DNA from: a virus
Strand: one strand, 5' to 3'
Length of the DNA stretch: 31,897 nt
IMG/VR virus record: IMGVR_UViG_3300045119_000199
Location: 1-31,897 of that record
Part shown: positions 1 to 31,897 of the stretch, in pieces
How positions within the stretch are numbered: the first letter of the stretch is position 1
Layout of the letters: every line of letters begins with the position of its first letter
Made by a program: the position numbers and the translations under genes
The notes under the pieces: generated by a model
The model's database searches: none
Told to the model about the DNA's origin: nothing
The model's input: the letters and a program-made list of their open reading frames with translations, nothing else

Positions 1-240
1 GTCGGCGCGCCGCATGCGCTCAGTGTCCGACATTGAGGCGTTCACCATCACGGGCGGCGAGCCGGCCGGCACGTCGCCCTGAAACAGGAAGATGGCCGTT
101 TGGCTGTGAATCGTCATGCCGTGCATGATCTCGGTGAATATGCCAGGGTAGGATTTCGCGCTGGCTAGGTTCAATTGCTGTTTGATCGCTTTGGCTTGAT
201 CGTCGGTAAGCGCCGCGGCGGGTTGCTTCGGGTCGGGCAT
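1..240 (-). CDS. Unknown phage protein, N-terminal part (cut by window edge)
   Basis: The frame is open for 80 codons from an ATG at 240 to the left edge, so only the N-terminus is visible. The start is well supported: AGGAGAA lies a few bases upstream. The protein begins MPDPKQPAAALTDDQAKAI and continues with a mixed, non-repetitive soluble-looking sequence that has no signal peptide or membrane segment. It follows the small gene ending at 250 with nine bases between them and would share its transcript, which starts at the promoter-like site at 443-473. I do not recognise a family. Its position just beyond the late-operon terminator suggests the start of a different functional block, possibly lysis or replication, but that is a guess from position only. 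Confidence 0.6.
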   Translation of the reverse strand, partial: MPDPKQPAAALTDDQAKAIKQQLNLASAKSYPGIFTEIMHGMTIHSQTAIFLFQGDVPAGSPPVMVNASMSDTERMRRAD

Positions 241-249
241 TCTGTTCTC

Positions 250-432
250 CTATTTTCGTCTGTGATCTGGCGCCAGCGCTGGAAGCGCGCCGCCTTCGGA
301 AACGAACAAGACGGCCAGGCGAGTCCCAAACGCCACCAGGGCGCCTACGGTCGTTTTCTGTTTCTTGGCGATTTGAGAAAGTTGCCGGTGTTGACTGGTG
401 GGAACTAAGGTGCTAACCTTGCGCGTCTTCAT
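250..432 (-). CDS. Small unknown protein, first gene of a new transcription unit
   Basis: This is a 60-residue frame beginning MKTRKVSTLV. It is basic at both ends, with a moderately hydrophobic stretch around residues 29-52 that could be one weak membrane helix. The frame can be extended upstream to a GTG at 495, but that start lies in the U-tract of the terminator at 489-535 and upstream of the promoter-like element at 443-473, so I prefer the ATG at 432. The -10-like hexamer TATAGC ends ten bases before this ATG and no Shine-Dalgarno sequence is visible. That matches the arrangement at three other transcription-unit starts in the window. The gene stops at 250, inside the ribosome-binding region of the next gene. 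Function is unknown; coding status rests on context more than on composition. Confidence 0.45.
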   Translation of the reverse strand: MKTRKVSTLVPTSQHRQLSQIAKKQKTTVGALVAFGTRLAVLFVSEGGALPALAPDHRRK

Positions 433-442
433 CAGGCTATAG

Positions 443-473
443 GCTATACCAACCGCGGCGAGTTGCGCAACTA
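443..473 (-). promoter_or_regulatory. TAGTTGCGCAA promoter-like element A
   Basis: On the minus strand TAGTTGCGCAA occupies 473-463. Its TTGCGC half is followed by 16 bases and then the -10-like hexamer TATAGC (448-443), which ends ten bases before the ATG at 432. It lies just downstream of the terminator at 489-535. Three other copies of the 11-mer precede genes at 18142, 28785 and 30883 with similar spacing. Promoter function is inferred from this recurrence. Confidence 0.6.
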
Positions 474-488
474 CCGTTTCACGATCGT

Positions 489-535
489 AAAACACAAAAG
501 CGGCCAGGATTGCTCCCGGCCGCTCAGTTTGTGTT
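489..535 (-). terminator. Rho-independent terminator at the end of the late operon
   Basis: The hairpin stem is GCGGCC (500-505) with GGCCGC (518-523). After one mismatch (506/517) three more pairs follow (507-509 with 514-516), closed by a four-base loop at 510-513. On the minus strand the stem is followed by TTTTGTGTTTT. The flanking AACACAAA (491-498) and TTTGTGTT (528-535) are also complementary, so it may stop transcription from both sides. It lies about 80 bases after the stop of the tail-tip gene (614) and upstream of promoter-like element A, which separates two transcription units. Confidence 0.8.
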
Positions 536-613
536 GCGCTGTCTTAACCCTAATTGTTTGGTTGCCCGGCCGGGCGCGGCGCTCTATCGCATGGTTGCCT
601 CCCCCTCGGTCGA

Positions 614-2725
614 CTATGTTACAGCAATAGCCGTTGTCAGTTTAGCAACGCCGTCTTTCACGCCGCCAGCGCCGCCGACGAAGACGGCCAACACGTCGCC
701 GGCGTACACTCTGAGCGGCACATCACGCGGCACAAACACTGTTTTGGTGCCGGTTTCGCCCGCGGCGTACTCGATCTGTAGAGAGAACACGCCAGAGCCG
801 TTGATTAAGAGCGTGATCTGATTCAAGCCGCCCGCGGCGTTGGGATTCGAGAACTGAAAGCTCTGGATCAGTTCAACGGCGTTGGTGATAATCCGAGTGC
901 CGGGTTGCGTTCCGGTGCCGCTGCCGGGATTTGTGACGCCTGGCACACTCGGCCCAACCGTCCACTCATAGAAATTGAAGTTGCCCGGTTGCGGGAACTG
1001 CGAAGCCGTAACCAGCGCGGCAAAGAACTGCGTCCAGTTGCCCTGATACTGCGAGCTCGCAACCGTGACACCGTAGCGAAGGAACTGGCCGTCAACGTCG
1101 CGAATCTGAACGGCAACGATGAGCCCGGCGAGTAGGTTGATTGGCGGGTTGGCTGTTACGATCTCCTGCAGCATGCCGGCGAAGAGCCCGTCTGTGTCTG
1201 TGGTGTAGCTGACCTGGTACGGAATGCCGTTGCGGCCGTAGCGATCGAGCAAGCCTTGAGCGTACGCGGCGATCGCGGCCGGGTCGGTCGTCGAAGGCGC
1301 GTCTTGCACGTCTTCATAAACGCCGGTGTTGCCCTCGATCGCGGCGCGCGCGGCGATCTGGGCGTTGTCTTGTACCCAGTAGATCGGCGACAGTTGGCTC
1401 GAGTAATTCACGGTGAGCACATGCGCCGAGCTTAACGGCGTGTGGCTCGGATTCTGAAACACGCCGGGCGCCGGCGCCGGAAAGCCTTGCTGTGGGATGT
1501 AATACCAGTCCCACGGGCCAGGAAAGCCGACAACATCCAGCAACGATATGACGATTTGCGGCACACCGTCGACGAAGACGAGCGGCACACCGAGAATACC
1601 GTACAGCGTGATAAAGTTTGTCCGGATTCCATCCGGCGCCTGTGGCGTGTTCGGGAACGGGCCAGGATTCGCAACCGAAAAAATATCTTGCCAGAGGAAG
1701 CTTGATTGTGTTGGGCTTCGAATCCCTTGCTTGTTTCGATACTGGCCGCGGAAGTACTCGAGGTTCAGAGACTCGGCGAGCATGTGGCCGTCATTGTCGG
1801 CGACGTTGAACGGCGCCGGGCCCGTGCCAGAGCCGGCCGGATAGAACCGAATCACCTTGTAGTAATCTACGGTGAACTCCCAACCCGTGTTGCTCGAGAT
1901 CGTGTTAAAAGCTTGCTGCACGGTGACCCAGTTGAATTGAAGCGGCCCCATGTCGATATTCGGGTCGCCGTCCGAGTCGTCGAACGTGAAGCCGTCCGCG
2001 GCCAGGTAATTGTTAACAATATCCTGCACCACGTTTGAGAGAAACGCGTTGATCGGATAGTAAGCGCCGACGTAGCGCCGCAAGAGCAGGTAACTGAAGT
2101 CTGTACATTGCACGCCGCCTGAGCCTGTGCCCGTGGCCGAGCTCACGCCGCCGCCTGTGCTCCCACCACCAGCGCCGGCGTAAAGATGGCCGGCGAGCGC
2201 CTGGAAAGCCGCTTGTACGGGTTGCTCAACGCCGCCGCCGAAGATCCGGACCTTATGCCGGTATATCAACACTTCCTGGCCGACTGCCGGCGCCGGCACG
2301 GTGCCGGTTTTATCCCACATGGCGAAGGTTGCGGTTGCGGCCTGGCTCAGTTGGTTAACGATATTCAGCGTGTTGTCGAGCATGAGCTCGGTTCGATCGA
2401 TACCATCGATAAAGAGCGTAACGGCGTTGGTTGCATGAATGACGGCGCCGGGAAACGAGCGCGCCGAAATCTTCGCCGTGTAGCGTTGCCTGAGCGCGAA
2501 GCCGAGCGAGCCGGCATGCGATGAAATGGTGATCGTCGCGGTTACGGTTTGGGTGAGATCCGCGCCGACTAACCCAACGTGGCCGCTGAATGAACTTATG
2601 GTTATTTTGGCCGTCGCCGTCTGATCGAGCGACGGCGGCGCAATATGGCCGCTGGTATCAGGCGGCCACGGGCGCCGCTTGTTCTTTGGAAAGAAATCGC
2701 CTAGGCGTACGACATTGAAGCGCAC
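614..2725 (-). CDS. Tail-tip / baseplate hub-like protein
   Basis: This is a 703-residue structural protein. Residues about 100-170 (TLFIDGIDRTELMLD, then AVGQEVLIYRHKVRIFGGGVEQ) resemble the first barrel of phage tail hub proteins of the gp27/gpD type. A glycine- and serine-rich linker near residues 184-205 leads into CTDFSYLLLRRYVG and a second domain with VVQDIVNNYLAADGF and NTISSNTGWEF, again typical of hub proteins. The C-terminal 150 residues are beta-rich and may be an exposed domain. Residues 35-100 hold three imperfect short beta repeats. It is the last gene before the terminator at 489-535. The start is a GTG three bases after the preceding stop, so translation is probably coupled. 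The hub role is inferred from these segments and from position after the tape measure; no lysozyme-like catalytic motif was seen. Confidence 0.7.
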   Translation of the reverse strand: MRFNVVRLGDFFPKNKRRPWPPDTSGHIAPPSLDQTATAKITISSFSGHVGLVGADLTQTVTATITISSHAGSLGFALRQRYTAKISARSFPGAVIHATNAVTLFIDGIDRTELMLDNTLNIVNQLSQAATATFAMWDKTGTVPAPAVGQEVLIYRHKVRIFGGGVEQPVQAAFQALAGHLYAGAGGGSTGGGVSSATGTGSGGVQCTDFSYLLLRRYVGAYYPINAFLSNVVQDIVNNYLAADGFTFDDSDGDPNIDMGPLQFNWVTVQQAFNTISSNTGWEFTVDYYKVIRFYPAGSGTGPAPFNVADNDGHMLAESLNLEYFRGQYRNKQGIRSPTQSSFLWQDIFSVANPGPFPNTPQAPDGIRTNFITLYGILGVPLVFVDGVPQIVISLLDVVGFPGPWDWYYIPQQGFPAPAPGVFQNPSHTPLSSAHVLTVNYSSQLSPIYWVQDNAQIAARAAIEGNTGVYEDVQDAPSTTDPAAIAAYAQGLLDRYGRNGIPYQVSYTTDTDGLFAGMLQEIVTANPPINLLAGLIVAVQIRDVDGQFLRYGVTVASSQYQGNWTQFFAALVTASQFPQPGNFNFYEWTVGPSVPGVTNPGSGTGTQPGTRIITNAVELIQSFQFSNPNAAGGLNQITLLINGSGVFSLQIEYAAGETGTKTVFVPRDVPLRVYAGDVLAVFVGGAGGVKDGVAKLTTAIAVT
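2426..2623 (-). repeat. Three imperfect ~22-residue beta repeats in the tail-tip protein
   Basis: Residues about 35-100 of the tail-tip protein contain QTATAKITISSFSGHVG, QTVTATITISSHAGSLG and RYTAKISARSFPG in tandem. The shared pattern is T-A-x-I-(S/T) followed by S-x-x-G. They look like short beta hairpins placed before the hub domain. Confidence 0.55.
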
Positions 2726-2728
2726 ACG

Positions 2729-3199
2729 CTAACCGCCCATTTCTTCGACGATCACGGTAGTTGAAATGTGAACCGTCGAGTTAGGCGCGCCGAGCAGTTC
2801 GAACACGAAGGCTTCGGACGGCCCGACGACGGGCGGCCGCGGAAAGCTGTATTGATAGCCGGCGAAGCTGTTGGCGCCGTCCTCGAGCAACGTTGACGCC
2901 GTGCCGTTCGTCGTCGCCTTGCTGGTGCTATTCGCTTTCGCCGTGAAGCTCGCCGCGGCGTCGCCAGGGTCGTACGGTTGCGGCGTTGGGCTCGAGCCGC
3001 CCGAACCGTTGCTAACCGTCGCCGGCAAAAACCTGCAGCGCAAGCCGAATTGTTGGTTGGTGGGCGGCGATGTATCTGTCATGGCGGCCGCTACCGACAG
3101 AATGCGCAACATTTTGCCCGCGGCGCCGTTGATCTGTACTAGATCCTGAGCGGCCGACACGGCGACTTCCTCGCTTGTGACTGCATAAGTCCTCGGCAT
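2729..3199 (-). CDS. Small tail/virion structural protein
   Basis: The product has 156 residues. The N-terminal third (ITYAVTS-like beta strands: TSEEVAVSAAQDLVQINGAAGKMLRILSV in outline) and the C-terminal third (SEAFVFELLGAPNSTVHISTT) are beta-rich. A Ser/Thr/Ala/Gly-rich middle at residues 65-105 looks flexible. It sits between the beta-helix tailspike gene and the tail-tip gene, three bases from the latter, so it is very likely part of the tail tip or a fibre. The ATG at 3199 overlaps no coding sequence and GAGGAT, which is also the end of the preceding gene, could serve as its ribosome-binding site. I recognise it only as a type of small beta-sandwich virion protein and cannot name a family. 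Confidence 0.6.
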   Translation of the reverse strand: MPRTYAVTSEEVAVSAAQDLVQINGAAGKMLRILSVAAAMTDTSPPTNQQFGLRCRFLPATVSNGSGGSSPTPQPYDPGDAAASFTAKANSTSKATTNGTASTLLEDGANSFAGYQYSFPRPPVVGPSEAFVFELLGAPNSTVHISTTVIVEEMGG

Positions 3200-3202
3200 T
3201 TG

Positions 3203-4627
3203 TCAGTAATCCTCCACTATTATCTGGGTGACGTTCTTGGAAATTATGTAATTCGTGACAGCGCCGCCGCCGCCTGATCCGGCCGACTGCACGGGCCCAA
3301 TGTCGAGATTGGCGCCCGCTCCATTCAGGTTCCCTTGCCATCCGGCCGCCTTGCACGCGGCGCCGGCGCCCGCGGTTGAGTTTAACCCGAAGTCGTCGCC
3401 CGATGGATTATTGAACGGCGAGCCGGTGAGCGTTACATCGTTCATGCCGTTGAGAGCCGTCCTCGAGACAGCGCCGCTCGTGTTGTTGAAATAGGCGTTA
3501 TTCCGGATCGTGCCGGCGCCGTAGCCTTGCGATGGAACGTTGATGCCAAAGCCGCCATTTGAAACAAAGATGCTGTTCAGAACAGAAAGCGGCACGCCTG
3601 GCGATTGACCGCCGACTTCTAACCCGTCGCTAGTATTCGAAACAAAAGCGCAACCGTTGACGGTTACATACTGCGTGCCGGCGTCGATCTCGGCGCCCTT
3701 GCCGCCGTTGTTGTAAAACACGCAACGCTCGAAAGTGACGCCGATCGCATGCGGCGCCTCGTTCAAGTAGCCGTGGCTCGTGTTGTCGTGAATGTAGCAA
3801 TTCATCAAAACCGTCGTGCCGGAGTTGGTGACACCGATCGTGCAGCCGGAAACCTCGCAATTGTCCATCGTGAGATAGATAATATTCTCGACGTTCCAGT
3901 CGCCGTCAACGCCATAGCGGAACCCGGTAAAGCTGCAGTTGATGATTGCGCAGCCAAACACGGCCGTATTGTTGTTGGTGATGCCATCGCCCGGCGTTCC
4001 GGCCGTCGACGAGAACGCGATATTTTGGAACGTGACATTTTGCCCGCTGTTGAACTGGACAAGGTGAATCGAGTTTGTGGCCGTCGTCCAACTGAAACGC
4101 CCATTGTCGCCCCTCGTAGTCGAGTACCCGATGATCGTTATCGGCCCGGTGTTCGATTGCGTCGGCGTCAGAGCGGCGGTAACCGTGTATGCGCCGGTCG
4201 CCTTCACATAGATTAAGAGCGCCGAAGACGAAGTGATATTTTGCGCGTTGGTAAACGCCAGCGACACAGTGAGCAGAGCGCCGCCGATGTTCATTGTGAG
4301 TCCGGTGCCGGTGCCTGGCGATTGGTCGAGCACAACCGTCGTGCCGTTGGTGAAGCTCACTACCTGATACCAACCCGTTGTTACGCCGGTGCCGGTCACA
4401 TAGATGATGTTGCCGACGATCGCGGCCGTAAAGTTTGCCGTTGCACTCGTGAACGTCGTAGTCCCGTTGGCTACTCCGTCTGTTGTGCTCGAGTTGTTTC
4501 CGCCTGAGTTTTTGGCGTTCTGTTGGCTGAAGTCTGTTCCGCTCGCACCTGTGACGAAGGCGCCCCCGTTGGTGTCGTTTCCAACGGTCGGCCGAACCTC
4601 CCAAACGGTGTTAGCTGAAAGTGCCAC
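3203..4627 (-). CDS. Right-handed beta-helix tailspike / tail fibre protein
   Basis: The product has 474 residues. Residues about 130-410 are built of repeating short strands rich in Asn, Gly, Thr and Val (for example VTFQNIAFSS, CAIINCSFTGF, LTMDNCEVSGC, TVLMNCYIHDN, VTFERCVFYNN, VTVNGCAFVSN). This is the ladder pattern of a right-handed parallel beta-helix, the fold of pectate lyases and phage tailspikes. The N-terminus (ANTVWEVRPTVGNDTNGGAFV) resembles the attachment region of such proteins and the C-terminus ends VTNYIISKNVTQIIVEDY. Beta-helix tailspikes bind, and often cleave, host surface polysaccharide, so this is the best receptor-binding candidate in the window. No catalytic residues can be assigned from sequence alone. 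The start is GTG at 4627, three bases after the preceding stop. Confidence 0.8.
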   Translation of the reverse strand: MALSANTVWEVRPTVGNDTNGGAFVTGASGTDFSQQNAKNSGGNNSSTTDGVANGTTTFTSATANFTAAIVGNIIYVTGTGVTTGWYQVVSFTNGTTVVLDQSPGTGTGLTMNIGGALLTVSLAFTNAQNITSSSALLIYVKATGAYTVTAALTPTQSNTGPITIIGYSTTRGDNGRFSWTTATNSIHLVQFNSGQNVTFQNIAFSSTAGTPGDGITNNNTAVFGCAIINCSFTGFRYGVDGDWNVENIIYLTMDNCEVSGCTIGVTNSGTTVLMNCYIHDNTSHGYLNEAPHAIGVTFERCVFYNNGGKGAEIDAGTQYVTVNGCAFVSNTSDGLEVGGQSPGVPLSVLNSIFVSNGGFGINVPSQGYGAGTIRNNAYFNNTSGAVSRTALNGMNDVTLTGSPFNNPSGDDFGLNSTAGAGAACKAAGWQGNLNGAGANLDIGPVQSAGSGGGGAVTNYIISKNVTQIIVEDY

Positions 4628-4630
4628 TGG

Positions 4631-5047
4631 CTAGTTAGCAACCTCGAAGATCCCGAGCCCGCTGAACACCACATCAATATCGGCTCCGCTCGGCGTCACT
4701 GGCAAGCCGCTGTACGAGTCCAGATAGTAGATGAGCGGCGAGCTCGCCTGTGATCCTGTGTCGATGAAGAGCACCAGGGCGCCGGCCGCGGGCCCGGCCG
4801 GCACGGCCGTAAACACGGTATTGGCCGCGGCGAAAACTCCATCAGTGATGGTCTTCGAACTGAGCGCCGGCGAAATGGCGATCTGATCGCCGCCCGCGAT
4901 GATATTCACAAACTGATCGGTGTGGAAGTTGGGAACGTAATGCCCGGCGCCGATGCGAACCAGCATCATTTTAACGCTGGCCGTGGCTATATCGTAGGTG
5001 CCGGCCAGCAACGCTTGCAACCAGAGATCGTATGCGGTATCTGCCAC
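4631..5047 (-). CDS. Minor tail structural protein
   Basis: This 138-residue beta-rich protein begins MADTAYDLWLQALLAGTYD and contains VKMMLVRIGAGHYVPNFHTDQFVN, GALVLFIDTGS and the C-terminal SGLPVTPSGADIDVVFSG. The combination of an ALLAGT start, a short VKMMLV strand and a GLPVTPSG-x-DI end recurs in small virion proteins near tail-fibre genes of many phages. It is probably a tail-tip or fibre-associated component. The start is GTG at 5047 with AGGGGGA about three bases upstream. The gene lies directly after the tape measure and before the tailspike. Family membership is by recollection of the pattern, so the exact role is uncertain. Confidence 0.65.
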   Translation of the reverse strand: MADTAYDLWLQALLAGTYDIATASVKMMLVRIGAGHYVPNFHTDQFVNIIAGGDQIAISPALSSKTITDGVFAAANTVFTAVPAGPAAGALVLFIDTGSQASSPLIYYLDSYSGLPVTPSGADIDVVFSGLGIFEVAN

Positions 5048-5055
5048 TGTTCCCC

Positions 5056-8000
5056 CTATTGTCGGTTGAGCCGGATTCCGAGCCGCGAAAGTTGTTGCAC
5101 CATTTCGTTAGAAACCATGGTTGAAAGTTGCTGCATGCCGTTGTTTCCAACTACTGTACCAGCATTCAGATTGACGATCACGTTCGTTGCAAACGCCGTG
5201 GCCGGTTTCAAGCCGTTTCCGATTCCGCCCGCGGTTCCGCCTCCGATCGTCGGCATATTGCCGTTTAGCTGACTTAGGTTCGCGTTGCCTCCGACGCCTT
5301 GACCTGGCCCGAGAACCGGCGCCACGAAGGCGGCGACGGCCGCGGTTACTGCAGCAACGCCGGTAGCGGCCGCGGTGATCGTCGAGCCGGCCGAAGTAAC
5401 CACGTCGGCCAGCGCGGCCGTCGACGAAGCCGCGGTCGTCGTTGCTGCCGTCAAGCCTTGCGCGGCCGTGATCGCGGCGCCCGCGGCCGTAACGGCCTGA
5501 TCGGCGTTAGCCTTGAGCTCGGCGTATGCGGCCGTCCCGATCTGAGCTTGGGCGGCCGCCTCGAGCGCGTTAGCGGCCATGGCGTCGTTGATCGCGTTCA
5601 CCATCGCATCGGATACCGTCGAAGCCGCGGTCGCCACCACAGTTGCGGCCGTGCCGGCATTGTCGCCGTACTTGCCGGCGCCCATGAGCGGCGAGCCGCC
5701 GAAAATCTCGGTCGACGTGCCGAAGGGATTCTCGCCCGGCGACGGCGGCCGGTTGCTTCCCATAACGCCTTCACTGATGTAGGTGCTAGGCGCCATCTTT
5801 TGAAACGTCTGGCCTTGCTGCAGACTAACTTGAATGTCTGCAATCTGGGCGTTCATCGTCTTGTCGAGCTCGGCGCCTAAGCTCGTAACGGCCGACGCGG
5901 CCGCCTTCGCCGCGGTCCCGACACTCGAGATACCAGCGGCCGCGGTACTCGAGCTCCCGGCCAGGCTGACAAACTGGCCGTTAATGACCTGTAATTCCGT
6001 CGCGAATGGATCTAGCCCGGTTGTCGTCGCATCGGCGGCCGCCGTGCCGACGTTCTGCAGTTGCCCGTTGACTTGCTGCAGCGAAGTCGCGAAGGTCGAC
6101 GCCGCAACCGAAGCGTCGGCCGCGTGGCCGCCCAGTTGCATCCACTGGCCGTTGATGTACTGCAGCGACGTTGCAAACGTGTTCCCCACGGTCGCCGCAT
6201 CGCTCATAGCCGACGTGGCGCCGCGGAGGGAGTTTGTAAACGCGGTATGCGCGGCCGTCGCCGATTGAGTCGCGACAGTGCCGGCCGACGTTGTGCCGTT
6301 CAACGCGTCTTGCGCTTTTTTCACGTCCTCGAGCGCCTTCTGATACTGGCCGTAGCTGGCCGTCCCGTTGTCGAGTCCCGCTTGCACCTGGCCGAGTATG
6401 ACTTGCGCATTTGCCAGGTTGGTTTGCAACGTCTGATAATCGGTCGCAACCTGCAACGCCGCGGTTGCCTGATCGAGCGCGCCGCCGTTCAACTTCGTCT
6501 GAGCGGCGATGTACTTATTTGTCGCATCGGTGAGCGCTTCGATTCCGGTTTTGCCTTCCTGGTAAGCTTGCCAGACGGCTTGCAACCAGGTTGTCGCATT
6601 CGTGGCCGCTACGTTCAATTGTCGGAAGTCGTCGACGGCGAGCAAGTAAGCGGTATGCGCGTCCTGAAAGCCGCCGTTCAGACTGCGTTGCGCGGCATCC
6701 AGAGCTTTCAACGCCTCGGCGTACTGCGTCGCCGTGGCGTCGCCCGCGGCCATGTCGTTTACCACAGCGGCCAGGTAGGTCTGAGCATTCGCCACAGCGA
6801 TCGCGGCGTTGTAGAATGCTGCACTGACAAGCAAAACGGCGGTGTTGAGATTTTGCAGCCCATCGTTAGCCGCTTCCTGAGCCTTGTTCATCGCCTCGAG
6901 CGCGGCCGTGTACTGAGTCCAGGAAGCGCGGCCGGCGTCGAGCGCCGTTACTGTGGCGCCGAGATCCGTTACGGCGTTCTTTGCGGCGACGCCGAGTTCG
7001 CGATAGCTGTTCTCGGCCATCAGCAACGCCGTTCCGGCGTTCTGCAGCCCGTTGTTAGCGTCCTCTTGCGCTTTATTCAACGCCGTCAATGCCGCGGTGT
7101 ATTCGCTCGCCGTGAGTTTGCCCGCGGCGAAAGCCGTGGCGACAGACTGAAAATCGGTCGCCAAGCGCTCGGCGTACGATTGCGCGGCTTGCATCGGCGT
7201 GAGCACGGCCTCGAGCGCCGTTTTGCCGGCCGTGCCAACTGTCGACCATACCTTCGTGATCGAGTCGCCAGCTTGTGAAACGTCGTTCTGGATATTCGTA
7301 AGTCCAGACTTCACGGCGTCTTCTATCGCGCCGTTGGCCGCCTTAATGTCGCCAGGGATGGCTTTGAAATTCTTCGTGAAAACGTCTTCTATCACCTGGC
7401 CGACGAGCGCCAGCGGCGTAAGCAACGTCTGAAGTGTGGCGATCACGGCATCGACTACCACTTTCACCGTGGTAACGATTCCGCTGAAGGCGGTTTCAAT
7501 TACTTTGATCGCGCCGGTTATGACGGTTGCGAGTCCAGTGAATCCGTCGACCTGGCGCCCCATTTCGGCCTCGGCAGACTGGAACGCGTTCTTTACCTGG
7601 TTCCAGGCGCCGGCGACTCCGGACGCCGCTTTTTCGGCGTCGCCCGCGTTCTTTGTCAGTTCGGCCATGGACAGCACGGCCGCCCGTTGCGACTCGTCGA
7701 GATCCTTAAACGCGGTATTCAACGCCGCGATCGGCACACCAGCGACGCCCATGGCGGCCGCCACGTCTCGCACGTTCAACCCAATGCTGGTGAGCCCGCG
7801 GGCCATCAGCGTACCGCTATTCACGATCTGATCGAAGCGTTGCGCGGCCGTGTCAAAGCTGGTGTTCATCGCCGCGGCGCCGTCTGCGATCGCGGTTAAG
7901 TCGCCGGGAATGTCCTTCAGCGCAATCCCCATGGCGGCCAGCTTTTGTTGCGCCGATATGGCGGATTCTTGCGCAAGTCCAAGCGTGTTCGCCAGTTGCT

Positions 8001-8568
8001 TTACACTGTCGATCGCCGCATCGGCTTGCGACGTGTTGCCGAGTATGGCGCCCAACGCCAGTTGCGCGCGCTCGAGGTTGCCGTAGGCGTCGGCGAGCGC
8101 TTCAACGGCGCCCTTAATCATCTGGAACGCCTGGTAAGCCAGGAAGAGTTGCGCAACCAGGTTTACAGTATTCGCCGCGGCCGCAACCTCGCCGGTGTTG
8201 AGCGCGTCGAGCCCGGCCGCGGCGCTTTCGCTCGCGCCGGCCATTTCAGTAGCGGCGCCCGCGGCGTCGCCGGCGTAGGTCGCAAATAGCGCAAGCTGTT
8301 CGTTGACTTGCGGAAGCTCGGCGAGCGGCACTTCAGCGAACAGACTTAGCTGTTCGCCGAGTTGCTGTACGGGCGCCACAGCGGCGCCAGCGGCCGCGGC
8401 CAGGTTCTCGAGATCCGTTGTTACAACGCCCAACCCGGCGAAGGCGTCGTCGATTTGGCTCGTGATGCCGGCGAATGCTTCAGGTACCGCGGCAAGCGCC
8501 GCCTCGAGCGGCGATATGTCGCCGCCGACTGTAATAGAAATGTCGCCAGAGCCGCCGCCTGGATTCAT
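5056..8568 (-). CDS. Tail tape measure protein
   Basis: The product has 1170 residues, Ala-rich and largely helical. Its length sets tail length and it fills the tail tube before ejection. Residues 150-330 resemble the conserved tape-measure domain (GNLERAQLALGAILGN, AISAQQKLAAMGI, MARGLTSIGLNVRDVAAAMGV). Residues about 345-400 form a hydrophobic helical segment (VITGAIKVIETAFSGIV). Residues 496-747 are four tandem 63-residue repeats, and residues 798-877 contain three shorter repeats based on FATSLQ-x-x-NGQ. The C-terminal part is Ala/Thr-rich and ends LSRLGIRLNRQ. The ATG at 8568 overlaps the chaperone stop as ATGA. Placement after the frameshifted chaperone pair and before the tail-tip genes is the standard order for long-tailed phages. 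Confidence 0.95.
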   Translation of the reverse strand: MNPGGGSGDISITVGGDISPLEAALAAVPEAFAGITSQIDDAFAGLGVVTTDLENLAAAAGAAVAPVQQLGEQLSLFAEVPLAELPQVNEQLALFATYAGDAAGAATEMAGASESAAAGLDALNTGEVAAAANTVNLVAQLFLAYQAFQMIKGAVEALADAYGNLERAQLALGAILGNTSQADAAIDSVKQLANTLGLAQESAISAQQKLAAMGIALKDIPGDLTAIADGAAAMNTSFDTAAQRFDQIVNSGTLMARGLTSIGLNVRDVAAAMGVAGVPIAALNTAFKDLDESQRAAVLSMAELTKNAGDAEKAASGVAGAWNQVKNAFQSAEAEMGRQVDGFTGLATVITGAIKVIETAFSGIVTTVKVVVDAVIATLQTLLTPLALVGQVIEDVFTKNFKAIPGDIKAANGAIEDAVKSGLTNIQNDVSQAGDSITKVWSTVGTAGKTALEAVLTPMQAAQSYAERLATDFQSVATAFAAGKLTASEYTAALTALNKAQEDANNGLQNAGTALLMAENSYRELGVAAKNAVTDLGATVTALDAGRASWTQYTAALEAMNKAQEAANDGLQNLNTAVLLVSAAFYNAAIAVANAQTYLAAVVNDMAAGDATATQYAEALKALDAAQRSLNGGFQDAHTAYLLAVDDFRQLNVAATNATTWLQAVWQAYQEGKTGIEALTDATNKYIAAQTKLNGGALDQATAALQVATDYQTLQTNLANAQVILGQVQAGLDNGTASYGQYQKALEDVKKAQDALNGTTSAGTVATQSATAAHTAFTNSLRGATSAMSDAATVGNTFATSLQYINGQWMQLGGHAADASVAASTFATSLQQVNGQLQNVGTAAADATTTGLDPFATELQVINGQFVSLAGSSSTAAAGISSVGTAAKAAASAVTSLGAELDKTMNAQIADIQVSLQQGQTFQKMAPSTYISEGVMGSNRPPSPGENPFGTSTEIFGGSPLMGAGKYGDNAGTAATVVATAASTVSDAMVNAINDAMAANALEAAAQAQIGTAAYAELKANADQAVTAAGAAITAAQGLTAATTTAASSTAALADVVTSAGSTITAAATGVAAVTAAVAAFVAPVLGPGQGVGGNANLSQLNGNMPTIGGGTAGGIGNGLKPATAFATNVIVNLNAGTVVGNNGMQQLSTMVSNEMVQQLSRLGIRLNRQ
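5938..6177 (-). repeat. Three ~28-residue FATSLQ-NGQ repeats in the tape measure
   Basis: FATSLQYINGQ starts at residue 798, FATSLQQVNGQ at 826 and FATELQVINGQ at 855, each followed by a Gly/Ala-rich stretch. The spacing is 28 and 29 residues. They follow the 63-residue repeats and have a different motif. Confidence 0.7.
6328..7083 (-). repeat. Four exact-length 63-residue tandem repeats in the tape measure
   Basis: Residues 496-558, 559-621, 622-684 and 685-747 of the tape measure are each exactly 63 residues long. They begin ALNKAQEDANNGLQN, AMNKAQEAANDGLQN, ALDAAQRSLNGGFQD and KYIAAQTKLNGGALD. A partial unit follows (DVKKAQDALNG) and half a unit precedes them. The period equals nine heptads or 189 bases. 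Copies have diverged at DNA level. Confidence 0.85.
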
Positions 8569-9005
8569 CGCCGCGGCACCAGGAAGGCTTTGCCGGCGTC
8601 CTTAGCCTGCTCTTGCATTCGCTCGGTCGCCCGCGTCGTCTTGTCGAGTAGGGTTTGAAACTGGCGTTGGCCGGCCCTGCAGCCGGGTAGATGGCCCTGC
8701 CATTTGGGCGTGCGACATTCCGCGCACGGCCGTAGGAACTCCGGACCTTCGAACGGAACCGGCCGCGGTCCACTTTCGGCCACTTGCGACCGAAGCCGCG
8801 GCGCGAACTCGTCGAGCATAAACGGGTCCGGATGCTCGTCGCCGCGGAAGTAGACGTTTGCAAGCAATTGCGGAATCTGGCCGATGCGGCGCGCCTCCCT
8901 GATTTCTTTATCCCGCACGCGATCGCGGATATTAAAGAACCTGATCGGCGTCAAACTGTAGTACTCGCCGAGCGTCAACCCAACTTCAACGGCCGTCGCT
9001 TCCAT
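8565..9005 (-). CDS. Tail assembly chaperone extension (gpT-like), reached by -1 frameshift
   Basis: The open frame from the ATG at 9005 encodes 146 residues, but it has no well-placed ribosome-binding site (GGAGG is about 15 bases upstream). It is in the -1 frame relative to the upstream chaperone. The frame stays open, without a stop, from the A8 run at 9116-9123 through DTPEDRWLLM into MEATAVEVGLTLGEYYSLTP. I therefore read it as the gpT half of a lambda gpG/gpGT-type pair, giving a fusion of about 284 residues. Such fusions bind the tape measure and recruit tail tube subunits. The C-terminal half contains CAECRTPKWQGHLPGC (C93, C96 and C108 of the 146-residue frame), a possible zinc site not usual in this family. 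The stop overlaps the tape-measure ATG. Confidence 0.75.
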   Translation of the reverse strand: MEATAVEVGLTLGEYYSLTPIRFFNIRDRVRDKEIREARRIGQIPQLLANVYFRGDEHPDPFMLDEFAPRLRSQVAESGPRPVPFEGPEFLRPCAECRTPKWQGHLPGCRAGQRQFQTLLDKTTRATERMQEQAKDAGKAFLVPRR

Positions 9006-9031
9006 GAGTAACCAGCGATCCTCCGGTGTGT

Positions 9032-9418
9032 CTACTGAACTTGCGCTTTGGTTTCGATCTTCTTCGGCGCCATCGCTTGCAGCGCTTTCAGTGCCGCTTG
9101 TGACTCCGGTGATACTTTTTTTTGAGCCTCAGCCACAGCGAGCGCGTAGACTGCAACCTCGCCGAGCTCGATCGAATCCATGATCTGTTCGGGTGTGATG
9201 CCGGCGCCGGTGTGAGTGATGCCCGCGGCAATGACAACGGCCAGCTTTTCCAGCGCGGCAATGCCGCTGACTTCGGCCGGAACGAACAAGTCTATCTTGT
9301 GTTGCTTCTGGAGGTTCACCACGTCCGAGATACGAAACTTGAGCTCGTACTCTTTACCGTCGAGGCGTACGGTCGGATGGTTTTGTGGATCGGTGGTAGC
9401 TGTGGCCGTTGATTCCAT
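9032..9418 (-). CDS. Tail assembly chaperone (gpG-like)
   Basis: This is a 128-residue acidic and helical protein. After a short polar N-terminus, residues 17-45 (VRLDGKEYELKFRISDVVNLQKQHKIDLF) have the strand-helix layout seen at the start of many siphovirus tail chaperones. Helices at 52-68 and 76-100 follow. It lies directly upstream of the gpT-like frame and the tape measure, where the gpG-type chaperone normally lies. The codons Q99-K100-K101 read CAA AAA AAA, a slippery heptamer A_AAA_AAA at which a fraction of ribosomes can move to the -1 frame and make the longer product. Without the shift, translation ends at 9032. No clear ribosome-binding site precedes the ATG at 9418. Confidence 0.8.
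   Translation of the reverse strand: MESTATATTDPQNHPTVRLDGKEYELKFRISDVVNLQKQHKIDLFVPAEVSGIAALEKLAVVIAAGITHTGAGITPEQIMDSIELGEVAVYALAVAEAQKKVSPESQAALKALQAMAPKKIETKAQVQ
9116..9123 (-). promoter_or_regulatory. Programmed -1 ribosomal frameshift site (A8)
   Basis: The minus strand reads CAA AAA AAA GTA in the chaperone frame, giving the slippery heptamer A_AAA_AAA. After a -1 slip the reading continues AGT ATC ACC GGA and stays open for 37 codons to the ATG at 9005, then to the stop at 8565. The offset between the two frames (413 bases, remainder 2 modulo 3) is what a -1 shift requires. This parallels the frameshift known from lambda G/T. Confidence 0.75.
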
Positions 9419-9493
9419 GATTGCAAATCATCATAGCACCAACGGCCACAAGTCGTTAGCGGCGCCGACTCGTAAAGATCGGTTGCCCGGCGT

Positions 9494-9847
9494 TTACGGG
9501 TTTTGTACAAACGTGGCCGAGAAACCAACTGGAGGGTTTACCGGCACGTCGTGAGTAATCACGAAGTCGAAGCCACTCGAGAGCGCGGCGCCGGTCGTAA
9601 AGTCGGTTCCTACCACGGTGATAGTTTCGGTGAGGGGGTTGCCCACAGCCTGATTGCTGGTTACCAAAAACTGCATCGGTTGGCCGGCAACCGGCGCGAC
9701 GGAAAGTTGGCCGGCGTTGGAACTGGAAGCTTGCAAGCTTGTCGGCAATGGGCCCGGCAATGGCAAGCCGTTTGCGTCAACCAGGCCAGTGATGGTTAGG
9801 ATGCCGCTCTTATCGTCGAGTATTGGAAACTGCTGGTTACCTGTCAT
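9494..9847 (-). CDS. Small beta-rich unknown protein
   Basis: The product has 117 residues, starting MTGNQQFPILDDKSG. The sequence is strand-forming throughout (GILTITGLVDANG, ETITVVGTDFTTG, SGFDFVITHDVPVNPPVG) and resembles a small Ig-like or other beta-sandwich domain. The frame extends upstream to 9931, but that extension is Arg/Lys/Phe-rich and unlike the rest, and GAGG lies ten bases before the ATG at 9847, so I chose 9847. It sits between the holin-like gene and the tail chaperones. A virion-surface Ig-like role is possible but unproven. A 33-codon frame at 9837-9938 in the gap upstream is noted under rejected items. Confidence 0.6.
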   Translation of the reverse strand: MTGNQQFPILDDKSGILTITGLVDANGLPLPGPLPTSLQASSSNAGQLSVAPVAGQPMQFLVTSNQAVGNPLTETITVVGTDFTTGAALSSGFDFVITHDVPVNPPVGFSATFVQNP

Positions 9848-9939
9848 GATCGTTTCGCCTCGGTTGAATTTGGTTTGAAAGATTGCGCGGAAACCTTTTG
9901 CTTTGCACGGGCGCCGCCGCGGGAATCGCACGTTTCATG

Positions 9940-10338
9940 TTAGCCGATTTTGTGTTGCTCCATGGTGACTGTTTCAGCCGTTGGACTCACTGGCGTCGTG
10001 CCGGCGCCGACGCGTTGCCCGGTTGCCGCGGCCTGGTTCTTCGTCTGCACGGCCATATAGACGAGCTCGTTTGAAACCAGCGCCGCGGCGTACGTCCATA
10101 TACCTTGCTGGATCGTGGCCCACACCAGGCCATGTATCACGAAGTCGCCTTGCGCCGCGTTCCATTGCCAGGTGATGCCGGCCGCCGAGAGAGTCGCCAC
10201 AGCGACGGCCGTAACGCGGTTGGCCGTCTTGCTGTACTTCGACAACCAGGTGAACCGCGGCGAGTCCTTCAGTTTTTGAATGACCCAAACCGCGATCGCC
10301 TGCACGATCACGGCCGGCGCTATAGTGCTCGAGTCCAC
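9940..10338 (-). CDS. Holin-like membrane protein
   Basis: The product has 132 residues from the GTG at 10338, three bases after the tail tube stop. An N-terminal hydrophobic helix (VIVQAIAVWVIQKLKD, residues 9-24) is followed by a basic loop (FTWLSKYSKTANR). A second helix (VTAVAVATLSAAGITW) and a third amphipathic or hydrophobic segment (GLVWATIQQGIWTYAAALVSNELVYM) come next, then a polar Thr/Ala-rich tail. Two to three membrane segments with a short charged C-terminus is the layout of holins, which permeabilise the inner membrane at lysis. The longer frame to 10461 would overlap the tail tube gene by over 100 bases and is rejected. A holin within the tail operon is unusual, and no endolysin is recognisable in the window, so the role is a reasoned guess. 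Confidence 0.6.
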   Translation of the reverse strand: MDSSTIAPAVIVQAIAVWVIQKLKDSPRFTWLSKYSKTANRVTAVAVATLSAAGITWQWNAAQGDFVIHGLVWATIQQGIWTYAAALVSNELVYMAVQTKNQAAATGQRVGAGTTPVSPTAETVTMEQHKIG

Positions 10339-10340
10339 GG

Positions 10341-10802
10341 TTACGCCGGCACGTTCGGAATGTTGGGCGGCCCGCTGAAGGTAATATCGATCGAAGCTTC
10401 GATCACGCCGGCAACCGGCATCTTCATGCTGAACTTCGACAGCCAACCCGTGAAGATCCACGGCACAGACCCCGCGGCCACAGGAAACAGGATGCGCCAG
10501 AATGTTGGGTTGCCCGTGTTCCCACTGCGGCCGGCGAAGATTTCAAGCAACGCCTGGTGTCCTGGATCGTTCGGCACGAAATAGATAGGCGCCGACAACG
10601 TGCCCGAGTCGAGCAACGTTGTGATCTTCTGGCGCCAGTAGTTGCCGGTCGACTGGCTCGTTACGTCAACGATGGTCGATTGCATCGTTGGGCCCTGATA
10701 GTCGCCGATGTTGGCGACAGTCGTCCAACCTTCCGGCGAGTTGCCGTTTCCGTACTGTAGCAGGGTGTTTATTGCGGGAATCGCAATTGCTGTGGCGCTC
10801 AT
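10341..10802 (-). CDS. Major tail tube protein
   Basis: The product has 153 residues with a strong AGGAGAA ribosome-binding site before the ATG at 10802. It is beta-rich (GWTTVANIGDYQGPTMQSTIVDVTSQST near residues 25-52, then LSAPIYFVPNDPGHQALLEIF). This is the layout of siphovirus tail tube proteins: a TIDVTS-like segment, a DSGTLSAPI strand, and the helix with Asp-Pro-Gly-His-Gln. The C-terminal SKFSMKMPVAGVIEASIDITFSG closes the barrel. Hexameric rings of this protein stack to form the tail tube around the tape measure. It follows the tail-completion protein and precedes the chaperones by two genes, which is the canonical position. Confidence 0.85.
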   Translation of the reverse strand: MSATAIAIPAINTLLQYGNGNSPEGWTTVANIGDYQGPTMQSTIVDVTSQSTGNYWRQKITTLLDSGTLSAPIYFVPNDPGHQALLEIFAGRSGNTGNPTFWRILFPVAAGSVPWIFTGWLSKFSMKMPVAGVIEASIDITFSGPPNIPNVPA

Positions 10803-10814
10803 GGTGTTTTTCTC

Positions 10815-11240
10815 CTAAGTGTCTTGGTACCAGAACAGTAAATCGAGAACTTGCTTAAACAATGGCGGCTGCGTCTGTGGCTCGAGCTCCATACGCCGGT
10901 TAAGCATGAACGTCGGCGAGCCGGTGGGCGGCGATCCATAGGCGCTAAAACTTCGGGTGACGTTAAGAACGGCTTGCGCGATCGCGTCGGATAAAACGCC
11001 GGCGTTTTGTGCGTTGGACACCCAACATGTGAACTGCAGCCGGGCGCGGCCGACAGCGGCTTGAGGCGCGTAGCCTGGCCCGGCCTGCACATAGAGCGGC
11101 ACGGTTGAAACCCGTTGGATCGCCGCGGCCGGATAAGTCGGATTCGGCGGTAACTGAACGAGCCAGGTTTTGCCGGTGACAAGAGCCGAGTAAGTCGGAT
11201 CGGCGTTAAGAGCGGCGATGAATTGCTGTTCAAGGTTCAT
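10815..11240 (-). CDS. Tail completion / terminator protein (DUF3168-like)
   Basis: The product has 141 residues. The start MNLEQQFIAALNADPTYSALV followed by WLVQLPPNPTYPAAAIQRVS and a later LQFTCWVSNAQNAGVLSDAIAQAVL resembles the DUF3168 family of tail completion proteins. These cap the head-proximal end of the tail tube. It starts with an ATGA overlap on the HK97 gp10-like gene and is followed by the tail tube gene after a 12-base gap that contains that gene's ribosome-binding site. The family assignment comes from pattern and position. Confidence 0.75.
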   Translation of the reverse strand: MNLEQQFIAALNADPTYSALVTGKTWLVQLPPNPTYPAAAIQRVSTVPLYVQAGPGYAPQAAVGRARLQFTCWVSNAQNAGVLSDAIAQAVLNVTRSFSAYGSPPTGSPTFMLNRRMELEPQTQPPLFKQVLDLLFWYQDT

Positions 11241-11671
11241 CGCCTCGCCTTCATCGAACTCGCGTTCATGGCTTCGTCGAGCCCGGCGTACACGTTATCT
11301 TTGATCGCCGCGGCCGCTCTGTCGCGCTCGGTGTCGTACGCCGGCCGCATGTAAGGCTGTGCCGGTTGGTGAAACATCCGGCCGAGCGAGTCGGGCCCAA
11401 CGAAGCCGAGCTCGAGCCGGCGCGCGTAGGGTGTGTCTGGCCGAACGTTGCGCCCTTGGCGTTCCGGCGTGTCGAGCGTTGTCTCGGTGTGAATCGAATC
11501 GCGAAGGCGCCCGGTGTCAACCGGCGCGTTGCTCTTCGCCGCGGCTTCGAAGATGCCGGCCGCTTCGTCGACGCCGTGCCGCAATCCACCTTGGGCGCCC
11601 TTCTGCAGATACTTGACGCCGAGCGAAAGCGCGTCCAAACCGTTCAAGCGCACGGTGAGCAAGGAAGCCAT
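11237..11671 (-). CDS. HK97 gp10-like head-tail joining / tail protein
   Basis: The product has 144 residues. The segment EAAAKSNAPVDTGRLRDSIHTE (residues about 42-63) is the family hallmark: A-x-x-x-(A/V)PVDTG-x-L-(R/K)-x-S. It is followed by TPYARRLELGF and by HQPAQPYMRPAYDTERDRA, where a P-F/Y-MRPA motif is also typical of HK97 gp10-like proteins. These proteins act at the head-tail junction or in tail completion. The ATG at 11671 overlaps the previous stop by one base (TAATG), and the stop overlaps the next start as ATGA. Confidence 0.85.
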   Translation of the reverse strand: MASLLTVRLNGLDALSLGVKYLQKGAQGGLRHGVDEAAGIFEAAAKSNAPVDTGRLRDSIHTETTLDTPERQGRNVRPDTPYARRLELGFVGPDSLGRMFHQPAQPYMRPAYDTERDRAAAAIKDNVYAGLDEAMNASSMKARR

Positions 11672-12093
11672 TAGAAACTGAACCTCCGCAACTTCAACCG
11701 TGTCTGTGTGCTCTGCGAGTCGCTTTGCACTGTGCCGGGCGTGATCTCGTAAGTTGCCGGGTCGCCGGTGATCTGCACCAGGAACCGCGGCAACACGGCC
11801 GGGTAATACTTGTCGAGCAGTAAATGGTATTCCGGTTCCTCGAGCGTGTTGGTTGGTAGCCGCATTCCTTCGTCTGGAAGGAACGCCGGCGAGTTGCGCG
11901 CAACGCCGAACATGGCTGTGATGTTCTGCAGCCCGGCGACGGGTACGAGCGTTTGGTCGACCTGGCCCATGGAGTCTTGCTGTGGTGTGTCGCCTCCGAT
12001 GCGATCGAAGAAACTGGCGACAGAGACGAAGAGCCCGGTTGCGACGGCTGCCGGCATTATGCCGGCCAGGTTCGGAATCATGCTCTGGTTCAT
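11671..12093 (-). CDS. Head-tail connector / head closure-like protein
   Basis: The product has 140 residues from the ATG at 12093, which overlaps the preceding stop as ATGA. The frame runs further upstream to 12123, but the overlap makes the later start more likely. Residues about 11-30 are hydrophobic (NLAGIMPAAVATGLFVSVASFF). The rest is a beta-rich domain (MFGVARNSPAFLPDEGMRLP, RFLVQITGDPATYEITPGT) ending TRLKLRRFSF. Located between the connector adaptor and HK97 gp10-like genes, where a head closure or stopper protein is expected. No specific family was recognised. Confidence 0.55.
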   Translation of the reverse strand: MNQSMIPNLAGIMPAAVATGLFVSVASFFDRIGGDTPQQDSMGQVDQTLVPVAGLQNITAMFGVARNSPAFLPDEGMRLPTNTLEEPEYHLLLDKYYPAVLPRFLVQITGDPATYEITPGTVQSDSQSTQTRLKLRRFSF

Positions 12094-12578
12094 GCGCCGC
12101 TCTGCCTTTGGACCTGTTTCCAAAACCGATCGCGAAAGCTAAAGTAGTCCTGCACCATTTCGATAATCACGACGGCGCCGGAATTGTCGTCCATGTCCAG
12201 GTAGCGTTGCGCCGTATCCTGGAAAGCCTTCGCCGCTTTCGAGGCGTCGAGCTTCACGTCGAGCAATTGAACGATGATCGCGAACTTTGCCGAGTTGCTG
12301 GCTTGCGCGTTCAACATCGTTGCCGCGATGCGCAAGTATCCAACCGGCGAGCTCGGAAGGAAGGCGCCCGCGGGCGGCGAGTAGAATTGCGTCGACTGCC
12401 AACCCAACGCCGCTTGCATTTGCGTAAACATCTGGATCTCGGTATCGGACCAAATGTAAATGCGGTTGCCGTTGGCATCGAACTCCACAGTGTCGGCGAT
12501 CAGCCCGCGGACATAATCAATCTGAGGGTTGATAGTCGGCGGCGATTGTGACGGCCCGAAAGTGAAATCGTTTGCCAT
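12090..12578 (-). CDS. Head-tail adaptor-like protein
   Basis: The product has 162 residues from the ATG at 12578 (MANDFTFGPSQSPPTINPQIDYVRGLIADTVEF). It is mostly helical after a short N-terminus: residues 18-34, 50-65 (WSDTEIQMFTQMQAALG), 84-150. This resembles gp6/gp15-type adaptors that bind under the portal. It directly follows the major capsid gene, the normal place for the adaptor. The frame extends to 12653, but those 25 extra codons cover a hairpin with a U-rich tail (12590-12645) and look like untranslated leader. No strong ribosome-binding site precedes 12578, so the start is uncertain. Confidence 0.6.
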   Translation of the reverse strand: MANDFTFGPSQSPPTINPQIDYVRGLIADTVEFDANGNRIYIWSDTEIQMFTQMQAALGWQSTQFYSPPAGAFLPSSPVGYLRIAATMLNAQASNSAKFAIIVQLLDVKLDASKAAKAFQDTAQRYLDMDDNSGAVVIIEMVQDYFSFRDRFWKQVQRQSGA

Positions 12579-12589
12579 TGCTAACACTG

Positions 12590-12645
12590 CGAACACAAAC
12601 AAGAACGCCGCGCGGCCACCTCCCCCGAGATCAACCAACGCGGCG
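12590..12645 (-). terminator. Possible weak terminator after the major capsid gene
   Basis: CGCCGCG (12639-12645 read on the minus strand) pairs with CGCGGCG (12606-12612) across a long loop. On the minus strand the stem is followed by TTCTTGTTTGTGTT. A leaky terminator after the capsid gene is common in phages because it raises capsid transcript relative to downstream genes. The loop is about 26 bases and the U-tract is interrupted, so this is tentative. Confidence 0.35.
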
Positions 12646-12667
12646 CGTCTCATGTTGGGAGAACGGG

Positions 12668-14020
12668 TTAAACCCCCAAGCCGGTAGAAGCGACAGTCGA
12701 GCGGCCGTCAATCTGGATGCCGCCGAAAACCGAAACGATTTTCATATCCTGATCCATCGAATAGAAATCGCCCATCATGGCATCCACGCCGCCGCCCATG
12801 CGCTGCGTGTTCGGTAGCTTCGTGTAAATCTGCGGAGTCTCAAAGCCGCTGAGGAAGCCAACCTCGATCGACGGGCGCGCTTGCGATTCAGGGTCAACGG
12901 TAATGCCCCACATGGTTTTTCGCGCCGAGCCCGTGCAAACGATCGGTATGTACGGGTCCATGATCGGGTCGAGTCGCTGAATCATCCAAGGTTGGACGTT
13001 CAAGAACTGAACCGGGAAGCCTTGCGTGTTGCCGACGCCGCCTTGATTCTGCACGAACACGCTTAACGCGTTCATCACGTTGTTGGCGGTTCCCTCGAGC
13101 GACGGCCCGTACCAGAGCTTCAGCCGGCCGGTAATCATGATCGGGTCGCCGGTGGAATCGATCATGCTGGCGAGCACGTTCAACGCGTCGATAATGCCCT
13201 GAGTCGAAAGCACAGGGTTGTTGGTGCTGGCGCCGTTCGCAATGGTGATCTGGTTGTGATAGCCAGTCTGGTACAGCGTCGCGTTGGGCCCGTTGGAATC
13301 GACGTACAGCGAAGTGATGAATTTCGAGATACCACGGTTGCCGCTGATCGCCAGGCGGTTCGCGAGATCCTTGAAGATGCCGAGATCGTCGTTGACGAAG
13401 GCGCGCCAGTTCACCGAAGTCATGGCCTGGTACAGCAACGGCTGATACTGAATCGGCGCCGTCGAAGTCGCCGGCGAGCCGTCTTGCGGATTCGGCCCGA
13501 TCAGCGCGCGCTGTGGAGGCGGCGCCGCGGCGTCCATGGAGGTAAACGGCGTCACGGCGCCGTCGAGCAGGTACCGGGAAACCACGCGGAAATCGCGTAG
13601 CGCGTGAATGCGCGCGAGCGCTTTGTTCACGATCGGGAAGGCGTTGTAATAGCCGTAGTACAGCCGATCGAGCACGTCGACGTAGAGCGCCTGGTAATCC
13701 GTAACGCTCATCGTTTCGCGCAATCCCAACATCCGGCCGCCTGGATCGCCATAGATGCCGGGATACTGGCGCGCCAGGTGCTCGACGAGCACTTCGTTGC
13801 GCGGGAAAACCGCCTCTTTGAAAAACACAGGGTCAAGGCGGCCCGTGATAACGTCGGCGTACAACCGCGTCGCTTCGCGAATCTTGCGCTTGTTCTGCCG
13901 AGCTCGGCCGAAGCCGTCTAGCGTCCTGTGGCCCAACACATGCCCTTCGGTTGGACGGAATTGGCCGCGGCCGTAAGTCAGGCCGCCCGAGTACTGCTCA
14001 TTGGTGTTTGTCAGTTCCAT
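12668..14020 (-). CDS. Major capsid protein (HK97 fold expected)
   Basis: The product has 450 residues. The N-terminal 120 residues are polar and helical, with the long basic helix GRARQNKRKIREATRLYADVI. The body contains SVNWRAFVNDDLGIFKDLANRLAISGNRGISKFI (residues about 203-236), which matches the P-domain spine helix region of Mu gpT-like capsid proteins. The later MITGRLKLWYG and FGGIQIDGRST segments also fit. Position after the protease-scaffold and DUF2190-like genes is canonical. AAGGGAGC upstream of the ATG at 14020 can act as ribosome-binding site. The Mu gpT-like assignment is from the VNDDLG-x-(F/L) motif and size. Confidence 0.85.
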   Translation of the reverse strand: MELTNTNEQYSGGLTYGRGQFRPTEGHVLGHRTLDGFGRARQNKRKIREATRLYADVITGRLDPVFFKEAVFPRNEVLVEHLARQYPGIYGDPGGRMLGLRETMSVTDYQALYVDVLDRLYYGYYNAFPIVNKALARIHALRDFRVVSRYLLDGAVTPFTSMDAAAPPPQRALIGPNPQDGSPATSTAPIQYQPLLYQAMTSVNWRAFVNDDLGIFKDLANRLAISGNRGISKFITSLYVDSNGPNATLYQTGYHNQITIANGASTNNPVLSTQGIIDALNVLASMIDSTGDPIMITGRLKLWYGPSLEGTANNVMNALSVFVQNQGGVGNTQGFPVQFLNVQPWMIQRLDPIMDPYIPIVCTGSARKTMWGITVDPESQARPSIEVGFLSGFETPQIYTKLPNTQRMGGGVDAMMGDFYSMDQDMKIVSVFGGIQIDGRSTVASTGLGV

Positions 14021-14036
14021 GTGAGTGGTTGCTCCC

Positions 14037-14447
14037 TTACATTCCGTTCGGCAGTAGCACGCCGGCCGCGGCGTTGGTGGTTCCTGAAAGAATCTTCGGT
14101 TGTTGCGGGTCCAAGTTGCCGAAGAAAACGCCGTTCACGCTGTCGCCGTTGAGCGTGAAGCCGGTTGTTACGTTGGTGGTTGCATCCAACGTTCCGCCTT
14201 CGGCGTAGATTTTGTCGCCGGGCCCAATGTCGCCAGAGACGAGCGGCGAGCCGTGTTGAGCGATCACGCTTAACAGGAACGTCCCGCCGAACAGGAAGCT
14301 TGCGCCGCCTTCGTTCGACTGGTAACTGTCGAGCGCGACGGCCGGAAGCTTGCCGATGAGAACCGGATCGCCGGCCTTCACGGTCGATGGGCAAGGAATA
14401 ATCTGGCGCCGACTCGTCGGCGTGCCGGTGAACTGTTGATTTGTCAT
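14037..14447 (-). CDS. Capsid decoration-like protein (DUF2190-like)
   Basis: The product has 136 residues, beta-rich. PCPSTVKAGDPVLIGKLPAVAL near residues 18-39 and the later SGDIGPGDKIYAEGGTLDATT match the pattern of DUF2190 proteins, small head proteins encoded next to the major capsid gene that are thought to decorate the shell. It begins two bases after the protease-scaffold stop and ends 16 bases before the capsid ATG. No membrane or catalytic features were seen. Confidence 0.7.
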   Translation of the reverse strand: MTNQQFTGTPTSRRQIIPCPSTVKAGDPVLIGKLPAVALDSYQSNEGGASFLFGGTFLLSVIAQHGSPLVSGDIGPGDKIYAEGGTLDATTNVTTGFTLNGDSVNGVFFGNLDPQQPKILSGTTNAAAGVLLPNGM

Positions 14448-14448
14448 G

Positions 14449-14895
14449 TTAGGCGGCGTCCTCTCGGCCGCGGGCGGCCAGTTTGGCGATGTTTTTATCG
14501 CCGGTCAATTCCTCGAGTACTTCGAGATCGGCCTTGCGCTCTTCCTTCAAGAGCTTGCGTTGCGCTTTGGCTTCCTTCGGGTCGATCGAGACGACGGGCC
14601 CGGCGCCCATACCGAACACGCGGCCGCCGCCGTTCGCCTCGGCTAGAAGCTCGCCGATCTCTTTGGCCTCGGCTGCGATCGCTTCGCGAAACTTCGTTTC
14701 GTCAATGGCGCCGTCTGCGGTCGTCGGAACGCCCGACTTCAGAACGGTTTCGATAACGCGAAGTTTGGCTTTGGTCGGAAGCGAAACGCCTTCGAGCAGT
14801 ACAACCGCTTTGCGCTCGGCGGCGTCGCGTAGCAGTTGCGCGCGAAGCGGCGCGTTGCTCGCTTCGATAAGTCGGGTAATTTCCTCAGCGGTCAT
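14449..14895 (-). CDS. Scaffold protein from internal in-frame start (nested gene)
   Basis: Codon 409 of the protease-scaffold gene is an ATG at 14895 preceded by AGGAG at 14905-14909 with nine bases between, a better ribosome-binding site than that of the full-length gene. Translation from it gives 148 residues, MTAEEITRLIEASNAPL onward, covering exactly the coiled-coil scaffold without the protease. This repeats the arrangement of lambda gpC and its nested scaffold gpNu3. Expression is inferred from the site and the domain boundary, not observed. Confidence 0.6.
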   Translation of the reverse strand: MTAEEITRLIEASNAPLRAQLLRDAAERKAVVLLEGVSLPTKAKLRVIETVLKSGVPTTADGAIDETKFREAIAAEAKEIGELLAEANGGGRVFGMGAGPVVSIDPKEAKAQRKLLKEERKADLEVLEELTGDKNIAKLAARGREDAA

Positions 14896-16119
14896 AGTGT
14901 CGCTCTCCTGTGAAGTTGTGGCGCCCGCGGCGCTCTCGGTCAAAATCATTCCACCAGCGCCGGCGCGTGTTACCACGTCGACTGATTCGGCGCTCGTTAA
15001 CTCCGTCAAAATCGGCAACCCGTTTTTCGTCTGCCGGGATTCGGCTTTGCCGCTGGCGCGAATGCTCATGCCAACATGCGGCGCCTTCTCTTCGACAATT
15101 TGCGCGTGATCGGCGAAGACTTTCATGCGCGCGTACAAGCCGGGTCCCTTGGCGTGCGATTCGTTGTAAACCGCGCTCGTCGACAGAACGCCGGCCAGGT
15201 TCTTTACGTCGCCTTCCGGACGTGCCGACTCTTCGGCCGCGGTCGGGTGATTCAGATAAACATGAGTGCCGGCCTTGAAGACTTTCGGCCCGTCGCGCTC
15301 GAGAACTTCTTTCGGGTAGAACGCCGAACTTCCAGGGCCAGGCGCGATGAGCTTAATCTCGTAATCGGCGCGCGCCTCGGTGAGCTTGATTGTCTCGAGC
15401 GTTGCGGCCGCCTCGCACAGTGCGAGCACGCCGAGCGCCGGCGCGATGCGCGACTCGCTCGAGCTCGCCGCCGTGTCGTCGCCGCCCGACGCCTGCCAGG
15501 CTTTCGGTAGGTACTTCGTCCAACCCTTGCGCTTGGCGATCGCGATGATTCGCGCCTTAATGGCTGTCGGCTTCAGGTTCGAAGCGCCGGCGCGGCCGAT
15601 CGAACGAACCGCGGCCATAACGTCGCCCGGTTTCAGGATCGGAAAGCTTTTGCCTTTGCCGGCGAAATCGCTGGCGTCGGCGGCGTCGCGCTCGCTCTTG
15701 GCAATGAATCGCTCGTACAGCGGTAGCCCGGCGTACAGTCCCTCGGCCTTTAGCGCCTCTTCCATCGCGGCGTAGTGATCGGCCTCGCCTGACTCTTCTT
15801 CATAGATCGTACGCGGCACCACGTCAACCGCGGCGTCTGTGTCGATCGAGGCGACTTGGAAGCCGTTCACGGCGCCGATTTCATAAGGCGCTTTGAACAT
15901 GTCGCCGCCACAGCAATACACCACGTCGCCGGCCTTGTCGTCGCCGAAAATGTCTTGAATGTAGCCGTACTGGCCGCTCGTGAGCGCGTCGTTCAGAGCG
16001 TCGGAAAGCCGGCAACGAATGTCAGAATGCGACAGCCCATTGGTTGCGTCGGCTTCCTTCAGGCGCTTCGATTCGTAAGCCGCGGTGAGCTTCATTTGAG
16101 ATTGTGGGCATGTTGACAC
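14449..16119 (-). CDS. Prohead protease fused to scaffold
   Basis: This is a 556-residue polyprotein. Residues 13-130 (ESKRLKEADATNGLSHSDIRCRLSDALND, YGYIQDIFGDD, DVVYCCGGDMF, PYEI) form an N-terminal domain known from phage capsid maturation proteins. Residues about 250-395 look like the protease: YEIKLIAPGPGSSAFYPKEVLERDG, then HVYLNHPTAAEESARPEGDVKNLAGVL with H291, and APHVGMSIRASG with S352 as likely nucleophile. Residues 405-556 are charged coiled coil (LKEERKADLEVLEELTG), typical of an assembly scaffold. It acts inside the procapsid, cleaving scaffold after assembly. The GTG at 16119 has AGGGG five bases upstream; the ATG at 16095 lacks a site. An internal start at 14895 probably makes the scaffold alone. 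Confidence 0.8.
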   Translation of the reverse strand: MSTCPQSQMKLTAAYESKRLKEADATNGLSHSDIRCRLSDALNDALTSGQYGYIQDIFGDDKAGDVVYCCGGDMFKAPYEIGAVNGFQVASIDTDAAVDVVPRTIYEEESGEADHYAAMEEALKAEGLYAGLPLYERFIAKSERDAADASDFAGKGKSFPILKPGDVMAAVRSIGRAGASNLKPTAIKARIIAIAKRKGWTKYLPKAWQASGGDDTAASSSESRIAPALGVLALCEAAATLETIKLTEARADYEIKLIAPGPGSSAFYPKEVLERDGPKVFKAGTHVYLNHPTAAEESARPEGDVKNLAGVLSTSAVYNESHAKGPGLYARMKVFADHAQIVEEKAPHVGMSIRASGKAESRQTKNGLPILTELTSAESVDVVTRAGAGGMILTESAAGATTSQESDTMTAEEITRLIEASNAPLRAQLLRDAAERKAVVLLEGVSLPTKAKLRVIETVLKSGVPTTADGAIDETKFREAIAAEAKEIGELLAEANGGGRVFGMGAGPVVSIDPKEAKAQRKLLKEERKADLEVLEELTGDKNIAKLAARGREDAA

Positions 16120-16154
16120 CTACCCCTAGCGGCCAGCAACCGAAGTAACGTAAC

Positions 16155-16460
16155 ATGTTGTGTATGCTTTGCTCCAGTTGCCACGAATCCGAACGGGCGC
16201 CCGGTCAATCCAGGTGTGCGACGTGTCACGCCGAATACATGCGCGGCCATCGGGTCCGGTCGAAACAGCTAAGTGAGCGTAAAGCCTTCAGCGCTGGCGT
16301 TCAAGCGCTTCGTGTGAAGCTGCTCGAGACGTTCAAGGCTATCGGCCGCGGCGAAATGAGCGGGTACACGGCGGCCGAGTATGTGAGCAACTGCAAAGTT
16401 GACGTTCCACGCGATGTTCCACGGGAAACGTTACGTAACCACGCTGGCGCTCAACTGTGA
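16155..16460 (+). CDS. Small zinc-finger protein, only plus-strand gene
   Basis: The product has 101 residues. The N-terminus has cysteines at 3, 6, 9, 21 and 24 in the arrangement C-x2-C-x11-C-x2-C followed by HAEYMRGHRVRSKQLSERK. This is a treble-clef or ribbon-like zinc site with a basic helix, common in small phage DNA-binding proteins. Residues 45-85 are helical. The gene fills a gap between minus-strand genes almost exactly: 35 bases from the start of the protease gene and overlapping the end of the membrane-protein gene at 16451 by ten bases. No ribosome-binding site is visible before the ATG at 16155; an in-frame ATG at 16164 is also possible. A perfect TTGACA lies at 16110-16116 but has no matching -10. 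It may be an independently expressed regulator (a moron-like gene). Confidence 0.65.
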   Translation: MLCMLCSSCHESERAPGQSRCATCHAEYMRGHRVRSKQLSERKAFSAGVQALRVKLLETFKAIGRGEMSGYTAAEYVSNCKVDVPRDVPRETLRNHAGAQL

Positions 16461-16648
16461 AAGTGGTACAGTCCCGCCTTGTCGATCAGGTAGCCGAACA
16501 GAATCAGGATCAACACGGCGCCGCAAATCCAGAGCGCCGGCGCCGGCAATTCGAACTTCTTACAGATAAACCACAGGCCAACCCCGACGACGGTAAAAAT
16601 CACCAGAGCGAATAGAAGTTGCATCAATAGATCCATGGCGCCGAGCAT
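16451..16648 (-). CDS. Two-helix small membrane protein
   Basis: The product has 65 residues. Two hydrophobic helices (LLFALVIFTVVGVGLWFI and ALWICGAVLILILFGYLI) are separated by a short loop CKKFELPAP. The pattern, with a Pro-rich loop between the helices, resembles small bacterial inner-membrane proteins of the Thivi_2564 type, and a holin role is also possible. The start at 16648 overlaps the stop of the head-protein gene (TGATATG). An alternative ATG lies at 16636. The long frame to 16870 runs through the other gene and is not used. It converges on the plus-strand zinc-finger gene. Confidence 0.65.
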   Translation of the reverse strand: MLGAMDLLMQLLFALVIFTVVGVGLWFICKKFELPAPALWICGAVLILILFGYLIDKAGLYHFHS

Positions 16649-16649
16649 A

Positions 16650-17975
16650 TCACTGTTCGGCTTCGCCGGCGAGCCGGTAGACTTCCGAGCACGCGCAATT
16701 GGGGTGTGCTGGCGGTTCGAAGTCGCCGGAATCGTGCGGCGCGTCGGCCGGGATAAATCCCTCGGCCTCGTTTGCGATGCACGTCTCGCAAGGATTGGTT
16801 TCCGTCTGCCAGGCTTTTTCCACGTCGGCGCCGGTGTCGGCGGCCTGAGTCGCGGCGTCGGCGCCCCCATCGTGGTAGGCGGTCGACACGACGTTAAGCG
16901 CGACAGTATCGGCGCGGCTCATCTTGTCGCCGCCTGGATCGCCGAAGCCGGCGAAGAGCGCGCCAAGAGCCGTCGACGCCGCGGCGAGTGTGAACGGCTC
17001 GAGCGCCTTTAGCGTGTTGTGCGCGCGATCGACGGTTGTACTGTCGAGATCGTCCTCGAGATCGGTACTCGTTTGGTTGCCGTACGGCGTTTGCCGGTCA
17101 AACCGCGCCTCCTCCACCTTCACGCCCAGTTGCGCCGAAGCGTGATCGATTCCAGCGTAGTAAGCTGCAACCTTCACTTTCGCATGTGCTGTGGCGAAGC
17201 TCGAGTCGTGCAACGGTAGCGCCGTGGCGACAACCGCGGCCGCGGTAACGTAATCCGTGGCCGTGTGAGTCTTCAGAGCTCGGCGCACGTTGCGCAATTG
17301 TTTGCGCCATCGCTTCTCGAGCGCGGCGCGCATCTGATCGCGAAGCGGCGCGATCGTCGAGCGGCGCGCGTCGGCCATCAGGTTTTCAACTAAGCGCTTA
17401 TTATCGCGCTCGAAGTCCTTTAGGCCGTATTGACTCCAGTCCATCGGGTCGGCTTCGCCAACTGGGTTTTCAACGTCCTTTGGATCTTCGCCGACGATAT
17501 GCGCGGCGAGCTTCGGGTTGACGTACCAGCGAAAGCGGCTTTCATCGGTGTTGATGTAAGCGACGGCGCCGTGATGGAACTCCCAGAGCTCATCTACAAA
17601 ACAGAATGCGACGGAAGCGAGCAAGCTTTGCACCAGCGGCGAATGAGTGACGACGAGCACAGACTCGGCATCCCATTCCTTCGCGTTGCTCTGGATCTCT
17701 TTCCATGCGGCCTCCGGGTTTCCGTCCGGAAGCAACGAACTTAGATGCTCGATCGGAGTATCACCGCGTACGACAGCCTCGGCGGTTTCCGCGGCGCGCT
17801 CGAAGTCGCTGCACACGATCACGTCGGGTTTCACGTTGGCAATCTTCAAGAACTTGCGCATGACTTTTGCCTGCTCGCGCCCAATATCGTTGAGCGGCCG
17901 CTCGGCGTCCATCTGCGGCCCGTCGTCGGTCAAGCAATGCCGCATGAGATAAAGTTTCACTGTCGCGCCCCCCAT
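16650..17975 (-). CDS. SixA-like histidine phosphatase fused to Mu gpF-type minor head protein
   Basis: The product has 441 residues and two domains. Residues 6-155 match the histidine phosphatase superfamily: LYLMRHCLTDD (R12, H13), RPLNDIGREQA, VIVCSDFERAAETAEAV (R60) and VLVVTHSPLV (H111). The spacing H13-R60-H111 is close to that of SixA, which removes phosphate from protein histidine. The usual RHG reads RHC here. Residues about 185-441 are a head morphogenesis protein with the hallmark KAWQTETNPCETCIANEAEGFI and PPAHPNCACSEVY (C396, C399, H424, C427, C429). This domain sits with the portal inside the procapsid. The ATG at 17975 lies inside the preceding gene. A GTG at 17960, overlapping that gene's stop as GTGA and preceded by a G-run, gives the more usual MKLYLMRH beginning and may be the true start. 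The frame is continuous through both domains. Confidence 0.85.
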   Translation of the reverse strand: MGGATVKLYLMRHCLTDDGPQMDAERPLNDIGREQAKVMRKFLKIANVKPDVIVCSDFERAAETAEAVVRGDTPIEHLSSLLPDGNPEAAWKEIQSNAKEWDAESVLVVTHSPLVQSLLASVAFCFVDELWEFHHGAVAYINTDESRFRWYVNPKLAAHIVGEDPKDVENPVGEADPMDWSQYGLKDFERDNKRLVENLMADARRSTIAPLRDQMRAALEKRWRKQLRNVRRALKTHTATDYVTAAAVVATALPLHDSSFATAHAKVKVAAYYAGIDHASAQLGVKVEEARFDRQTPYGNQTSTDLEDDLDSTTVDRAHNTLKALEPFTLAAASTALGALFAGFGDPGGDKMSRADTVALNVVSTAYHDGGADAATQAADTGADVEKAWQTETNPCETCIANEAEGFIPADAPHDSGDFEPPAHPNCACSEVYRLAGEAEQ

Positions 17976-18142
17976 AGTCTGTGCTCGAGCATTTTGCAGT
18001 CACGAATGAAGCGCCGCTCGCGCCTGGCCCAAACCTTGCCGAGCGCGGCTTCATTCTCGTTTATGTCGCTCCAGTCCACGGCGCGAACTAACGCGTTTAT
18101 CAGCGTGGAAACTTCGCGCTTCGAGAGCTTGATGTTAGTCAC
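17957..18142 (-). CDS. Small helical unknown protein, first gene of the late unit
   Basis: The product has 61 residues, MTNIKLSKREVSTLINALVRAVDW onward, all helical and rich in Arg/Glu. LSKREVSTLINAL resembles a short helix found at the start of several small phage proteins of unknown role. The start is GTG at 18142, five bases after the -10-like GATAAT of promoter-like element B, with no separate ribosome-binding site. The transcript would be leaderless or nearly so. The stop overlaps the start region of the phosphatase-head fusion, so the two are translationally linked. Function unknown. Confidence 0.6.
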   Translation of the reverse strand: MTNIKLSKREVSTLINALVRAVDWSDINENEAALGKVWARRERRFIRDCKMLEHRLWGARQ

Positions 18143-18147
18143 GCTGG

Positions 18148-18194
18148 ATTATCCCCCGCGGCGTTGCATTTGCGCAACTATCCGCGTACTGGTA
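18148..18194 (-). promoter_or_regulatory. TAGTTGCGCAA promoter-like element B
   Basis: On the minus strand TACCAGTA (18194-18187) is followed by TAGTTGCGCAA (18180-18170). Eighteen bases after TTGCGC comes GATAAT (18153-18148), then five bases, then the GTG at 18142. The TAG of the motif is also the stop codon of the preceding gene. The upstream TACCAGTA is shared with element C at nearly the same distance (9 versus 10 bases). It would start transcription of the head and tail genes. Confidence 0.65.
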
Positions 18195-18432
18195 CAAACG
18201 CTTGGTACGGGTGTGGCTGCCAGTGCCGGATGGTAACCGGGTACTCGAGGTTTACAAACAGGCTGCCGGCAACCGGCGTCTGCGTCGGCTTGTCTGAACG
18301 CGTCTCGATCGGCCGCCACTCCATACCACACTTGGGACACTCCCACCGCGTCGCTTCATCCAGCGCGCCAGAGCGCAACATGATACTGATGAGCCGGCCG
18401 CAACACGCGTCTGGCGCGTAGCTGTTAATCAC
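18178..18432 (-). CDS. Small zinc-ribbon-like protein
   Basis: The product has 84 residues. CC at positions 10-11 and WECPKCGMEWRPIE near residues 31-44 suggest a zinc ribbon, followed by a strand-rich half (SLFVNLEYPVTIRHWQPHPY). The GTG at 18432 overlaps the end of the portal gene. The stop at 18178-18180 is the TAG that begins promoter-like element B. Function unknown; the ribbon may serve protein or nucleic-acid binding. Confidence 0.6.
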   Translation of the reverse strand: MINSYAPDACCGRLISIMLRSGALDEATRWECPKCGMEWRPIETRSDKPTQTPVAGSLFVNLEYPVTIRHWQPHPYQAFVPVRG

Positions 18433-20455
18433 GGCCGACGAGCTCGAGCAACGCGTCGACCTTGCGGCGTAGCTTCACGGCTTCGCGCATGCCGTCGCCC
18501 AACGGTTGTTGATCTACTTCGCCGGGTTGGCTTGTCGGGTTTCCATCGGGCGCCTGGATCGTTCCACCTGGCGACGGTTGCGCCTTCGGAATCGGCGCCG
18601 CGATTGGTTCTTTCGTCCGGTCTGGATCGTACTCGCCCTCCGGATACATTTCCTCGATTAGCTCCTCGGCGTCTTCGTAGCCAACCTCCTGCAGCAACAT
18701 CAACACGCCGGCGCGCTCGTCGATGCCGACAATCTGGCCGCCTTTGTTGTCGAGCGTCATAGCCTCGGCGATCGCCTTCACGCGTAGCGACATATCCCCT
18801 TCGCGGATTGCCGGGAACGTTACAGTCACTTCAATGTCGGTCGTTGCCGTCTTGCCCTTCGCCGCGTTGGCTGCCTCAGTAACCGCGGCCGACGTGTCGG
18901 CCTTCGACCATACATACTGCATGCGCCCGTCTGGCCCCAACGCGCGCGCCCGTTCCATAATCACCACGTCTTTAACGTTCACCTTGCGCCGGTCCAACGC
19001 CTCTTTGAACTTGCTCCCTGGCGCCGCGGCGCTCACGCCGAGAACGTATTTCGCGATCACGACCAAATCCTCGCGCCAGGCTTCTTGCCGCTCGAGGAAA
19101 ACAAGCTCGGTCGGCCGGTCAAGCGTCGTCGCCGTCGCCAGGTTGCCGGTTGATACGTCTGAAAGAAACGTTTCAGGAACGCCGACAACCATAGTCGCCA
19201 TAAGCTTGAACTGGCGTACTTCCTCTGGATCGCCGCCTTTGCCGGATGCGTTCATGAAACTTAACTCCGTGCCGGGCCCGCTCACGAACGTTGACGCGTT
19301 GACGGGCGCCGGGTTGGTGTCCCACAGCGCGGCCGATGGCCCAACCGTCGTTGCAAGTTGTTGCTTCAATCCTTCGATGGCTTGCTGGCCGCCCTTCGTT
19401 GTGATCGTCATAGCGAATGTCGCCAGCGCTTGCTTGACAGTTGCGCAAGCCTCGAGGAAGCGGCGCGACGCCTTCGCCCAATCGATCGCCGGGTAAATCT
19501 TCGGGCAACCGAAATTCCACTTGGCTACGGCGCCGTCTTTGCGATGGTATACCGGAACGTCCCACTTTACAGGCTGATTGTTGATCTGTGCCGGTTGCTC
19601 TTTCGGAAGGAAGTTAAGCGCCGGGTGATAGCATTCCTGGTGCTCGGTCGCAATCTGGCCGGTGTTAACGTCGAACTTGCGAGCAACCCAAACGCGCCGG
19701 TAATACCACGGCTGATCGGTGTCGTCTGGATCGGTAATAATATCCATGATCTCGGTCGCATCGATCGAGCGAACCGTCGTTTTTCCGCTGGCCGTCTTGT
19801 CACTGAAGAGCGCCCAGAATAGATTCCCGTCGTAATACTTGCGCTTTTCCGCGTCGACTAATCCCACCTGGCCGAAAACCTTCTGATTGCGATCGAAAAA
19901 GTCTTTCAGTTCGGCGTCGGCGTCTGGGTCCGAGCTCGAGATTTCAACGCCGCGGCCGAAAACATAGATACTGCAAACGTCGATCAGTCGCCGTACGATC
20001 GGGTTTTTGATGTAGTATAGGCGCGAAATCAGGATGATTTGCTGGATTCCCCAACGCGAGAACTCGAGCCAGCTAAGGTTGATCTCTCGGCGCCATTCGA
20101 CGTTCTGCAAGGCGAGCTCTATGTCGCCGAAGGCGCCTTGCTGCAGCGTCGGGTTAGTCTCGCGAATGCGCAAGTCTTCGGCCGTGGCCTCGCGAAGCTT
20201 CTTAGCGCTTTCGTTGGTAGCCAGCGCGGCGCGTGTGCCGGCCGTGAGCCATGGCCCGGCGCCGGCGAATTGTTGCGCCTCCATGCGCTCGGCCGCGTCC
20301 TCTTGCTGCCAGCGCTTGCGCAACGAGTCTTCGTCAAACTTCAGGTTGCGGAGTACTTCAGTAAGAGCGCGAAGGGTGCCGGTGTGATCCGGTGGAGGTT
20401 GCAGCGCTTGGAAGATGCGCGCCAGAATGCGTTGAACTCGCCGCCTGATGTTCAT
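18425..20455 (-). CDS. Portal protein
   Basis: From the ATG at 20455 the protein has 676 residues. After a helical N-terminus, REINLSWLEFSRWGIQQIILISRLYYIKNPIVRRLIDVCSIYVFGRGVEI is the typical portal entry segment. It is followed by FRSIDATEI-like strands (SIDATEIMDIITDPDD), the clip/stem region and PEEVRQFKLMATMVVGVPETFLSDVSTGNLATATTLDRPTELVF, a strong portal signature. The C-terminal crown is acidic and Pro-rich. Twelve copies form the ring through which DNA enters and leaves. The frame stays open up to 20602, but that extension is an Arg/Thr-rich sequence antisense-like to nothing useful and overlaps the well-supported gene at 20358-20675. An ATG at 20476 is another candidate. Confidence 0.9.
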   Translation of the reverse strand: MNIRRRVQRILARIFQALQPPPDHTGTLRALTEVLRNLKFDEDSLRKRWQQEDAAERMEAQQFAGAGPWLTAGTRAALATNESAKKLREATAEDLRIRETNPTLQQGAFGDIELALQNVEWRREINLSWLEFSRWGIQQIILISRLYYIKNPIVRRLIDVCSIYVFGRGVEISSSDPDADAELKDFFDRNQKVFGQVGLVDAEKRKYYDGNLFWALFSDKTASGKTTVRSIDATEIMDIITDPDDTDQPWYYRRVWVARKFDVNTGQIATEHQECYHPALNFLPKEQPAQINNQPVKWDVPVYHRKDGAVAKWNFGCPKIYPAIDWAKASRRFLEACATVKQALATFAMTITTKGGQQAIEGLKQQLATTVGPSAALWDTNPAPVNASTFVSGPGTELSFMNASGKGGDPEEVRQFKLMATMVVGVPETFLSDVSTGNLATATTLDRPTELVFLERQEAWREDLVVIAKYVLGVSAAAPGSKFKEALDRRKVNVKDVVIMERARALGPDGRMQYVWSKADTSAAVTEAANAAKGKTATTDIEVTVTFPAIREGDMSLRVKAIAEAMTLDNKGGQIVGIDERAGVLMLLQEVGYEDAEELIEEMYPEGEYDPDRTKEPIAAPIPKAQPSPGGTIQAPDGNPTSQPGEVDQQPLGDGMREAVKLRRKVDALLELVGRD

Positions 20456-20675
20456 TGCGGTCAAGTTTACCACCATACTTAGCCAGGATCTCGGCCGTAA
20501 GCGCCTGGTTGTTTTCCAGACGGCGCCGACATTCTGAGTGTGTGCAGTGTTGAATGTGCGCGACGTATTCGCGGTACGGCTTGCCGGCCGCCTGGAAGCC
20601 ACAGCGAAACGGCCGCTCTGTACGTTGCCCGTCCATCATTCGCGGCTCATAGCCGCTGAGTCTTGCGCCTACCAT
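20358..20675 (-). CDS. Small zinc-binding protein
   Basis: The product has 105 residues. RPFRCGFQAAGKPYREYVAHIQHCTHSECRRRLENNQ (residues about 21-57) has C25, H40, H43 or C44 and C49 in positions that suggest a zinc finger, followed by a helix TAEILAKYGG. GGAGGA seven bases before the ATG at 20675 makes this the best ribosome-binding site in the block. The last 32 residues, Ser/His-rich, overlap the portal start by about 98 bases. Function unknown; it may regulate or may have a structural role with the portal. Confidence 0.65.
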   Translation of the reverse strand: MVGARLSGYEPRMMDGQRTERPFRCGFQAAGKPYREYVAHIQHCTHSECRRRLENNQALTAEILAKYGGKLDRNEHQAASSTHSGAHLPSAATSTGSHRHPSRSY

Positions 20676-20676
20676 G

Positions 20677-20931
20677 TTAGTTTCCTCCTGGAAGCTCGCC
20701 GAACTGGCGCGCCGGCGTCGTTGCCATCCACTTCGCGAGCGCCTTCACGGCGCACGCCTCAGAACAAATATGCTCGTAAAACGGCTTGCCGTCTGACTCG
20801 GCGTCGGGTTGCCCGTGATCCCAAGCGAGTAGAGCAAAGATCCGTAACGTTAAGTCGCGCAACCACCAGTGATTCGTTTCGCCTTTGATGTTCGAACAGT
20901 AATCGCACTTGTACGGCGCGCTCAGTTTCAT
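20677..20931 (-). CDS. Small zinc-binding protein
   Basis: The product has 84 residues from the ATG at 20931, which overlaps the preceding stop as ATGA and has GAGGG five bases upstream. YKCDYCSNIKGETNHWW (C8, C11) and FYEHICSEACAVKALAKWM (H, C, C near residues 53-60) form a likely four-ligand zinc site of CxxC...HxCxxxC type. The longer frame to 20994 is not supported. It stops two bases before the start of the next zinc protein. Function unknown. Confidence 0.65.
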   Translation of the reverse strand: MKLSAPYKCDYCSNIKGETNHWWLRDLTLRIFALLAWDHGQPDAESDGKPFYEHICSEACAVKALAKWMATTPARQFGELPGGN

Positions 20932-21413
20932 AGTCCCTCTTTCAACTTCCACATTCCGGCGCCGTTTCCGTCGCGCGTGTTCATGCGCAGCCACTTGCCA
21001 TCAGCGTCGAGCACCTTTACCAACGTGCCGTCTTTTTTCAGTTCCGAGAACCGCGGGTACATCGTCTGCGATTTGAAACCTAGCTGATCCATGATCGCGT
21101 CGGCGATCGTGCCTTCGGGCGTGTACTTGCGCATGTACTCGATAATCTTGACGTGTTGCGCGCGTTTGCGCGGCGTTACTTTACGGTTGGCCGCTTCGCT
21201 GTGCTCTTCGCCGCCGTGGTTGTTGCGGCAAATGTCGTCTAAGTCGTCGGGCCCTGGTGGAACGTAGCGCGCCGCCCGGCGCTTGCGCTTCAGCGACTCG
21301 GCTAAAAAGTTGGCGATCGCGGCAACGGGCGCCGGCGCCGGTTTGCCGTTCGCGGCCGCCTTCATGGCGCCGTCGCCGAACAGCCGGCCTTGCTGTGGGT
21401 GTGGTTTCTTCAT
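20928..21413 (-). CDS. Winged-helix DNA-binding-like protein
   Basis: The product has 161 residues. The first 80 are polar and flexible. Residues 84-158 (RAQHVKIIEYMRKYTPEGTIADAIMDQLGFKSQTMYPRFSELKKDGTLVKVLDADGKWLRMN in outline) have the helix-helix-recognition helix-wing layout of winged-helix proteins. SQTMYPRFSELKKDGTLVKV corresponds to the recognition helix and wing. It probably binds DNA and could regulate phage transcription together with the sigma-like protein two genes upstream. The ATG at 21413 overlaps the preceding stop as ATGA, which decides it over the longer frame to 21482. Confidence 0.65.
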   Translation of the reverse strand: MKKPHPQQGRLFGDGAMKAAANGKPAPAPVAAIANFLAESLKRKRRAARYVPPGPDDLDDICRNNHGGEEHSEAANRKVTPRKRAQHVKIIEYMRKYTPEGTIADAIMDQLGFKSQTMYPRFSELKKDGTLVKVLDADGKWLRMNTRDGNGAGMWKLKEGL

Positions 21414-21508
21414 CGGCGTGTGGCGCCGCGGCCGTCCATGAATCCCATGAAGTAACAGAGCAACCCGAACACAAAGGCGCATAGGATCATCTTCGTATCG
21501 GTGCTCAT
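21410..21508 (-). CDS. 32-residue single-helix membrane peptide
   Basis: MSTDTKMILCAFVFGLLCYF begins a 32-residue frame with one membrane helix (residues 7-24) and a short basic tail. The ATG at 21508 overlaps the preceding stop by one base (TGATG), and its own stop overlaps the next start as ATGA, so it fits the unbroken chain of coupled genes. GGGG lies seven bases upstream. It may be a small lysis or membrane-associated peptide; function unknown. Confidence 0.5.
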   Translation of the reverse strand: MSTDTKMILCAFVFGLLCYFMGFMDGRGATRR

Positions 21509-22413
21509 CAGTACCCCAACAAATCTAGCCCGCGGAAGTGATCGCGGCCATGAGTCTCGAGTAATAGCCGTACTTCGGCCTCTTGCCATGGCTCGGCGTC
21601 GACGTGTAGGTACTGCATCCATGCCGCGTACGGCTCGAGCCAGGTTGCCGGCAACTGGTTAAACGTCCATGGCCGGTTCATGTTCATCTGGCGCGCCAGC
21701 GTCGAGTTAGGATCGGTTGCCGGCCCGTAGGTGTGTTCGATCTCGGCCGCCGTCTTATGCGGCCAACGTAACCGCTCGGTGATCTTGTAGAGCGCGTGCT
21801 TTGCCCGTAGCCGGCGCTCGGAGGCGCCCCACAGGTGTACAACGCCGCCGTACCCCTGGCGTAACGGGCGCCAGCGGTTCCAACCGCAACCGAACGGCTC
21901 GCGATGGTGAAAGCGATCGCCGCCCGATTCCCAGTTGAGCGCCGGCCCATCTTTGAACGCGGTACTAAACCAGCGGTTTCCCCAAATGCCGTTGGTGTGG
22001 TACCGCCAATGGTTCGGCTCGTCGCAACACTGGCGAATGTTGTAGCCTGGCAGTTCCAACATCATGCCGGGCGCCAGGCTGAAGACGTGGCCGCGAATGT
22101 CGGACAGAATGTTAGGCGTTAGAAACTCGTCGGCGTCGACGATCGCGATATGTGTGGCGCCCACTTCGAACGATCGCGCGAGCTCGAGCAACGCTTGACG
22201 ATGCCTCATTTCGTCCCATAGCGGCTTCTCGTCGCCCACCACGATAACGCGGTCCCGATAATCCGCGGCCGCGGTTAGTGCGATCGCGGCGCTATCGTCA
22301 TTGCACGCGTGAAGTAAGACAACAACTTGATCGCACCACTGCAATGCAACGCGTAACGTCAAGCCGAGACACCACGCCTCGTTGCGGACGGGCATCAGGC
22401 CAACGAGTTTCAC
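21508..22413 (-). CDS. Glycosyltransferase, GT-A fold (GT2-like)
   Basis: The product has 301 residues. The start MKLVGLMPVRNEAWCLGLTL is the nucleotide-sugar binding strand and loop of family 2-like glycosyltransferases. HIAIVDADEFLTP (residues 88-100) supplies the DxD-type metal-binding motif. LLHACNDDSAAI and the later WRYHTNGIWGN and VVHLWGASERRLRAKHALYKITERLR segments fit enzymes that resemble SPBc2-type and eukaryote-like GT2 variants. It would transfer a sugar to an unknown acceptor. It is coupled by ATGA to the sigma-like gene upstream. Acceptor candidates are a virion protein, phage DNA or host surface glycan. Confidence 0.8.
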   Translation of the reverse strand: MKLVGLMPVRNEAWCLGLTLRVALQWCDQVVVLLHACNDDSAAIALTAAADYRDRVIVVGDEKPLWDEMRHRQALLELARSFEVGATHIAIVDADEFLTPNILSDIRGHVFSLAPGMMLELPGYNIRQCCDEPNHWRYHTNGIWGNRWFSTAFKDGPALNWESGGDRFHHREPFGCGWNRWRPLRQGYGGVVHLWGASERRLRAKHALYKITERLRWPHKTAAEIEHTYGPATDPNSTLARQMNMNRPWTFNQLPATWLEPYAAWMQYLHVDAEPWQEAEVRLLLETHGRDHFRGLDLLGY

Positions 22414-22946
22414 GCGCCGAGCTCCTGGCGCATGCGTAGCATTGCGTACGTTTTCGCGGCGCCCATCCGGTTATGAGAAATTTGCATTTCGGTGCGAATG
22501 TCGCCCGTCGACCATCCGGCCGCCAAGAGACAAGCGACGGCGTAGCCGCGGCCGCTCATGCCAGCATGCGCCTGGCGCGGCTTTAAGCCGGCCACGGCGC
22601 GGCGCACGCAAACGCGCGCTATGATTCGATCTTCGATGTTACAGCCGTCCGGAATCGCAACCGGCCGCTCTTCGTCGTCGAGCGTCACTACCTCAACCGC
22701 GGCCAGATTGTTCCGCGTGCCGCTAACGGCGTACTTGCGCATTTGATCCTTTAGCGCGCCCACAACGCGAAGTCGTGCGAACTGCCAGAATGTCGAGCCG
22801 CGGGTTGGGTCGAACCGCGGAGCTACTTCGGCGAGCGTCAAGTAAGCAATTCCTATCGCGTCGTCTGGCTCGAGCGGCCCGCGGTTGCGAAGCGCCTGCA
22901 ACCGGGCGTTAGGCATTGCGTCCAGTATCATCCGTTCCATATCCAT
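22410..22946 (-). CDS. RNA polymerase sigma-factor-like protein
   Basis: The product has 178 residues. Residues 28-72 (DDAIGIAYLTLAEVAPRFDPTRG, then STFWQFARLRVVGALKDQMRKY) match sigma-70 family region 2, with the FDPTRG-x-x-F-x-x-(Y/F)A-x-x-R-(I/V)-x-GA pattern that is most like FliA-type factors. Residues about 117-172 (AVAGLKPRQ, CLLAAGWSTGDIRTEMQISHNRMGAAKTYAMLRMR) form a helix-turn-helix in the place of region 4. It would direct host RNA polymerase to phage promoters; the TAGTTGCGCAA elements in this window are natural candidates. GAGG lies two bases before the ATG at 22946 and eight bases before an in-frame ATG at 22940, so 22940 may be the real start. Confidence 0.7.
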   Translation of the reverse strand: MDMERMILDAMPNARLQALRNRGPLEPDDAIGIAYLTLAEVAPRFDPTRGSTFWQFARLRVVGALKDQMRKYAVSGTRNNLAAVEVVTLDDEERPVAIPDGCNIEDRIIARVCVRRAVAGLKPRQAHAGMSGRGYAVACLLAAGWSTGDIRTEMQISHNRMGAAKTYAMLRMRQELGA

Positions 22947-22956
22947 CGCCTCGATT

Positions 22957-23574
22957 TTACTTCGGTAGAACGAAGAGCGAATCCCAATGCCCTACGCCGG
23001 TTCCCTGTTTGGAAAGCTCATGCTGGATACAGTGATAGCCGAGCGTGTGCAGCCGGGCGCAAGCGCGCTCGCAACCGCGTTGCTTTCCTGGCCCCGTCCA
23101 ATCGTGAAACTCGACGCTGATCTGTGTCGCGATCGCCGCGGGTAGGTTCTCGAGGATGCCGAACTCTGAGCCTTCGCAATCCAGCTTGATCGCGTCGAAC
23201 GTCTCGCGCTGGTTGGAATATAAGAGTTTGGCAATGTTGATCGCGAGCACGCGCCGTATCTTGTAATCGCCGTGGCTTTCCGCCTCGAGCGCGAAGTTGC
23301 CGCCGCCGTCGCCGGCGATTCCCTCGGCGAAGTTGGTAGAAAATTGGTCGCCGCCGATCAGAGCCAGGCGGAAGAAGTGAACTTGTGCGGCCGGTAGATC
23401 CATGGCCCATTCAACATCGCTCGACGGGTCAAGCGCGATGATCTGAGCCTTTGGGCGCCAAGCGAGAACGCCGCGGGTAAAGTCGAACCAGCGGCAACCA
23501 ACGTCTAACACGAACGGCTCATCTGGTAACAGGTCAACATCGATGGTGTGCGAAGCAAGCGTTTGCAGATTCAT
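22957..23574 (-). CDS. FkbM-like methyltransferase
   Basis: The product has 205 residues from the ATG at 23574, which overlaps the preceding stop as ATGA; the long upstream extension is an unrelated Arg-rich frame. FVLDVGCRWF (residues 21-30) is the SAM-binding motif I and IIALDPS (45-51) the acidic strand. FDAIKLDCEGSEFGILENL (126-144) is the hallmark of the FkbM family, whose members O-methylate sugars and polyketides. The end VGHWDSLFVLPK closes the Rossmann-like sheet. Within this cassette a methylated sugar is a likely product. Confidence 0.8.
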   Translation of the reverse strand: MNLQTLASHTIDVDLLPDEPFVLDVGCRWFDFTRGVLAWRPKAQIIALDPSSDVEWAMDLPAAQVHFFRLALIGGDQFSTNFAEGIAGDGGGNFALEAESHGDYKIRRVLAINIAKLLYSNQRETFDAIKLDCEGSEFGILENLPAAIATQISVEFHDWTGPGKQRGCERACARLHTLGYHCIQHELSKQGTGVGHWDSLFVLPK

Positions 23575-23816
23575 TGCGGCTTTCCCTTTGTCCAGTCGAA
23601 CGGTTTGAAGCTGAAGCCTTCCGGTGTGATGATTGAGACGGCCGCGATCGCCCGCGGCGGCCCGTTCGGCTGTCGGACGCACAGGAATAGATTGCCGTCC
23701 TGTAACACTAGCGCCGTGCCGTGTTTCTTCATGACCGCTTGCACGTCGTTGAGCACGTCTTCGCCGCGGTCTGGATCGCCCGGCCGCGGCTCGGTGATAA
23801 CCCGCGGCCCGCTCAT
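23571..23816 (-). CDS. Small unknown protein
   Basis: The product has 81 residues. The pattern VLNDVQAVMKKHGTALVLQDGNLFLCVRQPNGPPRAIAAVSIITPEGFSF, in outline, is a helix followed by three strands. Similar small proteins occur in other phages, but I cannot name a family. GAGGA lies five bases before the ATG at 23816, which also overlaps the preceding stop as ATGA. Its stop overlaps the FkbM start as ATGA. Confidence 0.6.
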   Translation of the reverse strand: MSGPRVITEPRPGDPDRGEDVLNDVQAVMKKHGTALVLQDGNLFLCVRQPNGPPRAIAAVSIITPEGFSFKPFDWTKGKPQ

Positions 23817-23944
23817 CGTTTCCTCTTGAGCCAGGCGCGCAATCTGGTGCCGGCGCGTGTTCCAATGTCGCCGGCGATCGCCTCGAGCACGGCATAAGTG
23901 GCGACGGCGGCCGCAACGCCTAACAGAACGTCCCGCGTGCTCAT
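23813..23944 (-). CDS. 43-residue small membrane protein
   Basis: The frame MSTRDVLLGVAAAVATYAVL continues through EAIAGDIGTR and ends with the basic LRAWLKRKR. One membrane helix (residues 5-24) and a strongly positive C-terminus are visible. The ATG at 23944 overlaps the TylF-like stop as ATGA and its own stop overlaps the next ATG in the same way, so it occupies the gap exactly and very likely is translated. Function unknown. Confidence 0.65.
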   Translation of the reverse strand: MSTRDVLLGVAAAVATYAVLEAIAGDIGTRAGTRLRAWLKRKR

Positions 23945-24555
23945 GTCCACTTTCGCCACGCGATCGGCGCCGGCATCACGGTTTGATGCAAAGCATACCT
24001 GCAGCCGGCCAGGTCGTAATCATCGCAAATGATGTAACCGCCTTTGGCAACCAACGGGTACAGGTGCTCCATGCAAACTTTCGTCGACTCGTACAAGTCG
24101 CCGTCGAGCCGAAGCAAGGCGATCGCCTTCACTTCATACGACTCCGCGGTGTAACGCACGGTATCGCGGAAGTCGCCGACGTGGTACACCAGAAGCTCAT
24201 CCGGAATGCCCCACTTGCGCATATTGTTTTTGACATTCGGCAACGAACAGCGCGCCTCGCCCTGGCGCACTTGCGCCGGGTCGTCATGCGGGCCCGGCGC
24301 CGGGATTCCATCGAAGCTATCGAACAGGTGAACGCGCCGCGATCCATCGAACGGCATCACACTAGGGCTGTTGTGGTGATCTAAGATCGCGCGCGCCATA
24401 ATCGCGCAACTGGCGCCGGCGAACACGCCACACTCGACGAAATCGCCGGGAATGCCGCGGGCAAGCACGTTGCGCGCCAGGTCGTACGTCTGCTCTTGGC
24501 TCGTACGATGGCCGAGCGCCGATTGACAGACTTGTTCAAACCACTCTTGATTCAT
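23941..24555 (-). CDS. TylF/MycF-like O-methyltransferase
   Basis: The product has 204 residues from the ATG at 24555. GDFVECGVFAGASCAIMA (residues 37-54) is the family's SAM-binding start. RVHLFDSFDGIPAPG (74-88), KAIALLRLDGDLYESTKVCMEHLYPLV (143-169) and KGGYIICDDYDLAGCRYAL (171-189) are the TylF/macrocin O-methyltransferase signatures, including the Asp residues that bind metal. Family members methylate hydroxyls of sugars. The real start is fixed by the ATGA overlap with the preceding small gene; the upstream extension of the frame is not protein-like. Confidence 0.85.
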   Translation of the reverse strand: MNQEWFEQVCQSALGHRTSQEQTYDLARNVLARGIPGDFVECGVFAGASCAIMARAILDHHNSPSVMPFDGSRRVHLFDSFDGIPAPGPHDDPAQVRQGEARCSLPNVKNNMRKWGIPDELLVYHVGDFRDTVRYTAESYEVKAIALLRLDGDLYESTKVCMEHLYPLVAKGGYIICDDYDLAGCRYALHQTVMPAPIAWRKWT

Positions 24556-24710
24556 ACTCCAACCCCCATATCGCCCTCGAGTCGCTTCACCGCGGCCGGC
24601 GCCGGCGCTTGGGCGAGCGGCCCTTCGCATTCCGTGTAAGTCAACACTTCCACGTCGCCTAGTTTTTTGTGCAGCGCTTCTAACCGTTCGATGTATTCGC
24701 TGATCTTCAT
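24552..24710 (-). CDS. Small conserved-type phage protein
   Basis: The product has 52 residues, MKISEYIERLEALHKKLGDV followed by EVLTYTECEGPL. A helix followed by a DVEVLTY strand is a common small-phage-protein pattern, one of the MTISELI..L..GD..V type. ATGA overlaps at both ends tie it to its neighbours. Function unknown. Confidence 0.6.
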   Translation of the reverse strand: MKISEYIERLEALHKKLGDVEVLTYTECEGPLAQAPAPAAVKRLEGDMGVGV

Positions 24711-25492
24711 ACGTTGCAGTACTTGCTCCCTGTGCGATCGAGGATGTTTCCAGAGCGCCATTGCTGGCAGAACAGTTGAGGGTAGGCGTCCTCTGGCTTA
24801 TAGGTGCCGTTGTTGTGAACGGGCCATCCGTTTTGATCGGGCGTTCGATGCGTCGGAATCCCGTACTTGACGGCCAGGTTTCCCAACACAGATTGCTCGC
24901 AACTGTTCTTAAACAGCGTCGGGTCGTCGAGCACGCCGAGCACGGATGATTTCTCATGGAACGTGCAAGACGGATTGAGCGAGTAGGTTTGCCACTCGGC
25001 TAGGAACTGTTCAACGCGGTAGTTGCCGGCGCGATAGAGCGAGAACCGGCCGCAAGCTTGCGGCGCGTCGTAGTAGTGCGGTTGGTTCAAACAGCCCATG
25101 GCGTGAAAGCAATCCGCTTTCGTCCACTGCCGGTTGATGCAACCTTGCTCTTCAAACAACATGATTCCTTCGCGCTCGGTGTATTCGAAGAGACACGAAA
25201 CGTCGGACACTGGAAAGCTATCACCGTCCAGATAGAGCACCACGTCGCCGGGTTGGCAGTAGTGCGCGAGCGCGTGTTTGATGATGTACGGTTTCCATGA
25301 ACAGAAGCCGAAGCCGTGTTGTGGCTCGCGCTCGAAGATCCAACGATTGAGGGTGTAGAACGGCGTCGTCATGAGCCAGGCATCGTCATAGACGCGGTGG
25401 TGTAGCATGTTGCCCTGGCAGTATTGCACCTGGCGCGCGACTTGCTCATCGTAGGCTACGCCGCCGAAGGTAATCAGAATACGCTTGCTCAT
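24707..25492 (-). CDS. Glycosyltransferase-like protein
   Basis: The product has 261 residues from the ATG at 25492 (ATGA overlap). KRILITFGGVAYDEQVARQV begins a Rossmann-like domain and GFCSWKPYIIKHAL with GDVVLYLDGDSFPV (residues 82-95) supplies a DxD-type motif. This resembles glycosyltransferases of the mannosyltransferase or capsular type (WKP-x-x-I followed by YLDGD). The C-terminal half has several Cys and the segment ILDRTGSKYCNV. The donor and acceptor are unknown. It lies between two methyltransferase-like genes, which supports a joint pathway. Confidence 0.7.
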   Translation of the reverse strand: MSKRILITFGGVAYDEQVARQVQYCQGNMLHHRVYDDAWLMTTPFYTLNRWIFEREPQHGFGFCSWKPYIIKHALAHYCQPGDVVLYLDGDSFPVSDVSCLFEYTEREGIMLFEEQGCINRQWTKADCFHAMGCLNQPHYYDAPQACGRFSLYRAGNYRVEQFLAEWQTYSLNPSCTFHEKSSVLGVLDDPTLFKNSCEQSVLGNLAVKYGIPTHRTPDQNGWPVHNNGTYKPEDAYPQLFCQQWRSGNILDRTGSKYCNV

Positions 25493-25959
25493 TGCCAGAG
25501 CCTCGAGGCGAGCTCGTTGGATTGCGTCAAGACTAGCGTCCACGGCCGGGCGCGTTTGTCGACAATGTGATATTTCCAGCGGTCGAGCTCGAGCGAGTCG
25601 AAGATTTCCGGCGCCGGGTAATCGTGAATTACGATGTACTCGGCCGAGTCGACGAACAGCAAGGCGTCGGCCGCGCGCCGGTGTCCATTATGATCGAGGA
25701 AGACGATGGACCATTTCTCACTTGCGCAATTCCTCAGCGTCGTTGTCATTTGCGAAAGCGGGCAATAGGCACTAACCGTCTTCATGGCCCACGCTGGATC
25801 TTCCTCGAAGGACTGGAAGAAGCGCCCGGCGACTTCGCAGTATTTGCGCAACAACGGCGTCGACCATTCGCCAGAGCCAACCTCGAGCACGGGCCCGCTC
25901 GTTGCTAACAGGCAACTGAACAGCGCCGGCAGATGAGACGCCCACATTTGCTCGCTCAT
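25489..25959 (-). CDS. Class I SAM methyltransferase-like protein
   Basis: The product has 156 residues from the ATG at 25959 (ATGA overlap). GPVLEVGSGEWSTPLLRKYCEVAGRFFQSFEED (residues 22-54) has motif I and an acidic second strand, as in class I SAM-binding folds. WSIVFLDHNGHRRAADALLFVDSAEYIVIHDYPAPE matches motifs of small methyltransferases that carry a DH or HD pair for metal binding. It is shorter than most members. Substrate unknown; a sugar or glycan is suggested by its neighbours. Confidence 0.65.
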   Translation of the reverse strand: MSEQMWASHLPALFSCLLATSGPVLEVGSGEWSTPLLRKYCEVAGRFFQSFEEDPAWAMKTVSAYCPLSQMTTTLRNCASEKWSIVFLDHNGHRRAADALLFVDSAEYIVIHDYPAPEIFDSLELDRWKYHIVDKRARPWTLVLTQSNELASRLWQ

Positions 25960-26180
25960 CGGTTTACTGGTTTCCCTTCGATAGTCACCAGCGTAAGATG
26001 TAAAATCCTCGAATTTGGTAGCGCTTCGTCGAAGCGGGCCTCGTAAGCGACTCCCTCGCACTTAGCCTTATAGAGCGGCCGCTCGCCGCGCTTCAGTGCC
26101 GCGGATACCTGCTTGTAGACAGCCTCCGAAAACGATAATGTGAGTCCTTCTGTCAGGTCCTTCTCTGTCGGGAACATCAT
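25956..26180 (-). CDS. Small unknown protein
   Basis: The product has 74 residues, with a charged N-terminal helix (FPTEKDLTEGLTLSFSEAVYKQVSAALKRGERP) and a strand-rich second half (YKAKCEGVAYEARFDE, ILHLTLVTIEGKPV). The ATG at 26180 overlaps the preceding stop. A second ATG directly after it (26177) is four bases from GGAGG and may be used instead. Its stop overlaps the next start as ATGA. Function unknown. Confidence 0.55.
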   Translation of the reverse strand: MMFPTEKDLTEGLTLSFSEAVYKQVSAALKRGERPLYKAKCEGVAYEARFDEALPNSRILHLTLVTIEGKPVNR

Positions 26181-26974
26181 GCCTCCAATGGTTCGTGGCC
26201 GGGAAAGCCGCCTGCTTTGCGCGCCGCGAATAGCGCTTTACTTCGGTCCCAATCGCTTAACCGCGGGTCGTTGATCTTCTTCGCCCACTCGGGCGCGTCG
26301 CGCCAGTCGCCGCGCGGCCGGGCCCAGTGCCGATGCTCCTGCAGTAAGTCGCGCCGCTGCCAGAACACGCCGAGCTTTTGCGCGACGTTCTGTAACTCTT
26401 CGTCGGCGAAGTTGTGATAGTAGCCGTTGTACATCGGCCCTGAGCCGTGATACATGCGCCGGCAGAACTCGCGCCCCATCCAGGGCGAGCCGGCGATACG
26501 GTCGATTGTGGCTTGTCGGCCCGTGCCGCCGCACGCGTCGCACAGTATCGACATACTGCTAACGCCCATGCACTTTAGACAGCGAGCCTCGCCCCATCGG
26601 TCGCCGGTCGGTTGCATGACTCCGAAAGTCGGAGTCGAACGGCGCCCTTTCAGAGTCTCGAGGGTGTGAAAGTATTCGCCACACTCGGCCGCGATCTCGG
26701 CGGCCGTCTTCGTTGGGTCCGGATAGTAATCATCGCCGCCCGTGACAAACCACTCGGCGTCGGAATGAGCGGCCATGCACGCGTTTACTAACAGGTTTAC
26801 CGATCGCGCCCAACCGATATATTGCTCGACGACGCCTTGAAAGTCTGCGCACGTTCGGCCGTCTGCGTCTTCGCGCAACACGGCGACTTCGTAGCCCTGG
26901 CCGAGCCAAGCATCAATACAAGCGTTCGCCTCGGCCAGCGGCCGCTTGGATGGAATCACAAACCAGACGCTCAT
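26177..26974 (-). CDS. Glycosyltransferase-like protein with zinc-finger insertion
   Basis: The product has 265 residues. VWFVIPSKRPLAEANACIDAW begins a GT-A-like domain, and EWFVTGGDDYYPDP (residues 74-87) carries the acidic metal-binding motif. Between residues 132 and 152, CLKC and CDACGGTG form two CxxC pairs. The second is a DnaJ-type CxxCxGxG, an unusual insertion in a glycosyltransferase. The C-terminus has many Trp and basic residues (HWARPRGDWRDAPEW). The start overlaps the preceding stop as ATGA. Whether it is catalytic is uncertain. Confidence 0.65.
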   Translation of the reverse strand: MSVWFVIPSKRPLAEANACIDAWLGQGYEVAVLREDADGRTCADFQGVVEQYIGWARSVNLLVNACMAAHSDAEWFVTGGDDYYPDPTKTAAEIAAECGEYFHTLETLKGRRSTPTFGVMQPTGDRWGEARCLKCMGVSSMSILCDACGGTGRQATIDRIAGSPWMGREFCRRMYHGSGPMYNGYYHNFADEELQNVAQKLGVFWQRRDLLQEHRHWARPRGDWRDAPEWAKKINDPRLSDWDRSKALFAARKAGGFPGHEPLEA

Positions 26975-27747
26975 GGATACAACCTATCCCGCGCGTACGC
27001 GTCCCACTCTGGCGCCCGGCGCCACTCTGGGTTGATATGTGGTTTGTGCCGGTCGAACAAGTGGCCGGCCTCGCTCGACGACCAAAACGAGCCGCTGATA
27101 TTGGCGCCGTGAGTCTCGGCAATCAACATCGGGCCCGGTAGAACGCTTGGCAAGCCAACACCGTTGACGGCGTTAACCCTGACACGCTTGCAGAAGTCTG
27201 GATCTTCGTAAGTGAGCTTTTCGGAAAAAGCCGCGTTGCGCCACGTCTCGCGCCAGTAGGCGAGCGACGTTCCTACCACCATCGGCCGGATGGAATTGTA
27301 GCCGCCGAAGCGCCGGTAATCGTACTCCCACGCGTGGAAGATTGGCGCCGGCACATGCACGGCGCGCGTGTCGAGAAAGAGCAGGTTATGAAAGCCGGTC
27401 GCCGGTTGATCGCGAAGGCTTGCGACTTGGCATACCACACGCTCGGGCCCGCTCCAGTCGTCGGAGTCAAACGTTACGATCACGTCGGCGCCGGTGAGCT
27501 CGAGCGCCGCATTGCGCAACGCCCCAACCTTGCGCGCCTCTTCCGGTTGACGATCGCGAACGATAGCAATGAGTGAATGCGCCGCTCTGTCAGTGAGCTT
27601 GTACGGTACCTTGCCGGTGTCGTATATGAGCATGTGGGCGTTGCCGGCGTAGGTCTGCGATACAAAGCACGCAACGGCGCGATCGGTGAACGCCTGGCGA
27701 TCGGCAGTGAGACAGAGACAACACACCGAAGGCGCCGCGTTAGCCAT
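26971..27747 (-). CDS. Glycosyltransferase family 2-like protein
   Basis: The product has 258 residues. SVCCLCLTADRQAFTDRAVACFVSQTY (residues 7-33) is the start of a GT2 domain, GALRNAALELTGADVIVTFDSDDWSGPERV (75-104) supplies the donor-binding DxD motif as DSDD. The later YEDPDFCKRV (near 187) is like the acceptor ED motif. It would transfer a sugar from a nucleotide donor. The ATG at 27747 overlaps the preceding gene by eight bases (AATGGCTAA). Confidence 0.85.
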   Translation of the reverse strand: MANAAPSVCCLCLTADRQAFTDRAVACFVSQTYAGNAHMLIYDTGKVPYKLTDRAAHSLIAIVRDRQPEEARKVGALRNAALELTGADVIVTFDSDDWSGPERVVCQVASLRDQPATGFHNLLFLDTRAVHVPAPIFHAWEYDYRRFGGYNSIRPMVVGTSLAYWRETWRNAAFSEKLTYEDPDFCKRVRVNAVNGVGLPSVLPGPMLIAETHGANISGSFWSSSEAGHLFDRHKPHINPEWRRAPEWDAYARDRLYP

Positions 27748-28036
27748 TACCGGCCGCCTTCAGAATTGCCAAGCGCTCTTCGAGTATGCCGGCAACCAGC
27801 GCGTCCAGACTTTCGACGATCGCGAGCGCCGTAGCCGGCCGCATTCTTCCGGCCATGTGAGCTTCGGCGGCCGTCGCGACAAACTCGCTCACAATGTCAA
27901 CCTCTGCGGAGTAAATCGACGGCGTTCTATCGGCGCGGTCTAGTTCCCTTAGTTGCGCCAGGCGCGCATGAACGCGTTGCAGCATCACGCGCGCGCGTTC
28001 TTTCTCCGCGGCGTTGAACGGTATAGGCGCCCTCAT
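27740..28036 (-). CDS. Small helical unknown protein
   Basis: The product has 98 residues, almost entirely helical and rich in Ala, Arg, Glu and Leu (EKERARVMLQRVHARLAQLREL; ALAIVESLDALVAGILEERLAILKA). It may form a coiled coil or bundle. The ATG at 28036 overlaps the previous stop as ATGA. Function unknown. Confidence 0.6.
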   Translation of the reverse strand: MRAPIPFNAAEKERARVMLQRVHARLAQLRELDRADRTPSIYSAEVDIVSEFVATAAEAHMAGRMRPATALAIVESLDALVAGILEERLAILKAAGNG

Positions 28037-28284
28037 TGCGGCGAGCTTCCCCCGTCGTTGATCGGGCGCCCCATTTCGCGCAAGTCGAGCGTCTGCTCGG
28101 CGGCCGCGGCCGCCCGCTTCGTGCCGGCGTCACTTCGCCGGCGCCGCTTGGGCGCCTCGGCTTGCCGGCCTTCGACAATGCCTTCGCACACGCGCAAAGT
28201 GTCGGCGGCGTCTTCGATTCCCTGGATTGAGAACCAGCGCCGTATATCGAACTCGTCGACTTGCCGTAACTCTTCGTCTGTCAT
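28033..28284 (-). CDS. Small charged unknown protein
   Basis: The product has 83 residues from the ATG at 28284, chosen because it overlaps the MazG-like stop as ATGA; the frame has another ATG nine bases earlier. DEELRQVDEFDIRRWFSIQGIEDAADTL is acidic and helical, the middle APKRRRRSDAGTKRAAAAAEQ is basic and probably flexible. Function unknown. Confidence 0.55.
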   Translation of the reverse strand: MTDEELRQVDEFDIRRWFSIQGIEDAADTLRVCEGIVEGRQAEAPKRRRRSDAGTKRAAAAAEQTLDLREMGRPINDGGSSPQ

Positions 28285-28523
28285 TTCTCGCACGCCTCCA
28301 TAGCGAACCGAAGCGCCATTGCGGCCAGTTGGATCGCCTCATGCCGCATCTTTTTTGGCTGCCGTTTCTTCGGCCGCTTCCACACTTCGGCTTTCAACTC
28401 GTCGAACTCTTCGTGGATCACGGCGAAGCCTTCATGCGCGGTGTTGAACTTCGCGTACTTTCGTAACGCTCGATCGAGCTCGTCTTGCACGTCGCGCAAT
28501 TCTCGGCTATAGAGTTTAGCCAT
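28281..28523 (-). CDS. MazG-like small protein
   Basis: The product has 80 residues. AHEGFAVIHEEFDELKAEVW (residues 29-48) with E38, E39 and E42 resembles the metal-binding EExxE motif of MazG-type nucleotide pyrophosphohydrolases. A second helix, HEAIQLAAMALRFAMEAC (61-78), holds another acidic residue, E62. It is short for a full MazG enzyme but like small phage relatives. It could remove abnormal or signalling nucleotides such as ppGpp, but no substrate can be read from sequence. The ATG at 28523 overlaps the preceding gene by eight bases. Confidence 0.55.
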   Translation of the reverse strand: MAKLYSRELRDVQDELDRALRKYAKFNTAHEGFAVIHEEFDELKAEVWKRPKKRQPKKMRHEAIQLAAMALRFAMEACEK

Positions 28524-28785
28524 TCAGTTTTTGTGCCACCAGTTCTAGCCAAATGTTTACCGCGTCGTCGTCTGCACAGTCGACGCCATGGCCGCGGCGT
28601 ACACCCTTGATGCATAGGCGCCGAAACTCGGCGACGCCGGCCGGCGATCCAACAACACCCCATCGGCCGTTCTCGTCTCGTACGCCGCGGACCTTGCCGA
28701 ACCGTTCGGCGCATGCCGCGAACTCGAAACCGAGCGTACGCCAGAACGCCGTTTTCGACAGTGAGGAAGGACAGCGACGCCGCAT
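28516..28785 (-). CDS. Small unknown protein, first gene of the accessory cassette
   Basis: The product has 89 residues from the ATG at 28785 (MRRRCPSSLSKTAFWRTLGFEF). It is basic, with Cys at 5, 25, 58 and 70 and segments AERFGKVRGVRDENGRWGVVG. The frame is open to 28890, but the promoter-like element C lies inside that extension, so I prefer 28785. The -10-like GATAGC ends ten bases before this ATG and no ribosome-binding site is seen. Function unknown. Confidence 0.6.
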   Translation of the reverse strand: MRRRCPSSLSKTAFWRTLGFEFAACAERFGKVRGVRDENGRWGVVGSPAGVAEFRRLCIKGVRRGHGVDCADDDAVNIWLELVAQKLNG

Positions 28786-28795
28786 GAACTGGAAG

Positions 28796-28841
28796 GCTAT
28801 CACGGCCGGTTGCATTTGCGCAACTACCGTTGGTACTGGTA
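28796..28841 (-). promoter_or_regulatory. TAGTTGCGCAA promoter-like element C
   Basis: On the minus strand TACCAGTACCAA (28841-28830) precedes TAGTTGCGCAA (28826-28816). Sixteen bases after TTGCGC comes GATAGC (28801-28796), then ten bases, then the ATG at 28785. It would drive the accessory cassette and, without a visible terminator before it, the portal gene. The TTGCGCAAATGCAAC core is shared with element B. Confidence 0.65.
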
Positions 28842-28888
28842 TGGTGTTTGTGCTGGCTGTGTAAGCAAGGCGTAAGCCTGAGCCTATC

Positions 28889-28943
28889 ATGGGCGCCGTT
28901 GAAACAGATTGCCAAGCCCGCGAACATTGCGGACGGCGCCCAT
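28889..28943. repeat. Perfect 11-bp inverted repeat between terminase and cassette
   Basis: ATGGGCGCCGT (28889-28899) and ACGGCGCCCAT (28933-28943) are exact reverse complements separated by 33 bases, starting one base after the TerL stop. Without a U-tract it is not a standard terminator. It may fold in the TerL messenger's 3' end, protect it, or bind a protein. The minus-strand arm holds an 18-codon frame ATG GGC GCC. Confidence 0.6.
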
Positions 28944-28944
28944 T

Positions 28945-30315
28945 TCAAATCGGCGAGATTTGAACGCCGCGGCCGATTTGCACAGACTGTTCCACAGGCT
29001 GAGGAAAAAGTAACTCCGTCACGGCCCACACCAGCGCATCCATCCGGTTCGGCGACGGCCCACCAGGAACGTACGTTGTCATTTCTTCCTCGAGCTCGGC
29101 GAAGACGCCGACGTGATGCACGATTCCCCGCTCGTACGCCGTCGCGATCGGCTCGGCGCGCGTCATCTTGCCGCGGCTCGCCCACACCTTTTGAAACGGC
29201 GCGTTGGGTTGCGCAACGCGTATATTCGCCTCCACCAGGTCGCCGCCGTTGTTGACTTCGCCCACGATCAAATCAACCGGGTACTGTGGGTGCCGCAAGT
29301 AATCGGTTGCTACCTTCGCCCACGCCGCTGGAAGCGCCCTTAGCGACGGGTCGGCCAGGATCAACACATGCCCCGATCGTACCTGAGCCGCAACACACAT
29401 GCCGGTTAAATCCGACGTGTCGGCCGTGCTCACGGCCGGGTCGATCGCGAGCACCACGCGTACGACCATATCCCACTGAACATCACGCAATTGGATGCGC
29501 AAATCGCCGATCAGTTTTGCCGTCCACAAGGCGCCGGGCGTGTCCTCGAGCACTTCGGCGTAAATCTCTTGCCGGCCGAGCCTGGTTCCTTCGTACGGCG
29601 CGATCACTTCGCGATAGTAGTCCTCGCTGATGTTGGCCTTGTTTTCGTAGCTCGAGCCGCGGGTAACGACAGTCCGCGGGTTGCTGATTAGTTCTTTGAG
29701 CTCTTTGGTTGGCTTCGGCGTCGTCGTGATAACGCCGCGCAACCTCGAGCTCTTCATGCGAAAGCCGAATTTGACTTGCGTCCAAGCTTCACTGAGGAAG
29801 CGCCAGGCGCAAAACTCTTCAGCCCAGAACTTTGTGAACTGCGGCCCGCGGAGGCGTTCCGGTTCGTCGGCTGATCGAAGTATGCCGATCGCGCCGCTTG
29901 GGAAAACAATGAGCCGTTTGGACGGAAAGTATTCCGGCCGGCGCGTCGCCGGATAACACTGCAGCAAGCCGGATGGCCCTTCAATCATCAGGTCGCGAAT
30001 GTCGGCCGCGGTGGGCGCGATCATGAGGATTCGCTCGTGTGGATCTTCGCCCCATATCCGGCACGTCTCGGCGCCGGTGCGAGTCTTGCCGAAGCCGCGG
30101 CCGGCGAGCACAAGCCAGAAGATCCAATCATCACGCGTGATCGCGGCGCGGTTCGTGCCGGGTATCAGTTGCTTTGGACGGCCCCACATGCCGGGCCAGT
30201 CGTGCAACATCGTGGCGCATTGCGCCTCGGTGAACTCGCTAAGAAGCTGGTTCCGTTGGTGTTCCGGTAACGATGCTAGCAATTCGGCTGTGGAGTAATT
30301 CTGATGCGCTGACAT
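28945..30315 (-). CDS. Terminase large subunit
   Basis: The product has 456 residues, the packaging ATPase and nuclease. LAGRGFGKT (residues 70-78) is Walker A, FWAEEF (163-168) Walker B with the catalytic Glu, and TTTPKPT (197-203) the coupling motif. The C-terminal nuclease has LAIDPAV (D292), IVGEVNNGGD (E353) and NRMDALVWAV (D426), the three metal ligands of the RNase H-like fold. Overall it matches the COG5323 / Terminase_6 type family, including gene transfer agent terminases. It cuts concatemers and pumps DNA through the portal. It overlaps TerS by 77 bases. Confidence 0.93.
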   Translation of the reverse strand: MSAHQNYSTAELLASLPEHQRNQLLSEFTEAQCATMLHDWPGMWGRPKQLIPGTNRAAITRDDWIFWLVLAGRGFGKTRTGAETCRIWGEDPHERILMIAPTAADIRDLMIEGPSGLLQCYPATRRPEYFPSKRLIVFPSGAIGILRSADEPERLRGPQFTKFWAEEFCAWRFLSEAWTQVKFGFRMKSSRLRGVITTTPKPTKELKELISNPRTVVTRGSSYENKANISEDYYREVIAPYEGTRLGRQEIYAEVLEDTPGALWTAKLIGDLRIQLRDVQWDMVVRVVLAIDPAVSTADTSDLTGMCVAAQVRSGHVLILADPSLRALPAAWAKVATDYLRHPQYPVDLIVGEVNNGGDLVEANIRVAQPNAPFQKVWASRGKMTRAEPIATAYERGIVHHVGVFAELEEEMTTYVPGGPSPNRMDALVWAVTELLFPQPVEQSVQIGRGVQISPI

Positions 30316-30883
30316 TCATTTCTAGCGGGCGCCCTGGCGCCGTCGAGTGTTCATGTTTGATCGCCGGCCCATATTCCGGGTTGCCGGTCGCCGGGCCCAA
30401 CGACTCGAGCAGTTTTATCATCAGTCGGTCGGACGCCTGCGAGCCATCGGCGCCCATCGCCCGGCGCCACGCTTCGTCGGCCAGGTGTTGAAACGCCAGA
30501 CGCTTCGACTCGTCGAAAGCTCGAGAATACGCCGGGTCGTTTTTGAGCCAGTCGTAATGAGTGCAGCGGTCAACGTCTGCGATCTCGGCCGCCTTGCTGA
30601 TCCGGCCCGTCTTGCCGTACGCGGCCAGGAAAGCGCCCTGGCGCATACGCTTGCCGTCCTCGTCGCGCGCGTTGGGTGTTGGCTTAGGTTGGGACTCAGG
30701 CGCCGCGGGCGCCGGTGGGACTGGCGCCGGAACGCCGAGCCGCCTTGCGAGCTCTTCGGGCGTTGCCTTTAGAACCGTGTCGCACTGGCCGCCCGTCGCC
30801 GGGTTCATCGATAGCCAGGTCGGACACTTCGTAACGTCCTCGGCCACGTCGACGGCGCCGTGTACATCGCAATACTTCGTCAT
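30239..30883 (-). CDS. Terminase small subunit
   Basis: The product has 214 residues. The N-terminus has C5, H8, C20 and C34, a possible zinc site. A Pro/Ala-rich linker (residues 48-72) follows. RQGAFLAAYGKTGRISKAAEIADVDRCTHYDWLKNDPAYSRAFDES (about 81-126) is the helix-turn-helix typical of small terminases that bind the packaging site. A helical oligomerisation region (SKRLAFQHLADEAWRRAMG) comes next. It precedes and overlaps the large subunit. The ATG at 30883 lies eight bases after the -10-like TACGAT of element D, with no ribosome-binding site. Confidence 0.85.
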   Translation of the reverse strand: MTKYCDVHGAVDVAEDVTKCPTWLSMNPATGGQCDTVLKATPEELARRLGVPAPVPPAPAAPESQPKPTPNARDEDGKRMRQGAFLAAYGKTGRISKAAEIADVDRCTHYDWLKNDPAYSRAFDESKRLAFQHLADEAWRRAMGADGSQASDRLMIKLLESLGPATGNPEYGPAIKHEHSTAPGRPLEMNVSASELLHSRIASIVTGTPTEPAS

Positions 30884-30891
30884 GAGCTTTG

Positions 30892-30923
30892 ATCGTACCT
30901 AAGCTCTTGCAATTGCGCAACTA
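30892..30923 (-). promoter_or_regulatory. TAGTTGCGCAA promoter-like element D
   Basis: On the minus strand TAGTTGCGCAA occupies 30923-30913, and its TAG is the stop codon of the upstream gene. Seventeen bases after TTGCGC comes TACGAT (30897-30892), then eight bases, then the TerS ATG at 30883. Same layout as elements A, B and C. It would start the packaging transcript. Confidence 0.6.
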
Positions 30924-31897
30924 GTACCCTGATGTGCATGCCTGCAGCGACGTGCAAGTTGCCGAGCGAACGAGCGCCCAATTCGCGGCCGGCCAGATAG
31001 TCGCGTACCAATCGATAAGCTTGTCGACGAGCGCGCCGTCGACGCCGATAAACCTGAGCCGCGGCGCCATGTACCACGCCTGGCCTTGAAACGTGCCGCT
31101 CCATAAGAACTTCGAATTGTCGGCCGGGTTGTCAGTTGGTGAAACCAAACCGCTTTGGTAGTACTGCTGTGGTGTGTAGCTCGAGGCTTTCGCCAAATAG
31201 AATTGGGTGAACGCTGTAGCGATCGCCGTCACGGTCGCCGGCGAATAGCCACTCTGCAGAGTCGGCGCACTGATGAAGTTTACGAGCGAAAACGGCGACG
31301 TATCCCGCGGGTGAAAGCCTTCCGGAGTCGTCGGCGGCCGCCCGGTGAGTGTGAACTCCTGCAGCGCTTTAATCATGTACTCCAGTTCGATCATCAAACC
31401 TGGTACCTTCGCGTCGCGCGCGAACGTGTTGTAAATGAAGCCGTAATCGTAACCGTAGTCTTGCGGGTTATGGTCGACTTGCTGGCCCTGGCCGTCGTTC
31501 AAAATGAGTTGGACATGGTACCACTCGAGCGAGAACACTGAAGGCGACGGAACGTGTTGAATATTCGAGGCTGCGCCAAACGCCGTCGCGCCGAGCCAAC
31601 CGCGGGCGCTCGCCTTCGCGCCGAAGATGGCCGAAGGCATCGACTCGAGCCCGTAGGTTTGATTCAGTTCCCACATTTTGACCATGGCCCAACGGCCAGG
31701 CGAGTCGAACTGATTCATAAGCGCCGGCGTCCAGGTCGTTGGAAGCATCGCCTCTTTCGCAACTTCGAACCTGCTACCACCTTGAAACCAGTTTTGGAAT
31801 AGCTGTTGAGCCGCGGTATATCCCGCGGGCCCTGGTTTTGCGGCGAGCGCGGCGCCGATCGGCGGTAACAGGGTATTGAACGTGCTCCCGGTGAACG
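30921..31897 (-). CDS. Unknown protein, N-terminus beyond the window
   Basis: The frame is open from the right edge to a TAG at 30921, at least 325 residues; the M at 31748 is internal, since the frame continues upstream as FTGSTFNTLLPP. It is rich in Trp, Tyr and Phe (WYHVQLILNDGQGQQ, PQDYGYDYGFIYNTFA, FLWSGTFQGQAWYMAPRL, DWYATIWPAANWAL) and looks globular, without membrane helices or coiled coils. No family was recognised. It sits just upstream of the terminase genes, where replication, lysis or host-take-over genes can lie. It ends with two Cys-containing segments (RSATCTSLQACTSGY). Confidence 0.6.
   Translation of the reverse strand, partial: FTGSTFNTLLPPIGAALAAKPGPAGYTAAQQLFQNWFQGGSRFEVAKEAMLPTTWTPALMNQFDSPGRWAMVKMWELNQTYGLESMPSAIFGAKASARGWLGATAFGAASNIQHVPSPSVFSLEWYHVQLILNDGQGQQVDHNPQDYGYDYGFIYNTFARDAKVPGLMIELEYMIKALQEFTLTGRPPTTPEGFHPRDTSPFSLVNFISAPTLQSGYSPATVTAIATAFTQFYLAKASSYTPQQYYQSGLVSPTDNPADNSKFLWSGTFQGQAWYMAPRLRFIGVDGALVDKLIDWYATIWPAANWALVRSATCTSLQACTSGY

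Follow-up and report, generated by a model that had tools for sequence, protein, structure and literature searches.

A TTGCGC promoter class shared by uncultivated phages and a candidate phage-encoded sigma factor for its recognition

Relation to known phage promoters

Phage-encoded sigma factors turn on late genes in SPO1 (gp28 and gp33/34) and in T4 (gp55), the T4 factor being without a normal region 4. At T4 middle promoters, the MotA box, centred near -30, replaces the -35 box and AsiA helps to appropriate the host sigma factor. In phiEco32 and in Salmonella phage 7-11, a phage sigma factor serves middle and late promoters of its own, the late ones lying before structural genes, and early genes use host-type promoters (PMC4331800); factors of the phiEco32 type have been assigned to the ECF class (PMC7881722). 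In bacteria, leaderless genes of several phyla are marked by a TANNNT some 12 bases upstream of the start codon (PMC3160421; PMC12340547); the phyla include Actinobacteria, Deinococcus-Thermus and Acidobacteria (PMC3160421).

The promoter class described here was found in an IMG/VR record of 31,897 bases, a fragment of a virus genome referred to throughout, at its full length, as the window, and in metagenome-derived relatives. It would resemble the phiEco32 and 7-11 systems in that the phage supplies a sigma factor, structural genes follow a small number of well conserved promoters and TTGACA host-type promoters occur elsewhere, but its core, TTGCGC-N17/18-TANNNT, differs from TGATGT in 7-11 and from TAATGTATA in phiEco32. 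With SPO1 and T4 gp55 it would share the control of late genes through a phage sigma factor, whereas promoter sequences and phages are unrelated. As in T4 MotA middle promoters, a phage-specific box lies upstream of a sigma-70-type -10 box. Leaderless host genes likewise have their -10 box adjacent to the start codon and lack a Shine-Dalgarno site (PMC3160421; PMC12340547); they are found by that -10 box, to which the present class adds a phage-specific -35 box. No TTGCGC phage promoter class was found in the literature searched, where the lone paper with the word TTGCGC alongside promoter and sigma factor concerns E. coli enterotoxin control. The class is known in kind (phiEco32, 7-11, SPO1), and what is new is its sequence and the phage group. 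It would join late promoters of the phage-sigma kind with the TANNNT placement of leaderless genes, and it offers a sequence-defined putative late-promoter class, with a named candidate sigma factor, for phages known from metagenomes alone.

Four probable promoters in the window

The terminase, portal, capsid and tail genes of the window all lie on the minus strand, and a search for DNA-level similarity between the window and known phages found none. As originally predicted, the 11-mer TAGTTGCGCAA occurs in exactly four copies, all on the minus strand (463–473, 18170–18180, 28816–28826 and 30913–30923; sites 1 to 4), against an expectation for both strands of 0.015–0.04 copies under Markov models of orders 1–4 and 0.22 under order 5. 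Start codons follow 35–38 bases after the four 11-mers, which agrees with the claim that all precede genes, but sites 1 and 3 also fall inside open frames (250–495 and 28516–28890, respectively).

At site 1, the -35 box TTGCGC (465–470), contained within the 11-mer, is followed after a spacer of 18 bases by the -10 box TAGCCT (441–446) and, 8 bases on, by the ATG (430–432) of a gene for a 60-aa ribbon-helix-helix-like protein (250–432). The longer frame through site 1 is unlikely to be coding, as homology to five relatives begins at the ATG at 432; upstream of it, the stretch that aligns with relatives is in effect the promoter itself. Site 2 combines TTGCGC (18172–18177) with GATAAT (18148–18153) across an 18-base spacer, and the GTG (18142) of a gene for a 61-aa protein (17957–18142) stands 5 bases on. 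No homolog of this protein is detectable. The gene that follows (16650–17975), conserved in relatives, encodes a histidine-phosphatase (His_Phos) domain fused ahead of a Mu F-like head protein, a fusion kept in several relatives.

Site 3 follows the terminase large subunit gene, with TTGCGC at 28818–28823, TAGCCT at 28794–28799 (spacer 18) and an ATG (28785) 8 bases on; the 89-aa protein predicted behind it (28516–28785), likewise without a detectable homolog, heads a unit that continues into further genes. Site 4 has TTGCGC at 30915–30920, TACGAT at 30892–30897 (spacer 17) and, 8 bases on, the ATG (30883) of the terminase small subunit gene (30239–30883; PHROG 4044, E 6.7e-10), whose product is 40% identical to that of relative G017 in an alignment from residue 2.

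Several details of the original prediction can be compared with these structures. The TAG of the motif was said to be the stop codon of the preceding gene at two sites, and it is indeed the stop of frames 18178–18432 (site 2) and 30921–31748 (site 4). The claimed lack of a Shine-Dalgarno site holds for all four genes; that many other genes here have one is only roughly right, a match of at least 4 bases being present at about 13 of 43 predicted starts. The -10 boxes proposed for sites 2 and 4 stand. Those of sites 1 and 3 gave way to TAGCCT, two bases downstream of the earlier choice (TATAGC, 443–448, at site 1), which fits better and matches the relatives.

The sites have the 16–19-base spacing and the TATAAT-like -10 box of sigma-70-type promoters and lack a TTGACA-like -35 box, TTGCGC having TTG alone in common with TTGACA. 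When a matrix was built from the sites of eleven relatives, with the window left out, the four sites came out as the best four of the window on both strands (31.4 bits for site 3, 26.2 for site 1, 25.1 for site 2 and 24.0 for site 4), the next best scoring 21.4 bits. Taken together with the comparisons below, these sites are almost certainly promoters. The next-best matches, at 21.4 and 20.0 bits, fall on the plus strand at sites 3 and 2 (28816 and 18170), opposite the proposed promoters; antisense promoters there are conceivable, and the palindrome alone could give these scores.

The same promoters in related phages

Relatives were collected through the capsid protein (57–73% identical to that of the window), the longest ones used being G001 (40.6 kb) and G002–G008, and through a terminase search that added G017–G024; G002, G003 and G004 are closely related, and their sites are not independent. 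The scan of related phages proposed with the original prediction shows the TTGCGC-TANNNT layout recurring at homologous gene junctions. Before the terminase small subunit gene, G001 carries TTGCGC-N18-TAACCT-N9-ATG and G017 TTGCGC-N18-TAGCAT-N8-GTG. After the terminase, the corresponding arrangements are TTGCGC-N18-TACACT-N9-ATG in G001 and TTGCGC-N18-TAGCGT-N8-ATG in G017, where a different gene stands behind the promoter. Before the phosphatase/Mu F gene, TTGCGC-N17-TAACAT-N6-GTG is found in G002 and TTGCGC-N17-TAGCAT-N5-GTG in G003.

The 60-aa protein behind site 1, which we take to be a ribbon-helix-helix protein from our own reading of its sequence (it has no Pfam match), is 38–44% identical to homologs in G001–G004 and G017, every alignment starting at residue 1. 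G001 has TTGCGC-N18-TAGACT-N8-GTG before this gene, and TTGCGC promoters precede it in G002 and G004 as well, while in G003 and G017 the word deviates by one base; TTGCGC, TTGCGA or TAGCGC together with TANNNT stands directly upstream of each homolog. The equal N-terminal length in the window and G001–G004 places the start codon directly behind the promoter, and promoters of this class can in this way correct the start codons of the small genes behind them.

An enrichment test over all hexamers was applied to words 17–18 bases upstream of a TANNNT near the start codon of an open reading frame of at least 50 aa. TTGCGC is the top word both in the sigma-bearing relatives, the window being left out (12 occurrences versus 0.25 expected, p 1e-16), and in the window alone (3 versus 0.09), whereas TTGACA is top in the relatives without the sigma gene (4 versus 0.08). 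When no start-codon condition is set, 27 of 300 TTGCGC sites in G001–G004 and G017 are followed by TANNNT after 17 or 18 bases, against about two per spacing elsewhere; neither the reversed word nor the relatives without the sigma gene show such a peak. Of 34 candidate sites, 29 are on the late-gene strand. The matrix obtained with the window left out, the shared junctions in divergent relatives, the TTGCGC enrichment and the spacing peak all bear out the idea of a promoter family, and the grouping of window and relatives' sites into one putative phage promoter class is well supported at the sequence level.

The relatives also redefine the conserved unit, which had been taken to be the 11-mer and proves to be TTGCGC, often flanked by GGTAC or GGTAG before and AA after. 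The -10 box is TANNNT at nearly all sites and GATAAT or CATAAT at a few. At the site 2 junction of G001 and G010, the octamer TTGCGCAA is kept while its spacing to the -10 box is broken, an observation that gave rise to the idea that TTGCGCAA is a translation signal beside the stop codon; this was rejected, since nothing beyond TTGCGC and its distance to the -10 box is kept at other sites.

Predicted leaderless and leadered messages

At all four window sites the -10 box lies 5–8 bases before a start codon that has no Shine-Dalgarno site, and most -10 boxes in the window and its relatives end 5–9 bases ahead of the start codon. Such a placement implies that transcription would begin at or within about 2 bases of the codon, and the four window messages are, judged from this placement, very probably leaderless. 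A few members of the class have a gap of 19–28 bases and a Shine-Dalgarno site: in G002, G003 and G004, GGTACTTGCGCAAGTA...TAAGGT or TAACGT is followed by GTGAGGAGAA and ATG, as expected for a leader with a Shine-Dalgarno site, and a further G002 site has 28 bases between the -10 box and the start. The existence of these leadered members separates the promoter class from leaderlessness, which is common in the class and does not define it. The predicted leaderless messages are therefore upheld as a frequent placement, seen at all four window sites, but they are not intrinsic to the promoter. One phage promoter class seems to give rise to messages with and without leaders.

A candidate phage sigma factor

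The candidate reader of these promoters is a 178-aa sigma-70-family protein encoded on the minus strand of the window (22410–22946), whose Pfam match to Sigma70_r2 (E 2.5e-5) is just above the cut-off. This gene, the probable source of the factor that reads the promoters, was overlooked in the original prediction. Region 2 is accompanied by region-4-like C-terminal helices, modelled with low confidence (about 60 pLDDT) and giving no Pfam match to region 4. At the same place in G001–G004, between a methyltransferase gene and a glycosyltransferase gene, lie genes for proteins of 167–175 aa with Sigma70_r4 (E 1e-11 to 1e-14) and a weaker region 2, which are 21–24% identical to the window protein. 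A joint profile of the window protein and these relatives matches FliA/WhiG sigma factors in the PDB, and sigma factors are the top Foldseek matches of the window protein model, with weak E-values. A search of 50,697 phage records at E 0.01 gave no homolog of the window protein. Genes of glycosyltransferase-like and methyltransferase-like proteins surround the sigma gene in a block (window 21508–27747) that stands between terminase and portal and is conserved in relatives.

Sigma genes were not detected in G005–G008 and G019–G024, and TTGCGC promoters are nearly absent from the same phages: 15 TTGCGC sites occur in five sigma-bearing phages versus one in ten without a detected sigma gene. G018 and G023 are exceptions. 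G023 has one TTGCGC promoter and no sigma gene was found in it; G018 has a sigma gene elsewhere in its genome and zero TTGCGC promoters in 19 kb. The G018 sigma factor (L141:9643–10131), which has full regions 2 and 4 and occupies a different locus, may have another specificity. No sigma gene was seen in the G017 fragment, which may stop short of that locus. On the strength of this co-occurrence, recognition of the promoters by the sigma factor is the most likely link between the two. Plain co-inheritance, as opposed to function, may alternatively account for it, the capsid tree being compatible with a single origin of the sigma-bearing phages although it does not show them to be one clade. 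The ribbon-helix-helix gene is distributed in the same way as the sigma gene, and its product is a rival candidate.

A promoter class read by a phage-encoded sigma factor is the best explanation of these findings and, in our judgement, a reasonably probable one. Host RNA polymerase, equipped with the two-domain sigma factor of the phage, would recognize TTGCGC as -35 box and, after a spacer of 17–18 bases, TANNNT (GATAAT at site 2) as -10 box; the four promoters would drive late, structural gene units, with messages beginning at or within about 2 bases of the start codon. Since the promoters lie upstream of the sigma gene, late transcription would reinforce itself. The low identity between the sigma proteins speaks against this reading, as does the preference of many two-domain (ECF) sigma factors for other -10 boxes. 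The fuller proposal, that an undescribed branch of two-domain phage sigma factors reads TTGCGC with a housekeeping-like TANNNT to yield mostly leaderless late messages in uncultivated phages, seems to us evenly balanced.

Alternative explanations

The same promoters could instead be read by the host housekeeping sigma factor, TTGCGC being a tolerated or host-specific -35 box. Their spacer and TANNNT box are of the ordinary sigma-70 type, TANNNT lies near leaderless starts in several bacterial phyla (PMC3160421), and the single TTGCGC promoter of G023 occurs in a phage where no sigma factor was detected. However, relatives without the sigma gene are enriched for TTGACA and show no TTGCGC peak, and G001, G003 and G004 hold TTGACA-type and TTGCGC-type promoters side by side; hosts may differ between phages. 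Two genome scans for prophages, made with capsid and terminase alignments, gave no relative, so that the comparison is limited to phage promoters. We regard reading by the host factor as unlikely. Another possibility is that TTGCGC(AA) is a phage activator box, or the operator of the ribbon-helix-helix protein encoded behind site 1, superimposed on the -35 region of promoters used by the host sigma factor, in the manner of T4 MotA boxes. This would suit the perfect palindrome TTGCGCAA, the co-occurrence of the ribbon-helix-helix gene with a motif that also precedes the gene itself, and the junctions of G001 and G010 at site 2, where the palindrome outlives the -10 spacing. Against it, conservation does not extend to the right half (AA), TTGCGCGA, TTGCGCCA, TTGCGCCG, TTGCGCGT and TTGCGCAT being found at the same spacing, and the distance to the -10 box is as tight (17–18) as that of a -35 box, and an activator or operator is likewise unlikely in our judgement.

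Chance would explain the four sites if they were coincidental products of an octamer over-represented across the window. TTGCGCAA occurs in 13 places, many of them inside genes, and exceeds codon-shuffle expectation in the window; since palindromic octamers generally exceed the synonymous-codon shuffle, TTGCGCAA alone is no evidence for promoters. The full 11-mer is expected 0.02–0.2 times, relatives with few TTGCGCAA copies have promoters at the same junctions, and the window had no part in the matrix that ranks its sites, so that the relatives already contradict coincidence, which is hardly credible. Reading by the phage sigma factor stays the preferred account of the TTGCGC promoter class.

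Two further sequence features were recorded. In coding sequence of the window (614–30883), CGAGCTCG, CGGCGCCG, GCCGCGGC, GCTCGAGC, GCGGCCGC and TTGCGCAA clearly exceed the synonymous-codon shuffle. Tandem GACGGCTACGGC-type repeats lie at L048:11650–11800, shortly past the promoter-led gene behind the terminase.

Follow-up and report, generated by a model that had tools for sequence, protein, structure and literature searches.

A SixA-type histidine phosphatase fused to a MuF-type minor head protein in uncultured phages

The fusion gene lies between portal and protease genes

We analysed a 31.9 kb virus contig (31,897 nucleotides), hereafter the window, whose recognised head genes all lie on the minus strand. 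A portal protein gene (18425–20602; phrog_10963, 3.4e-62) is followed by a small ORF and then by the gene studied here (16650–17975), after which come a head maturation protease (14449–16119; phrog_15531, 8.5e-32), a probable cement (decoration) protein (14037–14447; PF09956, 0.0024, under the cut-off) and the major capsid protein (12668–14020; PF25209, 2.6e-14). The protease is the next recognised gene downstream, with small ORFs in between. The gene's place just after the portal gene agrees with the head location proposed in the original prediction. Its longest frame runs for 441 codons (441 aa) without an internal stop, bearing out the single continuous frame described there. Translation probably starts at a GTG at 17960 and not at the ATG at 17975, giving 436 aa, since close relatives begin at this point and a GGGGGG stretch precedes the GTG. 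Residue numbers below are those of the 441-codon frame; counted from the GTG, the catalytic pair of the window protein becomes R7–H8, the same as in SixA.

A transferase cassette (21508–27747) occupies the region between terminase and portal genes. It comprises glycosyltransferases of GT2-like type at 21508–22413 and, weakly, at 26971–27747, and methyltransferases of the FkbM (22957–23568) and TylF (23941–24600) types; it possibly serves sugar modification of the virion or the host. A similar glycosyltransferase-like ORF lies upstream of the portal gene in contigs L061 (3903–4835) and L063 (3697–4578). Within the cassette, the ORF at 22410–22946 matches sigma-70 region 2 just above the cut-off (E 2.5e-5) and is a possible phage sigma factor.

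The N-terminal domain is a SixA-type phosphatase

Residues 6–160 (17496–17960) form a SixA-type histidine phosphatase domain, recognised by two profile models and by its predicted fold. Pfam His_Phos_1 (PF00300) matches at E 1.3e-14 and scores 54.7 bits, where 21.7 is the cut-off. The best solved relative found by phmmer is E. coli SixA (1ujb; E 1.2e-7, residues 7–154), and in this alignment R12, H13, R60 and H111 fall column for column on SixA R7, H8, R55 and H108, which confirms the spacing first read from the sequence. The corresponding codons are 17937–17942 for R12–H13, of which H13 is the nucleophile, 17796–17798 for R60 and 17643–17645 for H111. In the AlphaFold2 model of the window protein (six-sequence alignment, mean pLDDT 72.6), residues 6–158 superpose on 1ujb with Z 20.5 and an r.m.s.d. 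of 2.2 Å over 149 aligned residues, identifying a histidine phosphatase (PGM-like) fold, as the original prediction had expected. Comparison with viral models returned histidine phosphatases on the one hand and minor capsid or head morphogenesis proteins on the other. The NCBI SixA model TIGR00249 matches residues 7–152 with 63.0 bits, under its curated equivalog cut-off of 74.5, and the window protein is thus placed as a SixA-type domain below the class of SixA equivalog. Another fused relative, L166, also scores under this cut-off (45.7 bits).

The window protein reads RHC where SixA reads RHG, a change originally flagged as a possible loss of activity. Among the 22 members of the family described below, the third position of the motif is variable (C in 5, A in 16, G in 1), such that all but one relative have RHC or RHA. 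The catalytic letters are the first two, R and H, so RHC by itself should be no argument against activity, and we reject the idea of catalytic loss through this change.

Sugars, nucleotides and cofactors are among the other substrates of the histidine phosphatase superfamily. Fold and catalytic residues therefore do not fix the substrate, and the enzyme might hydrolyse a small molecule, such as a nucleotide or a signal of host defence, in place of protein phosphohistidine. The breadth of the superfamily allows this, as do structural matches of the window model at Z 16–18 that include nucleotide and cofactor phosphatases. We nevertheless regard it as quite unlikely: SixA itself is the best match in both sequence and structure, and two stand-alone relatives exceed the SixA equivalog cut-off (L144, 96.6 bits; L152, 84.5 bits). 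A comparison with known defence proteins gave no match, which speaks against this alternative, though it is silent on counter-defence, and led us to reject the reading of the window protein as a listed defence-system protein.

The C-terminal part is a MuF-type head protein

A linker and the helical MuF body (residues 161–350; 16926–17495) follow the phosphatase domain. This region contains long helices in the AlphaFold2 model and, judged by identity to relatives, is the fastest-changing part of the window protein. The C-terminal part of MuF (residues 351–435; 16671–16925) is matched by PHROG 2662 and by Phage_Mu_F (PF04233) at residues 352–430; the head-protein half is also matched by PHROG head families. 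The PF04233 match of the window protein itself (E 1.7e-4, 22.8 bits) is under the cut-off of 29.6; among relatives, five of six close family members are matched (best E 3.1e-7), and L145 (43.6 bits), L059 (33.1) and L160 (33.9) pass the cut-off. The expected Mu gpF-type cysteine signature is present as C396-x2-C399 ... H424-P-N-C427-x-C429 (CETC...HPNCAC, residues 396–429) and is found in every fused relative. The window gene is hence confirmed as a true fusion of a SixA-type phosphatase with a MuF-type minor head protein.

In L166 (8590–10611), an insert of about 230 residues lies exactly between the HPN and the C of the cysteine motif. By eye it is intein-like, with an NHPMLT block and an end reading GLYCSDGFVVSN before the C; a Pfam search of the insert matched no family. 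Inteins favour conserved essential sites, and the position of this insert therefore hints that the motif matters.

SixA is the constant and MuF the variable part of the family

Relatives were gathered by scanning viral contigs with growing alignments. The window protein as a single query retrieved no relative from the viral contigs, whereas portal and small-alignment queries did. The resulting family has 22 distinct proteins, the window protein and 21 others from uncultured phage contigs. The fusion recurs in independent contigs, in keeping with the suggestion that the same architecture be sought in other phages. An assembly or sequencing error that joined two genes, the artefact most to be feared with a fusion, can be put aside as vanishingly improbable: several metagenome projects contributed independent contigs in which the same fusion occurs with different sequences, and we found nothing in favour of an error. 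Chance resemblance is likewise ruled out by the 21 further distinct contigs with the same SixA domain and by the invariance of the four catalytic columns.

Three architectures can be distinguished. In type I, SixA is followed by a full MuF (window, L002, L006, L007, L058, L061, L145, L158 with its near-copy L159, L160, L162 and L166). Type II proteins carry the MuF cysteine module only, inserted before the last SixA strand (L140, L141, L142, L154, L157; the L154 protein is identical in L156 and cut short in L155). The final SixA strand of these proteins (LHWMVTPN) comes after the cysteine module, and the model of L140 aligns with 1ujb from residue 1 to residue 237 (Z 19.8). Type III is SixA alone (L143, L144, L152, L153, L161, L163); neither PF04233 nor the family profile detected MuF in these six contigs, which are possibly incomplete. 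Type III proteins have 180–201 aa in total, including a C-terminal extension of about 20–50 residues past the end of the fold, compared with 146–168 aa for the cellular SixA homologues examined. SixA is thus the constant part of the family and MuF the variable part. That the MuF cysteine module is joined in two ways, by C-terminal fusion and by insertion inside the fold, suggests a functional link to SixA.

In all relatives whose neighbours are known, the family gene sits between the portal and protease genes. The proposal that the phosphatase is simply carried by MuF is incomplete, since several relatives retain SixA in this position although no MuF could be detected in their contigs.

The catalytic residues are invariant and the domain is under purifying selection

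R12, H13, R60 and H111 are retained in 22 of 22 proteins at a mean pairwise identity of 40%, and the catalytic histidines, on which the original prediction had hinged, are thus kept throughout. Twelve of 153 columns are invariant and all four catalytic columns are among them, a result with a probability of 2e-5 if invariant columns were placed at random. A further histidine outside the catalytic four, H135 (17571–17573), is also invariant in all 22 phage proteins. Identity to the nearest relatives is 57–67% for the SixA domain of the window protein, close to that of portal (56–70%), protease (59–63%) and capsid (61–72%), and 32–55% for the MuF body. Comparisons with the window itself were saturated for dN/dS; the pair L154 and L157 gives a value of about 0.11 for SixA, the same as for portal, protease and capsid. 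Purifying selection hence keeps the SixA domain as strictly as the head proteins.

These data bear on whether the head has taken over the SixA fold as a structural element, with catalysis no longer needed. The constant position between portal and protease would suit such a part, as would residence in the head module even where MuF is missing. Structure alone, however, would not demand that four catalytic residues stay unchanged across 22 sequences whose average difference is 60% of positions, and we consider a purely structural role very unlikely.

In a tree with nine cellular SixA proteins, the phage proteins fall on one side of a branch with support 98/94; with 26 cellular rows, support for the same branch is 71/99. 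Recent capture of SixA is rejected because the SixA part resembles the rest in GC and GC3. Type III as a single clade is rejected (AU p 0.00013), and types II and III are intermixed on the SixA tree, indicating that the cysteine module was gained or lost more than once. A single origin of type I is compatible with the tree test (p 0.15). Judged from these trees, the architecture has switched several times, with the place of the gene constant.

Comparison with known systems and searches for a host

The phage domain shares with E. coli SixA (1ujb; TIGR00249) its fold, its length and the R-H / R / H catalytic set, and SixA is its closest sequence match. The phage forms differ in the third letter of the first motif and in being sited in a phage head operon, fused to or interrupted by a head module. 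With MuF/SPP1 gp7-type minor head proteins (PF04233), the window protein shares a position downstream of the portal, the C-x2-C ... HPNC-x-C motif and a helical body. It differs in its N-terminal phosphatase, and some of its relatives keep only the cysteine module or no MuF at all.

Enzymes joined to MuF are known already as MuF polymorphic toxins and MuF–enzyme fusions, which are thought to be loaded into the head and co-delivered with DNA (PMC5576092; PMC5512222; PMC3482391). In these toxins MuF forms the N terminus and a variable toxin domain the C terminus, whereas here the domain order is reversed, the phosphatase being N-terminal and constant and MuF variable. The text of those three papers contains no phosphatase terms. 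No paper with both MuF and a histidine phosphatase turned up in openly licensed PMC text, in line with the original impression that no such fusion was known, and a tblastn search of INPHARED gave no cultured phage with the fusion. As far as searched, an N-terminal phosphatase that stays constant while MuF varies is new, as is a MuF cysteine module inside the SixA fold.

A scan of genome contigs with patterns fitting the window's own subgroup found cellular SixA genes only and no prophage. A portal search of six single genomes and of 882 genomes from the phyla of three cellular SixA loci (L038, Verrucomicrobia; L017, an Actinobacteria-labelled bin; L042, Chloroflexi) gave no host and, having no positive control, shows little. 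A stand-alone SixA protein is also encoded by L004 (OR850995.1), a 3.7 kb record that is unverified and carries the label Salmonella phage; the record is possibly a piece of bacterial chromosome.

Proposed roles: a virion-borne phosphatase or a late enzyme

Published work bears on how the enzyme might act. One or two copies of a MuF protein are located at the portal, SPP1 gp7 being the case cited (PMC5576092). The 80alpha protein gp44, a minor capsid protein encoded between portal and scaffold genes, is packaged at about two copies per capsid, is called an ejection protein and is needed after injection (PMC7290940); it is likened to the window protein by position, although it binds and protects DNA ends and no phosphatase is described for it. 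Delivery with the DNA is the presumed route of MuF-linked enzymes (PMC5576092, PMC5512222), and the best-documented targets dephosphorylated by SixA are the phosphocarrier NPr (PMC7948535, PMC6282199) and the nucleoside diphosphate kinase Ndk (PMC12934123). Taken together, the portal location of MuF, the ejection of gp44 and the targets of SixA make a virion-borne phosphatase acting at entry the likeliest role for the window protein.

We thus tentatively favour, at somewhat less than even confidence, an active SixA-type phosphatase that would be held in the head by MuF and possibly ejected with the DNA, and that would act on host phosphohistidine proteins. According to this model, the phosphatase has long belonged to the head genes of one group of uncultured tailed phages. 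Through fusion to MuF, one to a few copies would come to lie at the portal within the capsid, from where the enzyme may exit with the DNA. Phosphohistidine proteins of the host would then be dephosphorylated in the first minutes of infection, ahead of late gene expression.

The main difficulty is type III. With six relatives in whose contigs no MuF was found, a virion location through MuF cannot be general; either the type III proteins are packaged through their own C-terminal extension or the enzyme has a late role in the producing cell. In the latter case, an active phosphatase would work late, and fusion to MuF would only set its number per head or couple its expression to assembly. Membership of the head operon, which implies late expression, is what would be expected of such an enzyme, and it would also accommodate both the stand-alone SixA proteins at the same place with no detectable MuF and the several switches of architecture on the SixA tree at a constant gene place. 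On the other hand, it is hard to see what an enzyme acting late and only in the cytoplasm would gain from being joined repeatedly to a portal-associated module, and the extension past the end of the fold could package the stand-alone forms. A late role is for these reasons unlikely in our view, though it is the strongest rival of delivery at entry.

Implications

Delivery at entry can be extended from the window protein to its relatives: a whole environmental phage lineage would package a phosphohistidine phosphatase as a standard head part and, on entry, use it to dephosphorylate phosphocarriers of the host or its nucleoside diphosphate kinase. This broader claim is more doubtful than that for the window protein, and we hold it to be rather unlikely as it stands. 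If true, histidine phosphorylation would come under attack by an enzyme delivered from the virion, and we found no precedent for this; to our knowledge, the activities so far described for enzymes that are delivered from the head or linked to MuF are ADP-ribosylation, nucleotide synthesis, proteolysis and RNA cleavage. Because the fused, inserted and stand-alone forms share one gene place, the contribution of MuF to packaging and delivery can be tested directly. If it entered together with the DNA, a phosphohistidine phosphatase would have access to the phosphotransfer relays and the NTP balance of the host from the very start of infection.

What the first reader, a model, noticed from the sequence alone, without database searches (positions are those of the whole stretch)
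20358..28785. Sugar-modifying cassette between terminase and portal
Seen: four glycosyltransferase-like genes, an FkbM-like and a TylF-like O-methyltransferase and a third methyltransferase-like gene, interleaved with small genes and mostly coupled by ATGA overlaps. Known: packaging and portal genes are normally adjacent; FkbM and TylF families methylate sugars. Inference: the phage may build an O-methylated glycan on a virion protein, on its DNA, or on the host surface to block superinfection. The position in the structural operon favours a virion or DNA target.
Basis: partly seen in the sequence, partly recalled or inferred. Interest (0 to 1): 0.75.

Follow-up and report, generated by a model that had tools for sequence, protein, structure and literature searches.

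The report
Soil-phage cassette for sugar-coating virions
An uncultivated bacterial virus carries a block of sugar-attaching and methyl-attaching enzymes between its DNA-packaging and portal genes, and related viruses carry the same block next to their shell-protein gene, so it probably decorates the virus particle with methylated sugars.

Summary
Between terL (28945-30315) and portal (18425-20602) lie four GT-A/GT2-type glycosyltransferases, a TylF-type and an FkbM-type methyltransferase and a third methyltransferase-like gene. Six of ten internal junctions are 4-base overlaps; acidic motifs are intact across relatives. Relatives keep the order GT g32 - GT g31 - variable methyltransferase/GT middle - GT g24 (g31 before g24 in 41 of 41 loci; a methyltransferase between them in 38 of 41). 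The cassette occurs in two head contexts: between terL and portal (class A, including the window), and right after an HK97-type major capsid gene (class B, including an Acidobacteriaceae KBS 96 prophage). The g24 tree forces at least three switches between contexts, so the cassette moves yet stays in head operons. Cassette-free relatives have terL and portal adjacent, so it is an insertion. No cassette protein looks membrane-bound. Cluster O mycobacteriophages, whose virions are reported glycosylated, have the same logic (portal - TylF O-methyltransferase - three GTs - capsid genes); only the methyltransferase is detectably homologous. Best reading: cytosolic glycosylation, with methylated sugars, of a head protein. 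DNA as target is weakened, not excluded; a Gtr-type host-surface route is unlikely. New variant of virion glycosylation; target and sugar are inferred.

The parts
28945..30315 (-). terminase large subunit (one border of the insertion)
   Evidence: PF03237 3.5e-21, PF17289; phrog_979
28033..28293 (-). g34, small gene, found at 48% in L006 and about 44% in L008
27740..28036 (-). g33, small gene of unknown function
   Evidence: ORF, 4-base overlap with g34
26971..27747 (-). g32, GT2-type glycosyltransferase, conserved 5' end of the cassette
   Evidence: PF00535 6e-4; profile to heparosan synthase 2e-13 and SpsA; D94, D96, D97 invariant in 29 sequences
26177..26974 (-). g31, GT-A fold glycosyltransferase, core gene; a Cys-rich insert near residues 134-150
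   Evidence: model pLDDT 92.5; WrtF Z 15.3, rmsd 2.8, 185 aligned; G80, D81, D82 invariant in 47 sequences
25956..26180 (-). g30, 74-aa gene of unknown function
   Evidence: ATGA overlaps on both sides
25489..25959 (-). g29, methyltransferase-like
   Evidence: no Pfam; relatives L101, L114, L124, L131-L133, L137; conserved residues
24707..25492 (-). g28, GT-A fold glycosyltransferase (fold closest to blood-group GTA/GTB)
   Evidence: model pLDDT 91; GTA/GTB and PBCV-1 capsid GT, Z 13.8 and 13.7; D88, D90 invariant in 21 sequences
23941..24555 (-). g27, TylF-family O-methyltransferase
   Evidence: PF05711 8.8e-37; 28% to cluster O mycobacteriophage O-methyltransferases
22957..23574 (-). g26, FkbM-family methyltransferase
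   Evidence: PF05050 8.2e-6; conserved in L156, L018, L117, L008
22410..22946 (-). g25, sigma-70 region 2-like protein; role unknown
   Evidence: PF04542 2.5e-5; relative in L156, 39%
21508..22413 (-). g24, GT2_4 glycosyltransferase, conserved 3' end of the cassette
   Evidence: PF13704 1.9e-6; GmaR 1.9e-4; D93, D95, E96 invariant in 27 sequences
20928..21482 (-). g23, small gene after the cassette, winged-helix-like by eye (not tested)
   Evidence: phrog_1123 0.0045
18425..20602 (-). portal protein (other border of the insertion)
   Evidence: phrog_10963 3.4e-62

Best explanation
A virion-glycosylation cassette. During late infection the phage makes soluble cytosolic glycosyltransferases and methyltransferases together with its head proteins. 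The first enzyme puts a sugar from the host's nucleotide-sugar pool onto Ser/Thr of an abundant virion protein (major capsid protein most likely). The other GTs extend it, and the TylF and FkbM enzymes O-methylate sugar hydroxyls. Conserved outer genes (g32, g31, g24) would build a common core; the variable middle would vary the decoration. Shown: gene content, GT-A folds (two models), conserved motifs, head-operon position in two head lineages, transfer between them, insertion between terL and portal, no membrane-protein candidates. Inferred: the virion target, O-linkage, which GT acts first, the sugars, and the benefit (for example shielding in soil or from host surface defences).
For: Conserved order in relatives: 41 of 41 loci with both genes have g31 before g24; 38 of 41 have a methyltransferase between them. 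Of 78 g31 loci, 52 have cassette mates: 15 with class A head genes, 23 with an HK97-type MCP upstream, 14 with no head gene recognised; 25 have g31 alone and 1 gave no hit. KBS 96 prophage: terL-portal-protease-MCP-g32-g31-FkbM-type MT-g24-adaptor. g24 tree: three class switches forced by starred branches. No cassette protein from g23 to g32 exceeds 1.6 in Kyte-Doolittle windows. Cluster O mycobacteriophage Schuy: portal - O-MT - three GTs - protease - MCP; O-MTs of this kind are the only cultured-phage relatives of g27 (33 of 33 matching records are Mycobacterium phages; 29% identity). Papers state that these enzymes modify capsid and tail tube proteins (PMC11600133 passage) and that Corndog gp38 is essential for capsid glycosylation (PMC12363180 passage), both citing Freeman 2023, which I could not open. 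g28's fold is close to the PBCV-1 capsid GT; g24's profile best matches the flagellin GT GmaR (GmaR's role recalled).
Against: No glycan has been measured. The GT families show no homology to the three Schuy (cluster O) GTs. The MCP-tail correlation is confounded by descent and has nine exceptions in 87; class A MCP tails do not differ in the cassette-free relative. The L100 genome has a C-5 cytosine methylase next to terL, which could feed a DNA-modification route. In L101, L114, L137 and L007 the cassette genes lie with tail-type genes rather than recognised head genes.
Confidence: 0.68

Rival explanations
1. DNA hypermodification: the GTs glycosylate modified bases (5hmC or 5hmU) of the phage genome and the methyltransferases cap the sugars, protecting DNA from restriction.
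For: Virus GTs can hypermodify DNA with diverse glycans (Pyle 2024, seen only as a reference in PMC12619734). The L100 genome encodes a C-5 cytosine methylase beside terL and an N6/N4 methylase.
Against: No thymidylate-synthase-family (hydroxymethylase) gene in 18 of 19 records, the exception being the 83-kb L114 record. Tet_JBP 0 of 19, but the control did not ring, so that is inconclusive. No Tet or thymidylate synthase among 20 scanned ORFs of the L100 genome. The cassette keeps to structural operons in two different head modules.
Confidence: 0.14
2. Host-surface modification: the cassette alters host surface glycans to exclude superinfecting phages or change serotype.
For: Several carriers have integrases (6 of 19 virus records), and prophage GTs often modify surface glycans (recalled).
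Against: No hydrophobic segment above 1.6 in cassette proteins g23-g32, whereas Gtr systems use a flippase and membrane GTs (recalled). Position in the head operon implies late, not lysogenic, expression (inference).
Confidence: 0.1
3. Virion glycosylation, but of a tail or other structural protein rather than the capsid (a sub-case of the best explanation, scored within it).
For: Reported mycobacteriophage glycans sit on capsid and tail tube (PMC12619734 and PMC11600133 passages). L101-type relatives carry the cassette near tail-type genes.
Against: In class B the cassette follows the MCP gene, 23 of 78 loci.
Confidence: 0.3

Closest known systems
Cluster O mycobacteriophages (Corndog, Schuy) virion-glycosylation genes
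   Same: A TylF-type O-methyltransferase plus three GTs inside the head operon next to portal and capsid genes; the O-methyltransferase is homologous (29%).
   Different: The Schuy GTs are not detectably homologous to the four window GT families; they lie between portal and protease, not terL and portal; one methyltransferase instead of three; different host phylum.
Che8-type (cluster F) mycobacteriophage GTs
   Same: Phage-encoded GTs reported to glycosylate the capsid (PMC12363180 passage).
   Different: In cluster F phage Maravista they are reported near the 3' end of the genome (PMC11256854 passage), not in the head operon; not compared here by sequence.
PBCV-1 chlorovirus capsid GT (2p6w/2p72)
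   Same: GT-A fold similar to g28 (Z 13.7) and a capsid target.
   Different: About 10% identity; virus of a eukaryote; fold similarity only.
Gtr serotype-conversion cassettes of temperate phages
   Same: Phage-encoded GTs (recalled).
   Different: Membrane flippase and membrane GTs are absent here; location differs.
T-even and Tet-type phage DNA glycosylation
   Same: Phage GTs, possible methylase partner in one relative.
   Different: No hydroxymethylation gene found in most relatives.

Membership tests
GT-A / GT2-type glycosyltransferases (g24, g28, g31, g32) | GT-A fold | tested here: met
   g31 Z 15.3 and g28 Z 13.8 against solved GT-A enzymes; g32 and g24 by profile only
GT-A / GT2-type glycosyltransferases (g24, g28, g31, g32) | acidic DxD-type motif | tested here: met
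   invariant in all four alignments
GT-A / GT2-type glycosyltransferases (g24, g28, g31, g32) | glycosyl transfer activity | not testable with these tools
   needs enzymology
TylF O-methyltransferase family | PF05711 above curated cut-off | tested here: met
   127.2 bits against cut-off 23
FkbM methyltransferase family | PF05050 above curated cut-off | tested here: met
   26.5 bits against 22.7
Class I SAM methyltransferase (g29) | match to a curated methyltransferase model | tested here: inconclusive
   no Pfam match at E 0.1; motif-like residues conserved in five rows
Mycobacteriophage virion-glycosylation system | GT and O-MT genes inside the virion operon | tested here: met
Mycobacteriophage virion-glycosylation system | GT sequences homologous to cluster O GTs | tested here: not met
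   profile comparisons with the three Schuy GTs gave no match
Mycobacteriophage virion-glycosylation system | glycan on capsid or tail tube | not testable with these tools
   needs mass spectrometry
Gtr serotype-conversion cassette | multi-pass membrane flippase and membrane GTs | tested here: not met
   no hydrophobic window above 1.6 in g23-g32; g33 reaches 1.64 once
Phage DNA glycosylation | hydroxymethylpyrimidine synthesis or Tet oxygenase | tested here: inconclusive
   PF00303 absent in 18 of 19 records; PF12851 0 of 19 with a silent control; the window record is a fragment

The most novel reading that the evidence does not exclude
A mobile, exchangeable 'coat glycan' module of phages that infect soil Acidobacteriota: conserved outer GTs build a core on the Ser/Thr-Pro C-terminal tail of the major capsid protein (class B) or on another head protein (class A), and a variable methyltransferase/GT middle diversifies it, so different head lineages swap particle surface chemistry much as bacteria swap O-antigens.
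Probability: 0.3. Interest if true: 0.75.

Novelty: new variant of a known kind. Interest (0 to 1): 0.58.

Why it matters
Phage virion glycosylation was reported in mycobacteriophages and described there as having little evidence in the broader phage population (Freeman 2023 abstract, recalled). A conserved GT/methyltransferase cassette in head operons of at least two phage head lineages, with Acidobacteriota hosts suggested, would make it a wider strategy outside animals, with a prophage in a sequenced isolate (KBS 96) on which to test it. It also offers a natural experiment on which residues carry the glycan.

Tried and rejected
Near-identity DNA search of phages: no match. tblastn of g31, g32 and FkbM g26 in 50,697 phage records: no match; g24 and g28 gave only weak matches in cyanophages, marine viruses and an uncultured phage. 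The first TerL scan found only 37-38% relatives.

MCP-tail hypothesis. HK97-type MCPs often end in ...G[TS]F[TN]TSP where g32 lies downstream. Three counts were made (tail and g32 / tail only / g32 only / neither): 74 rows 62/5/3/4, p 0.003; 77 deduplicated rows 53/11/7/6, p 0.03, in which rows such as L110, L113, L115, L116 and L119 were miscounted because the g32 open frame began upstream of the MCP stop; and 87 rows 67/5/4/11, p 1.7e-7, with a corrected distance rule, a looser tail rule, six cultured phages admitted by a lower length limit, and one row (L260) set by hand as tail-positive because the motif precedes a read-through extension (seen for the same contig, L187). Without the cultured six p is 0.001. 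Before counting, 157 MCP loci were reduced to 98 (identical cores merged, incomplete or short MCPs dropped), then to 87 by at least 1400 bases downstream. The tail changes only twice on the tree and the five tail-positive rows without g32 are scattered, so the independent-pair test has no power. I keep it as a lead, not as evidence. Class A MCP and major-tail C-termini show no such contrast, with only one cassette-free row to compare.

The Tet_JBP search had a silent control. Paper searches listed no title or abstract describing this cassette; one search (glycosyltransferase, FkbM, phage, terminase, portal) listed one paper, which I did not open. g23 as winged helix and g29 as methyltransferase are by eye.
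Full report
What is there. The window is one IMG/VR virus record of 31,897 bases. Every gene considered is on the minus strand. TerL, terS and portal are confirmed by Pfam and PHROGs. Between terL and portal lie g34, g33, g32, g31, g30, g29, g28, g27, g26, g25, g24 and a few small genes. Pfam names g24 (GT2_4), g26 (FkbM), g27 (TylF) and a sigma-70-region-2-like g25, and weakly g32 (GT2). g28, g29 and g31 have no Pfam match. Starts were corrected against relatives: FkbM 22957-23574, TylF 23941-24555, g28 24707-25492, g29 25489-25959. Of ten junctions from g34 to g24, six are 4-base overlaps.

Are the unnamed genes really glycosyltransferases? AlphaFold models of g31 (47-row alignment, pLDDT 92.5) and g28 (21 rows, pLDDT 91.0) are confident. 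Foldseek's best matches are at E 3.6e-5 and 6.9e-5, and the lists are GT-A enzymes almost throughout. VIA-align gives Z 15.3 (WrtF, rmsd 2.8, 185 aligned) and Z 13.8 (blood-group GT, rmsd 3.3, 202 aligned), and for g28 the PBCV-1 capsid GT at Z 13.7. Profiles of g32 and g24 match GT2 enzymes and GmaR. Acidic motif residues are invariant in each family.

Relatives. Cultured phages hold no match for g31 or g32. IMG/VR gave 70 g31 loci and a genome collection eight. Of these 78, 52 have cassette mates. g31 precedes g24 in 41 of 41 loci with both; 38 have a methyltransferase between (the exceptions are L130, L161 and L163); g32 precedes g31 in 32 of the 33 that have it, L154 being rearranged. Some loci are near-duplicates (for example L103/L104, L108/L109, L101/L114/L137), so these are not independent counts.

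Two head contexts. Class A: TerL, cassette, portal, as in the window; seven relatives show both borders (L017, L018, L102, L105, L106; L008, whose portal lies just outside the search span; L122, whose divergent TerL was found). Class B: terS, TerL phrog_9, portal phrog_12, protease phrog_80, MCP phrog_10, then the cassette, then the adaptor; 23 loci by the rule, four of which (L016, L118, L123, L125) have about 1.4-1.5 kb between MCP and g32. The class B example in a named isolate is Acidobacteriaceae bacterium KBS 96 (L157). An IMG/VR record of 40,857 bases has an MCP 100% identical to it (L167). The closest g31 (68%), g28 (57%) and g24 (65% over 102 residues at the contig end) come from a 4.4-kb contig of a Candidatus Sulfotelmatobacter MAG (L156), also Acidobacteriota. 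Host assignment to Acidobacteriota is thus likely but rests on one isolate and one short binned contig; weaker relatives come from Planctomycetota and one archaeal MAG.

History. In a tree of 93 TerLs, the 11 rows with cassette genes downstream form one clade (SH-aLRT 100) against 62 without; 20 rows had too little sequence to score, and L102 was left out as too short. Eight of the 11 came from g31 searches or are the window, and 'without' means no match to the window's cassette proteins. In three more distant relatives with a recognisable portal, TerL and portal are adjacent (-4, 55 and 82 bases), so the cassette is an insertion. In a g24 tree of 31 rows, head class B needs three changes and starred branches force three: the cassette has moved between head lineages while remaining in head operons.

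What it probably does. No protein from g23 to g32 has a membrane-like window above 1.6, so the enzymes are probably cytosolic. They would be co-expressed with head proteins (inference). The strongest parallel was found, not assumed: the only cultured relatives of TylF g27 are in 33 Mycobacterium phage records, O-methyltransferases wherever the listing shows a name, and in Schuy that gene is followed by three GTs between portal and capsid protease. The cluster O paper reports that the four corresponding Corndog enzymes were detected in infected cells and proposes that they modify the capsid (PMC4351075 passages). A later paper states that they modify capsid and tail tube (PMC11600133 passage), and another that Corndog gp38 is essential for capsid glycosylation (PMC12363180 passage); both cite Freeman 2023, which is not held. 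The three Schuy GTs are not detectably related to the four window GT families, so this is the same logic, apparently assembled separately.

Rivals. DNA glycosylation needs a modified base; a thymidylate-synthase-type gene was found in 1 of 19 records, Tet in 0 of 19 with a silent control, and neither among 20 ORFs of one 44-kb relative, which however has a C-5 cytosine methylase next to terL. Host-surface Gtr-type modification lacks the membrane parts. Which virion protein is modified is open: class B position favours the MCP. A Ser-Pro MCP tail goes with g32 in raw counts (67/5/4/11 of 87) but the association is confounded by descent and absent in class A.

Verdict. Ordinary in mechanism type, unusual in scope: a conserved, mobile, methyltransferase-rich GT cassette of head operons, with Acidobacteriota phages as likely carriers. 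A paper on Acidobacteriota viruses mentions GTs among predicted moron and AMG genes (PMC11924767 passages), but searches listed no title or abstract that describes this cassette.

Noticed in passing
window 16650-17975: Head protein with an N-terminal histidine-phosphatase domain (PF00300 1.3e-14) and a C-terminal Mu-F-like stretch (PF04233 1.7e-4, below its cut-off) in one reading frame; relatives in L018, L060, L090, L100, L102, L105 and others.
   Followed up: partly
window 22410-22946: Sigma-70 region 2-like gene inside the cassette; a relative in the same place in L156. It might be a late regulator.
   Followed up: no
L164 11627-12979 (record of L100): Sulfotransfer_4 domain with a galactosyltransferase-like stretch in one ORF outside the cassette, hinting at sulfated glycans in a relative.
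   Followed up: no
window 26177-26974, residues 134-150 of g31: Cys-x2-Cys pairs form a small insert, also in L006 and absent from the other 12 rows; looks like a zinc knuckle inside a glycosyltransferase.
   Followed up: no
L213, L216, L220, L225, L229: Capsid relatives with the TSP tail but a prohead-protease-like gene after the MCP (by eye) and no g32 nearby; where their glycosyltransferase is, if any, is unknown.
   Followed up: partly
L159-L161, L163: Planctomycetota MAG contigs encode g31 relatives in frames of about 370 aa, in L161 and L163 followed by g24; cellular or prophage origin not resolved.
   Followed up: no
L154: Rearranged cassette: g31 to g24 then g32 lie upstream of TerL and portal.
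   Followed up: no
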